A stretch of DNA of 64,000 nt from Chalciporus piperatus (taxonomy: Eukaryota > Basidiomycota > Agaricomycetes > Boletales > Boletaceae), in contig JBBPTG010000009.1 in the NCBI GenBank assembly GCA_038093975.1, forward strand, positions 124,001-188,000, in the 5' to 3' direction. The notes beneath the pieces were generated by a model. The model did no database searches. It worked only from the letters and a program-made list of their open reading frames with translations, and was not told the DNA's origin. Of this stretch, positions 1 through 64,000 are shown in pieces. The position numbers and the translations under genes are program-made. The stretch's first letter is position 1. Each line of letters begins with the position of its first letter.

Positions 1-916
1 GCGAAAACTCACCATTACTTCTCATTTAAGCTTGGACGGTAGTCGCTCGTTATTTCGCCTTTTCTGGTGATCTCGCAGCTCATCTCATTGCTATCTACGC
101 ACATCTAATGGTATCCTTCCAGTTGCGCCTGAGCAGGTTATTCAGGGATTGGCGAACATATCAACTCCTCAGAAATCGCCCGACGTTGGGATGTAGGGAT
201 TGATATCTTTTTCAGGAAGAAACAATTACTTACCGTTGCCTGCGACGATCTGCCAGACCTATATCTTCATAGTGGCTTACTTGCTTCTCGCCTCCAGCAC
301 CCGGTTGCCCTCGCAGGGGCTGTTGTCTTCTGGATGTGTTAAGACCGGCGGGTCACTGCATTCGTTGGCTTTCTCGCGCTGAGCAAATTCCGTTAGCGCC
401 TCTGGAATTTAGTTGTCAACAGGTCGCTGGTGTTTGTGGCACTGGTGGAATTGTTGTTGATTCTCAGTAAGGCAGCCCTCCTCCACCTAATCATCCAGCC
501 TTTAACGCGATCTTTTAGCCATCGGTCTTCAATACGGATTCAATCTTTCACGTGACTTACAACGGTCCCGCCGATCCTGATTCCTGATCGTATCGCTTTC
601 AAGATTTGGATGCGCCGCACGTTTTACAACAAGTTCATGTATTACACCATATCGGAGACGATCTTCGCACTCTGAGGACACCCGAAACCATCTTGAGAAG
701 CGTTTCGGACACCCTGCTCTGCACTCCGAGTTATTCACTCCCATGCTCCGCGCCAAGGTGATGCCCCTCCTCGCGGACGTCTAGAGGCCAGGATCGGGGT
801 CGGGGTCCGGAAAGCCAAGCTCGACAAGTACGTTCTGTACCCCAAACAACATCGCTTAGAATAAGATGTAGGTTCTCGTTCAGAGCTCGAGTTGTCGCTC
901 GGACTTTGGCATCTCA
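1..916. other. No gene recognised (left end)
   Basis: Open frames here are short, overlapping on both strands and lack recognisable domains or coherent splice structure. One TCACGTGA box lies at 548-555 but no gene start is visible beside it. The stretch could be the 3' flank of the GTPase gene that ends at 917, or part of a gene outside the window. Confidence 0.4.
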
Positions 917-1863
917 TTACACAAAGCTAAAGCATCGACATACCCAATGCCAGATGGACATGAGGAAGGTATCCCAACGAACACCATTATCTTCGTGTTG
1001 CCGTTGTCCATCCCGATTGGGGCCTCTGGCATTTGTGGAGCCTCCAATAACCTTTCCTGGATCATCTCTCCTCTCCCGGTAACGCACGACACCTGGGGTA
1101 GGAGAACAGTTCTTCACCACCAGCGCCCTCAGCTTCTCCTTCGATTCCTCGTATTCCTCCTCATATGCATGTCGACCAGACCTCATGGGTCCACGACACG
1201 CAGTAACGCATGCATGGTCTTGGAAGACCAACCCAAACCTCTCCAGGTCAGCTACATTGGCATCCCACCACGCCTCCATTGGCTCTTCGTTTTCCAACCC
1301 CGTGACTACGACGACGATAGGCACTTGTTCGTCGAAGATGGCACGGTAGAACAAATCGTAATTGATCCGTACGACTTCTCTGAATCGGGTTCCGCGGATG
1401 ACGTAAACGAGGAGGTTGAGGCCATCCTTCAGCTCCTGTGCTAACTTGGCGAGCTCATGCGCGGCTACGAGAGGATGGGTAGATCCCTGTTCGCTCTCGT
1501 TGAGACCGATGGTATCCCATAGGACGAAGCCTCGCCCGTCGATTGTCGTGGGATAGGGCACGCTCCTGGAGGTGCAACCAATGGCTCTGCTGGATACGCG
1601 CGCGGTGTTGGTGTCCTCTCCGACTAACATGTTGATGACCGAACTCTTTCCGACACCGGTCTCGCCGAAGACGAGGACGTGTTTGCAGGGAGGCTGCACG
1701 TCGTTTTCAGGGACGCCTGGTAGTGGTCCAACACTGAGGTCTGCTACATCCTCTCAGTCAACAATGACACAGGACCAAGCATATACTTACGCGGCGACAA
1801 TGTCATCGTGCAATGTACTTGGTCCTGTTGGCTCTGGAAAGACGACTCGTACGTTTCAGACAT
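917..1863 (-). CDS. P-loop GTPase of the G-domain family (copy 1)
   Basis: Two exons (1863-1791, 1743-917) joined by a 47-nt GT-AG intron give 299 aa. The first ATG, MSETYESS, lies in exon 1; without the intron the frame has no ATG ahead of the G domain and meets a stop. Seen: G1 GETGVGKSS at about residues 51-59, G3 WDTIGL at about 100, a G4-position motif VVTGLENE followed by AWW at about 171-183, and a G5-position HACVTACRG. The C-terminus ends in a hydrophobic, Cys/Trp-rich stretch (WHWVCRCFSFV) that might associate with membrane. Family knowledge: this arrangement resembles AIG1/GIMAP and Era-like G domains, which bind GTP. The G4 box is not the usual NKxD, so guanine specificity is uncertain. 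It is transcribed divergently from copy 2. The last 60 residues match no paralogue, so the 3' end is the weakest part of the model. Confidence 0.75.
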
Positions 1864-2172
1864 TGTCGGTTTAACTGAGGACGGATGACGGAGGTAGCAG
1901 GGAAGCAGCCGCACATAAATAAACTGCAAGAAGTAAGAAGCAATCTAGCAGATCCAAGTCCGAAGTGGACCAAAGCTTGGTACGAGGTTCCTCGCCACCA
2001 AGCACGGACTTCTATATTGCGATCTCAATTCACATAGAAATGAGAACGACGACACCCGGACTCACCACGCCCAGCTCTCCCTCAGCCTTCGAGTAATTCT
2101 GCGCAGCCCACCGTGGTAAGCATTTCGCCAGATGAGACTAGTTTGTCACTCACTTAAAAATGGCAGACAAAC
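1864..2172. promoter_or_regulatory. Shared divergent promoter region of GTPase copies 1 and 2
   Basis: The 309 bp between the two ATGs must hold both promoters because the genes run outward from it. I see no clear TATA box. This is inferred from gene orientation only. Confidence 0.4.
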
Positions 2173-2952
2173 ATGATGTCTCGATCCACACCCAACATCA
2201 TCATCTTTGGAGAGACCGGAGCCGGGAAAAGCTCCATCGTCAACATGCTAACAGGCGAAGACGTCGCGAGCACCGCCAACGCTGCGCAAGGCTGCACGTT
2301 CCAAACAAAGTGTTTCCCGGTGACAATCGCCGGCCAGGTGGTCAACATATTTGACACCGCTGGTCTCAACGAGGGAGACCCGACCACTCTGAACAAGATG
2401 AGCGCCATTCGGCAGCTCTACCAACTAGTGATCAGCCTCAAAGGAGGGGTCAACCTACTCTTATTCGTGATGCGTGCCCCACGGATTAAGGAGTCGAATG
2501 TTCAAAACTGGAGGCTCTTCTACGAACTCATATGTGCCTCCCGAGTTCCCATCGGGATTATCGTCACTGGGCTCGAGAACGAGGTTGTGATGGATGAGTG
2601 GTGGTGGAAGAACCGGGAGCACTTTGAGCGGTGCGGGATGAAGGCGGCAGGACATGCCTGTATTACGGCGACTCGGGGGAAGAAGAAAGGGGACCGATAC
2701 CTGTTCGAGGAAGAATACGCGGAGTCGAAGATAAAGGTCCAACAGCTTATCGTGCGGTGCGCCCTGTTCAAGGCTTGGAACGTTCCAAGAATCAGGTGGT
2801 TCGCGCGTACGGGAATGCTCTGTTGGGAACACAAGGTTATAGACCACGGAGTCCTGGAAACGATGGCACGCGTCATGTCAGAGGAGGACGCGAAGGCATT
2901 TGCAGAGGAACTGGCAAAGGTAGAACAGGACAGCGTTTTGAGGAGTTTTTGA
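2173..2952 (+). CDS. P-loop GTPase of the G-domain family (copy 2)
   Basis: A single open exon encodes 259 aa starting MMSRSTPN. G1 GETGAGKSS sits at residues 13-21, almost at the N-terminus, followed by G3 FDTAGLNE, the G4-position IVTGLENEVVMDEWWWKN and G5-position GHACITATRG. The C-terminal third is charged and helical. It is the closest local relative of copy 1: both have TGLENE and both have an EEYxESK helix after the G5 region. Another ATG in a different frame at 2160 was not used. Predicted cytosolic nucleotide-binding protein; the biological role is unknown. Confidence 0.8.
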   Translation: MMSRSTPNIIIFGETGAGKSSIVNMLTGEDVASTANAAQGCTFQTKCFPVTIAGQVVNIFDTAGLNEGDPTTLNKMSAIRQLYQLVISLKGGVNLLLFVMRAPRIKESNVQNWRLFYELICASRVPIGIIVTGLENEVVMDEWWWKNREHFERCGMKAAGHACITATRGKKKGDRYLFEEEYAESKIKVQQLIVRCALFKAWNVPRIRWFARTGMLCWEHKVIDHGVLETMARVMSEEDAKAFAEELAKVEQDSVLRSF

Positions 2953-4341
2953 CTTGACCACCTATTGATAAACGGTTCGGCATGTCGTATACAGTTAATG
3001 ATGGAATGCGCTCTTTGACACGCAAATTCGACAATCGTCGGTTCGAAAACCTCCCGAGTGTTAGAGGCCCTCTACTTCACCGAGGGAAGTGAGAGTGGAT
3101 GCCCAGAGTATTCAATCTGGAACCTTTGTGCCGTGGCAAATCTGACAACCTGTCAAATCACCGAGGCAGGCGTTCGAGACAAAACCAGGATTGCCTCACG
3201 GAAGATAGGGGCGAGATAGGGCGGTCAGACCGGTCAGGAACGAAGGGTGCTCCAACTTGAACTTTATGAATGTCATGACACCATGATACAAAAGGAGAGC
3301 CACAGTGAAAAACCAGGGTGGCCTACGTTTGGAGAGGCGGGGTGGTGGAGAAAGGAAGCGTGGAGATGGGCGTAATGGAATTAAAGTGGTTCGGTGATGA
3401 CGGGGCTGATCGAGCAAGACTTTCCCGGACGGTACTAAAGAGCTTACGTGTCGTCGAAATGTGAGGGTCTTTTCCCAACATTCCGAGACAATGAGTGGGG
3501 GCGGGTTAGTGGATATGGGACGGCAATGATGACAGGAGGGCTGGTACAAGGAGGGATGAGAAACGGCGACTTGACTTGCTCATCGTCAATGGCGTTGAGG
3601 AGGCAGACACGTGGGACGGAAGTGATTACGTCACCACTGGAGGGCAACGTTGCGGACGCCGTCCGGACCAAAAGAGGATCATGACGGCCACTCTCATTCG
3701 ACAACAGCCCTTGATGAATATATGCCGCATGCGGTGAGGCTAGGCATGCCGACAGAGGGACACAAACAGGGCTGGACACGGTGTGGACACGGTGGGAGCG
3801 AAGAAGACATGACAGCTCGAGGTGAGACTCTGATCATCCTCGGCTTTGGGCCCAAAGATGGGCCCCCCACAGCGTGACGACGGTGGTGATCACGCTCAGA
3901 CACGTTCTTGCACACTGAGCACTCCCGCAGTCAAGCTGTACAGTCTTGGATGGTCTGGCGCCAACATCGTCGCACAGCACGCCACTGCTGTCGACGGCGA
4001 TAGTAATAAGAATGTGCTCAAGCGAACGTTCCGTGAGGAGATTCGTGACCAAAGAATGAGAATTTCGGTGTTTAACTTGGAATCAACTTTGGTTTAACCT
4101 AATAGAGACCAATAGCATCGAGTAAATAATAATTGCAATAATGGTCAAAATTGCGAGTTCCGTGCCCAAAGAATGTGGCACACCAGAACCGGAGTTCGTC
4201 ACGAGCGGTGACGATGGGGCCTTGCTCGGCGTTGTCCGTAGCGATGGCCACGCGTGCGAACATTTTCGTCAACAAGATCCTTGACGACCTCTTCCCTTCC
4301 TTCCCCTCCCCTCAACCACCACCATCCACAACGTCCGCCAC
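2953..4341. other. Intergenic, no gene recognised
   Basis: About 1.4 kb between the GTPase and CHD1 genes. Only short, overlapping open frames with biased composition are present and none shows a domain or supported intron. The last 200 bp are presumably the CHD1 promoter and 5' UTR. Confidence 0.5.
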
Positions 4342-7300
4342 ATGGCGCTCAACCCCGACGCACTTAACCTCAACTATGACAGCGATGACAGTATGCAGGT
4401 GGACTCTGATGATGACCACCAAGTAGACCAACCCACATCCATTCACCCCCCTCCTGACAATGACCCTGACGCAGACGCAGACGCAGATGCTGAGGCCGAC
4501 CCGGATGCAGACGCAGAGGGTGACGCAGAGTATGGCGACGATACCGCATCTGCAGCCTTAGAGAACCCAGTTGCAGGTCCATCAACCTACTCACACAAAG
4601 ATTCTGTAAGTTATTCACAGTTCTGTCCATTCCGTCCTGACCCATGATCATCCGCACAAGGATGCAGAGGACTCGGTAAGTCGTCAGTTCAGGTCACAAC
4701 CCTTATCGGTGTTGATACCGCCTTGTAATCAAGGGTTATGAAGACCATGTCGAAGAGGAAGACGACGATGACGACGACGACGCTTCTTATGCTGATGACG
4801 AGTATGGCAAAAAGAAGGCCACAAAAAAGAAGACAAAGAAGGCGCCTCCTCCATCGTCTGCACCCCGACCGAAAGGTTCGTCGATGAACTGGCTTATATG
4901 CGTGTCCTGTTGATGATCATCCCGGGTAGCCATACGTCATGCTTCATCGGATTCAGGCTCGGATTACGGTGCACGATCGAAGAAAAAGAAGAAGCCTCGT
5001 GTTTCCGGGGACGAGATACGTGTGTCCAGCCGAGGAAACAAAATTCCGAATTATTACGAAGATAACCAAGACCTCGCGATGCTCTCGGAAGAGGAAGCGG
5101 CGGAAGGATATTATGTCGACCCCGCACTTGTCAAAGAGGAAGACGAAATCGAGGCCGTCCTGAGTCACTGTAGAGATGAAGGTCGCGAGGATGATCCGGA
5201 GGACTTGTGGTACGATAATGTGGTATGTTGTCATTTCGCCTAGTGTAGCCACGATGTTATCGTGCTGAGAATCTTGACAGCGTTTCCATATCAAGTGGAA
5301 GAACTTCTCCCATCTCCACAATACGGACGAAACCTACGAATTCCTTAAACGGTTCAAGGGTTTGAAACGCGTCGACAACTATATCAAGGCTTATAAGGCT
5401 TATCAAGCGAAGCTCAATGCGCCCGGTCTCTCTACGGAAGACGCCGAGACTCTTCTTCTAGACAAGGAGCGCGAAAAGGAGGAGCTAGAGACCTACAAGA
5501 CCGTCGAGCGCATCGTCTCACATCGTGACAGCGCAGAAATTATCAACGGCACAGACTATTTCTGCAAGTGGACTGGCCTCAACTATGAACACTGCACGTG
5601 GGAAGACGAGGGTGAAACCCGTCCGATAGCCAAGGCTCAGATTGAGGCATATCGTGCCCGTGAGGCGGAAGCCAAATTCCCTTATAAGAGCGTTCAGTAT
5701 GCTCGACATCAACGACCAACATTCCAGAAGATTGTGAAAGATCCGGAATATATCTCGGCAACCGGAGGCGAACTCAAAGACTTCCAGTTGACTGGATTGA
5801 ATTGGCTGGCATACCTCTGGAGTAAGGGTGAGAACGGTATTTTGGCCGACGAGATGGGTCTTGGAAAGGTGCTGAACCACTTCAATTTCGTCTCATCTCA
5901 CTGATGATTTGCCTCAGACCGTTCAAACTGTATCTCTTCTCTCCTATCTCTTCCAAGAGATGCACCAATACGGGCCATTCTTGGTCATCGTTCCTCTTTC
6001 CACAATCACCGCGTGGCAATCACAGTTTGCTACTTGGGCACCTGACTTAAACGTTATCACCTACATCGGAACCGCAGCTGCCCGCGAGGTCATTCGTACA
6101 TACGAGTTTGGCTCATCGAATAAGCGACTCAAGATGAACGTTCTCCTCACCACATACGAGCTAACCCTTCGGGATGCAAAAGAGTTGGGGGACATCAAGT
6201 GGCAGGTGCTTGCTGTTGACGAGGTTTGTCTATGCCAGGGCCCTGGGTGCTTTGCGCTGATGTTCGCTCCGAAATAGGCGCATCGCTTAAAAAATTCCGA
6301 GAGCCAATTGTACGAGGCACTTCGGTCGTTTTCTGCTGCGTCGAAGCTCCTCATCACGGGTACACCTTTGCAGAATAATGTAAAAGGTGCGAGCTGCCCC
6401 CGGAGCTTCACCGAGTTTAGTCACTGACGTCCAACCACTCTCAGAGCTCTTGTCCCTGATGCATTTCCTCATGCCGGAGAAGTGTGCGTAACGTCTAAGA
6501 GTTACCCCCGGTGTTTGCTGAGCCGCGTTCACAGTTGCTCTCACGAACGAATTTGACCTCAACGATGCCGATCATGAGGCCAAGATTAAAGAACTCCACG
6601 CCCAATTGGAGTCGCTAATGTTGCGACGTTTGAAGCGGGACGTGCTCGCATCTCTTCCCACAAAGAGTGAGCGCATCCTGCGGGTGGAAATGAGTGCGCT
6701 TCAGACTCACTTCTACAAGAACATCCTTACAAAGGTTCGTCACATTCGCACCATCTGGCTTTGCGTCCATCTGACCTTGATGAGATAGAACTTCCAAGGC
6801 TTGGTCAAAAGTGCCAACGGAAACAACAACATAAGCTTGCTCAACATCGCCATGGAGCTCAAGAAAGCTGCGAATCATCCTTACCTTTTCGATGGGGCAG
6901 AGAACCGCACTGACAATGCCGAGGAGACTCTCAAGGGTCTCGTCATGAACAGCGGCAAAATGGTGCTCCTCGACAAGTTGCTTGCGCGACTGCGACAGGA
7001 TGGTCACCGTGTCCTCATTTTCAGTCAGATGGTTCGCATGCTTGACATTCTGAGCGATTACATGAACTTCCGTGGGTATCAACATCAACGCCTGGATGGT
7101 ATGGTCTCCTCGGACGCACGGAAGCGCTCGATCGCGCATTTCAATGCCCCAGGGTCGCCGGACTTTGCATTCTTGCTCTCCACACGAGCTGGTGGTCTCG
7201 GTATTAACTTGGAGACTGCCAACACAGTCATCATCTTTGATGTAAGTAGCCTAGGCCTGATGTCTTCCTTCCTTGGCTAACCATCCGTAGAGTGATTGGA

Positions 7301-9557
7301 ATCCGCAGAACGACTTGCAAGCCATGGCGCGTGCCCATCGGATAGGTCAAAAGTCGCATGTTAGCGTCTACCGTTTCGTGAGCAAGGACACGATGGAGGA
7401 GGATGTCTTGGAGCGAGCTAAGAAAAAGATGGTTTTGGAGTACGCCAGTAAGTCTTCAATTCATTTACGTCCTCATGATGAATAATGGTTCCGTTAGTCA
7501 TAAATCAGATGGACACTTCTCAGGCTCATCTCAGCTCCAAAGGCGACAAAATCAAGGATTCCGTTAAACCGGACAACCTGAGCAAAGACGAGCTTACCGC
7601 TGTCCTCAAATATGGCGCTCAGAAGATGTACGTTGTGAATTCGTTATGTCTCGATGACTCTCACACAATTTCACAGGTTCGACAAGGATGATTCGCAACA
7701 GAATCAGAAGCTAGACGAAATGGACCTTGACGACATCCTCAACAGGGCAGAAGACCACGAAACCACGGCTGCTGGCGGCGACGGTGGAGCCTCCCTCGGT
7801 GGCGAAGGCTTCCTTGCTCAGTTCGCTGCCGTGAGCGATGTCAAGAACGACATGAGCTGGGAAGATATCATTCCTCTGGAGGAGCGACAGAAGGTCGAAC
7901 AAGAAGAGGATGACCGGAAGGCGGAAGAGTTGGCTGCTCAAGAGTCACGGGACCGGAAACGGTCCCATGCTCCTGTCTCATATGAGGGCATGGACGTTGA
8001 CCATCCCACCGCTACACCAGCTCCAAAGAAGCCCAAAGCCCCAGGACCTCAGCGGAAGACAGCGAGTCAGAAAGCGATGGAACTCAAGGAACGAGACGTC
8101 CGCGTGCTCATCCGCAGCCTTCAGCGTTGGGGTGATATTCGTCAGCGTTATGACATCATCGTGCGTTCCTCCCTTCGAGTCACTCAGCATACCTTCTGAT
8201 CTCTTGGCAGGTTAGCGAAGCCAAGCTCACTGATAAACACAAAGCCATGATCATCGATGTCGCAGATGAGATCATTGAACTCTGTACCCAAGCTATCGAG
8301 GAGAACAATCAGGAGAAGCGGAGTCGTCTAGCTGCAGGGGAGGCGCTGACCAATGCTCAGAAGAGCAAAGCAGTCCTGGTCACCTACCGCAATGTTGGAA
8401 ACATCAACGCCGAAACCGTCCTTTCCCGGTACCGTGACCTCCGTATCATGAACAACATTCTGAGTGATATGTCCCCCGACGAGCTCTACAATTGGTCCAT
8501 TCCTATCGAGAATATTAGACCAACTCTTAACTGGTCTGGTCGCTGGGGTCCTCAAGAAGACTCCATGTTACTCGTTGGTGCCTTCCTCTATGGCTTTGGT
8601 AACTGGGAAGCGATGGCGAAAGATTCACGACTCGGCCTTCAAGGCAAGTTTTTCTTAGAAGAGGGCAAGAAGGGCGAAGATTCATCCACGCGACCAATTC
8701 CCAATGCCATTCACCTCGTCAGGCGGGGCGACTTCCTCTTGAGCATACTACGTGAACACGACGAGAAGTTGCGTTCGTACGAGAGTTCATTGCGAACCAA
8801 AGGACAGCTAAAGGTTTCGGCCACCCCTCCTCCTACAGTAGTGGCGTCGTCATCCACGAGCAGTCGGAAGAGACGTGCCGAGAGTGAAGCTGTCGCATCC
8901 GTCGAAGATACCTCCACCAAGAAACGGAAACGGCGACCGACACCCACTTTCACGGACTCTGAGTCGTCGGATGAATGGTATGTCCCTATTGCGGACGTAT
9001 GACTTCTATCATCCTGAACATTTATGAGCAGCCCCTCGATGGACGAAGGGTCGACAAAGGAGGAATTGCGGCCGGTGAAGAAACAACTGGTGGGTGTTCG
9101 TAAAGGATCGTGGTCGCATGGATTGACCTTCGCCCAGAAACAACTCAAGCTATCCGGGGAGGACATGCCCCGAGACGACAAGGTTGCCATCTTGAAGGAA
9201 TCCCTAGCTGCTATCGGCCGGCGAATCGAGGTCGTACTTCAAACTAAGCAAGCTGCTGGGGAAGACCGAGAAAGATGGCGAAGGCATCTTTGGACGTAGG
9301 TGATTCGACCGTGTGCGCTGCCAAGTAGCTCAGCTCCGTTATTTAGGTTCGTCACGTTGTTCTGGCCCAAGAAGGTCAAGGCTTCTAAGCTAGAGGAGAT
9401 CCATGCGAAGATGGTGATGAAGGAAGCCGCTCCTCGGCCGTCATCAGATGCACCGAGCTCTAGTAAGAAGCCCCGACCCACGACAGGTGGAAAAACCAAT
9501 GGGCCATTGTCCGCTTCCAGCACATCCATGAAGACAAACGGCAAGCCATATCGATGA
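4342..9557 (+). CDS. CHD1: CHD1-type ATP-dependent chromatin remodeller
   Basis: I placed 16 exons (4342-4605, 4661-4675, 4734-4875, 4930-5222, 5281-5868, 5918-6223, 6278-6386, 6445-6483, 6535-6734, 6789-7241, 7291-7447, 7498-7627, 7677-8160, 8211-8977, 9029-9295, 9347-9557). All joins keep frame, for 1474 aa. Domain order is that of CHD1: an acidic N-terminus with an Asp/Ala repeat, a lysine-rich segment, two chromodomains (about 5150-5620), then the SNF2 ATPase. The ATPase shows ADEMGLGK|T split by an intron, DE|AH also split, TGTPLQNN, and in the second lobe [11 protein letters not shown] and [18 protein letters not shown]-like region (W-x-P-Q-E-D) and a CHD1 C-terminal domain (LRPVKKQL to RWRRHLWTF) follow. 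Known role: nucleosome spacing in transcribed chromatin. The micro-exon of 15 nt (4661-4675) is notable. Confidence 0.95.
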
Positions 9558-10195
9558 TCAGGGTTGCGAATATGTCTCTGGTTTTACCTTCCTCGCTTGG
9601 TTTACTCTCTCGATTGCTCTCCGTCGCTCACCCTAATATTGTCGTTTCCCAAGTAATCCAAAGCTGTCGTAATCGCAATTCTCGCATACTCCGTGTAGTC
9701 TTAGTTCGTATTTCCATCGCAGTTCCCAATCTAATGTAAACTGGATACTTCACCAAGATCGGGATCTAAAGTTACAAGAAGACCAAATTCAAGCTAATAA
9801 CTGGTCCATGGATGCACCGCGCGTAAATATCAAACCATTCGTATTAGCATCATCAAGAACTTTAGTTAGGGCATCGCATCCAACACCTTATAATCAACTT
9901 CATCGTGTCGTTACGCGCATGGCTGATTTGAGGTTACTGGAAGAACTTCGCCTACGATGTCGACTTGCCTCGACATTGACTGTCGAGTCACGTTCAACGA
10001 AGACTTGCTGTTGGGAAGCAGTGGTGGATTTCCGTGCATGATTGGTGAGTCTCTCGGCCTGATGTCGTTCGGCCCTCGGGAGAGTTGGAAGGGGTGCGTC
10101 ACTCTGAGAATTCTGCAGCCGTGCTGCTCGTATCGCCGTGACTGGATTTCTCGTGAGTTCATCTGGAGGAATTGACGTGGCGTTTTAGTAAAACA
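9558..10195. other. Intergenic between convergent genes
   Basis: This lies between the 3' ends of CHD1 and of the membrane-protein gene on the other strand. I see no coding signal. It is likely 3' UTRs and terminators, but no motif could be pinned down. Confidence 0.5.
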
Positions 10196-10978
10196 CTAAC
10201 GTTCGAGGAGACGCGCATCTGCCTCCTTCGTGAAGCTCTGCGTCAACGCCGTGTACCTCTTCACCTGCCAACTCATCTGTGCCGCACGTGCCAAATTTCC
10301 CTGGGACACCGCCCACTTCTTCTCCTCCTTGAACCGCCTCCGCTCGCTGTCTGCCAGAGACGCGCGCGCGCGGAGTGTGGCGACCTCCCGTTCAAGAGGG
10401 TCCATGACCCGATGCGGGTCGACCAAATCCTCAGTCGAAGATGTGATCGAAGGGGGAAGCAATGACTCTGTGTGCCATTTACGCGCTGGGTCTTGTTTGG
10501 GAGGGCGAGTGGGGCGAGTGAGTTTACTGGGAGCAACAGTGGAGTACTCGGTAGTGCCTGAGAACTTGACGAGCCGTTTGCGACGCTTGGTTTGTACCTC
10601 CGAGTCTCCATAGTCACTGCTATCCGCATCCCCTCCCCCACTAAAGTCGTAGATGTAACCGTCCTCGATTAATTGGGAGAGAACGTCCGTGATGAGCACC
10701 CCGAGCGCAACGCCTAGCAACGTCGTTGCGCACTTGCTCACGTCTTGGAGCATCGTGAACTCGATTGTGAGACGAGCTGCAATCGCGAATGCGACTACGA
10801 ACACGAAGTCGCGGTATTCCATGAGGGCATAGTAGAGTGCGACGCCTTGGACTACGCCGAGGAGGATGATGTCCCCCATGGCTTGGGGTATGTTGGGATC
10901 ATCTGGGACATTGAAGACCTTCTCAATGACGATGCGTGTGCCCAGCCCAAATAGCAGGGCAGCTGCAGTGGAAAACAT
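10196..10978 (-). CDS. Small multi-pass membrane protein with charged C-terminal tail
   Basis: A single exon encodes 260 aa with ATG at 10978. The first 105 residues hold about four hydrophobic segments (near residues 1-20, 33-52, 55-76 and 83-103). An acidic linker (GGGDADSSDYGDSE), a basic stretch (KRRKRLVK) and a long polar tail follow. The last 60 residues are helical and charged, with a run (QVKRYTALTQSFTKEADARLLE) that loosely recalls the helices found next to Smr domains; this is resemblance only. I do not recognise the protein. Its head faces the 3' end of SLU7, 212 bp away, on the same strand. Compartment cannot be told from the sequence. Confidence 0.75.
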   Translation of the reverse strand: MFSTAAALLFGLGTRIVIEKVFNVPDDPNIPQAMGDIILLGVVQGVALYYALMEYRDFVFVVAFAIAARLTIEFTMLQDVSKCATTLLGVALGVLITDVLSQLIEDGYIYDFSGGGDADSSDYGDSEVQTKRRKRLVKFSGTTEYSTVAPSKLTRPTRPPKQDPARKWHTESLLPPSITSSTEDLVDPHRVMDPLEREVATLRARASLADSERRRFKEEKKWAVSQGNLARAAQMSWQVKRYTALTQSFTKEADARLLER

Positions 10979-11190
10979 GAACTGAGGTTATGGAAAGAGA
11001 ACGTTCATTGTCCGAGATGTTCAGTTGTTCGCCTATTTCGGGTAGAGTGCACCCACCACTGTAAACACTGTCTTATTTAGTGGGCACGCGAGCAAACGAA
11101 TGAGATCTGGTAGCGCCAATCCTGAATATTTGAATACTAAAATACAGAAAGCTACGAGATACAACGAGCACCAGTCCCTCCACGTCAATA

Positions 11191-13136
11191 TCAATACTCT
11201 GTATCCACATAGTTGGCCATTGGATCTTCTGTATTTCGACGATTCATCCGATAAGCCTCTGCACAGTTATAGGTTGATTAGAGCTGAACAATTATGTGTT
11301 AGGATGTGAACTCACCAAGTTCCTCCTCCGTGACGTCGTGACTGCCAACCCCCAATCCTTTCTTCTTCTTGCTCAACCGATCGTCATCATTGCCTCCCCA
11401 CGCTTTCCGCTTCTTTTCGTCGTTCAGAGCTTCGGCCAGCCGTTCTTTGTCAAGAGTAATGTCGCCTTCTCCTAAACGTTGTTTCGAGTAGTTCTGCTCT
11501 ATACGTCCTCTTGACTCAGCTACTTCTTGAGCCGATGGATCGGATGACGACTTTGATGATGACGCAAGAAGGACTTGGGCCGTCGACGCATGCAAAGCTT
11601 CTCTCCCGACCTCACCAGCGCAATATGACACGTGAACGACCGAATGACAGCATGCGTACCCCCAGCCACCCGTCGAGGCATCGTACCACGAGCCCCACAC
11701 GGCGGTGTGATTGTTGATATACACTGGGACGGAATCAATGTTAAGCTTACGATCTACAAAGCAATCTGGCAACTCACCATCTTCGGGGTACTTTGAGCGT
11801 GCTTTGGCGCGCTCCTTCCCTTTGACAACCTGACCCGCCCGAGAGTACTCGACGTAATTCTCTGTTTGACCATCGACGAGTTCTTTGGGCGCCTTCTCCA
11901 GGTACCGCTCTCCGCCGTATTTCTCGAGGATGGAGACCTTATTCACGTCCTTAAGTTCCTCTTTCTTCTCCTTGTACTCTTGGTGCAGGAGCTGTCCTTG
12001 AGTGGGGCCTGCATGCAAGTGGATGTCGTTACCCCGTTGGGAAGCTTGCCAGGCAAATAGTTGGAGTGTCTGAACTTCTGGCGCTTCACCACTGTGTCGG
12101 AAAAAGTTCTCTCCGGCGAATTTGGCCTGAATGCAATGAATTAGCAAGTGTCAACAAGGAGCAGTGGAGCCTACTCACATCTTCCGGAGAAAGACTCTGT
12201 AGTGGGGCATCGCGCATAGAACGGGTTTTGGGATCGTAGTAAGCACTCTCTGGATCCAAATTGATGAGGTACTTGGCGGTATCTTCTCGAATACGAAGAT
12301 TTCGGACGGTGATACGAGTCTTGGTGTCGAGTTTCTGTCCAACCGCATCAGCTGCGTCTGCGTACTTGTCGTCGTCTGCGTCATCCTCGTCACTGGAGCC
12401 AAAGTCAGGGTCTGCAACCTTCTCCTCCCTTCCCGCTTTGGCGACTTTTCGAGCTGCAGCGAGATCAGTCGTCGTTTGGTTGTCAATCTCCTCCTCCCGC
12501 AACTTTTTTCGAGCAGCTTCGATGGCTTCGTATTCTTCGTATATTTTTGTATGCTCTGCAGGGTCGTACCCATTCCATCGATCCCGCTTCGCATCGTAGC
12601 CAGCCGCGACGTCCTGAATGATTTCGTCCGCTTGAATATCCTTGTTGGTGTATTTGGCACCCTTTTTCCGGGGACGTTCAAGACAGTCTTCCTTCTTGTG
12701 CGTCATTGCCCCACAATTCTCGCATGCGCCTTTGCGGTACTTCTTAGCGGCAGGACTAGCACGCACACCCCGGTCATACCAGTTGTCGAGTTTTTCAGAG
12801 GTGCGATCATCTGTCTGTCGACGTTGATGACTCAGTGACGGAGCACCGGTGTCGAGATACCATGGTGCTTGTGAGATATATTCTGGAATAGTAATATACA
12901 AGTGAGCATGGATATGGGTAGGGAGGACTGATTAATAGACGTACGTGGAATATGAGGGTTGATAGGTCTCCCCTGCTCATCGAGCGCGGCAGGTGCAGTT
13001 CCGGCTTTACGAGCGGCGTCGAGGTCTTTCTGGCGACGGAATTCCTCGCGCGAAAGCTTTCCGATAGCTAAAGTATGGCTATGTAAGAACTTGATGGCCT
13101 GAATGTCAGAAAGCTGAACCCACCTGAGGACGCCAT
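11191..13136 (-). CDS. SLU7: Pre-mRNA splicing factor SLU7
   Basis: Six exons (13136-13124, 13067-12945, 12882-12179, 12126-11778, 11723-11316, 11258-11191) encode 554 aa, and every join keeps frame. Start is [15 protein letters not shown]. Diagnostic parts are the [11 protein letters not shown] motif spanning the intron 2 junction, the CCHC zinc knuckle [14 protein letters not shown], the [11 protein letters not shown] segment, [29 protein letters not shown] with the following CCHS, and the C-terminal [17 protein letters not shown]. The last exon lies beyond a 57-nt intron, and reading through it would wrongly end the protein at GEFTS. Known role: second-step splicing factor for 3' splice-site selection in the nucleus. 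The promoter is shared with the divergent EZH2-like gene and holds a TCACGTGA box 67 bp upstream of the ATG. Confidence 0.95.
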
Positions 13137-13202
13137 GATGGTTGTGCTGCTTGAACTTGTGTAGGACCGAGTACTGCTTTGTCATTTTAGCAAGTACCGC
13201 CC

Positions 13203-13210
13203 TCACGTGA
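13203..13210. promoter_or_regulatory. TCACGTGA palindromic box in the SLU7/EZH2-like divergent promoter
   Basis: A perfect 8-bp palindrome sits in the 154 bp between the two start codons. CACGTG cores are bound by Cbf1-like bHLH factors in fungi (known). The same octamer occurs at 44216 and 60077 near other start codons, which supports function. Confidence 0.5.
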
Positions 13211-13290
13211 CCTGACGCGGACGCGAAGTGCAGTGTAGTCTTGGGAGTGTAGAATCACTGTAGATCACAGTGCAACTTCTCATCAGCCTG

Positions 13291-15997
13291 ATGGAAGTTC
13301 CAGCCAGCGACGGAGATGCAGACGAGCAGATTAATGTATTGCGTTCAGACCAGGAGACGTTCCCGGTCGAGCTCGTACGACTCGTCCTATCTCAAGTCCA
13401 GGCTGAGTTTGCAAAGTGGAACGTCATCAATTGCCACCAATCCTTGCGCTCGCTTTCCGGACCATCCACATGGCCAATGCCCCATGACCCAGACATCCTT
13501 AGGTCATTCAAGCTGGATTCCATCTCCCATCTCTCACTCGACTCGGTGCCGGACGGTCGACCTGCTCTATCGGAGGAGAGTCCAACCCCGTTGCTTGTCT
13601 CTCAAGGAACCTATGCTCCTGACGGCACGGTTATTGAAACGTCTTCCGTCGAGTTAAAAGTCATATTCCCTTCATTGCATTTGGATCCACATCCCCAATA
13701 TGAATCATGTCCTCCACTGTCGCGCGCCATATTCAAGGGGGATGATAGTGACGACATGAATTTTATCCCATATGCAGACGACGACACATTCGACCACTAT
13801 GGCCACGCTCTTCACTATGGATCATTCTCATGGCAGAATATGCTCGACCCCGACTGTGAGTATGGTATATCTGGTGTCAGTGTCTGACAATGTGAAACAT
13901 AACAGCTACGCAGTGGAAGTAATTGTCCTCGAGGCGGCATACAGATTGCATACCCGCCATGCCCTTACATATGCGGACATCGACGAATGTCAGGTCTTGC
14001 CGCTCAAACTATACTCTCAACCCGGTAAGCCCGGCTTGTTGTCCACAGTCCACAGACGGTAAGTCGATCGGGATTCTTGAAACGGATTTTGCATTCATAT
14101 ACATCTGAAGTGACCGGTTGCATTGGCCGGGAAATACATTCCCTTCCTCTCTTTCTTCCAAACATCCTGCCCAATCAGAAAGATCGGACCTCCGTAGTCG
14201 CCTTCAAGGCATGAATTCGATCTTCTGTCCGAATTTAAGTTGCATAGAACCACTTTGCAGTGTCCACAGTGCGCAGTATCGTTCACTTGTTCACGCATGC
14301 ACAAATTGACCCATCATACAACCACCCACAGTCGAGTCTAATCCGATCCCTGTTCCTCAGAAACCCAAGCTTTCGTTGTCTCGCATCCTTGCTCAGGTGA
14401 CGAGCCCTTGCAAAAACCAATGTTTCCTCGACAACGAAGTGGTACAGGTTTGCTTCATTTGTTCATTCCCTTAAAGGTACTCGCGATGGGCTTAATTCTT
14501 AATTCTACACCAACAGCACCATTCCGCGTGGGATGCGGGCGATATAGACACATTCAAACTCATTTTTGAGATTTCCCCTGATATGACACCATGTGATCTT
14601 GCAACACTGTGCCTCAAACCGTGCCACGAGGTGAATCCTTTCCTTCGTCTCCGTGTTAAATTGAAGAGAAATAGGTTCTTCAATACAGAAGGTTGCTGTA
14701 CCCAGATAACCCGGACGAACCACCAACCGATGATAGTACATCTCTTCGGCATGCTCCGGCATTCAGCGGTATGTGCCAGGTATCGTTGATTCTACCTGGG
14801 CTCACCTTTCCCTGCAGACAATGATCCAACGTACTTTACTCCGTATGTCCCGTTTGTTTCTCTGCACGCGCTTCTTTACCATATAGGATCAGAAATGACC
14901 CTTGCAATCATGAGGGTCCATGTGACAGCACTTCTGACTGCATATGTTTCAATAATCAATCACATTGTCTACGAAACTGCCGTTGCGATGCGGAATGTAT
15001 GTGGATCTTTTCGCTCCTATGGCCGCAAATCAATACCCCCCCCCTTGGATACAGGTAATCGTCGATGGCGTGGTTGTCGTTGCTCGAAGAATAAATCAAA
15101 GTGGAGCTGCGCGACGGAGAGGTGCCTTTGTGCTGAAGCACTTCGGGAGTGCGATCCAGAATTGTGTGTGAATTGCAGGTGCACGTAAGTGTGTACCGAC
15201 TGTTGTGCTATCTTTCTCTCACGAAACCACTCGACTCACTGTTTCTTAGAGGTGAGCCTAAGCGCATTCATCCCCACTGCGAGTTCTATTATGGGAGTTG
15301 CAGATGATAATACATCCTGTCGCAATTCTCAAATTCAAAGAGGAGCCCGCAAGGTTCGTGATCACTTCAGAGCTCCAAGGAAATCATACTCAGTCCCAGC
15401 AGGAACTAGAAATCAAGAGGAGTCTTTGGGGTTTGGGAGTCTTCCTGGCCGAACCAACCAAATCAGGTGACTTGATCTCGGGTATGGTGACGACGTTTGT
15501 TGTCCCTAAGGTTTGAGGTTCACGTCTTTATTGACAGAATATGCCGGCGAACTGATCTATGAGCTTACTGTCGAGAGCCGAGGGTGAGTCCCTAGCTCAT
15601 CTCGAGACCAGCGTCGCGATTTTACGGGCCACGCAGAGATCTAGCCTCGCATCGCCGACGATGTTATGTTTTCGGCGTGAACGATACCTTCTTGCTCGAT
15701 GCAACCTACTTGGGCAACTCCACCAAGTTTATCGACCATACTGAGAGTACAGAACGTACCAGGCGGGCGAACTGTCGAGCGCAAGGTATGGTCTTCCTTT
15801 CCTGCATAACGGTTCTTGTGGGTTCTAATTTGTCATCCCAGTTCGCCTGGTCAACGGAGACCACCGGATCGGTATATTCGCTAGTGAGTAGTTCAGTACA
15901 CCTCCATGATATCGTTTAATTCCTCCGTATAGCCCGGGACCTGGAAGCCGGTTCGGAAGTCTTGATGAACTATGGGCCACGGTTCTTCGTCAATTGA
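13291..15997 (+). CDS. EZH2: E(z)/EZH2-like SET-domain histone methyltransferase (PRC2 catalytic subunit type)
   Basis: A multi-exon gene from ATG 13291 (MEVPASDG) to TGA 15997. Seen in order: a poorly conserved N-terminal region; a cysteine segment (MNSIFCPNLSCIEPLC) like the SANT/MCSS region of fungal Ezh2; CKNQCFLDNEV; a CXC domain (RGCRCSKNKSKWSC, CLCAEALRECDPELC); and a C-terminal SET domain. The SET domain includes RSLWGLGVFLAEPTKSGDLI, EYAGELIYE, CYVFGVNDTFLLDAT, VNGDHRIGIFA and NYGPRFF just before the stop, as in E(z) proteins that lack post-SET. Known role: methylation of histone H3 lysine 27. Odd: the conserved NHS motif reads KFIDHTEST, so the key Asn is Asp. Exons between about 14080 and 15350 are only roughly placed. 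It is divergent from SLU7. Confidence 0.8.
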
Positions 15998-17876
15998 AGA
16001 ATACGCATTTAAATTCTTGAACCGCCGTATCAAGCCTGATCCTTTGCCTAATCCTAGACTGTCCAGCCGCAGGCAAGAAATGCGTGTTCCACGATAAATG
16101 GGTTGACTGTTATCAAACCTTTCGTAAGGACTACAGCAATGCATCAAATCGATGTCAGAATGTCCGCAACTGGACGTTGGGCATCGCGAATGTGGGCACA
16201 CAGGGGCACACTGTGACAGTGACGAGGTCCAGTAGGGCGCCACCATCAGAGCAGGAAGAAACGTGTTTTTCCAAGCAAGGTAGACACGGCATTATTGCGT
16301 GAGAGAAGGGGCAACACTGGCTGTGATCAATTCATTTGTTTGGCCAAGGAACTCCCAGACCTCTATGTCAGGCCGGTCTCAGACCTGATCATGAGATCTG
16401 TGGCGTCCATATATCCCCACGTTCTTGTCGTGTTCTTATCGCCTCTGCCCCCTTATCTTCAGACGGGGCGTAATCGATTTATCTATAAGCGATCCGTACA
16501 TAAGTGCTCCAGTCTGCCAACTAGTCTTCTCACGTTCCCTTTCGTTCTGCTTCACCAGCACTCAGTGCTGTGCTTTCTGTGCTCATGAAATATAAACATT
16601 TGACTGGATCGCCCGAATATCTTGACCTCAAGTGGTTGCTGCTCCCGCTTATATTCTCCGTCTCCGTCATTTCCTCGTGCCATTCAAACTGTGACTCCGA
16701 TTCATCCCAGTGAGCACTGGTCGTACACAATGACAGTTGTTTCGTATGATCCGATCTCTGGATTCCCTCCATATCGTTTCTTCCGAGGTGCTGCTCCATT
16801 TCGCCTAGTATTTGCGAACCAGCGCTAGCTGGCCCTACCCACAGTTGTGGAGAAAAAAAGCGCCATCTATGCATCCCCCTGCGTCCCTCTGTGCGATTTC
16901 CCGTTTCTGTTCACTGTTGTTCTTGAGTTTGATCGTTTGTGTTAGGGAGGGGCTGACTCTCCGCCTCTTTTGAGGATTTTCTCTCATTAATATCTCTGAT
17001 TCTTCCTCTATGCTCGGTCTGGCCGCACGAATCTATCAACATCGTTTTCAACTCTGAGACACGATCGGATCCATATCTAGTATGAGGACGCGTGTTTGTC
17101 AGTTTTCGGAGTCCAGTGTTGAGGTTTGCTCTCGTGCGTTTTCACCAAAATTGTCCCTGACCAAGTGATAAGACTTTCTCCGTAGCAGATTGGTGTTGGT
17201 TTGCAGCCCCTCACGCTTCGTGCATTTGTTGATGATGGCACGGCTTCTAAAAGGAAACCAGGCCGGGTATCATGCCAACATTCCGGCGCGCCTACATACT
17301 TAATCTGACTCCCCCCCGGATGGCGGAAGGGTATAAAGTCCCGTCCCTAACCTCGATCCCTCTTCCCCCTGCGCCACTAGCGCGACAACACATAACTCTC
17401 TAAATCATCCAATAGCCCTCCAGTCGTCGATACTACTCAACTGACTGGCAGTTGACGGCACATTGCCAGTGAATCACTTTATTGTATTAGCCTTTCGTGC
17501 TGGTCTATTCGCTGCCCAAGTGTATCATTTCCCCTCAGTGTATTCATACCACTTTACCTTGGAGAGGCTATGTTGCCCCCCATCCGGAACAACACCATAT
17601 ACAGTAATAGCAACTTGCTGTACGACGATTCCAACAGAAGTCCGGGTTTCAGATGGTGCGCATAAGCAGTTTTATTAAGCTCCCCGCCCTTTATAAATCT
17701 GTCTGTACAGCTCGCCATTGGTATACCCGTCATTCAGTGGTCGTCCACAATCCCGACCGAACATCGTCAGCGAAGACGCGGCGTTATCCTGCATACCGTC
17801 TAATAGCTTTACATTCCCCTTCTACGTGGCCGTTAACGAGCAGTTTCAAGGGTCACTCCCCACTACACACACCCCC
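15998..17876. other. Long intergenic stretch with a candidate core promoter
   Basis: I see no coding structure in this 1.9 kb. At its right side, 17332-17338, a TATAAAG box is followed by pyrimidine-rich sequence. It could be the start of a long (about 0.5 kb) leader for the C2H2 gene whose ATG is at 17877. Confidence 0.45.
17332..17338 (+). promoter_or_regulatory. Candidate TATA box for the C2H2 gene at 17877
   Basis: GTATAAAG lies in a GC-rich setting and is followed by C/T-rich sequence typical of fungal start sites. It is 545 bp from the ATG, so the link to that gene is an inference. Confidence 0.35.
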
Positions 17877-18537
17877 ATGAATTTCATGCCCCTCGTACGT
17901 CGTTTCATTTTTCGCCCAACATACGCCGCTCATCGTCCTCTGCGATGTGCAGGACTATTATTCCTACCCATTACCCAACCACGATCCCCGAGTCCCTCAA
18001 CATACTGTCAACTACAATAGATTGGACAGTGGGTTCGGAGCTTATCCAACATGCCCAGCCATCCCTGAAGCCGTTCCAACTGACGGGCTTATGGATCTTT
18101 GGGAGGTCCCTCAGGACCTCCTTACCGCGCAGCAGCCCCCGTCTATGGCCCCGACGGTTCCAGAGGAACTCCCTCCCCACCCTCTTTTCGGATCCCACCA
18201 GTGTGGGTGGTTAAGTGGGCCACCATGCAATGGCATCGCCCCTGGTAAAAACCGCGAGATGGCCGAGCATCTGCGTGTATCCCACCATTTCATTGGCCAC
18301 GAACGGGACGTGGTCAACTGCGAGTGGGAAAACTGTGGTCAAACGATGCAGCGTATGAATGTTCCTCGTCATATCGTCTCCAGGCACCTCCTTGCAGCAG
18401 CCAAATGCCGCGTTTGCGGAAAGCGTTTCAGTCGACCTGACGTAGTCTCCCGTCACGAGAAGACGTGCGGGAAGTCCCCTACTGGCACCAGCTCTAGAAA
18501 ACCCCAGAAGTTGGCGGGCAGGTCTTGCAACTTGTGA
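17877..18537 (+). CDS. Three-finger C2H2 zinc-finger protein (paralogue A)
   Basis: A six-codon first exon (17877-17894, MNFMPL) is spliced over a 58-nt intron to 17953-18537, giving 200 aa. Most ATG-less open sequence upstream is explained by this intron. The N-terminal half is Pro-rich and disordered. The C-terminal half holds three atypical fingers: C-x8-C with H-x4-H, then CEWENCGQTM...RHIVSRH, then CRVCGKRFSRPDVVSRHEKTC, which ends in Cys rather than His. Basic residues follow. Likely a nuclear DNA-binding protein; the target is unknown. The same three-finger layout recurs at 30123-30908 and 32894-33640. Confidence 0.75.
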
Positions 18538-19314
18538 GGTGAACTCTACGGCTAATCATTGAACCTTGATTCTATACTACGTTCTGCTCCGGATCTCTCT
18601 CGTCAAATCCGCGGCCGTGCATTTCGGCTCGTAATATGTATTACATTCACTATGCATGCGTATTTATATCATCCTTACTTATATGGTATTACTGAGGCGT
18701 ATATTTATGTAGCTGAGACCTGTTTATTTAGCAACGATGGTCTGGTTACCAGTACTACTGCTCTGGGATGCAAGCGTACGCGGTTGGTTCAGATAAGTAA
18801 GCTAGATTTACTTCCTCGGAATGTTCGCTGACACGCCGCGCAGAGGCGCTCAAAACAAGTCAGATGCTCAGTTAGCCGGGTTCTCAACGGCTTGCGTGAC
18901 AGCTGTCAGATAGCGCGCACATGTGCCTCGACTACATACTTATATGAACCACAGGTCCGAACTTTGAAGGACCCGAAGACTTGGCAATACTGTCCAAGCT
19001 AACCCGTTCCCGTGAAACGTGTTTGATGCGGAGTATGTCTGTATGATATGGGAAATCTGTCCGAGGAGAAAAAATCTTTAGCTTCGTTATACTGTCGTCA
19101 AGTTCTTACAACGGCGGATGGTTATGACGACCCGAAGCTTGATATTCTTACCGAGCGATCACCTTACACATCATTAAGGCTTGAGTTAGACCATGTTCCG
19201 CTGGCACATCAATGAGACCAGAGCCTCATCGTGTGAGCCACCCACCATCGGGTCATGGGCCCCTCACAACCAACGAAACAAAAAATGTTTATATTTCCTG
19301 GATTTCAGGTGTAT
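18538..19314. other. Intergenic between convergent genes
   Basis: AT-richer sequence between the 3' ends of the C2H2 and YCII genes. No domain or credible exon is seen. Confidence 0.5.
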
Positions 19315-19791
19315 TTAAGCAGGCACAGGTGGCAGAGGAGTTGCCATCATGATTGGGAGAATCAGTAACTTTTCCTTGTCCCACTTATCGTGCCGTCAAT
19401 TCCAGTTCAAGTAAGGCATCAAAACCCGACGAAAAATGCTACTCACCACGTCCTCCTTGAAATAAATGTCTTCTTCGATAAGTTTACGAGCAGCATCAAT
19501 ACTTTCCGCCTCGATAATCATGCAGGATCCGAAGAACTTGCGGTCAGCAGGAGCAGCACCAACGGAGTCGGCAGTCAAGACACCACCACCAATACCTGTG
19601 TTCGTTGCCCGATCAGATTCCGATTCATTTACATGCGCCATCAGAGACTTACGGATGATCCCCTCCTCGGTTAATCGGTGTGCATTCTTGAGATGGCTGG
19701 GTCGCACTTTGAGACGTCGCTCCAAGGCCTCTGCATCCGTGTAATCCGGGGCCCAGACCACGAACTTGGTTAGCTCTGGCTTTGTCGTCAT
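19315..19791 (-). CDS. YCII-related domain protein (copy 1)
   Basis: Three exons, with introns at about 19649-19595 and 19446-19384, encode a compact protein. It starts MTTKPELTKFVVWAPDY and ends with DKEKLLILPIMMATPLPPVPA. The YCII-like core (FVVWAPDYTDAEALERRL, GGGVLTADSV, FFGSCMIIEAES, IEEDIYFKEDV|WDKEKL) spans the whole protein. YCII domains are ferredoxin-like folds of mostly unknown chemistry, related to muconolactone isomerases. No targeting peptide is seen here, unlike its neighbour. It is transcribed divergently from copy 2 with 205 bp between the ATGs. The intron positions match those of copy 2, so the pair arose by inverted duplication. Confidence 0.8.
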
Positions 19792-19996
19792 GGCTTCGAG
19801 TGGGTTTAGACGTAGGGTATACGAGGGTACAGATCCTAGCTGGTCCGAGTCAGAGCTGGAGGGAGATAAGACGGATCGCCTGCCCCCGATGACAAAGCCA
19901 GTGTCGTCCCAAATTGGCAGGTGAGTAGGTTTGATGTCGGCTTGATGCTTTCGTGATCACCTGGTTGAACCACAACCACACTGGCACCGGCACACG

Positions 19997-20573
19997 ATGG
20001 TGTTCAACGTGTTCGCCCGTTCTCTGACTCCAAGATCTATTGTTCGCCAATTCAGTTCACACCGCCTGCGGAGCTTCAGTTCGTGCGCGCCAAGATACCA
20101 CCAATACCTAGTTTGGGCTCCGGACTGCACCGATGAGGGTGCGTTGGGGCGGAGAATGGCCGTTCGGCCTAAACACTTTGTAACGGCAAACAAGCATTTC
20201 AAACAAGGCATGTTGAGTGAGTCACTCGATGCGTGGAATGTGCTACTGCGACTTATTATCGTCTTCGCTTCAAAGAGGTGGCTGGCGGCTTAGTTACTCC
20301 GGGAAGCGAAAATGCCGCACCCGCAGACAGAAAGTTCGTGGGCTCTGTCCTTTTGTTTGAAGCGGACTCGCTCGAAGACGTCAAAAAGCTAGTCGAACAG
20401 GACTTGTACTGGACTGAGAATGTCGTAAGTCCGTTTCAATCGTAGCTTCACTTGACCCTAAGCCACTCGATCCGACCCAGTGGGATAAAGAAAAGTTGGT
20501 CATTCTTTCAATGATCATGGCCACCACTCTCCCAGACAAGGCGGGCATGACACAGCCAACCCCAGAGGACTGA
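19997..20573 (+). CDS. YCII-related domain protein (copy 2), probably mitochondrial
   Basis: Starts MVFNVFARSLTPRSIVRQFSS. The first 35 residues are rich in Arg, Ser and Phe with no acidic residues, which resembles a mitochondrial presequence (inference). The YCII core follows: YLVWAPDCTDEGALGRRM, HFKQGMLK, GGLVTPGSENAAPADRKF, LFEADSLEDVKKLVEQDLYWTENVWDKEKL. It ends TQPTPED at a TGA. Introns fall after GMLK (first base) and after TENV, the same places as in copy 1. The last 40 residues were recovered only after removing the second intron, since unspliced reading stops at once. Enzymatic activity is unknown. Confidence 0.8.
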
Positions 20574-20834
20574 TGAATTACTCCGAGACTCTCGTCACTC
20601 GATGACGAAATGCGCGCCCGTCTGAATCTGCTGTCACTGCTGTATGCGCCTATCAGAAACTGGGAATGGAGGAGAAGACACATTCCAGAAAGCAGGACCT
20701 GCATTTCACTGCAATTCCTTAGAGGTTCGTAATTCCATCAAGATCTCCTTCAATATGTACATCCGCTGTCAAACTACGAGATTGTGAGGCGATGCTATTG
20801 TACTATCAGAGTCGGGGACGAACAGAATCTTATC

Positions 20835-23450
20835 TCAGAATTTCATATTGGATTTCTTCAATATCCCTTCTTCGATAGCCTTGATCTCTATGGAACGTCA
20901 ACCGTGAGTATGAGGATAAACCAAAAGAGTCACATTACTACTCACGCATCGCAAGATGTGTGCTGTGAAACCGGGATATGGATAGGCTTCCTAAACACCA
21001 ATTAGCCGATGTATTCGTCAACGGAGGATCATGGGACAAACCAATTCCAAACCACAGCCCCTCGTGTCCAGAGTCTCGCCATGCGCCCATCACTTGTCCG
21101 TCCTCGTCGAAACCCCAAATCTCACCAACCTTGGATGCAACCTCAGGCCCGCAAATGTCCCTCATAACATCAAGATGGTCACCATAACTGCCAAAACCTC
21201 ATGAGAGAGGACAGTGAGGAAAACGACATGACGCGTACCCCGTCGCGAAAACCACAATGTCTGCCTCTACCTCGGTTCCGTCAACAAATTTCATTCCTTT
21301 CTCTGTAAAACATTCAATGGGAGTGCCTTGCTTGAGTTTGATGTCCCCATTGACGATATGATCTCCGGCTCCAGTATCTGTGAAGGAAAGAAATCGTGAC
21401 TTTAGTAGCTAGAACTGACTCGTATGACGAGAGTCCTACTCAATAAATACCCCCCAGAACGTCCAAAAACCAGTGGTACGATTCCAGCGTCGTCGGGCCC
21501 AAGATTTGTTTTGTAGCCGGCCTTTGCGAGCCCTTCATACAACTCTCTGATTACGACTTGGTTAGTATCTCGGTTACTAACTCGTATTTCTCAGGAGAAT
21601 CGTACTTGTCAACTGTCGCAACGACTTTTGCTACTCTGCGCTGTTGGAATTTGCGTGCGACAAGACCAGGCCAAGAAGCATTATTCATGTCTGCCAGTTC
21701 TGTTGGGAACCCTTCAATGAAATCCGCTGTGAAATTCCCCAGATCTACTCCTCTGTCACATTGAGCTTCAAGCCGACTTACCGCCAAGCATCATGCTCGC
21801 CGCCGCCCGAGAAACAACATAGTTGGAGGATCGTTGATACCTGCCAGTCCACATCCCAGTCAGTGACATCCAGCAGATTCTGGTTTCCCTTACATGGTAG
21901 CGTCAATGCCATAGTTGACAAAATCTTTACATATGTCGACGCCTTCCAACGAGTATAGATCAGTGGCGCCTTTTGTTAATGGGTTCGAAAAATGACTGAC
22001 CGGAATTACAAGCACCGATTACAAGAGCCTTTTTGCCAATGTATTCACCTGGACCCGTAAAGTTTGCTGAGTGAAGAACAGTCCCCTTGTAATTCTCCTA
22101 TATTCGAAGGGAAGTCAGTAAACATTCAGTCATATCCGCTCGAGTACGACATTCAACACCAACCTTTCCAGGAATATCGGGCGAAACAGGGTAACCCCCG
22201 TATCCCGTTGCGAAGACCAGATGGCGTGCGGTCAACACGCGTTTCTCGGAAGGTCCTTTATTAACTTCGATTGTCCACGTCTTCGAGCTTTCATTCCAAG
22301 TTGTCTTGGCGATCGTACTTGATGTCCACACATTTAACTCAAGGAAATGGGCATAAGCTTCCAGCCAATTGGCGAGCTACGAGTACCATCCCATTGTCAA
22401 CCAAAAGTAGACAAGTCTCAAAAAGTTCTACCTTGGGTGCCGGCATAAATGTCGGCCACGTGCATGGAAACCTTGTACAAGTGAGCGATAAGTACGTACT
22501 TATGGGCTGGCAAGTTATATCCACAACTTACGGTAAATATGGCGTTTGATTGTACCCTTTAAGACGTCAGGAACTACACGTTTCGATTGAAGGGGGTTGG
22601 TCGAACGTACATGTCGTACCATGAAGGCATAGGGATTTGTACCTGTGCCTCCACTTATCGTACGATCGTGATTTTGAATGGTGATCATTCGTTCCGAACC
22701 TCGTGTAACAGCAGATGACGTACCATGTCTCCCACGCGTTGCGCTTTGTCGATAACGAGCGTTCGAACGCCGATATATTCGAGTCGCGCGGCGATCTCAA
22801 GTCCGGTGTGGCCTGCTCCAAGGACGACCACTGTGGGATCATTGTTTGGGAAGTCGAGCTCACGTTCCCTGTCTTCAACCCACGTGCCATGATTGAGTAC
22901 ATCGCTGCGCAGTGCACCAATCTAATAGCAGTGGGATTATTAAACAAGAACAAATCAGTGATCCGAAGCGTAGTACCTTGTGCGGAAATTCCGTCAAGCT
23001 TTCGAGGCATGTAAACAGAGAGTAGGCCTTCCATTCTCCTCTAGGGAGGGGAACCAGATAAGCTATTGCTGTCCCTTGACCGACTTTCGTGCTGAATGCA
23101 AAATAAAGACGAAGATAGACGAAATCTGGCCAGGGACGTTGAACTTTCGGTTCCTTGAGCGCATCGTGTTGTAGATGCAGATTGGTCAAACCGGTAGGGG
23201 CCAGTCGTGCTTTGAGCATACGCGTGACAACTTGTTTGCCGACGAGCGTGCGGAGGTCCCAAGTGAGCGCTAGGATGTCTTTCCAGTTCCCGTCGTCAGT
23301 AAAGAGAGCCATGACAGCCGGTACATTGACCTCCCGGACTGCGTTGGCAAAAGCAGCAAACCATCTCGTTGCTACTTTTTCGGCGTCGACATCAGTTGGA
23401 GCGTCCACACCGAGACGATCGAGAGTCGGGAGATTCACTTCGCGGCCCAT
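20835..23450 (-). CDS. Flavin-containing monooxygenase-like FAD/NAD(P)-binding oxidoreductase with N-terminal NTF2-like domain
   Basis: A multi-exon gene from ATG 23450 (MGREVNLP) to TGA 20835. The first 170 residues look like a SnoaL/NTF2-type fold (WFAAFANAVREVNVPAVM, FTDDGNWKDILAL). The dinucleotide-binding core follows, with FAD motif VVLGAGHTGLEIAARL and IDKAQRVGDMW. Later come VFATGYGG and an NADPH-type motif HSANFTGPGEYIGKKALVIG then ACNSG. The C-terminus GEIWGFDEDGQV...GIGSLSISRFHSTHLAMQIKAIEEG was recovered by splicing two short terminal introns. Family knowledge: such proteins oxygenate small nucleophiles or ketones using NADPH and oxygen in the cytosol. The substrate is unknown. 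Middle exons (about 21400-22600) are only roughly placed. Confidence 0.85.
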
Positions 23451-24121
23451 GGTTGTCGTCTAGACAGAGAGCAGGAGTGGCAATGGAAGATAACATGTTC
23501 CATGCGATAAATAATCCCGGCAAGAGGGCACTCGTGACAAGGCGTGGAATGAGAAGGCATGGGGGACAGTGACAAGGCGTGGGGGACAGTGACCGACGGG
23601 ACACGCTTCCCCGGGCGATGGCAACGTGACACTGGGAATGCGAGCAGTTCTCTCAGCCAATGGACCAAGATCGCTGCCTGTGATTCGTCGGGTTCACTAG
23701 TCCTAGTAGCTTCGAATTGTGAGATAGGATTAAAATAACTTAGTAAGATGGTCTGGTGCTGAAAGCCATATCAAAATAGGACCGAGGAGATTCGCAGCGT
23801 ACTCTTATCGCTGAAGGACCCTCATTGAAGTTGTTCCGGAATGACGATGTCAATAAGTCAAGGTGTGTTTGGCTACCACCGAGTTGTTTGGGCACCAGGA
23901 GGAGTAAGACCCCATAAACTCTGTTTCGTAGTCCAAATTAGGCGATCCACGTCGCATATTTGGGGTCTCTTTGATTCCTCCATTGTTCGATCGTAAATCG
24001 GAACAATGGGCGTGTTATTCCGACAAACTTTGGCTAATAAACCACGTTTTTTTCTCATCTTTTGCTCGCCTTTTCTTTGCAGGGATTCGCCATCGTCGTT
24101 CTACAGCATTCGCTACGCACC
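23451..24121. other. Divergent promoter region with short direct repeats
   Basis: This separates the monooxygenase start (minus) from the coiled-coil gene start (plus). A 60-bp patch at 23534-23593 contains GTGACAAGGCGTGG twice (23534, 23569) and TGGGGGACAGTGAC twice (23560, 23580), interleaved. The sequence just before 24122 (ctttgcag at about 24076-24083) looks like a 5' UTR intron acceptor. Confidence 0.5.
23534..23593. repeat. Interleaved 14-bp direct repeats
   Basis: Two 14-nt units are each present twice: GTGACAAGGCGTGG at 23534 and 23569, and TGGGGGACAGTGAC at 23560 and 23580. It may be a small tandem duplication or repeated factor sites upstream of the monooxygenase. Confidence 0.6.
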
Positions 24122-26436
24122 ATGACTGATCCATTGACCTCTAGCCCTCCTCCGCTCATGAAAGCCTCCCCAGACCACGTCCAGCAGAGTTACGAGAAGT
24201 CCTTGCCTCCTTCTCCCCAACCAGTTGGTAGACGGTCCACGTCGTCCAGAACATCTTCCTCCCCACCTAGAGAGCGTCGAAATCCACCCACTGCCAAAGA
24301 ACTCATGCGCATCCTCGCAGCTGAACAAGATACCACCCGTGATCTTCAGCAGGAGCTCTCCCTAATGACTTCGCAGCTTGCCTTGGAGCAGGACCGTGCT
24401 GATGTCGCGGAACGCAGAACAAGGGAGGCTGTCTTGCGCTTCAAAGAAGCAAACGACGCGCGCCTGGCAGCTCAGGCGGAGTCAGTTAAGTTGAGAGAGG
24501 AGTTGAAGTTATTCAAGGCCGCCCTGCAAGACGCGCAGAAAGAGATCCTCAAGGCACAAAACATTCTCAGAGAGGTTGAGGATCGCAGGAGGGAAGTCGA
24601 AGAGGAAGCGACACAGTTGCGTAGGAAGTTGAGGAAGCTGAACGAGGAAAAAATGATCGAGGCGGCCAGGGAAGAGGGCCGGAAGCTGGGACTCCAGGAG
24701 GGTCTCGAGATGGGTAAAGACATTGGGTACCTGCGCGGTCGGAACTCGGGATATGTCGATGGTCGTCAGACGGCCGACAGGATGGTGGACAGATACTTCT
24801 CGCCCCCTTCCGAGGCAGAGGTTCGGAGGTCGCGTGGTGAGCCCGATCTTCCCCCCGAGAGCGACCCTCCATACACTGCGACGACAACTCGTTTCCCTCC
24901 ATCTAGAGGTTCTGCTCCATCTTCTTCCTCCTCGTCCTCGAGTGAACGGGAGGCGGGGCGGCGCTCTCGCACACAGACTGGAGCTCCGTGGATGGCATCA
25001 GCACGAACGACGATGTATTCTCCCGCCCAACAACAGGCCGAGATTCCTCCGGACGGCTTCATTCCCCAGGCGGATGCATCGAATATCATTCGATTACCAC
25101 CTCCCTTTGAATTTACACGACCACCCCCGACACCTGTCACCAACTCACCTAACTCCCCCAACAGAAATTCACCCTCTCCCCGCCTTCCTCCTGTTCCCAT
25201 CCCAGGAAATGTTCCCGTATTAATGATCCCTGAGCCCCGTTCTCCCCGGAATACCCTCGCCGAACTTACAGACGAGCGACAACATCGCAAAGTTCGACGT
25301 AGATCCTCAGGGGAGAGTATTGGTTCTTCCACGCGGACGTCTGAGCTAGACCTCTTGCACGCCCCGGATGGACATCGTTCGAGTGGGTTGAGCGCGATTC
25401 CTGAAGTGACGAGCTTGCAGGAGGCTGGTACACCTTCAAGCAGGAGTCTGAATCAAGAGGACCGCGTGGACGAGGTAAGGATATCGAACGCTGACTCGTG
25501 ATGAAAAGCATGCTGAGAGACACGTTTACCAGGCTGGCTTCGTTCATGTATCTATGCCCGCGCCTTTAACACCTGCAGAGATAGCAGGGTTGAGGGCGCC
25601 AAGGTCGTCGTCGCGTCTCTCTGTTGACCAGAGGGGGCATTCACGGCCTGGAAGCACGTCGTCATTTGGAACCGTGAATATTACTATTCAACCACCGGTA
25701 AGTGAATTTCAGCTTGATTGACATGTTTCATCTGTTCGCGTCATGTGCTTACATTGTATCTGGTTACTAGTCCCGACCAGCATCCAATAACTCCTCGGCG
25801 ACGGCATCAGGCACCCGATCTTATCTTTTGAGTCCAGCTGACGCCGACCGCCCAATGCCACTCCCTTCACTGAGTCCCCAGCCAACACAAACGATGGATG
25901 CACAGGATGACACGATAACGATGGATCTTTCTGATGGAGAGCTTCCACCTGGTTTCGTTCCCATGGTTCCCCCGACGCCTCTTGGGGGAGGAGAGACGAG
26001 TTATACTGGAGCGGGGGTCGCACTTCCACCGTCGACCGGAGGGACGTACCACCGACGCCTGCCTTCCCACGGGTATGGGAGTGTAAATGGAGACATGGAT
26101 ACCCCTGTCGTTATCCCGCCACCATCAGGAAGATTTGCACCCGGGGAATCAGATGAATCGTCGAGCGACGCTGATACGCTAACGACACCTCCTCGGCGAT
26201 ACCAGGTTCCGTCGAGTGCGGGGTATAGTGCAGCAGGGATGCCCCTGCCACCGAGTGGGTATACTGCGGCTGGGATGTCACTGCCTCCGAGTTCTGTTGC
26301 GGGCACGCCATATTCATATGCACGCAGTCCGGGGAGCGGTACGAAGTATGTGAATGTGAATGCGGGGGTGACACCGGCAGCACTTGGACGAGCGAAATCA
26401 TTTTCGACAGACAGGGGAGGATCTGTGAGGAGATGA
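24122..26436 (+). CDS. Coiled-coil protein of unknown function
   Basis: Three exons (24122 to about 25475, about 25533-25698, about 25771-26436). It starts MTDPLTSSPPPL. Residues about 55-230 form a long coiled coil rich in Glu, Arg and Gln (AKELMRILAAEQDTTRDL onward), closing with a Gly-rich segment (GRKLGLQEGLEMGKDIGYLRGR). The rest is disordered, rich in Pro and Ser, with short repeats near the end (GYSAAGMPLPPS / GYTAAGMSLPPS). No catalytic motif is seen. The layout suggests a structural or scaffold protein. I do not recognise an orthologue. An upstream acceptor-like site suggests a 5' UTR intron. Confidence 0.75.
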
Positions 26437-26777
26437 GATAGATTGATTAATGTACACGAGGATGTTGATTCGAGGGTGTCAGTTACAGTCGGCTATACTT
26501 AGTCTTAGAGTAGGTGAATAGAGTAGTAATACTAGCACTCTGTCTAATACAGTACGTACTTGATAAGATTCACGGGGATGATGACTAATAAGCCAAGGAG
26601 TATCGGATGCCGTCCTCGACTTCGCCTTTTGTGTTGACTGAGCGGGCAAGGGAGCGCTGGCCATCCCTCACCGCGACCATCACCATCCAGTGCGACACCG
26701 CATCGATGTATACTTACAAGTCATCCCTTTAGCTACAGCAACAAAAGCTGCCAAACTACTCTTCAACAGGGCCAATC
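26437..26777. other. Intergenic
   Basis: A short spacer between two genes on the same strand. It presumably holds the terminator of the coiled-coil gene and the promoter of the ankyrin gene. No distinct motif is seen. Confidence 0.5.
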
Positions 26778-29613
26778 ATGCCTTCGACTATCCTACTAGT
26801 ACCTCCTTCTCGAAATCACCGGCTCGAGGTCAGGTACAATGTCATCACTGACTGTATGTCCTATCAACCCCGATCTCGTATCTCTCACAAACAATTCCTT
26901 TAGTTCCACATCTTGGCTTGCACTCAGCCTCAGCCTCGGGCGACATTGGCCTCGTCCAATATGCTATTTCCCATGGCCAGCCCGTCAACTCCGTCGTTGA
27001 CGGTGTCCTCCCCCTTCATGCCGCATGTGCCGGTGGAAACGTTCTCGTCGTCAACTTTCTGATCGAAAATGGGGCAGACGTAAACGCCCCAAGGTTCGTA
27101 TTCGATCTCTCCCGCTCAAGCCGTATATTTGCTCATCACTTCATTTTTCGTCCGGTCTAGACTTCCCCGTCGTTACACCGACCGTAACCGCGATGCAACC
27201 GCTCCCATAGTCGGTACTTCTGGGTCGACACCCCTGCATTTTGCAGCTGCGAATGGCCATCTCAACGTCGTCCGTGTCCTCCTGTCTCATAGTGCAATAC
27301 CAGATCGCGCAGACAAGCATGGAATCACTCCAGAGATCATTGCTCGTCAGAATGGGTGGATAGAGTGTGCAGATGTGCTCGCTCAAGCTGCTACTACTGT
27401 CAAGGTGCGTTTGTGTTTCGGATATGTCTCACTCTGACTTATTCCCCGCCAGCAGGGTGGAACGTCTTCTGCACTAGAAAATTTGGATGCGTTGAGAAAA
27501 CGCTTGCATTTCAAGCGCTCTACCGATCAGATACTATCCTCTGCGAGTACTACATCGGACCCGGAGTCGAAGCCACCTCAGTTCGACCCGGAGTCACGCC
27601 CATTGTACTCGGGTTCGGGAGGGAACTCATCTCAGTTGTCAACACAGACGATGCCACCGTTTCCATCCGGACGCCGCCCATCTTTGCCACATGCCCTTGA
27701 TGACTCATCTCTTAACCCTCAATCGCACCCCAACCGGTGCAACCGGCCTGGATCTGCCGGTACCGGTTCAGAATCGCGCAAACTACATTCTAAGTTGTCG
27801 CTGCTCAGCCTTTTCAAGAGGTCAAATGCCGATGGTTCCAGTTCTAGCGTTGCCTCCGTTCCCGACACCCATGTACCATCACCCCCTCCCGCACAACCAG
27901 TACCACTAACAAGCTCTCCTGCCCACGTGCCTAACGCGCTACCCGTTTCACCCCGCAGCATCCCGATTCCACTTTCTTCTTCCCCGCGTGACTCTTCTCG
28001 TCTAGAGTCTCAACGGCGTGGACTTGAAAGCGGCGCTTCGTTGACTGGTGTCCGAGCATATCCCCTTCATCCCGCAGACATTCAGAATGCGGTCACCAAA
28101 GAACGTTCACGCCATCGCTCTGTGTCGGGCGCGAGTACAGTTTCTCTCGCCGATGACGAGACAGGCAGCGCTGCTGGGGCCCATTCCATTTCTGGGGTAC
28201 CTATCAAGTCCGGCATTTTGCGGATGCACAACCGATCAATCTCTGGCCATGGATCGGTTCCACAACCTAGCTCCGTTCCTCGGATCATTCGCTTCGAGAG
28301 GTCCGCTTCAGAATCTACTTCCCTTTCAGGCCGTACCCGAAGTCCAGGCGCGCGTGGGCAGCTAGAAAATAGGTTGCGCTCACTGGGGATCGCCTCGGGT
28401 GAAGACGAGTATGACAGGATACCAGACACCATTGAAGAGTCTCCTGTCATACCGTACGCTGCCCCGCCCGTCTTCGTTAACCTCATCACGGGCGACGACG
28501 ACGACGACGAATATGGGATTCCCTTGAAAGATCCAGAGTTTGATGCTACCAAGGATCGTTCGGCGAACGCAACACTCCCATTCAGTATCAATTTTCCTCC
28601 ACCCACCGATGACGTCCTTGCTGAATGCAGGTTACGCGGGGACTCTATCAGTAGTTCCGGTACCACCGCCACCACCTCCACGTGCCCTCAGACAAGCTCG
28701 AGTGATGCTACTGGCAGTATGGCATCATATAGCGTCACTCCTCATCCCCTTGGGAGTCCACCTATTGTGCCCGAATCCGCCGAACTTGAAGCGGATGCTG
28801 AAAAAACATGCGAGCCACCCCAGCACCCCCGTAAGATACCTGCTCCGCTGGACATTGACGTCTCGGCGATCTCCTCATTCGCACAAGCAGAGGAACTGGT
28901 TCAGCGCACACAACAATCGATCCTGAATATGGAGCAATACCTGGACCAGAATATGAAGAGAGACTCTGAAACTGGCAGGACTCCTCTCAGTGCAAAACTT
29001 GCTGCCTATGGGGAGAGCTTAGCCATCGAGAGGCGACTGAAGGAACAGGCGCAAACATCACCCGAACACAACTCGTCTGTCAACGGCCGGGTGTCACTTC
29101 TCTCCGCAACAAAACCCTCCGCAATCTCAGCGATGAATTCCGGGAACAGTGGTAAGTCGAAAAACTCGATTGCTTTCGTGATAGATGACACTAACGATGC
29201 GCACAGCTTCGTCGAGCGAAAGCACATCCCAAGAGATACAATTTGAACACGCGCGCCAAGCCACATGGCCGGCTTCCTATGACGAACCCAGAGGCTTCCC
29301 ATCTAGTCCGCCAGGAGACCTGATGTATTCTCCACCACGCTCACGTACACCTGACCTCGATCCCGAACCTACATCTTTACTCACCGGCGTCCCCCTTTCC
29401 CGTGTGTCGACGGCCCCTAGCTATGAATCCACGTCTGCTCGGCGTGGTCGTCAACGAGACCCATCTCGTAGCGCCCAAAAGCTGACACGCATGGGCTTCT
29501 CGACCTTTGACAACTGGCGTCCTTCACCCCTTAAAGGTCGGGTATCCCGATCACCACCACCGAGCCTCCGCTTTGGATTACGGACGATCATGCAAAGCTT
29601 CCAGGGCAAATAA
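26778..29613 (+). CDS. Ankyrin-repeat protein with long disordered Ser/Pro-rich C-terminus
   Basis: Five exons from ATG 26778 (MPSTILLVPPSRNHR) to the stop at 29613. Introns lie at about 26856-26904, 27095-27168, 27405-27455 and 29151-29207. Ankyrin repeats occupy roughly residues 25-190 (LHSASASGDIGLVQYAISHG, GVLPLHAACAGGNVLVVNFL, GSTPLHFAAANGHLNVVRVL). The remaining 700 residues are low-complexity, Ser/Pro-rich, with a KLHSKLSLLSLFKRS segment, an acidic GDDDDDEYG patch, a helical FAQAEELVQRTQQSILNMEQYL segment and a basic C-terminus (SLRFGLRTIMQSFQGK). Likely a protein-interaction adaptor. The function is not identifiable from sequence. Confidence 0.8.
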
Positions 29614-30122
29614 GGACTCTCTTTTCTGAATCTGCCTCATCACCTTTTTTTTCAACTTTGGTAGCATGCGACATCCCCCGACCGTATTTTATTTCTTGCT
29701 TTCGTTTTTCTTATGTACCGCTTCTGTGTGTCGCAAGCTTGTTGTATGTTTGATCATTCGCATGTATTTCCTTTGAGTGTTTCTTGACGGGCGTTGTACG
29801 CGCTGTTATGTATTTGGCATGATGTAAACTATACATCCAATCCACTCCCCGTTCCATCACCAGCTTCATTCCTGTCTCAACGGGCCCGGTCTTGCCGCGG
29901 GATTTAGACGAGAGCAACCGACTTTCGGTCCGCATTGCCGGCTTAGTCATGTATTACTCCTGTTTAACTAAGGTCATTCTTTCTCTTTGGATTTTCTTGT
30001 TTTATTTCCGATGGAGGGTCGGGTATGCATACACGAGAGAGATGAAGGGGGGAGCAAGACATATCATTGGGCACCTAACAAGCGCCTACTAGTATAGCTT
30101 GAGACTCCGCTTGCCATCGTCT
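29614..30122. other. Intergenic between convergent genes
   Basis: T-rich stretches just after the ankyrin gene (about 29645-29720) fit a 3' UTR. Nothing coding is seen. Confidence 0.5.
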
Positions 30123-30908
30123 TCACTTGCTTCTACCACCACGCTCAGTGGTTTGTTTCGCACCAGGACAAGCCTGCCTATGTTTTTTCTCCGCATCCTT
30201 CCTGCATAAAGGCAATCCGCAGACTAGACAATGCACTTTTACCGCTAGGTGACATGTCACGATATGCCTCGGGATATTCCTGCGCTGCATCTCCGCCTGG
30301 CAGCCATCCCAGGGACACATCGCCAGCTGGCCATCGCACGTAAAATTGTGCACGTCACGGAGGTGATTCGTGACGCTCCTTCTGTCCCCTGCGATTTGTG
30401 CTCTGCACGGTGCCCTGGAGCTCCTGCACATGCATAGGAAGGAGGTAGGCTGACCCCATCTTTCATCTCGTGTTCTCAATGTGGTCGCTGTGCAAGCCGA
30501 TGAGCTCTCTCTACGGTCGAACGTACGGAGAGAGGACATGCGAGTAACCGGCACTGGCTGGGCACCTACTGGAGATGGCTGTACAGCTCCGGCAATGGAA
30601 GACGAAGAAGGAAGACCGGCCAACTGAGAGGAAGGGATTGCATATGTCCTTTGAAAAGCACTGCTTGAAGCGCTGTGGTTGGCATATCGGCTGGCAGTTC
30701 TCGTAGATGATCGCCATGAGGTAAAAGGGTGCGACGGTGGGCTTGTTGACTGCGGCAGCCAGCTGGAAACAGCAGTCGATTGGATATTGGATGATCCAGC
30801 TGTTGGTCCATATGGAAAGACTGGATCTGACGCGGGGGCTGCGACTTCCGTACCTCTACCAAATCCTGCCGCCGATCCATAGACAGCGTGCTCCAGTGCG
30901 GTATTCAT
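30123..30908 (-). CDS. Three-finger C2H2 zinc-finger protein (paralogue B)
   Basis: An open exon from ATG 30908 encodes 261 aa; a further 5' exon cannot be excluded. The N-terminal 150 residues are Ser-rich and disordered. The C-terminal part shows the family's three fingers: CMCRSSRAPC with H-x4-H, CPWDGCQAEMQRRNIPRHIVTCH, and CLVCGLPLCRKDAEKKHRQAC. A basic tail ends the protein. The middle finger is nearly superimposable on those of the copies at 17877 and 32894, including the RRNIPRH / RMNVPRH / QGSIARH run. Likely a nuclear DNA-binding protein of unknown target. Confidence 0.7.
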   Translation of the reverse strand: MNTALEHAVYGSAAGFGRGTEVAAPASDPVFPYGPTAGSSNIQSTAVSSWLPQSTSPPSHPFTSWRSSTRTASRYANHSASSSAFQRTYAIPSSQLAGLPSSSSIAGAVQPSPVGAQPVPVTRMSSLRTFDRRESSSACTATTLRTRDERWGQPTSFLCMCRSSRAPCRAQIAGDRRSVTNHLRDVHNFTCDGQLAMCPWDGCQAEMQRRNIPRHIVTCHLAVKVHCLVCGLPLCRKDAEKKHRQACPGAKQTTERGGRSK

Positions 30909-32893
30909 TCTTCCAGGAAGTGTCGCTCCCGGGAACTGTTGGTCGGCTGACCATCTACTCTGGACATAGCGGGAGGAGTGGAGAGCGAAGGCAAGGCCAG
31001 GAAGGCCAGGTGCGAAATTTGCAGCCTCGTAGATGCTGTGGAAGACTTAAGCCATTGTGTTTCCCCATTAGATCTCGCTTGACATACCTCTCTGGGCTGT
31101 TGGGACTGCTTGACCAAAACGGTTGATTGGGAAGATCGTCAATGACAGCGGCATTTTGTTGAAGGGGAGCTGAAGCGAAATGTTCGGCGCGTTTCTGACT
31201 ATCGTCCCAGTCGGTGGGCCTAGCGCTAATCGTATGTCATTTAGTAACAATTCATCAACGAGAAGAGAAGGCATACTTGCGGTCAAAAGAATGCATTTCC
31301 TGTCTTTCGCTCTCGTCGCCTTGCAAGGTCGTGAAGAGTTGTGTCTCAGGGGGATGCAGCTTTAAGTACTTCTTCAAAGACTTCTTCAGGCCAATGTGGA
31401 AGCGTTGATCACCATTACGCTCGGATCACAGGGACCCTTTGAAAGACGGAAATTGCCTACAGCAAAGTTGAATTTGAAGCGACACCTCGTCTTGACTGAT
31501 AGCCTTACACCGCAGATATTGTTGAACATGGGTAAAATAAAACTTGCAACATGGTCTGAGGGGAACGCATGATTGTATCGAACGTGCAAGATCAAGGACT
31601 TACAACTTCTACGCCCGAGAAACAACTCTTCGAGTCGTACACGCGATCGAAGAGTGAGCTGTGAGCGTCGTTAAAGGCAATCTCATCTTAAGATCTGGGT
31701 GTCAACAGCCTTCATTTGTGAAACGCCTGCGTACGGATCGGGGTTCTGGTCTGACCGGAAACGGCGTGTGAGGGAAGCAATGTCTGCTGATGCATCGCTC
31801 CCCTTCAGCCTCGACCATGCTGCACGAGGAAAATCCCAGATTGCACGACCAGACGTATCCTTTCGAAACAAGAGATGGCGGAAAATGTTCTGTCAATGCA
31901 ACAGTTCCTCATCTACATGCAGCCCTCCGCATACAAACTGAATACCGGGTCTACTCAGCTTGGCTTGCAATGTGGATCAATTCCGGTGGAATCGTCGAGG
32001 GAGGCGGGTGGAGGAATTTGTGAGGAATGCATCCTATATCAACTTCTGATTACGGGGGTAGTTTCTATTCTTGTGGCGTATCAGCACAGGAGGTGGGCAC
32101 AAAGTTCATCCACACTCTACGCCCCTCGGTTTGGCAAGAGAAGAGGAGAGAAGTCGATCAGCCATGCTGGCTGTCGAACCGACATAACCGGCAGCGCCGC
32201 CACCGTAGTTCGGGTCGGTTACAAACACCAACCGAAATGTAGGGAACTGCCAACCCACTACTTACGGATTAAAATCGATCGATCGAGGCCCATTAACACC
32301 TGAGCGTTCGTGCCTTCAGTCCAGATGTGTGCTAAATTGACCGAAAGCGCGATGTAATACGTTGGAGTAAGTTTGAGCACAAGGCGAAGACAAAGTTCAC
32401 CGCTATTTGCCGACAACATCGTCGGTAGAGCGGGCGATTGTTACAGTATCACCAGATTTCCTGCCCGAGTCTCGAAATACGGTGTACTTGTGCTGTTACG
32501 ATGCACACAATTGACAACTGGGATTTTTAAAGCATCAAAGTGATCCAAAAATGCCTGCATCATCACTATTATCGCAATACAAACAGATGAAATATTTACT
32601 CTGTCACCTGGAGCAAACGAGTAAAGGGAAACACAACAAGTTGAAGCGCGTGGCTCAGGAGTCATAACGCCAGCGAATCATACTCCGAGCAGAATAGAAG
32701 TTAAAAAATGTCCGAATACCCGAAATCTCAGATAAGTAGCAGGTGTATTCGATAAATGAAGACTCTCAAAGTCCGATCATGCAGAGCTATGAGTTGTCAT
32801 CAGCCAGAGAATAACATAATGGCACCGAAGATTCGTAACCTATATCAATCGATGGAAATGGAATCGAACGCGCGCTGGGTCGATGCTCAACAC
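30909..32893. other. 2-kb stretch between two C2H2 paralogues, no gene recognised
   Basis: Only short overlapping frames are seen, none with a domain. Parts next to 30909 may be promoter and 5' UTR of the finger gene on the minus strand. Confidence 0.4.
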
Positions 32894-33640
32894 TCAGCGA
32901 TTTGCTGCCGGGCAAACACGCTCATGCTTAGGCATCACGTCTGCGCGGGATAGCTTCTTGAAGCACCTAGGGCAGGTCACCTTTGCCTGTAAGTGACATG
33001 TAACCATGTGCCGCGCGATGCTGCCTTGCTGCATCGACTCGCCGCATCCGACCCAATTGCACCTCGCTGGGCGAGTCTCTGGACCGCTAAACCCATGCGA
33101 TGTGCGCAAGTGGCGATTCATCTGCGATCTGGTGGCCTGCACCATGGCATTGCAGAAAACGCCATGCTCTACCCACAAGCATGAATGATAAACATTCAGA
33201 ATCCCACTACCAGAGTTGGGACGCATATGAGGATAAGGATAACTCGAGCTGGGCGGTGGTGGAGTGGAAAAGTAATGATTAGGGAAATCTGGGGTTGGTG
33301 TATCAGCCAAGCGGACCTGCCATTGACAGGCTGTGGGCTGGGGAAGTTGTCGATCAAGACGAACTTCATGCCTCAGACCACATGGAATGTGCTGATCCAA
33401 TATAGAGGGACTGGAAGGCGCGAGAGGGGGGCCATCAATGTGGCTCGGGGAAAAGTTAGGTGGTAAGAAAGATGAACTGGTTGGGGTATGAGTGTCGAGG
33501 TGCTGAAAAAAAACCTGTTTTTCCCCAGTGGCGGTCTCGCTCCATGCCCCACCTGTGACGAATGGTGCTGGACCTGAAGAATACGGAGGTTGTGAAGAAG
33601 AATCCAACGCGGGAATGTAGTCTCCATGCTGTAAAGTGGG
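32894..33640 (-). CDS. Three-finger C2H2 zinc-finger protein (paralogue C), 5' exon unresolved
   Basis: The main exon runs from an acceptor near 33633 (ctttacag) to the stop at 32894. In-frame sequence continues upstream without an ATG, so a short first exon like that of paralogue A (MNFMPL|DYYSYP) is expected but not placed. The first residues of the main exon, HGDYIPAL, parallel DYYSYPLP there. The fingers are CLWVEHGVFC with H-x4-H, CNWVGCGESM...ARHMVTCH, and CPRCFKKLSRADVMPKHERVC. The N-terminal half is Pro/Ser-rich. Likely a DNA-binding regulator. Confidence 0.65.
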   Translation of the reverse strand, partial: PTLQHGDYIPALDSSSQPPYSSGPAPFVTGGAWSETATGEKQVFFQHLDTHTPTSSSFLPPNFSPSHIDGPPLAPSSPSILDQHIPCGLRHEVRLDRQLPQPTACQWQVRLADTPTPDFPNHYFSTPPPPSSSYPYPHMRPNSGSGILNVYHSCLWVEHGVFCNAMVQATRSQMNRHLRTSHGFSGPETRPARCNWVGCGESMQQGSIARHMVTCHLQAKVTCPRCFKKLSRADVMPKHERVCPAANR

Positions 33641-35446
33641 GAACAGATTGGGGGATTGGCTATTAGCGTGCAAGGTTGTCACGATACTCAGTAGGCGATT
33701 GGGCAACTAATGATAAACTCACTATGCATGAACTATCTTATCATTAAAGCGTGAGGTTGTTTGTGATGCACTGTTGTGCGGAACAAGCGGAGGGCTCCGC
33801 GAGACGGAGGTGCTGTATCGTAGTTACATTATCAGAGCGTGCAAGACGACGCGGCACTATTAGAACTCACCCGGAGTGCTGAAAGTCATCCTCCAGAGCT
33901 CTGAGAATGGTTGCGTATGAATGGGACTGAACATGAAAATCGTGGGAGTGGTGCCAATTCGAACTCTTGTGAGTCGATCTACTACGTTCACCAAAACTCG
34001 CAGACAACCATGGGGTCATCACGCAGAGTGATCGTGGATTCTAGCTAAGTGCGAAATATCTGTGAGGGGTAAGGAATGATAATAGTCAACATTCACAATC
34101 CCCCTCTGGTCGGAGGTCGATGCAACAGCGAGGAAAGAACCATGAAAAATGGACCAGAGCAAAGGGAGTGCATCGAAGCAGCAAAGGGTGCTGTGGGGTG
34201 TATATAAATACTATCATGAGACATGGCAGTCGGCCAATTAATTCATGACCAAGTTGCAGGCTGTCCTGAGGCGGGGACTTCTCCTAAGTCATTCCAGTGT
34301 GCGGCGCCGAACGCCCCCGACAGCCCACGTGTTCGTATACCTATTGCAGAGGGAAGGGACCAAAAACTGGCTGGAACGCGGAGGTGGGAAACAGCTGCCA
34401 AGGTCTTACGTGGACGGATGGCAGATGGGCGCCAGATACCGCGATAAGAGCTAGAAAATCAGAAAAAAAAATAGTGTTTGCTTTAGCGAGGACGCTGAAA
34501 AGATGCCTTGGATCGGTGAAGCTAAGGTCCGTAGCACGAATTCGCAGGGTTTGGCGGGCCCGATACAAACCGATAACGAATTGCAGCTTGCAAGCATCAC
34601 AGCTGAAGAATGACATACGCCTGAATTAGCAACAAAGACATAGTTACTAAAATGGCATTACGCCATCCCACCGCCCCCGAGGCAGTTGCATGCCCATTAC
34701 ATGTGGCGTGCACCGAGCAGCGAGGCTGAGTTGGCAGCAGACGGCCGTTCGGGTACGTATCCCCTGGAACTTCAAAAATATGTGATGCTTTCTGACCATC
34801 GAGAGAACTAGCACACCTTTAAAGTAGAGCTGGAAGTAGTGAAAGGGAGGGGTGTCCCATTCGGACCATTAGTACCAGTGCTAGGTGTAACAATTTTTAT
34901 ACCACGACGCTCATGCGCAACTTGAAGGAGAGTGTGACTTGACAACTTGGACCCTCTCGGACCATATTTACCTCTCTTGGACCCTGACTGAGGAACGTCA
35001 CGGTGTTTGAGAGAGAAGCAACCCTGGAATAGTAAATTTGCTAGTGGGGGATGTTTTTTTTTTCGAAATTCAAGGATGTCATGAAGTTGGGCCGACTCGT
35101 AGGAGAAGAGCACAAATAATATTTTAACCCATACGTGATCAAAGGGCATTACTCACCGATTATAACCCTCAGCAGGACCGCCCCATTCATTGAAGCCAAG
35201 ATGGAAATTGCAACGAGGACACGAGGCAGGCCGCAGTTCAACGGATTCGGATTCATTGCCGCAGTGACGAGTTACAACTTACAACGGGCCTTGCAAGACA
35301 CGCGCGCAGAGTCCATTTGAACTAAAGTCAAACGATACAGACCTAGCAACCTCCGGGGTTGCTCCTGTAAACGACCTTGCGTGTCTTCACTAGATCCCGC
35401 GACGCATACTTCATTTTTCTCAAGTTGCTGAGTGAGTTCACTGAAT
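33641..35446. other. Intergenic, no gene recognised
   Basis: About 1.8 kb between the finger gene (minus) and a GTPase (plus). A TATATAAATA run lies at 34201-34210. The segment around 35184-35225 resembles 40910-40950 upstream of the second double GTPase, so some of this flank belongs to the duplicated unit. No coding gene is supported. Confidence 0.45.
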
Positions 35447-36963
35447 ATGGCAGAGTGAGTACAACTCCGGGACTGTGACGTTTGATTCATCTTATTCACA
35501 GGCGGGTGTTCAAAGTCGTATTGTTCGGCGTCACTGGTTGCGGGAAGAGCTCTATTATCAATCTACTCGCTGAAGAATCAGTGGCAGATGTATCAACAGG
35601 TGTGGAGGCTTGTACGAAGCGAGCCCGATGGTACTCTGTCTCGCTTGGGGGAAAGAAATTCCGATTATGGGATACGATGGGTTTCAATCAGGCCGAAACC
35701 AGAGACATCAACCCTCTTTCACCTTACGAACAAGCGCACACTCTCCTACGCAGCTTACAGGACGGCGTCGACCTCATTCTCCTTTGTTCCCGGAAAGACG
35801 GGATCAATGCTTCTCTTCGCAGTCTTTATTGGCTGCTCAACTTCTTCTTCTTCGACGGTCGGGCACAAATAGCCCTTGTCTTGACCCACTGTGACACGCC
35901 TGATCCAGGGTGGTGGGAGCGCAATAAGCACAATATCCGCCAGAGATCTGCCATCCCAGTCGATAGCCTTCCTCACGCATGCATTTCCGCAGTTCAGCCA
36001 CGAACCAGTGGTCTGGATGATCAATCCAAACAAGCCCTGGGGGCTCTCTTGGAAACCTATGCCACCATCCCTGTTCCCCTCCGTCTCGCGCTCACATCAG
36101 AAAGTGCGTCAGCCTTGATGACCCACTGCCAACTAAGCAGCCCCGATGCTACAGCATTGGTAGAAAAGTTCAACAAACCCAAACGTCCATATCATGTCAT
36201 CTTCTTCGGGGAAGCGGGTGTTGGGAAGAGCTCGGTCGTCAATCTCCTCGCCGGTACAAAAGTAGCGGAAGTCTCTCGCGGGATTAACAGCTGCACGCTG
36301 GATTCTCGTCGTTACAAGATTCACACGGGAGTCCACCAGTTCGTGATTTGGGACACTATGGGTCTTAACGGAACAAATCTTGGTCACAATGTTGCCGCGC
36401 AAGCCTTGGAGAACGTCGCTCGTTTGATTCGGGACTTGCACAACGAAGGTGGCGTTGACTTGCTTGTTTTCTGCAAGCAAGCCGGCCGCCTCTCCCCGAC
36501 GGAGTTGAACAGTTATAGACTTTTCCAAGACTTTCTCTGCGAAGGGCAAGTCCCGGTCGCTCTCATCATCACTCATCTCGAATCTTGCACGCCGATGGAG
36601 AGTTGGTGGGAAGATAATGGAGACGGCCTTCTCAAGGCCAACAAGATGAACGCGATAGGTCATGCATGCATCGCATCGCTTCCAGCGGACGATCCGATGA
36701 ACCAACAGCTCTTCGGTGACAAGCTCTTGCAATCTAGGCTATCGGTCCAAGCTTTGCTTGAGGACTCCGTTTCTCATGGCAGTTCGTTCAACAAAGAACC
36801 AGGGATTTGGGTAATGTCGTTCTTGAGAAAGATGGTGGGGATGATCAAGGCTGGAAATGTCTCGAAGCGGGATAAGATTACTGCCAAGAATCTCATGGAA
36901 CGTTGTGAGTTAGCCAAGGACCAGGCTGAAGAACTTATCAAGTTGCTCTATGCACGAGGTTAG
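35447..36963 (+). CDS. Tandem double-G-domain GTPase (copy 3)
   Basis: An 8-nt first exon (35447-35454, ATGGCAGA) is spliced over a 47-nt intron to 35502-36963, giving 489 aa that begin MAERVFKVVLFG. Two complete G domains sit in one chain. Domain one has G1 GVTGCGKSS at about residue 12, G3 WDTMGFNQ, G4-position LTHCDTPDPGWWERN and HACIS. Domain two has G1 GEAGVGKSS at about 239, G3 WDTMGLNG, ITHLESCTPMESWWEDN and HACIA. A helical C-terminus (MERCELAKDQAEELIKLLY) closes it. Tandem G domains can pair within one molecule, as in EngA or GIMAP8 (known analogies, not shown homology). It is a tandem paralogue of the gene at 41212. Confidence 0.8.
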
Positions 36964-37052
36964 TGCTCGTACCTTGCGGTGTATGTGACTTCTTCATTGC
37001 TCTCGGCAGCTCCTTGATACTTGACGTATCCATTTGGGAGAACTTTCACTAG

Positions 37053-37061
37053 ATAACGAGT
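37053..37061. repeat. Left target-site duplication of the transposon (9 bp)
   Basis: ATAACGAGT is identical to 40555-40563. It flanks the inverted repeat of the element exactly. Confidence 0.85.
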
Positions 37062-37074
37062 GGGGAGGGGCAAC
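37062..37074 (+). repeat. Left terminal inverted repeat
   Basis: GGGGAGGGGCAAC, the perfect inverse of 40542-40554. Similarity stops abruptly after 13 bp. Confidence 0.85.
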
Positions 37075-37091
37075 GCCACTCAACAAAGTGT

Positions 37092-37107
37092 GCGCTTATG
37101 TAAGCGC
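37092..37107. repeat. Subterminal hairpin in the transposon
   Basis: GCGCTTA-TG-TAAGCGC forms a 7-bp stem with a 2-nt loop, 18 bp inside the left inverted repeat. Such palindromes can be transposase sites or 3'-end signals. No matching copy is seen at the right end. Confidence 0.5.
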
Positions 37108-37204
37108 TTTTGACGGCACGAGTCGACAAGATCCATTGCGAACAAGAAATAATGGTATGTAGAGTAGTTTACAGTGAGTGTAGGGTACAAGTCAAGAATA
37201 AATA

Positions 37205-40113
37205 TCAATAAATCATTTCATCGTCCTCGTCACCATCAACTCCTCCTGTCTCGCAATCACCTGGACCCACTGAGAAGCCTTTTTCACCTACAGTTGCAGT
37301 CTCCTCGGAGTCGATGTCAACTGAGGATGTCCCAGCAGCGTGCGTTGCTGTATTCGAGCCCGTGGGTACAGCCTCTCCTCGCAGATACCGCTCTACAGCA
37401 GCCCTCAGGACAGTCACCTTCTCTTCCTTTCGCGAGGGCAAATCCTTTGCTCTCGGGACATCCGGATCGAAAGCTCGGTGCCAGCGGATCTGAAGATCAA
37501 TTTCCGCAACACGCATCTTCGCGAGGTTGGGAACAACAAGGATGGGGGTGAGTTCGTTGAGTTTCCGGGCGCGCTTTCGCTCAGCGTTTGCTTTGTTCCT
37601 CTTCGCTGTTTGTTGATCGTATGCAGCCTGTGCGAGACGGCGCTTTTTCTCGGCACCATTTGAGCTGTCGATGCGAGCTTGCTTGCGTAGATATTGTCGC
37701 GTTTTCTGGGTGAGCTTGTCTTTTATGTATGATCCTGTCTTGTTTTTCTTGTACCGAATCCGTGCGTTGAACTGGTCGAGCGACATGCGAGGAGCGCGTC
37801 TCGCAGAGATGCGCAAGGTGCCGAGAACCCCCTCGTTTGCATCGTTAGTCGTTTCCATGCGTGCGAGAGCACGCTGCCCTGGATTGGCTTGAGCAATGGT
37901 GCCTCCAGACTCGAATTCGGCGGAAAACCGAGCAAAGGTGTCAAGCGCGCCCTGGAAAAAAGCTGAGAGGAGCTGACGAAGGTGGGGATATTGCTTCTCG
38001 TCGTTTGCCATGTTCTGAACCACATAGAAGGCTTCGGGGCGCTCAAATGGCTGTTTGTCCAATGACGCCGTTTCGAAGGATGCGCTAGGACCAATGACAA
38101 GATCGGGATCGGCAACGAGGAGCTGGAGGTGATTCGCGACTCGGGAGTGAAGTGGACCAAGATCTAAGATGTTCGAGAACTGTCGCTGAGGGCCACGGAC
38201 TTGTCGCATGTAAGGGTGGCCAATGCAGTTTCCCCAAAGACTGAGGCAGGCCATTTCTTCAGCAGTTTTAGGGCAGAAAAACGCGTTGTAGACATTTTGC
38301 TCGATGTTTGTGAAGCACTGACTGTCCTTTCGGTGCATCAGAATCTCGAGATAGGATATGTAGATCGTTCGGTGGACAAGCCACTCGCTGGCGGCATTAC
38401 AGTGGCTTTGGTATCGAGTATTGCTGGTATCTGGCCAAGGGGAAAAGTATCCGAGGAGCGATTCGAGGTAAAAGCGCAGCGAGTCTTGTTGTCCCTTCTT
38501 GTCATCTTTATGCCGAAAGACTGCGCCAGTGAGATTGAGTGCTTTAACAGCACCACGTCCAGATAGCTGGAGAGCGCGAGACCGGGCTTCTGAGGAACCT
38601 CCAGACACTGCAGCGGCATTGTCTCGGTTCATCAGAAGCAGTGGACCCTCGATACCATTCTCGCCCCACCATGCTGCCATTCGCTTGTCACCCCCCTTGA
38701 CAGCGTTAAGCTCCTTATGCATACAACACCCCGCCCACACGAAGAAATCAACAGATTCCTTCTCCGTGGGTGTGAGAGTCGCGAATCGCTCCTCGCCAAT
38801 GTCAAAATAGACCTGGCGAAGACCTGTCTCTGTGCGGGCATGCTGCTCCGAAGAAGACAGCTTATCCCAGCAGTCTAGCCCACCAGCTTCGTTGATTGCG
38901 TGGTCGACTGTTTTGTTGATGACATAGGTGACATCACTGGGAGGTAGGGAGGCCAGTGCATTCTCCCCACGTACTTCTCTCTCGCACCTGCACTTCCATT
39001 CCAAGAATAAACGAACCAGCTTTTTTTGGTCTTCAGCATGGTCCGTTAACATCCCCTTCACCTTTCCCACAAACTCCCGCCAATCTAACTTGAGCTCCTC
39101 GCACCCTGAACTGTTGAAGACATTGTACATTCCCTGGATGAGCTCCTGCCAGCCATGCAGCTGTGTATCGCTTGCATGATTGAGCTCATGGGTGACTCCA
39201 ACAAAGCGTGTGACGTTCGCACCATCAGCGGTTGTGTAGGTGACGTGATGACCCTGATACTGTATGTTTTTGTGCGAGGTACCATCACTGCTGAGTGTTA
39301 CACCTGTTATATGTTATTAATATTGATAATTTAATATTGATGTTGTAGCCGACTTCACCCACCTTTCGCCCCTTGTATCTCATCCACTACCTGCAGGGTG
39401 GATGCAATCCCCCCCTCCCTCATAATCCGACCAATACTTCTTGTTGTGACCGAGCCCTCGACTGCGACTCCAATTGCAGAAGACACAGTGCGAATGACGG
39501 ACTCGACACTGGCCACAGGAACATTATTGTTGGCAACAAGGTCCCGGATGGCATCTCGCGCAGCATCAGGGATGATACCACCCTCCTTGAGTCGAAATGA
39601 AGTGCGCGATTCCAACCCGAATGCATGCTTGGCCTTTTGGACAGCCAGAGCAACAGCTCGTTCGTGCTGGACTGGTGCTCGTGCAACACGTTGTTGCAAT
39701 GCTTTCTTTGCCTTGGCGAGTCTTTCATTCCTTTCCTTGGCTTGTACAAGCTGAGCTTGCAGTTTCGAGACTGTTCGTGCATGGTCCACAGAGACACGCT
39801 CGGACTCTCGAGCACTCTTGCGGGATTCCTCGGCAGCGGCCTTCGCACGTTTTTCACGTCGAAGAGTATTATAGCGCTGTTTTTTAAGGTCGGAAACCTT
39901 TTCTTTCAAGCACTGGATAGGACCTGATGATCGTGCGGGCGGGGAATTGGTTTCCGAAGGGAGCTCGCCACTGGCTGGGGGAGAGGGAGGGATTACAGGA
40001 GGTGAATTTTCCTTTTCACCTTGAGCCCGTGAGTTGAGCTGTGCCAACTGCTTTTGTTGGGCCTTAGATCGCCTTTTCGTCGGCCTCCAGCGATCTCGGG
40101 ATCGTGAAGGCAT
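37205..40113 (-). CDS. Putative transposase of the 37.06-40.55 kb element
   Basis: Two exons (40113-39363 and 39303-37205, 59-nt intron) give 949 aa beginning MPSRSRDRWRPTKRRS. An in-frame ATG at 40200 would add 29 residues. The N-terminal 250 residues hold a basic coiled coil (LKEKVSDLKKQRYNTLRREKR onward) and a helical segment ending SIGRIMREGGIASTLQVVDE. After the intron comes TLSSDGTSHKNIQY, then GMLTDHAEDQKKLVRLFLEWK, and much later ETTNDANEGVLGTLRISARR. These are candidate D, D and E positions of an RNase H-type transposase (inference; spacing not verified). A basic helical region (KKRRLAQAAYDQQTAKRNK) and an acidic tail follow. No zinc finger is apparent. Its assignment as transposase rests mainly on its place inside perfect terminal repeats. 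Confidence 0.75.
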
Positions 40114-40541
40114 GGGCCAAATGCTCGAGCTAGGCCCGACGCGACGCGTCGTGCAACACCGATGATTGCTTACATAACCCATATCTGCAGTTCTCGACAT
40201 AAATGACACTGTGGAGGGCTATCTTCATATTTTTCTGACTGTTTTTAGTGACCTGAGACGTGTCTTTTCCCGGTGCAAATGCTTTGTCCGCTTTTATTTG
40301 CAATAAAATCTCATCGTGCCGATCAGAGAGCGTGTTTTTTACTCTAAGCAATCTCAAACCACGAGATTGCGTAAACCTAACGCGATGGATACAATGAGGT
40401 ATAACAAACATTCATTTTCTCTCCTATAATCTAGCCGTGAAAGTGAAATGTCCCCTCTGTAGAGAGTGGTACATTTGTTGCCATTCCTCACTCTACCGTA
40501 TGTGCACCGCCAGTACGCGCGGAGTTTAAAATCCGGTGAGG

Positions 40542-40554
40542 GTTGCCCCTCCCC
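40542..40554 (-). repeat. Right terminal inverted repeat
   Basis: GTTGCCCCTCCCC, the perfect inverse of 37062-37074. Confidence 0.85.
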
Positions 40555-40563
40555 ATAACGAGT
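40555..40563. repeat. Right target-site duplication of the transposon (9 bp)
   Basis: ATAACGAGT, identical to 37053-37061 at the other end of the element. Confidence 0.85.
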
Positions 40564-41211
40564 AACTTTTTTGATGGCGCTGCAACTCCACAGCGTTTGT
40601 ATACTGCATATCGCTGCTAGTATACTAACAGCCTCCCCTGCCAATATTGCGACCTATTTAGTGCAGATATTGTTACCGGACCATGATACGTAGTGCACGA
40701 TGATAGTCGGCATCTCCCTCGGAACAAACCTGCGAATGAATAATACTGAGTCAGGGGAAATTGTCAATGATTTCCTACTGTGATGCAACTTCAAAGGTCA
40801 GTTGAAGTCGTAGTTGATCCTCTTCCTCCCGCTAGCACTGATGGTCTGTCCTTCAAGACTGGTAGTGCAGTCGCGCAGTGTTTCGGCTTCATCCCAGAGC
40901 CGCTCATGAAAGTTTCATTGAATCCAAGATGGAAGTTGCGAGAAATACGACATTCGGCCCTTTTGGAACATACATGAGGCAGGGCAAGGGATTCGAATTT
41001 CAGCGACGGGTCAACACCCTCCCCCCCGAACCACAGAGAGCTAATCAGCTCGAATCAACCAATCCTTCGCCACTGGCAAGCCGTGACGGTAGACTAATCA
41101 ACATTGCTAGTCTCCCGAGCCGAAGAGTCGAGACCGTAGCAGTATCGTAAGCGCGCCATGAATCAAGTCTGGACTCTCCTTTCACTGCACCCTCTCCAGA
41201 TTGCTAGATCC
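40564..41211. other. Upstream flank of the second double GTPase
   Basis: Includes 40910-40950 (ttcattgaatccaagatgga and following), which resembles 35184-35225 upstream of the first double GTPase. This suggests the duplication unit included upstream sequence. An open stretch up to 41150 has no recognisable product. Confidence 0.5.
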
Positions 41212-42753
41212 ATGGAAAGCATTAATGGTGGCCGCAAGTAAGTCACTACAACATCAAATCGGTTTTGTTTGTCTTACCTCAATCGCAGGCGGGAGTACAA
41301 AGTCGCGCTGTTCGGCGTCACTGGTTGCGGGAAGAGCTCAATCATCAACCTTCTCACCGAGAAACCAGTAGCGGAAGTGTCCACGGGAGTGGAGGCTTGC
41401 ACTCTGCGAGCCCGATGGTACCCATTCACTATCGGGGAGAAGCAGTATCAGATATGGGACACGATGGGTTTTAACCAAGCCGAGACCAAGGACATCAATC
41501 CGCTTTCCCCTTACGAACAGGCGCACGCTCTCCTGCGAAACTTGCAAAACGGCGTCGATCTCATTCTCCTCTGCTCCCGGAAAGATGCAATCAACGCGTC
41601 TCTTCGAAACCTATACTCCCTGCTCAGCGACTTTTTCTTTGCCGGTCAAGTGAAAATCGCCCTGGTCTTAACCCACTTTGACACTCCTGACGAGCAGTGG
41701 TGGGAACGGAATTGCAACACCATCTGCCAGCGATACACCATACCCACCCATTCTCTCCCTCATGCATGCATCACCACTGTGCAGAGCGGAGACAACGTGA
41801 TGTACGCTCAGTCTAAACAAGCCCTTCAGTCACTTGTAGAAACGTACGCCACCAATCCGACACCCCTACGCCCAGGTCTTTCATCGCAGACCCCAGAAGA
41901 TTTCTCCGACAAATGCCAACTTAGCCTCACACTCGCCACCACACTAATAGAGCGATTCCGCTCACCCAAACGCCCATTCCACGCGATCCTCTTCGGAGAG
42001 ACAGGTGCTGGCAAGAGCTCAGTCATTAACCTCATCGCTGGGCATCCGGTCGCAGAAGTATCTCCAGACATAAACAGCTGCACGCTATCCTTTTCCAGTT
42101 ACGAAATCAACACGGGATCGCATCAGTTCGTTATCTGGGACACGATGGGTCTCAACGGAACCCAGCTTGGACACAATGTGGCCGTGCAAGCGCTGGAGAA
42201 TGCCGCACAGCTGATCCGCGAGCTTCACAGGCAGGGCGGGGTCGACTTGCTCGTATTTTGCAAGAAGGCTGGCCGGATCACCGAGACCGAACTACATTGC
42301 TATCGTCTCTACCAAGAGTTCCTTTGTGAACAGCAAGTCCCTGTCGCTCTCATCATCACCCACCTCGAGGGTCAAAAAGCATCGATGGACGAGTGGTGGG
42401 AACGAAATGGGAGCAGCCTCGTCAAAGATTACAACCTGAACGTGATCGGCCATGCTTGTATAACATCGCTTGCACAGGACGATCCCGGTAATCAGAGTGT
42501 CTACGGCGATAAACTCTCCCAGTCAAGGCTATTGGTTCAGACTTTGCTCGAGGATTCGATTTCGATCTATGGAAACACCTTTGCCAGGGACGAAGGAACT
42601 TGGGTCATGGCGTTCTTGAAAAAGGTGGTGGGGATGGTCAAAGCTGCAAATGTATCCAGGAGGGATAGAATAAATTGGAAGAACGTGAAGGAACGCTGTG
42701 GGTTGTCCAGGGAGCAGGCTGAAGAGCTCGTGAAGACGCTGTATCGACAGTGA
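41212..42753 (+). CDS. Tandem double-G-domain GTPase (copy 4)
   Basis: Exon 1 41212-41237 (MESINGGRK) and a 51-nt intron lead to exon 2 at 41289, for 496 aa; an in-frame ATG at 41158 could add 18 residues. The layout matches the gene at 35447. Domain one has GVTGCGKSS, WDTMGFNQ, LTHFDTPDEQWWERN and HACIT. Domain two has GETGAGKSS, WDTMGLNG, ITHLEGQKASMDEWWERN and HACIT. The two proteins share long identical runs (such as LSPYEQAH and VDLILLCSRKD), and the intron interrupts the same codon just before the first G domain. It converges on copy 5, only 143 bp away. Confidence 0.8.
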
Positions 42754-42896
42754 TCACGGCTTGCGATCATATCTTTACTCCTTCAATTCGACCTGGAGTC
42801 CGTTATCTAGACCACAGCTACTGGTTCATTTTACAGTATGTATATAGTACTAGATGTACAGCAGAATAACTATTGTCAGTATGCAACGAATCCTTT

Positions 42897-43538
42897 TCAT
42901 GGGTTAGAGCGAAGATTTCCGCAATGCTGTATGACTAAATCTCGAACGAGCTTCTGTGACTCTTCATACTTCGAGTCCAGAAGTCTCCAGGAGGGATGAC
43001 CTGGGTCCCATGTATTTACGCATACGTGACCAGTAAAACCAAATTGGATGGTGCTCGTCAACTCCTCGCCATTCGTAGCCCACCACTCCTCGACGGACCC
43101 ACGACGATGACCAAAGCCGGTAACGACGAGAACCAGGGGAACACCTCCCACGCAGAACGTCTTCCAGATGTTCCTCAGATGTGTTGCCTGGTCCTTTGCC
43201 AACCTCCCGCGGCGCATACAGTACACCACGAGGCTGACGCCCCCTGCGTCTTTCAAGTGCGCCTTGATGGCGTTCCAAGGGGACGGATGGTGTTCCAACC
43301 CGAGGGTATCGTAAAACCTGATCGTTATACCAGAAGAAAGCGAGTCAGACTTCTCGAGGGAGTCTCCTGAAATTTCGCAGAGGGGGATTGGATATTCGAC
43401 GACCGCTGCATGCGCAACGCTGATGTCGTCGCTCACAGAGGCGACTGGTTTTCCGATAAGCATATTGACAAGGGAGCTTTTCCCGACTCCGAGTGACCCG
43501 AGAATGAGTACATTCCGGAACTCTCTGCCACCTTCGAC
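42897..43538 (-). CDS. P-loop GTPase of the G-domain family (copy 5), 5' end unresolved
   Basis: The readable exon begins near an acceptor at about 43530 and encodes REFRNVLILGSLGVGKSS, then MLIGKPVASVSDD, G3 YDTLGLEH, G4-position VVTGFGHRRGSVEEWWATN and GHVCVNTW, ending CGNLRSNP. It is the most divergent copy: G4 lacks the acidic residue, HAC is HVC, and about 18 residues are inserted before the DTLG motif. No in-frame ATG precedes the P-loop, so a first exon is needed. A candidate ATG at 43673 gives no clean splice in frame. It could be a gene with an unplaced exon or a decaying copy. Confidence 0.6.
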   Translation of the reverse strand, partial: VEGGREFRNVLILGSLGVGKSSLVNMLIGKPVASVSDDISVAHAAVVEYPIPLCEISGDSLEKSDSLSSGITIRFYDTLGLEHHPSPWNAIKAHLKDAGGVSLVVYCMRRGRLAKDQATHLRNIWKTFCVGGVPLVLVVTGFGHRRGSVEEWWATNGEELTSTIQFGFTGHVCVNTWDPGHPSWRLLDSKYEESQKLVRDLVIQHCGNLRSNP

Positions 43539-44334
43539 GTAAGTTATTCAGCAGTGTAATAAAGACGTCTTATTACTCGCCCTATCTGAGCGGATGGAGG
43601 TAAGGACTGCTTAGACCCTGGTCGAATACAGAAAAGGATCTGAAATAGCCCGAGTAAGTTGAGCATGAATGCTGGAGAATGATTAGTGTAAATGAGTCTA
43701 GGCTCAAACCAAGAAGTTAGGTATAAGTCGGTCCAGGAGGGGGAACCCCGGAACACTGACCCTCAAAAACAAGGATGAGGCGCTTCTCGACACATATAGA
43801 AAGCTCCACGGAACCGGGTGCTGGAGTCCCGGTCTGGTCAGGAAGGTATGAGATCCTCATTTAAGTAGATTCTGATGCAGGGATGACCCTAGAGCAACAC
43901 ATGTTTGCCAACTCGTGTCTAGGGTACCCATGAATTTACGCTCGAATCTTGTAGGTTGACGGAGCTTAAAGCCTGGAGCAAGCCTTGAGGCTCAGGGTGG
44001 CGCTGCTGTGCCGCAGTGAGAAGACCTCCGTGGAGAAGTGCGGTAAGCACATCCACACAACACCCGTTCGCGTAGTGAATCAGGAAACTCGACTACCAGA
44101 AACGAGCCGTGGGGGTCGATCAGTGAACAATACTTCTTCGTATGGTACACCCGGGCAAAGTCACGACAAACGATAGATGGCATCTTAGATCTTAGATAAG
44201 AGCGAAGCCCATGTGTCACGTGACGTTTCACCTACCCAAAAGCAGGTAGGGGAGTCTGAAAATTCGAGTATAAGAACCGAATCAAACTTTATTGCCCTCT
44301 GAACATCGCTCTTTCTGATCGCCCACTTTCAATC
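43539..44334. other. Divergent intergenic region between GTPase copy 5 and the RRM gene
   Basis: It may contain the missing first exon of the minus-strand GTPase. The right end holds the RRM gene promoter elements listed separately. Nothing else is recognised. Confidence 0.45.
44216..44276 (+). promoter_or_regulatory. RRM gene promoter: TCACGTGA box and TATA-like element
   Basis: TCACGTGA at 44216-44223 and TATAAGAA at 44269-44276 lie 119 and 66 bp before the ATG at 44335. Order and spacing fit a fungal core promoter. Confidence 0.5.
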
Positions 44335-44986
44335 ATGTCTGCAAAAGTATACGTCGGGTGAGTCAACCCCTTCTACGTCTCCATCGATCGCTCACATCGT
44401 CTACTCTAGTAACCTAAGTTGGAATACAACGGATGACACACTCAGGCAGGTCAGTATCGGTCGTCCCACTCATAAAATTTACAAGCTCATTTTTTTTTTC
44501 TTCCTCCCCCCATTTCAGGCGTTTGGCGAGTTCGGCCAGGTCATTGATGTGCGCGATCCTGTCGAGGGATCTCCCCATCATTGCACAACGATGGGTCGAG
44601 ACTCCCTTCTTCCATTGTTTTGCTAAATCAATCTTTATTCATGTTCCCTTCGAACGATTGTGACGATCGCCCGATCTCATCTTCTCTCGATATCCAAACA
44701 GTCCATTGTGATGAAAGACCGGGAAACTGGTCGCTCGCGTGGCTTTGGATTCGTTACGTTCGGCACTACTACGGAGGCTGACAACGCCATCAATGGACTG
44801 CATGAGCAAGAGCTCGACGGCAGGCGTGTCAGGGTTAACCTCGCAAACGCTAAGCCCCCCGGCGGAGGTGGCGGAGGCAGCTACGGTGGTGGAAGTGGAG
44901 GTGGCGGCTATAGCCGTGGTGGTGGTGGTGGTGCCTACGGCGGCGGCAGTTACAACAGCGGTGGTGGTTACGGAGGAGGATACTAG
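44335..44986 (+). CDS. Glycine-rich RNA-binding protein with one RRM (copy 1)
   Basis: Four exons; the last starts at 44702 and the third ends at 44550, leaving a 151-nt intron that is long for this window. It starts [21 protein letters not shown] (RNP2 is VYVGNL), continues [30 protein letters not shown] (RNP1 is RGFGFVTF), and closes with a Gly/Tyr/Ser-rich tail of about 40 residues. Family knowledge: small GRP-type proteins bind single-stranded RNA and act in splicing, stress and mRNA fate. The long intron between RNP2 and RNP1 is where such genes often show regulated splicing. It converges on its paralogue at 45609-46542. Confidence 0.9.
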
Positions 44987-45608
44987 TGACCACAGGAAGA
45001 GTTTCTGACTGGCTTTGCGCTGAACCACCTTTCCATTTGTCGTGATTCGCATGCATGATCATTTCAATCTCTGTACATCAGACAAGTTGTTAACAGCCTG
45101 GGCAGATGTTGTTTGTAACCAAATATCTGACTTTTGTGTTAGTGTGATCGAGGTAGTACCACGCGGCAGCCTTGTGATGAATGGTGTGAATGCTCAGAAG
45201 CGTATTGGAGTGGGCAGAGCAACACCGAAAATTTTAGCCGAGTAAGATCCTTGTCGCCAACACGACGGGTAGTCCTCACGCCGCAACAGGAATTACTGAG
45301 ATCTCGAGCAGTTCTTTCAGAGATGCAAAGCATCGTGTGTTGCTTCAATAATACACAGGGAAGGTGAAGAAGGAACAAGAAAAAGGAGAGAATTGCGACT
45401 CGAGATGACAGGGGAAAAGAGCACTGATCCTACAAGTACAAACTACATTAGAATGGCACTAAATCGTGAATGGGACGAAGATAGCGGCACGATGACAAGC
45501 AATGCAGAAAAGGAAGGACTCGGGTAAGAAAAGAAGAGTTACCAGATGACTGCAGAAGTAATCAGGATCACGGTGAAAGTCGAGAAGAGCGATATAACAT
45601 ACAGACGC
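44987..45608. other. 3' flanks of the two convergent RRM genes
   Basis: Presumed 3' UTRs of both genes. No separate gene is recognised. Confidence 0.5.
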
Positions 45609-46542
45609 TTAGTAGCCATATCCGCCCCCACCACCTTGCTGTTGCTGGTAGCCTCCATATCCACCGTATCCCTGCTGGCCACCGGCGGTGTAGCCACCGA
45701 AGCCACCTGAATTAACATCAGAATACAAACAATTTGTTGACATTGAAAACGAGCCTTGGGCGGGGAAACCTCCACCATATCCACCACCACCAGATGGGAA
45801 GCCCTGACCACTGTAGCCACCACCACCACCACCTACTCTCACATTAGCATACCAGGCTGGAACGCCAATACGATACACACCTCCGTAACCTCCACCGTAG
45901 CCACCAGAAGGTGCTCCACCACCGTAGGAGCCACCTCCACCTCCGCCGCCGGAGCGGGCATTGGCCATGTTTACTTTGACCCTTCTGCCATCGAGCTCTT
46001 GCTCGTTGAGCGCACCTATGGCTGCGCTCGCCTCATCGGGAGAGGCATATGTTACAAAACCGAAACCACGGGAACGACCCGTGTCACGATCGCGCATGAC
46101 AATACTCTGTAGCCGACATGGAATGTCACGAAAAGCGACATGTCACAAAATAAGCTTTCTGACAGCGAGATAGGAAACAACGCGTACATCGAGCACTTGT
46201 CCGTACTGAGAAAATGCCTATTTTTGTGACCGAATCGTTTGATGCGGAATGCAGCAGCAGCCGGACGACAACGAGAACGGAGCCATGTAAAAAAGAGTAG
46301 AGAGGCGTAAGAGACATCCATTCGGAGATAAACGAGACAACATAGCAAGGGGCAAATTTCAGATCAGAAACACTGACTTGTTGCAAAGCCTCATCGGTTG
46401 TATTCCAACTCAAATTTCTACAGACACGGAAGCGGGAACAAGCCAATGCATCAGTTTCGCTTCCCTCCGCCAACGACAGGAGAAGCGCAGGTTAATCATA
46501 CTCAGTACGAAGGCAGACTGACCCAACATAGATTTTGGACAT
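45609..46542 (-). CDS. Glycine-rich RNA-binding protein with one RRM (copy 2)
   Basis: Starts [20 protein letters not shown], then [30 protein letters not shown], then a long Gly-rich tail ending GYGY. Introns interrupt exactly the same codons as in copy 1 (after YVG, after the Q of LQQ/LRQ, after the D of QVID/QVLD), and the second is also long (about 160 nt). Extra introns divide the Gly-rich tail; one acceptable junction needs a GC-AG intron near 45750, so the tail model is uncertain. A TATA box sits at 46722-46715. Likely the same nuclear/cytoplasmic RNA-binding role as copy 1. Confidence 0.85.
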
Positions 46543-47418
46543 GATGATGCGGATCGAGAGAAGTGTATGATGCAGACCACTGATAATACACAAGATTGCC
46601 TTGAAATCGTCGTACAGGAGACCGAACGTAACCGAGACCTGGACACACTGAACAAAAAGGGACGTGGACGTGCGAGAGAGAGTTGGAATGAAATGGGGTT
46701 TCGAAGACGCCCCTCTTTTATAATTCATCCCCCACCAACTTCAAACTCCGGTCTAAACTCTAAGCTGGTTGTCTTCTGGCCCGATCTAGACCCTTTCCTT
46801 TCTGGGAACATTGATCGAAGCCTCCGCACTGCCGCCTTGGTAAAGCTGCGCAACGTTTTTGACCCTTTTCTTTTCTTTTCCGCGTAAACCCGAAATCGCA
46901 ATCTGCCGAATGACGACTCTGCATAAACTCGGGTGACCTTAGGCAAACTCGTAAAACCTCGTCCTGCCCGCGACTCATCTCCGTCCAGAAATCATGAAAA
47001 CTTCGATTCCCCTTCAAGCAACGAATGCCGAATCGATACAGATGGAATGTCAATTGTAATGGATTGGGGGCATGATAACGTGATCGTGAAATGGTCGTAA
47101 GCTAACTACCCTGAGAAGCTCAATAGCAAGTGGGATGGTCAGCGACTATAAAACAACTATTTAATACTCATATCGTGAGGTGCGACAACTTGAGGAAGAA
47201 GATGAAATAGATCGTCGGAGATGTGATGAGCGATGAGCAAAAAAACGAGGAACGAGACGATGAATTCAGTGTGAGATTAGAACACAGATCCAGGTGAGAG
47301 GAAGAGAATATTGAAACAATGGAACATCGAGAGGGAACACAGGAAGAAACGGGAAAGATGTGCAGAATAAGATCACAAGCAGCAAGACTCCTCACCCCTA
47401 ACTTTATCTTCATCATGG
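46543..47418. other. Intergenic: promoter of RRM copy 2 and 3' flank of the ABC-like gene
   Basis: It carries the TATA element at 46715-46722. The 47170-47400 part is A/G-rich on the plus strand, fitting a 3' UTR of the minus-strand ABC-like gene. No coding gene is seen. Confidence 0.5.
46715..46722 (-). promoter_or_regulatory. TATA box of RRM copy 2
   Basis: TATAAAAG on the minus strand lies 173 bp upstream of the ATG at 46542, in a position to serve that gene. Confidence 0.55.
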
Positions 47419-50400
47419 TTAAGCATCATCAGCGTTGGAAACCTCATCTGTGGCCGCGGGTGCTGCGGTGGCACTGCTCTCTCCTCGTATCGCACCAACC
47501 ACCTCCATGAAGCTTTTCCTTTTGCGCTTCTTCTCCTCCTTCTCTTTATCGATACGGTCCGCAGTCAAGTCGCCCGAGTTCCGTGCACTTTCAGGTGCGC
47601 TAGCGCTTCCACCTGGAACGTCGGAGCTGTCCCGTCCGTTGCTCTCTGCATTCGCCTTGTCCGACTTGACAGTGTCGCGCCTCAGCACACCTGCGATGCC
47701 TGCGATACCCGGTATCCCTTGGAGTCCCGCTCCTTTTCTAGGACCGGAAAGAGATATCCTCCTAGCCAAACGCTGGAAGTTTTGCGACGAGATCCGCTTC
47801 CTCTTTCCTTCAGCCTCGGGGGTGGGTGAAGCGGAAGAGACGCCGGTGGGATCAGGAGTAGACACGCGTGGCGGTGTAGCAGTATCCTCGAACGTGATAG
47901 ATGTTGGCAGCCGAACGTGCGCCTGTGAAGCACTGTCGATCGAACGGGAGTCGTCGGTCTTGGGGAAGGCAATAGGCACGGATGGCGAAGAGGCAGGGAA
48001 CGTCACAGGTGCGGGACCTTCCGATGAGGCAGGGAATGCAACGGCTTCCGACTCTGGAGCAGACGTAGGGAACGAAATTGCAGCCGAGAATTCTTTGGAA
48101 GGGACAGAGGGGGCAACGCTATACGCTTTGACACTGGCTGTGGGGTTGATGGACGGGGCGCGAATTGAAGCGGTAGGTGCTGGGATAGACGCAGCGCGGA
48201 TCGAAGCAGTTCCAGCTCGTGACGAGTCGGCTAGCGACACGTCGGCAACGACCTCGCCAACCTGACTCTCGACATGAGGATTCTCAATCGAAACATCATA
48301 ACCTTCAGCGACACCGGACGCAGTCACAGAGGAAGAAGCAGGAACTGCGGCAGCACCAAGGGAGTTGGCCCACAACGATGCAAACAAGCCGTCTGCTTGA
48401 ACAAGTTCATCAAAGGAGCCAGATTCGACGAGTTGTCCGTCCTTAAGCACCAAGATTCTATCAACAGGATCAATAAAGGCGAAGTAGTGAATTAAAGTCG
48501 ACAACTTACTGGTCGACGCTTTCAACGCCCTGAAGGCTGCCGCTTCCAATATCCCAGACCACAGTCCTACCACCGACGCAGGCACGCTCCAAAGAACCCT
48601 CGAGAAGTACAACCTTCGCATCCTTTGCCAGTGCACGAGAAAGTGCCTTCGCACGTCCCTCGGAGCAGATATCTGGAATAACAGCGACAACAGAACGGAG
48701 AGAGGAAAGTGTAAGGGTCTGGATAGGTACATTGTTGATAGAGATGGACCCGGATTCGACGTCGTAGAGACGGTAGATGGCCTTCAGAATGCCCGACTTA
48801 ACGGAAGCAGGGGTACTGACAACGGCAGTGACCGAAGAAGCTGGGAGAGAGAACGAAACATCAGTAAAGGCGGAAATTGGGGCCTGCGAGTCCGTGTAGG
48901 GATAAGTAAGGGAGACGTTATCTAAATGCAATGAGTTCGAGTCGGTCGAGCATCCAGTAGAGGCACACACCGAACTTCACTTCAACCCCATGACTTCCAT
49001 CGACAGTGTTCTTTCCGTCAACAACTCCCATGGGTTCACCAAGGACCTTGAAGATTGACGCTAAATCACTTGTGGCAGCTCGCAACGAAGGAGTCCAGGT
49101 GAGAGGGAGGACGAGGATACCCCAGTACCACATCCAAGCAACCCAAGCACCAGCACTCCAGATGCCTTCCGTGACACCTTTTGCGATGTACAAGCTACCA
49201 AGCAACAGTCCTCCAGAAGCGAAAAGAGCTTGGACAAACGCAAACATAGGAGCTTTGGCAGGGCAGGAAGAGAGAAGCGAAGGGCGCGAGTTGAGGCAAA
49301 TCAGATAACCTACAAAGCATTGAGGACTAGAGTCGTTAAAGGAAAGCAATGCAATCGTACCGTAAACGCCAAGGGCAACCAAGACAACAACTCCAAACTC
49401 CCAACCGAACAGTAGACCAAGCACAATTACGCCGATTAAATCATCATCGACGACTGCAGTGAGGATTGAAAGGGCATGGAGGACACTTGAGGCTGCACCG
49501 CTCGCCATGTTGGCATGTAGACCATCTACAACCTTCGCCTTGCTAGACCCAAGACCAAGGCCGAGGACGTGGTCAGTATAGTATGACGAGAGCGCGTCAT
49601 CTACGTCTGCACCAAGACGGGACACAAGGGTCTTGGTGAGATTGGGGATGCCACCGGTGGAATTGAAGAATTGCAGCGCCGCAAACAAGAAGATGTATGT
49701 GTACGGGGAGGTACCCAAGGGCATCGGAATCGGGAATGTGCTGGACGAAGAAAGAAGCGCATTAACAGCAGCGCCAAGGGAAAGCGGAAGGAGGAGGGTT
49801 AGGAGTCGAGTCAGAACATGGAACACGGTGATTAATAACTGTTGAGGCGGAGGTTAGCAGCCCGAAAATGAGAAGAGTGACTGCCGCATACGATAAGACC
49901 CTTGGCAGGCGTGACAAAAGGAACCAGTCGGCGCAAAGTGGCAAATGTTGACTCGGTCTGGAAGAACGAGGCAATGTCACAAACGCTGGTCAGGTGCGAA
50001 CATACGTTTCACTCACCTTGAGTGGACTCGCTGCGGGATGTTGTCCTTGAGTAGGAAACGTGCCATACTTACTGCTCTCAGCCACGGACGGTCCATTGCC
50101 GTCCCCGTGGACAAGAGATGCACTCTCAGCCTCTGCATTCTCTGGGGAGTCGGCAGGAACATGGACGACCCGTGGAAAGCAGAGAGCAAATAGAAGAGGG
50201 GCGAGGAAGACGACGCGGACGAGGGGAGTGAAGAAGTGGAAGGAGTCTGGGATACACTTTGAAAGCTTGGCGCTGTCGCAGATGTGCCTTGGATCTGAGG
50301 TGTCCAATTAAAGATCAGCATTGGCGCATATATGCCTCAATAGAACACTCACCGCGTGATTTGGCGTTGAGGAAGAGAAGGACGACTTGAGCAGTGTCGA

Positions 50401-50848
50401 TCACCAGTGCAATGAAAATGGCAGCCTTGACGCGCTTGCGAGACCAAATCTCGATGTTGTTCACGTCCTTGTAAGCTCCAACGGATGCAAGAGCAGCATA
50501 CGCGATGACACCCAACAGGGCGGCGAGTTCAATGCCGGTGCCGGGTCTCCACACGCTATTGAGGACAGCATAGGCGACATAAGCAAGCCCGTCGAGAAGG
50601 AAGGAAAGAGAGGCGAGGGAGAGAAGAGCAAGGATGAGTGATCTTCTCGGGATGCGTGACTGGACGACGACGGGAGTGATCGGCGAGGGAGAGGGAGGGG
50701 AAAGAGGTTTAGTAGGGAGAAGAGAAAGAGTAGCAAGGAACACGACAGCGGGAGATGAAACCCGCAGGCCGAAGAGAGCGGATGATACACCCGCAGCTGG
50801 CAGTGAGGCTACCGCGATGCTGCGAAGAAGCTTCGGACGCGTCGCCAT
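47419..50848 (-). CDS. HMT1-like ABC half-transporter homologue with a degenerate nucleotide-binding domain
   Basis: A multi-exon gene from ATG 50848 (MATRPKLLRS) to TAA 47419. It has an N-terminal multi-span TMD0-like region, a loop, then a second membrane region (LLITVFHVLTRLLTLLLPLSL onward) laid out like vacuolar HMT1/ABCB half-transporters. The NBD aligns by flanks: LDNVSLTYPYTD, SFSLPASSVTAVV, GSISINNVPIQTLTLSSLRSVVAVIPD, and after it RILVLKDGQLVESGSFDELV. Every catalytic motif is lost. Walker A reads STPASVKSG, the signature CSEGRAKALSRAL, Walker B VVLLEGSLE, and the H-loop region WDIGSGS. Some 50 residues of the helical subdomain are absent between IPD and CSEGR. A Ser/Ala/Pro-rich tail of about 280 residues follows. 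The frame is open and splice sites are good, so it looks expressed but unable to hydrolyse ATP. Confidence 0.75.
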
Positions 50849-53207
50849 CGCGAAGGTGGACGACGTGTAGATGTATTTGAGTGTCGAACTGTGTGTCGTG
50901 GTTACTGTCGTGGTCGTGAAAAGAGTCGTGGTCGTCGCCGTCGCCGTCGTCGGGGAGGAGAAGAGGGAGAGGAAGGGATGGCCTGGTAGAGAGGCGTGCG
51001 AATCTGAGACGGCAGCATCCTTGCCTTTTGAGCTTGATGTGTGGCTGTGCAACCTTTTCCTTGTATCACATCCTCAAATCAAGTCAATCATGAACCGCAG
51101 TCTGGTCTCTATTAGTACATTAGTACATACAGGATAGCACACAAGGACTAGACTAGGGTCTGCTAGGGTCTCGCCATCAGCTACCTCTTTGTCCTGTTCA
51201 CCAGCAAACGTATTCACCGACCGTTTGACAAGGTGAACAATGCGCCCTGGGCCTGAGCAGCCGAGATAACAACATCCGCTTACTGATGTGCTCCTGCATG
51301 CTCCGTCTTCGCTCCTCAATCACGCTCATCACATGCATATCCACAGCACTCATACAAGCCTCATGTTTTCCATCACTGTTCTGTCCTCCGAATCACGTCG
51401 GATCAGCCATCCACATGAGTCTACATGTCACCGAAAGGGGAAAATCAACACGTGTAAAACGCATGTTTTCCTCTTTCTCTCTTCTCTTTTCTTGCTCTCT
51501 CTCGGCCCACCCAGTATCGGCAAGCGTCGGCATTATGCCCTCAGCGGCTAGTCATACCCGCAACGTCCCCTCACACGCTACGCTTCCCGTGCGTATCCAG
51601 TTATCCAGATTCCTCGAATCAGTCTGCACTGACTCTGCAGTTTGATGATCTCCTCCATGCATAAGGATCACCGCAAGTTAGGCATTCGACGGTCAGTGCT
51701 GTGTAGAATCACGCCACGAAACGCTCAGGATCCTCTCCATATTGTCGACGTTCTTATCTCAGTTACGCCCGATAACACTGGATACTTTTCATTCGCCGAA
51801 TGCCACCTCTAACTTTTGAGGCTAGCATGATCACCAGCTTGAATGAACTTACTTATCGATGACAACTCCCGCCACCACTTTCCCATGCCTCTACTACCCG
51901 AACCGAACATCGAGCGAGCAATTCTTGGTATTCCTATTACACATCGAGCTAGTAATGCTCCGTCAAGTGGTGGTACATTCACTAGGTGCGCTATGCTTGG
52001 TTTGACAGCGGTTTGACATTCGCATGCACGCGACGTCGCGACGACATAGGACGACATCTGACGACATTCGCTGCCGATTTGCGGATCAGGGCACAATCGC
52101 GATTCGCCCTTCCAATTGTGCATTTACTTCCGGAAATTGCATCACACTATTCTGACATCTCATATATCTGCAACAAGCCCCTGTCTGTCGGGTCTCGTCA
52201 TTATCCCGTAATTGGCTTGCTCTTCATCACTTCCTTCGGGTCGAGGAGCGGCCGGTGAGCACAACATCGCATAGACATTGAGCTTATCTTCCCTTACCAT
52301 TTCTTCTTTCCCCCTTCTTGATGCATGCTCAGATCGCCCATCGTCACACCCTGGATAAATCTATCATCTAGAACCCTTCAGACTGGAGGCAGCCCATGAG
52401 AACAAGGCCCTGTGGGGAATCCACGAACGTGGGTGGGGACGGTTTCAAAGTAAGCCAGGAGTATCTATCGATTGAGCGCCACACGGAACGCAGCCAGCGG
52501 GCGGTTCCCAATTAAGCTTTGCAGTACATGCAATATAGAGGTATAAATTCAACTAGATCTGTCAATCGTTATTGAGCTAACGCATTTTGCCGCGTCAGAA
52601 GCATGGTTTTTGCAGATAGGTTGCACGCTTTGACGAACCAGAGCTAGACATTACACTCATACCAGCTCAAAACCGCTCCGCTAATGATCCCAAGGAAGCA
52701 AGCTTTCGTTGCGTGCAGTTGATTACCTCCACTTGTTGAGATCGGAGGATGGTCGTTCTGATGCCGCCATCGAGAAGTCTCACGAAGTTTATCTTCTGTG
52801 GTGAGAATCAGGTGACATGAGAGAGTCTCGCTTACTCAAATATTGTATCCTTGAATTATGTGTTTCGAAGCATCATTCATGTACTACTTTCAAGTTTCAA
52901 CCTCCATCACACGTTCGTGTTCCATACTATACATAACCTCTGTTGCGCTATGGAGATGACTCGATGCTGTGGTACCAACACGTTGTAGCCGGACTGGTCC
53001 AGGTGAAGTCCACGCTCCTGATGAACCCCAGGCCCAGCATGTTCCTCGGGGCTGAGCGCTGGACACCGCTTTCCATGCGACTTGGTCCACTTCATGAAGC
53101 CGACTGGTTAACCCAACGCCAGCCAGAAACCTTTTCATCGGCAGTCTTTTAACTCTTTGTACAATTCTCCCGAATTACGAGCTACAGTCTCCGTGGTCGC
53201 ACAAGAC
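50849..53207. other. 2.4-kb stretch without a recognised gene
   Basis: The left end is the promoter of the ABC-like gene. The remainder has only short frames on both strands without domains. The last 60 bp lead into GTPase copy 6. Confidence 0.45.
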
Positions 53208-54035
53208 ATGTCCATCGGTGAGTACAGGTTTCAGATTACGGTGATCAGTGAATCAGACATGGCGTGGCGTACCACAGAACCTTTCAACATAATTCTCTTT
53301 GGGGAAACGGGCGTCGGGAAAAGCTCAGTCATCAACCTCTTGGCAGGAAAATCCGTCGCAAATGTTTCCTCTGACGTCGAGGGCTGCACGCTACAATCCA
53401 CGAAATACGCCTTCCCTGTCGGAGGTGTTGAGGTCAGAGTATGGGACACGGTCGGCCTCGAGGAACCCACGATGGGGGTCAATGGGTATCTGACTGCCAT
53501 AGAAAAAGCCCATGCGCTTATACGCGACCTGGGCGAGGCAGGCGGCGTGGATCTACTCCTTTTCTGCATACGAGGCAGCAGGATCACGTCGACTACACAA
53601 AGCAATTATCGGCTTTTTCACGAAGTCCTTTGTAACAAGGAGGTTCCGATAGCTTTGGTCATCACCAACCTGGAGAGGGAGACAGAGATGGAGGATTGGT
53701 GGAACAGGAACAAGGAACATATCAAGATGTACGGTATCCACAGCATCGGACACGCATGCGTCACTGGTGTAGAGGAAGATGAAAAGTACGGCAAGTCGAG
53801 AGAGGCGTTGCATACGCTCCTCCGGTCCCTATACACCGATAAGCGGAAGTTTTCAATGACGCCGGAATCGTGGCTTGCAAGAGTATTGGCAGGTTTGGGA
53901 ACCTTTCTCCATAGCAAGAATCCTCCCAAGGGGGAGAAGATGGTTCGTACTCTGGTTAAGCGTTGTAACATGGACGGAGAGACCGCGAGACGGCTGGCTG
54001 CCATGCTCACAAATAATCAACCTCAAGTTTCATAG
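53208..54035 (+). CDS. P-loop GTPase of the G-domain family (copy 6)
   Basis: 275 aa from ATG 53208. A 39-nt in-frame segment (53218-53256) starts gtgagt and ends cag, so it could be a retained-or-removed mini intron; a second ATG lies at 53259. Seen: FNIILFGETGVGKSS, WDTVGLEEPTMGVNG, a Cys-containing strand LLLFCIRGSR, G4-position VITNLERETEMEDWWNRN and GHACVTGVEEDEKYG. The helical C-terminus ends LVKRCNMDGETARRLAAML. It is very close to copy 7, which it faces tail to tail 509 bp away. GTP binding is likely; the function is unknown. Confidence 0.8.
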   Translation: MSIGEYRFQITVISESDMAWRTTEPFNIILFGETGVGKSSVINLLAGKSVANVSSDVEGCTLQSTKYAFPVGGVEVRVWDTVGLEEPTMGVNGYLTAIEKAHALIRDLGEAGGVDLLLFCIRGSRITSTTQSNYRLFHEVLCNKEVPIALVITNLERETEMEDWWNRNKEHIKMYGIHSIGHACVTGVEEDEKYGKSREALHTLLRSLYTDKRKFSMTPESWLARVLAGLGTFLHSKNPPKGEKMVRTLVKRCNMDGETARRLAAMLTNNQPQVS

Positions 54036-54544
54036 GTTACATGTACGTTCATCGATTCATCTCGTACGATGGTGGTGTAGAGCGAGTAATATATCTACTC
54101 TCCTCTACTTATACATATATTCCTTTGCTCGAAGCATTCGCGGACTATTGATTAGCCCCTGAGTCGGAGTTGACGTCCCTGACCAGATCTTGCCTTCAAC
54201 GAGCTTTAGCATGAAAGGGGTGGAGGACACAATAGTTTCTCTATCTTATACCCCATTGGAGAATGGAAGGCTAAGGTTTTCCAAAACAAGGAGGACACCG
54301 CAATTGACCTCCATTCGAACCCTGTGCCGAACCGACTCGGGAGGTATGCTCGATACGCTGAGCCTATAGCTGCACGTCGTGAACTTTGGTCCACAGGCGT
54401 TTGATGCAGAGAGACCCCCGAACAACTAATATTGAAAGAAACAGATGATGTTCATGGTGCAATACAGACTACAGATCGTGCGGAGAGAGAGTACACTGGA
54501 TTGATGAATGCGATTATTATAAGTATCCCAACGAAACACCGAGC
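54036..54544. other. Intergenic between convergent GTPase copies 6 and 7
   Basis: 3' flanks of both genes. Nothing coding is recognised. Confidence 0.5.
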
Positions 54545-55291
54545 CTAATCCGCACTTCCCATCGAGCTCGCGAGCTCTTCGGCAACCTTGGGGTCCAATT
54601 TACAGCGCTTCGTCAAGACCTTGACTAGTTCCTTCTGCTTCGCCTTCTCCTTCAGCGGAGCAAAGAATCCAAACGCGCGCAAGAACTCCTTGAACCAGCC
54701 ATCCGAGGGCATGGTAAATCTTCCTTGCCCGTTGTGTTCCTTCAACAGCTTGTCGATGTTTTCTCTCGACTCGCCGTATTTGCGGTGAGACCTGAGACCT
54801 GTGACGCAAGCATGGGCTGCAGCCTTGATCCCATACTTCTCCAGACTTTCCGAATTCCTGCCCCACCACTGGTCCATAACCTCTTCCCGCTCAAGGTGCG
54901 TGATGACGAGAGCGATCGGAACTTGAGATCTGCAAAGTACTTCGTAGAACAACCGATAGTTGCTCTGAGTAGTCGCGGTGACGCGGTTTCCACGGATGCA
55001 GAAAAGCAGTAGGTCGACACCACCCTGGGCTTCCAAGTCATGGATGAGCTTCCAAGCCTGCTCGATGGCGGGAAGGAAGCCGTTGACTCCCATTTCCGGC
55101 TCCTCAAGGCCGACTGTGTCCCAGATACGGAACCTCCGACTGTTAACATTGAAGCCGTAATCTTTGAAGGACATGGTACATCCTTGGACGTCGGGAGAGG
55201 TTTTTGCGACTTCCTGCCCAGCAATCAGATTGATCACTGAGCTCTTGCCGACGCCCGTCTCTCCGAAAAGGATGATGTTGAATGAGCTCAT
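54545..55291 (-). CDS. P-loop GTPase of the G-domain family (copy 7)
   Basis: A single exon encodes 248 aa from MSSFNIILFGETGVGKSS. G1 lies at residues 9-17, followed by G3 WDTVGLEEPEMGVNG, G4-position VITHLEREEVMDQWWGRN and HACVTGLRSHRKYGESRE. The C-terminus LVKVLTKRCKLDPKVAEELASSM parallels the tails of copies 3, 4 and 6. It shares long identical runs with copy 6 (TTQSNYRLF, GGVDLLLFCIRG), which marks them as a recent inverted duplicate. It is the shortest complete copy and shows the minimal domain. Confidence 0.85.
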   Translation of the reverse strand: MSSFNIILFGETGVGKSSVINLIAGQEVAKTSPDVQGCTMSFKDYGFNVNSRRFRIWDTVGLEEPEMGVNGFLPAIEQAWKLIHDLEAQGGVDLLLFCIRGNRVTATTQSNYRLFYEVLCRSQVPIALVITHLEREEVMDQWWGRNSESLEKYGIKAAAHACVTGLRSHRKYGESRENIDKLLKEHNGQGRFTMPSDGWFKEFLRAFGFFAPLKEKAKQKELVKVLTKRCKLDPKVAEELASSMGSAD

Positions 55292-56158
55292 GAAGAATCT
55301 GCGGACATGATGTTAGATCGGGACCCTTCTAGGAGCAGTTGACGTTCGCACCACCAAAGTACAAGGAAGAAAAGGCCGTAAAGGTGAAGGATGAGAGACA
55401 GTGAGATGCACGAAGAGGTGGCGGTAAAAAAAGTGCTGCGGGAAGTGTGGCGGAGGATCGACGATGGGCTTGAGTTGAAAGAGTTCTGGTGCACTGACTC
55501 GAAAGTGATATTTGTGTTAGGGATCAGGGTAAACGCACGCACAAAGCTGCTGGTTGCCTCGACTGGTCCAGATGGTCCTCGGTGATTAACCGCGTGGTTG
55601 AATGAGGGTGGACACGAGGCTTAATTGGTTCCATGGAAGGAAAGATCAGGCAGAAGGGGTGGAGCGTGACGGGGTTAGCGCTCGAAGCACCCTGATCAAG
55701 TATTCGTCCTCGCAAAGTTGGCCTAGCACTATAGACAACGAACTGGGTGAGTCGGTGAGGTTGGCTAGTACATACGTAACTGGAGCACGCAAGCTGGATC
55801 GACGTGTGATTTGGATTGTGCATTTTGAACACCAATTATGATTCAGGATCTTACAAAAAGTGAACAGTTCAAAAGGTTCGTTGCAGTCCAATTAGTATTT
55901 CGAGTTTATTCCGAAGAATCACCTTTGACCTTGCTGCAGGCCGACTCGAATGCTTGCAGAGGTTAAGAGAAAATCCAAGGTCATGTCAAAATTGCCCACC
56001 ATGTCAAATGTACCTAGGTCGGCTAATACAAGCCCTTTGATCAAGGAAGTATCTGAGAGTGTTTTTACGAAGAAAGAAGGGGTATGAGTAGCTCTTCAAT
56101 ACGATACATCAAATCAATACATAAAATACCCCGCAAAACGAATCATATGCATCCGTAC
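55292..56158. other. Intergenic, no gene recognised
   Basis: Upstream of copy 7 and downstream of copy 8, both on the minus strand. It has short frames only. Confidence 0.45.
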
Positions 56159-57058
56159 TCAGCGGTCCAAGCATCTCACCACTTCGCGGGCTATCTGCTC
56201 ATCAAATCCGCATTCATTCGTCAAGACCTTTCCCCTTGCCGAAGATCGAGAACGTAACAATGAAGTAACTGAACCAACAGTTTTGCCCACAGAATGGCGT
56301 AGCGAGCCGAATCCGTGTTTCGGTCGATCAGTGCACGAGACAAAGAACGACAGGAAGGATTCTCTCGACCGCACGTCCGTGTCCGCGTTATGACTTTTCC
56401 TGCATGTAACGCCGATACACCATGCGCAGTCGATGCCATATTTCTTGATCGTGACACCGTGCTCATTCCACCAGCTGTCTGCGGTCTGTTCTTTCCTAAG
56501 TTTGGTGATAACCAGAGCGGAGGGAACTCTACCCCCGCAGATGACCCTGGAAAATAAGCAATAGTTTCGTTTGAGAGCAGCGGTTGGTTTTGTATTATCG
56601 ACGCAGAAAAGGAGTAGGTCGGGACCCTTGCCGTTATTGAGGTGGCGTATCAGCTGCTGGATTTTGTCGATTGGATCAATGAAAGCCCGGGTACCCATCT
56701 GGGGATCGATGAGACCAGGGGTGTCGTACAAGTTGAAAGTTTTGCCTTTCTCCTGGACGGTGTACCGAGTAGTGGCTTCAGTACACGCCATAGTGTCTGA
56801 TGAGACACTGGCAACATTCTCCTTGAGGATCAAGTTGATCAGTGAGCTCTTGCCCACGCCAATCTCTCCTAACAGTACGATATCGAGAGCTTTGGCAGGT
56901 GGATGGGAGGACTATGAACGCCTTCAACCTGACTGATTATATTTTTGAAGAGGAAAACCACTGACCTTCTCATGATCTTGAGTCATGGAAGGTGCTTTGG
57001 ATCCTGAACGGGAGTATGATGGCGTATTGAGACAGCCGGAACTGCCGTTGTCCGCCAT
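56159..57058 (-). CDS. P-loop GTPase of the G-domain family (copy 8)
   Basis: Two exons (57058-56966, 56911-56159; 54-nt intron, phase 0) give 281 aa starting MADNGSSGCLNTPSYSR. The N-terminal 35 residues are Ser-rich and disordered. G1 is GEIGVGKSS at about 45-53, G3 YDTPGLID, the loop LLLFCVDNTK, and the G4-position VITKLRKEQTADSWWNEH. The HAC motif is replaced by AWCIGVTC. With TKLR instead of T-x-LE it is, with copy 5, the most diverged member. The C-terminus holds basic Ser/Arg runs (LLRSRSSARGK). Confidence 0.75.
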
Positions 57059-57641
57059 TCTTGACGCAGATTCTCGTCTTTCAGGTTTGCGATCGAACTC
57101 AAGTATGCCCGTACTCACCAACTGTCAAAAGCACTAGGATTCGAGAAGCAGATGAGTTTTTGCCTCGGGCCGGGGTTGGCTTTGGGTGGGGGTTGCACGT
57201 TGCGTTGCGCCGCACCCTAAGTCGGCCAAAGGCTACAAGCAAGCAGGTGGTTCTTGGAGGGGGATTGCCGCATGGGAGACGTTGGTTGTAGCATCGACTT
57301 GATGGGCAATGAGGTTAACGCATGGCATGTGCCGGCCATGGTCTATGACTCAAACTAAGGCGATGTCATAGCAGTTGATGTGAACCAGAACGCTGCGGGC
57401 CAAGGAAACAACTGCCCGAGCGGACAGTGAAGTGGTGGGCGCTGTATGGCAGTGAGACATTGCTAACCAAGCAGGCACCCGGGGAGCCACGCACTCAAGT
57501 ATGCGTGAAGCTTGAAGCTTTGACAGTGCCAACACGGCCCCGTTTCCGAATACATTACACCCTGTCTCACTTACGCAGACCCAAGAGTCGAACAAAAACG
57601 CCCTTCTCTCCACTACTATAGCATTAAACAGTAACATCCAT
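57059..57641. other. Intergenic between GTPase copy 8 and the unknown gene
   Basis: Upstream of copy 8 and 3' flank of the gene ending at 57642. No coding signal is recognised. Confidence 0.5.
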
Positions 57642-59998
57642 TCAACACCTCGCTGGCGACGATGTTGCATACGCGAATAAATCCAATGAATCATCCGAAG
57701 GTAACAAAGGCATCGAATCTAGCTGTCGGGATATTCGCGGGAGTGACTGCTGTTTGGATCTCCCTTTTTGTTCCTGCTTGCGCGAGGCATTACGGGAACC
57801 TTTTGGGAGAACATATTTCTCGGGTATCACAGAGAATGATTCAGGTGGCTTGGGTTTGGGCTCCGGTTTTGGATGCAGGACGATACGATTCAGCTGCGCA
57901 TCGGCTAATATGGAGAAGAAGTTGGAGCTGTGGCGTCGAAGGGGGAGGGTTGTGTTGCTTGTTGTTGGCAGGGGCTGCGTAGGGCAGTTCTCCTTGTCAG
58001 TCTCGTCCTGGTATTCAGACCCATCTTCTGTGTGAGATTCGGGGTCGGAGAACTGGGAGGAGGAGGAGGGCGAGTAGGTACTCGAAGGTTTGTGCCGTGA
58101 CGACGAAGCAGTGGAGATGGAATTGGATCCTGTTGCACAGGTAGCCTTCACAGCTGTGGTGTCCTTCGAACGAGAACGCCGGTCGCGGAGCGGAGGATAC
58201 AAATCATCGACATCCACTTTCCGTTTCTTGTGTACCGGCGTCGTGAGGATGAAAGACCCGACCATTTCCTCCCACTGCCAGTGTCCGCTCAGCTTCTCAC
58301 ATTGTGTACGCTTTGCACGATCCACATGCGTGGACAGCCGAGCGAATGGACTGCTGTCCAGATCTCCGCCAAAGCACCTGCGTTCGGCTGCATCCACCGC
58401 CTCGATGAGTCGCTGTTTGTATCTCGTCACTGTGGCGGAGTTCCCCTTCTGCGAGCCTGTGATAGATGTCTCGAAGTGGCGGAGGGCGCACGCCCAGAGG
58501 GAGGCGTCAAGCGCGAAGAGCTTCTGAGAACGGAGCGCAGATGAATACCTTCTCAGGTCCGAAATGAAAGCCCCAACAAAGGAGTCGAAAGTTTGAGTTG
58601 CTTGCAGCCGACACAGATATGTCATTAGCTTTGCAAACGTGATCGGAATAGGATTCGAGTCATCAAGTATGGTGAGTAGGCGAATCGGATCAACAATTGA
58701 GGGAGGGAAGGCGACAAAGATGTGGGTTGTGAAGACGATGAGGATGTCGGGAAGGTTGATCGGGGAACGCAAGGATGATGCTCGAAGAGTGTGCAACCTT
58801 GCAGTGTGGCTATCGCCGAGAATTTCAATGACAGCCTGAATTCGCGATAGAGCTAGAGGAGACGAAGAGGTGTCTTCATGGAGGAATAGCAAGTCGAAAA
58901 GATTCAACATCCATTCGGACAGCTGGTCCTTCAATACAAGGATATCCACACTTGCACCTTCACGAGGTACAACATCTGGAGAAGACCCAGATATCTCCCA
59001 AAAATCCCGGGAAAGCGTGTGAATTACGGAGATGTATGAGTCTATATCGGAGGTTTCAACCACACGCAGAAACCTATGAAAAACCTTGGATGTCCATATA
59101 ATGTGACCGTTTGGACGGGCGCATTTTGACAAGGTACAAAGTACCCCTCGAGAGAATGCAGAGGTCGTAAATAAAGGGGATCCGGAAGACGATCCTGATG
59201 GTTTGTTACCAGTTGTCCATTTTGCATGAAGGTCGAGAAGATATGACATGTGGGCGGGATGCGTGACTGGAGGTGGGTATGATGAGTTAGAGGGCAATAA
59301 TGCCTGGGAAAGAATGATATCCAAGAGACGAGTAGATTCATGAACTAGACCAAAAGCGAGGCAGTGGTCAAGCAAGACGTTGACCAATGTATGATGATGG
59401 GCGCAGATACATAGGATCATGGACAAGGCGTGCGATACGATCGAGAATCTGGGACGCCGTGAACAATCAGCCGTACGCGAGTGTCAAGAATACGGGTTTA
59501 CCTGCGATAATGTGGTGGCACGACCTCGTAGATTCCATCGACGACATCCAATATATCACTTTCATCGGCGGATTCTTCTTCGTCAGAAATATTTGAGGCG
59601 CCATTATTGTTCGTGATGGGCATGTTTTGTCCAATTACCAGAGTACACATCGCTGCGAGACTGGGAATGTGGTCGCTGCACGATACCCCGAAGGCAACAT
59701 ACACAACGTTACGGAAGGCGTCGCAGACTGCATGGATCCGTCTTGAGAGCTCGAACTCTTCAGCAGAACGCCTGCCTAGCGTTAATGTCTTGGTTCCCGC
59801 TGAAGAGCGAAGCACAGTCAAGGGCGGAAGACTGTCAGGATCCCAGTTGGATGGCTGTTTCGAGTAGGTAACGCGGGATGCATTTGCTGGCTTGGGAAGT
59901 GCAGCGAGGTTGGTGCACTTGTTCCGAAGAGGTCTCAGAAGACGGTTGATGCGAGAAGTAGTGAGATGAGTGCCACAGTCTATCGAACTCGAGGACAT
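57642..59998 (-). CDS. Large protein of unknown function, mostly helical with disordered C-terminus
   Basis: Two main exons (59998 to about 59514, and about 59461-57642) joined by a short intron whose splice reads HYRR|FSIVSHALSMIL. It starts MSSSSIDCGTHLTTSR. The first 580 residues look helical and hydrophobic without transmembrane runs, and contain an acidic patch (DEEESADESD). The C-terminal 200 residues are Ser/Pro-rich, with a basic KKRKVDVDDLYPPLRDRRSR that could be a nuclear localisation signal, and a conserved-looking FFSILADAQLNRIVLHP block. I do not recognise the family. A TCACGTGA box lies 79 bp upstream. Confidence 0.7.
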
Positions 59999-60076
59999 CA
60001 CCAGAAGGAGGATATCATAACCACGAAACGAAGTAATTGACAAGTGCAACTCGAACGTGTTTCTGGACGCGACCCA

Positions 60077-60084
60077 TCACGTGA
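60077..60084. promoter_or_regulatory. TCACGTGA box upstream of the gene at 59998
   Basis: A perfect octamer 79 bp before the ATG. Its placement matches the boxes before SLU7 and RRM copy 1. Confidence 0.45.
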
Positions 60085-60272
60085 TCAGTACATGATAGCA
60101 TTCGGTTTCAGTTTGAACTCATATATATCTACATCCCCTTCCTTGCTTTACAATGCCGGTCCTGTACAGGTAAATGTTTTGATCCATGGTCCCCGAAACC
60201 CACCAATGTAGACAGTCGAGCGAGAACGAAATGAACGGGAAAACAAAGAAAAGTATGCATGTGCACGATAGT

Positions 60273-63200
60273 TCAAAGGTCGTTGTCACTTGTGCCGCTG
60301 TCCGTTTCGTCATTACCCCAGAGGGCAAAGGCGCGGCGGTGTTGGTGGTCAGCATCCCTCGAACTATGGTGACGGCCATGTCTGCCAGGAACGCTGTCTA
60401 GGATCGTAGGTGTCGGCAGCTCGTCGTCGAATTCCCTGTCCCGAGGAATCCGACTACGAGTGCCGGAATATTGCCATGTGTGCAGATCGTCCCTGGCACC
60501 TCGCTGTGCACGATCCATGTCTGACAATGAGTCGTCTGACGAATCGGTGAGTGTCGGCGACGGGATTTCGGTACCAAACGCTGAGTGATGATGATCTGGA
60601 GGCGAATGAGCAGGTCCTGCGAAACGTCCTGGGGTATCAACTCCAGAACGAATTCCCGATTTCGACCGTGATCTCGACTTTGCTGAACGAGGGAATTTGG
60701 GAGTGAGTCCTTCTGCGAGAACACGAGCGGCGAGCTCAAGGTTTCCATCGGTCTGCAATCCAACATCCCGTCCTCTGGAAATCCCGGGCCTGACCTCTGC
60801 TACGATCTGTCCGTCTGTCTCTCGGATCATGACGATCTCGGCTTTCCTTTGGGCCTCGCCGGAGGAGTCATCAATGTCAAACTGGTCATCATCTTCTACC
60901 GTTTCCTCGTCACACTCTTCCACCTCCTCTTCAACGGCCGCGGGAGAGATTGAGCCACCTGATGTGGTAGCAAAGGCTTGTCTCTTCGACCGACTCATCC
61001 TCGTCGGCCCTTCCTCCACAACAACAAATGACTTCTGCCTCTGGCGCTCGTTCCACTTCAATGTACGAGATATAGAATGGAACCAGTCAGTCGATTGCTT
61101 GTCGGCGCAGACTGTGGGAAAGGGGTATCTTGAGGCACTGATCTTGATATGGTCGCCCTCTATTCAAAATTCAATACCGGGTCAATAATCAAGAATAGAA
61201 GCTCGACGTACGCTTCAGCTCAACCCGCCCCCGGCCATCAAACGAGGCCCATGCAGTACTGCGTGAGTTGTAGGGAACACAAATCCGGAGTTCCATGCTG
61301 TCGGGAAGGAGCATGGGACGGAAGGAGAGCGTGTGTGGACATATGGGACTAATGAGAATGGCTGGGATTTCCGGGTGAACAAGAGATCCACCAGCAGATA
61401 GCTTTCACATTGTAAGTCACTTCACGTCAAGTGGGCCAGGAATCAATCTCACCGAGTATGCGGTGGACCCAGTGGGTGTGGCTACACACAACCCATCTGC
61501 TTGTACGGTGGTCATATGATGCTCGTCACCTGAGGGGGTTGTAATCAGCATGGGAGGCACACGACAGGCGCCACAACGAACCGAAGAGTTCCAGCAAGCT
61601 GACGTAGGGGCTTGGTCCTCGGTCCACAACCAGATCATTCAAGACCTCAAACGTCTCCGTAGGCCGAGTCGTGAAGCACATGATCTCCCTGTCCCTGGAG
61701 CACTTGCCGCTGTCGGGGATGAATCCGCCAGACCAACCACCCTCGAGTGCCTCCCAGCCACCATTCTTCAGATTCTTCATCATGATTTCGCCGGTCTCGC
61801 CTTTCTTGACTGCTTTTCTATATATACCCTCGTCGAAAACGGCACGATATACGGTACAAGTGAATCGCATGCGAAGGTTTACACGGATACCCGCGTCAAT
61901 GGCAGAGTCTACGACTGCTTGATGGTCCGCGAAGTCGAAATTTGTGAGGAAGCCTAAAGAACCCAGTGCAAATGGGAGGACTGGTGGAACAATGCGCTGA
62001 AACAACCACGACGTGAAGAGCACAGTTCCATCTCCTCCCAGCTGCAATGATATGAGAACTACGCTCGAGTCTGTTATGATAGATACCTACCGTGATGACA
62101 AAATCAAAGAGGTGTGAACTGCGACTGCACATCTCAGATGTCCAATACCGGAGCTGTCCCTCTTGGTGGACCTGAGACTCATCTTGGGAAGCTGATGACG
62201 ACGACAAGGAAGATAATGAATTATTGCTCGACGACCTCCTTCGGGGGAATGGTTCAAACAGTTCAGGGTGATCGCATTCGATGCCGGCAGCATCGAAGCG
62301 TCTTGAATGTTTCAGTTGGTGGTCAACGTAGCTGCGCACGCCTATTAGAGTAAGACCTCAAAGATAACGTGCTACTCACACGACGAGACCACGATGACCA
62401 TTACGTGGTTTGAGCATAAGATAAAGCGCCAGCTCGCGTGTCAACTTGATAAGCCTATTGTCTCGAGCCTTAGTCACGATGAGGACACTTTGAATGTTCG
62501 CCCGTATCCGAGCACGACCTGCCGAAGATACGTGATAAGCAAGCATCGTTATCGCGAGTTCAAAAGGACTCACCGAGCTGCTTGCTCATCTCCCGAACGC
62601 CAACGGCTGTCTCTGCAAGCTGTCTCGTCAAGCTGCCACTGTGCGGGTCGTCGACGTCGTCGTTGCCAGACAACATCTGTGTGGCGCCATCTTTGCATGG
62701 AAGTTCCACTGGCGTAGAGACGACGTGGTCACCGGGATGGCGCTGTTGGAGGGATCTGGCTACACCGACGTTGGTGCCAAGAACCTCTTTCTCCCTTGCG
62801 TGTAGCCAGTCCTGGAGTGATGCACCCTTATCGAGATGGGAGTGCACGAAACATGGGGATTTTGTAGGAAGATTGGATGGATCCATAGACAAGGGTATCG
62901 AAAAACTGGAGGGTGAACTTGTGATTGAGACAGGCGTATTAGAGGTGTCGGTTGACTGATGTGTAATTACACCGGCACTGGTCGGCGATGTGACAAGCGT
63001 ATGACCATTAGGAGTTCGAGTGGCCGTCTTATTACCAACCACATTGGATGGGGATTGCTCGACAACGACGTCGTGGTCCCAGCTGATCTTCGTATGCAAG
63101 GATGACAGCGAGGATACCATCGATTGTCTGCTTCCTCGTCTTGACAGCGATGGCCGAATGGCACTCCCCGTTGGTAGGGAGTTCATACCGCCTTCCTTCA

Positions 63201-63285
63201 AGTCCGAGCTCGAATTCGTTCGGGAGATACAGGGAGAGGTTGGTGGTGTACTGAACACTTCTGAATCAAGCTCGGCTTCAGACAT
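60273..63285 (-). CDS. NADK: NAD kinase (ATP-NAD kinase)
   Basis: A multi-exon gene from ATG 63285 ([11 protein letters not shown]) to TGA 60273. The N-terminal 240 residues are Ser/Thr-rich and disordered. The catalytic region then runs [43 protein letters not shown] (GGDGT motif), [15 protein letters not shown], and [18 protein letters not shown]. It continues with [24 protein letters not shown] and [11 protein letters not shown], closing with [22 protein letters not shown]. After that comes a C-terminal extension of about 240 residues, acidic then Ser/Arg-rich, that kinases of this family usually lack. Known role: phosphorylates NAD+ to NADP+. No mitochondrial presequence is evident, so a cytosolic form is likely. 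Exact joins at 61060-61560 and 62050-62570 are approximate. Confidence 0.9.
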
Positions 63286-64000
63286 CTCTCAGGATGAACA
63301 GATTCCGATAGGCTGATAAGTTGAGCGCTGAGAAGACTTCGCTCCGGGGGAACCGAATACCAGCAGTCTTGTGCCAGCATTCAACTCATCTCGCTCCCCG
63401 CTTTATACTCTTACTCCCTGGATAACTCAGCTTGAAAACAGTTACCCAGATAGCATGCGATATAGCTTTGGGATATAGTTGGTGATGTAACGCATCATGC
63501 CCACGATTGCCCGCGACTTGATCACCGTATCCAAGTCCGCTTTCCCATCAAGCCCACGACGAACATGAAGGAGACCTTTTCGGCACCTCATGGATTTCTT
63601 CTCACACTTCGGTTAGTTCGTGTCTGTATGCCTTACTTCACACCATCTCTACAGAGCATTCCCGCAGGGCTCTTTCATATCCTGGAGCGGCGGTCCCTTC
63701 GAAGAGGTAAATGATGGAGCATACTGCAGCCGCAGCGCCTTCGGATTCGATCACCGCCAGGCAGTGACAGTGCAGTGACCTGTTCCACTGATCACGCACG
63801 ATGATCTTGTTATGTTTCAAGGGGCCTGAGCCACAGCCCAGCGCCCTGTCCAGGGGTGCGCCTCCCCGTGTTTGGTCAGTACTGACCGATGCAGTGGGGC
63901 GAAGACGCCGTTGATTCCCTTCCACGTGAGCAGATCATTGTGACAACACGGCGCTTGAGTGCACAATCTGTTAGACCGATTATCGCGTGCTTGCCCTAAT
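63286..64000. other. Right end, promoter side of NAD kinase
   Basis: Upstream of the NAD kinase start. No gene is recognised. Open frames are short and overlapping. Confidence 0.45.

What the first reader, a model, noticed from the sequence alone, without database searches (positions are those of the whole stretch)
917..57058. Eight-gene, ten-domain family of P-loop GTPases scattered through 56 kb
Copies at 917, 2173, 35447 (two domains), 41212 (two domains), 42897, 53208, 54545 and 56159 share G1, G3 and a common helical tail. They occur as head-to-head, tandem and tail-to-tail neighbours between conserved housekeeping genes. Clustered, rapidly duplicating G-domain genes elsewhere (animal GIMAP, plant IAN/AIG1) are linked to immunity or stress. 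A comparable role in a fungus, such as non-self response, is speculation but testable.
Basis: partly seen in the sequence, partly recalled or inferred. Interest (0 to 1): 0.8.

Follow-up and report, generated by a model that had tools for sequence, protein, structure and literature searches.

The report
GIMAP-like GTPase cluster in a bolete
A bolete mushroom carries a large clustered family of switch proteins whose predicted shape is closest to animal immune GTPases (GIMAPs), and relatives of these proteins that seem unable to bind GTP are fused to a fungal cell-death domain, which points to, but does not prove, a role in fungal immunity.

The parts
917..1753 (-). GIMAP-like G-domain protein, one domain; open frame without ATG before G1 (upstream exon needed); Trp/Cys-rich hydrophobic C-terminus
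2158..2952 (+). GIMAP-like G-domain protein, one domain, ATG at 2173; AIG1 40.0 bits
35479..36963 (+). two-domain GIMAP-like protein; domain 1 lacks the arginine at the position aligned with the GIMAP7 finger, domain 2 keeps it
41242..42753 (+). two-domain GIMAP-like protein, duplicate of 35479 (D1 pairs with D1, D2 with D2, each 100/100)
42897..43547 (-). divergent GIMAP-like G-domain, no recognisable helical tail in this frame
53112..54035 (+). GIMAP-like G-domain protein, ATG at 53208 or 53259; orthologues in Lanmaoa, Butyriboletus, Boletus
54545..55312 (-). GIMAP-like G-domain protein, ATG at 55289-55291; modelled (pLDDT 87.3); orthologues in several Boletaceae
56159..56911 (-). GIMAP-like G-domain protein, upstream exon needed; K instead of R at the finger position; no HAC motif by the pattern used
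35527..35550 (+). G1 (GVTGCGKS) of domain 1 of the 35479 protein, as example of the P-loop
55241..55264 (-). G1 (GETGVGKS) of the 54545 protein
54854..54868 (-). WW..N signature of the 54545 protein
5278..9002 (+). flanking housekeeping gene: exons of a CHD1-type remodeller (not part of the family)
11299..12931 (-). flanking housekeeping gene: SLU7 splicing factor (not part of the family)

Best explanation
The eight genes encode GIMAP/AIG1-type (septin-like) G proteins: small GTPases expected to bind GTP, pair through their G-domains, complete each other's active site with a conserved arginine, and so assemble or release a scaffold. In boletes the family is old and large and has split into active GTPases (this cluster), two- and three-domain tandems, and pseudoGTPases. 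One pseudoGTPase branch forms the C-terminus of HET proteins. The likely working scheme: active GTPases pair with, or compete for, the nucleotide-free HET-linked domain, and their nucleotide state decides whether HET domains are brought together to trigger cell death, as part of allorecognition or defence. Shown here: the family, the fold resemblance (predicted), the arginine position in a sequence alignment, the fusions, the loss of nucleotide-binding residues and its conservation. Inferred: GTP binding, dimerisation, pairing between active and pseudo members, and the immune role.
Against: Two family residues also changed in the fusions: R99 is V or I in 14 of 14 and N145 is H in 13 of 14, so the kept surface is partial. 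No HET match on contig C9; HET matches near family copies no more than chance (4 of 21 places within 30 kb, expected 2.56, P 0.26); only 2 of 72 HET matches in this genome are fused. No diversifying selection seen gene-wide. The five named species among the 13 relatives are all Boletaceae (families of four looked up, Boletus coccyginus recalled). The model of the fusion is poor overall (pLDDT 54.8) and weak (block means 38-55) over its P-loop part. Most HET genes are not known allorecognition genes (PMC10890737, passage). No expression, population or interaction data.
Confidence: 0.42

Rival explanations
1. GIMAP-like GTPases with an ordinary membrane, vesicle or stress role; the HET fusion is a single ancient domain capture that says nothing about the rest of the family.
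For: Fused rows are one clade, so one capture suffices; no co-location with HET genes beyond chance; purifying selection without gene-wide signs of an arms race; some members end in CaaX-like motifs (CIIQ, CIIS, CWMQ) or a hydrophobic tail, as membrane-bound GTPases of any role do.
Against: The fused domain lost the nucleotide determinants in parallel but kept ten other tested family residues across 14 proteins, which suggests it still meets something; clustered, tandem and pseudo-domain forms parallel vertebrate immune families.
Confidence: 0.38
2. The family serves symbiosis or fruiting development rather than defence.
For: Many relatives come from Boletales such as Suillus, Pisolithus, Scleroderma and Imleria, which I recall as mostly ectomycorrhizal.
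Against: No expression data either way; the HET fusion points to cell death.
Confidence: 0.15
3. The copies belong to house-keeping ribosome or tRNA GTPases (Der, Era, MnmE), as database names suggest.
For: Pfam's top name is '50S ribosome-binding GTPase'; some sources call relatives MnmE/TrmE; Der is the best PDB sequence match.
Confidence: 0.03

Closest known systems
Animal GIMAP / plant IAN-AIG1 GTPases (Pfam AIG1, PF04548)
   Same: Best fold match; G1-G3, a T..[ED] G4, a conserved arginine that aligns with GRYT of GIMAP7; clustered genes; three-domain proteins, as GIMAP8 has (PMC4201521, passages); hydrophobic or lipid-anchor-like C-termini in some.
   Different: 13-17% identity to GIMAP1/2/5/7 in the structural rows; AIG1 profile matched only up to position 127 of 212 or less; own WW..N and HACxT signatures; HET-fused pseudoGTPase branch.
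Vertebrate IRG (p47) immunity-related GTPases
   Same: Works-alike features: clustered genes, tandem two-domain transcripts, a subgroup with methionine for the P-loop lysine (GMS), GTPase joined to a 'quasi-GTPase' (PMC1297648, passages).
Fungal HET-domain allorecognition proteins (e.g. Podospora BH of het-B: HET, beta-rich HAD, lectin-fold C-terminus)
   Same: N-terminal HET, middle region, C-terminal module; in het-B that module determines recognition specificity (PMC10890737, abstract and passages).
   Different: Here the C-terminal module is a pseudoGTPase; no family GTPase was found beside it, whereas Bh and Bp are neighbours. Whether the middle region is a HAD was not tested.
Septins and septin pseudoGTPases
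   Same: Same broad septin-like class (recalled); pseudoGTPase members kept for assembly interfaces (PMC10731463, passages).
AIG1-Hint proteins of Rhizophagus (Glomeromycotina)
   Same: Another expanded fungal AIG1 group (PMC8778642, passage); an Aig1 gene is up-regulated when two isolates share a root (PMC7490403, passages).
   Different: Fused to Hint, not HET; sequences not compared here.

Membership tests
GIMAP/AIG1 (PF04548) | AIG1 profile above its curated cut-off | tested here: inconclusive
   7 of 8 window proteins at or above 27 bits (53112 at exactly 27.0, 917 at 27.1; the two long ones by two domains together), 42897 at 13.5; best stretches stop at profile position 127 of 212 or earlier
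GIMAP/AIG1 (PF04548) | GIMAP fold (G core plus following helices) | tested here: met
GIMAP/AIG1 (PF04548) | arginine finger of GIMAP7 (position recalled as R103) | tested here: met
   sequence alignment of the C115 copy places the conserved Arg on GRYT of GIMAP7; 31 of 42 own, 110 of 114 relatives; catalysis itself not tested
GIMAP/AIG1 (PF04548) | nucleotide-dependent G-domain dimerisation | not testable with these tools
   no dimer prediction or biochemistry available
GIMAP/AIG1 (PF04548) | role in immunity | not testable with these tools
   needs expression and knock-outs
HET-domain proteins (PF06985), for the fused relatives | HET profile above cut-off | tested here: met
   C18 41.6 and C187 37.5 bits, cut-off 22.5, first 88-89 of 146 positions; GWTLQEL kept in 14 of 14
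PseudoGTPase, for the fused relatives | loss of G1 lysine, G3 aspartate and G4 acidic residue | tested here: met
   14 of 14; nucleotide binding not measured
IRG (PF05049) | IIGP profile above cut-off | tested here: not met
   7 of 8 window proteins below 24 bits or unlisted; the two-domain 35479 protein has 24.9 over two domains together
Septin (PF00735) | Septin profile above cut-off | tested here: not met
   none of 8 reaches 26.2 bits
Der/Era/MnmE equivalogs | NCBIfam equivalog cut-off | tested here: not met
   e.g. MnmE 45.3 bits of 380, Era 44.5 of 237, in the listings for 8 proteins

The most novel reading that the evidence does not exclude
Boletes run a GTPase-gated cell-death circuit not yet described in fungi: a large pool of stand-alone GIMAP-like GTPases acts as sensors or guards that pair with a nucleotide-free GIMAP-like domain on HET proteins, so that a change of nucleotide state or of partner frees the HET domains to kill the cell. 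Pseudo-members without HET (the C112 row, C65, second domains of tandems) would be further regulators, as GMS and quasi-GTPases are proposed to be in the IRG system.
Probability: 0.27. Interest if true: 0.88.

Novelty: new variant of a known kind. Interest (0 to 1): 0.6.

Why it matters
GIMAP, IAN and IRG families are tied to immunity in animals and plants, but fungal allorecognition genes are described as coming mainly from the HET, gasdermin and NLR families (PMC10197012, passage). A GIMAP-like family that is large and clustered in mushrooms, with a conserved branch built into a HET protein but annotated only as HET, hypothetical or 'P-loop NTPase' protein, would add a class to fungal immunity and give a direct, cheap test (co-expression and cell death). 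It would also give a concrete answer, for one group, to the open question of what the unannotated regions beside HET domains do (raised in the same paper).

Tried and rejected
Ribosomal or tRNA GTPase identity: rejected by scores far below equivalog cut-offs and by fold rank. Recent, rapid duplication: not supported (7 own pairs chosen by me; dS 1.4-3.9 in six, saturated in one); the identical pair C12/C406 was not counted, as a likely double assembly. Physical linkage of HET matches and family genes: 1 of 21 places within 5 kb, 2 of 21 within 15 kb, 4 of 21 within 30 kb, none above chance (the 21 places were grouped by hand and leave out the fusions). A family GTPase beside the two HET fusions as partner gene: none among the 51 rows. 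CaaX-like ends: 4 of 37 own frames have Cys at -4 (0.87 expected) but only 4 of 251 database proteins do, so no general rule. A kinase fusion (P0228, Suillus subluteus): only the last part of a kinase profile at the start of the model, so it may be a mis-joined gene model. Prokaryotic origin: one scan of genome contigs with A3 found 1 weak relative (26%, Actinomycetes MAG) among 193 pattern matches. TIR-like fold of the HET part of the fusion: the VIA list was filled by the G-domain, so this was not tested. Range outside Boletales: the three protein searches list only the best 120 of 350 and of 238, and all 13; the only named non-bolete I saw is Athelia (P0191, Atheliales), so the true range is open.

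Literature: in the listings no title or start of abstract describes a HET-GTPase fusion or this family in boletes; I did not open most of these papers, and the library lacks most subscription journals and all preprints, so this is weak. The word GTPase has 0 hits in the main text of PMC10197012 (whole word only), PMC9815663, PMC12881547 and PMC12411881.

Slips: the frames of C12 and C406 were read wrongly and were corrected; one search printed nothing; one search stopped with an error after printing the Poisson value and was rerun. One search's G3 pattern was narrow (DT or DA only), so use for G3.

Full report
What is there. The window is C9:124001-188000 of a 35.5-Mb, 484-contig fungal assembly. 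The best named database relatives of the 54545 protein are boletes (Chiua, Imleria, Lanmaoa, Boletus, Tylopilus; named ones up to 77% identity, unnamed up to 78%), so the host is most likely a Boletaceae species; this is inferred from protein identity only.

The cluster is bigger than the window. A search of the genome with the 54545 protein gives 51 matched stretches (the tool scores only the best candidates, so this is a lower bound); 22 of the 51 rows are on C9, two of them pieces of one broken copy. After dropping five fragment rows and a duplicate contig copy (C406, identical to C12 over the matched stretch), 45 domains remain, of which 20 lie on C9 between 125 and 302 kb; chance would put 0.52 there (Poisson 5e-25; tandem copies are not independent, so this number only says 'clustered'). 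Smaller groups are on C23, C112, C115, C14 and C20, and three-domain proteins on C4 and C64.

PseudoGTPases. Of 45 unbroken domains, 37 keep the P-loop lysine and 8 do not: the two HET-fused ones, C65, the second domain of C20, and all four at C112 (S, I, V, V in its place). In addition, five two-part proteins and C20 carry a degenerate C-terminal stretch whose profile resembles the G core over 93 columns (HHalign probability 88.9, E 2.4e-6).

HET fusions. Two long single frames, C18:239326-241611 (762 aa) and C187:30604-32982 (793 aa), start with a HET domain (41.6 and 37.5 bits, cut-off 22.5) and end with a family domain. A database search with the C187 end found 13 relatives; 12 carry HET in the same protein, the 13th is a 451-aa model that lacks the first part of HET and ends within the G-domain. 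Named sources are Imleria badia, Tylopilus felleus, Boletus coccyginus and Chiua virens for 4 of the 12, and Butyriboletus roseoflavus for the 13th. In the 14 aligned fusions the P-loop reads GxPG(V/A)(A/G)xx; the lysine, the following serine, the G3 aspartate and the G4 glutamate are gone in 14 of 14, the finger arginine in 11 of 14; R99 (V or I, 14 of 14) and N145 (H, 13 of 14) changed too; T104, N110, T130, L132, W141, W142, H159, A160, C161 and T163 are unchanged in 14 of 14 (25 positions looked at). The tree makes these 14 one clade (100/100) inside a starred set of 36 rows that holds 22 other copies of this genome (the root is not inferred). Between C18 and C187 the fused core evolves at dN/dS 0.25 (HET part 0.15, middle part 0.22, tail saturated). 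So the active site went but the domain did not decay. A model of P0121 is poor as a whole (54.8); block means are 59-84 from residue 501 to 720 but 38-55 over the P-loop part. Its last domain again has GIMAPs in the first eight ranks. Pfam at E 0.001 reports only HET for P0121 and P0129, which may be why the fusion is easily overlooked.

Evolution. Seven own pairs were tested: dS is 1.4-3.9 and dN/dS 0.10-0.19 in six, the seventh is saturated (Nei-Gojobori, whole frames; a few sites under positive selection could be hidden). The two-domain genes at 35479 and 41242 arose by copying a whole two-domain gene (D1 with D1 and D2 with D2, each 100/100). In a tree with 51 named proteins (from the 120 best hits of one query, so biased to that clade), the 54545 and 53112 copies sit in starred clades with other Boletaceae; within the 12-row clade of 54545 Imleria has 4 and Tylopilus 4 rows against 1 here, and Melanogaster and Paxillus have their own groups of 4 and 9 rows. 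The picture is an old family with lineage-specific gains, not a recent burst in this genome. Outside Boletales I saw one named relative, in Athelia (P0191).

Function. HET domains are cell-death inducers found in several allorecognition loci and thought to be related to TIR (PMC10197012, PMC12881547, PMC10890737; passages). In het-B the C-terminal lectin-fold module of a HET protein determines recognition specificity (abstract). In septins pseudoGTPases persist at assembly interfaces (PMC10731463, passages), and in the IRG system a lysine-less GMS class, tandem transcripts and quasi-GTPases go with clustered immune genes (PMC1297648, passages). By these analogies I propose that active family members pair with the HET-linked pseudo-domain and gate HET-driven death. 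Nothing here shows that pairing. Against it: no HET match on C9, no excess of HET matches near family copies, only 2 of 72 HET matches fused, and no data on expression or polymorphism.

Verdict.

Noticed in passing
L031 (C18:239326-241611) and L032 (C187:30604-32982): HET domain fused to a P-loop-dead member of this GTPase family; the same arrangement in 12 database proteins, 4 of them from named Boletaceae.
   Followed up: yes
L035 (C112:49806-54669): Four neighbouring copies that have all lost the P-loop lysine (S, I, V, V in its place) while the glycines and serine of G1 are kept.
   Followed up: partly
L048 (C9:203379-204281), L049 (C9:212033-212686), L047 (C9:297861-298850): C-termini SGCIIQ, SGCIIS and SGCWMQ look like CaaX prenylation motifs; 4 of 37 own frames have Cys at -4 (0.87 expected), but only 4 of 251 database proteins.
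   Followed up: partly
L049 (C9:209381-210139) and window 917-1753: Hydrophobic or Trp/Cys-rich C-terminal ends that could anchor the protein in a membrane.
   Followed up: no
L046 (C9:283435-283942), L045 (C50:142709-143110): Broken family copies (two frames, or an in-frame stop); the C50 piece lies about 2.6 kb from a HET match.
   Followed up: no
C12:328228-328944 and C406:8-724: Identical translated copies on two contigs, so the assembly may hold some regions twice.
   Followed up: no
window 24041-25501 (+), 27438-29246 (+), 37205-39313 (-), 57642-59483 (-): Long open frames of 486-702 aa without any Pfam match at 1e-5.
   Followed up: no
whole genome: 72 HET-domain matches in the assembly.
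   Followed up: no
P0191 (Athelia sp. TMB, 957 aa): A relative with three MMR_HSR1 stretches outside Boletales, so the family reaches at least Atheliales.
   Followed up: partly
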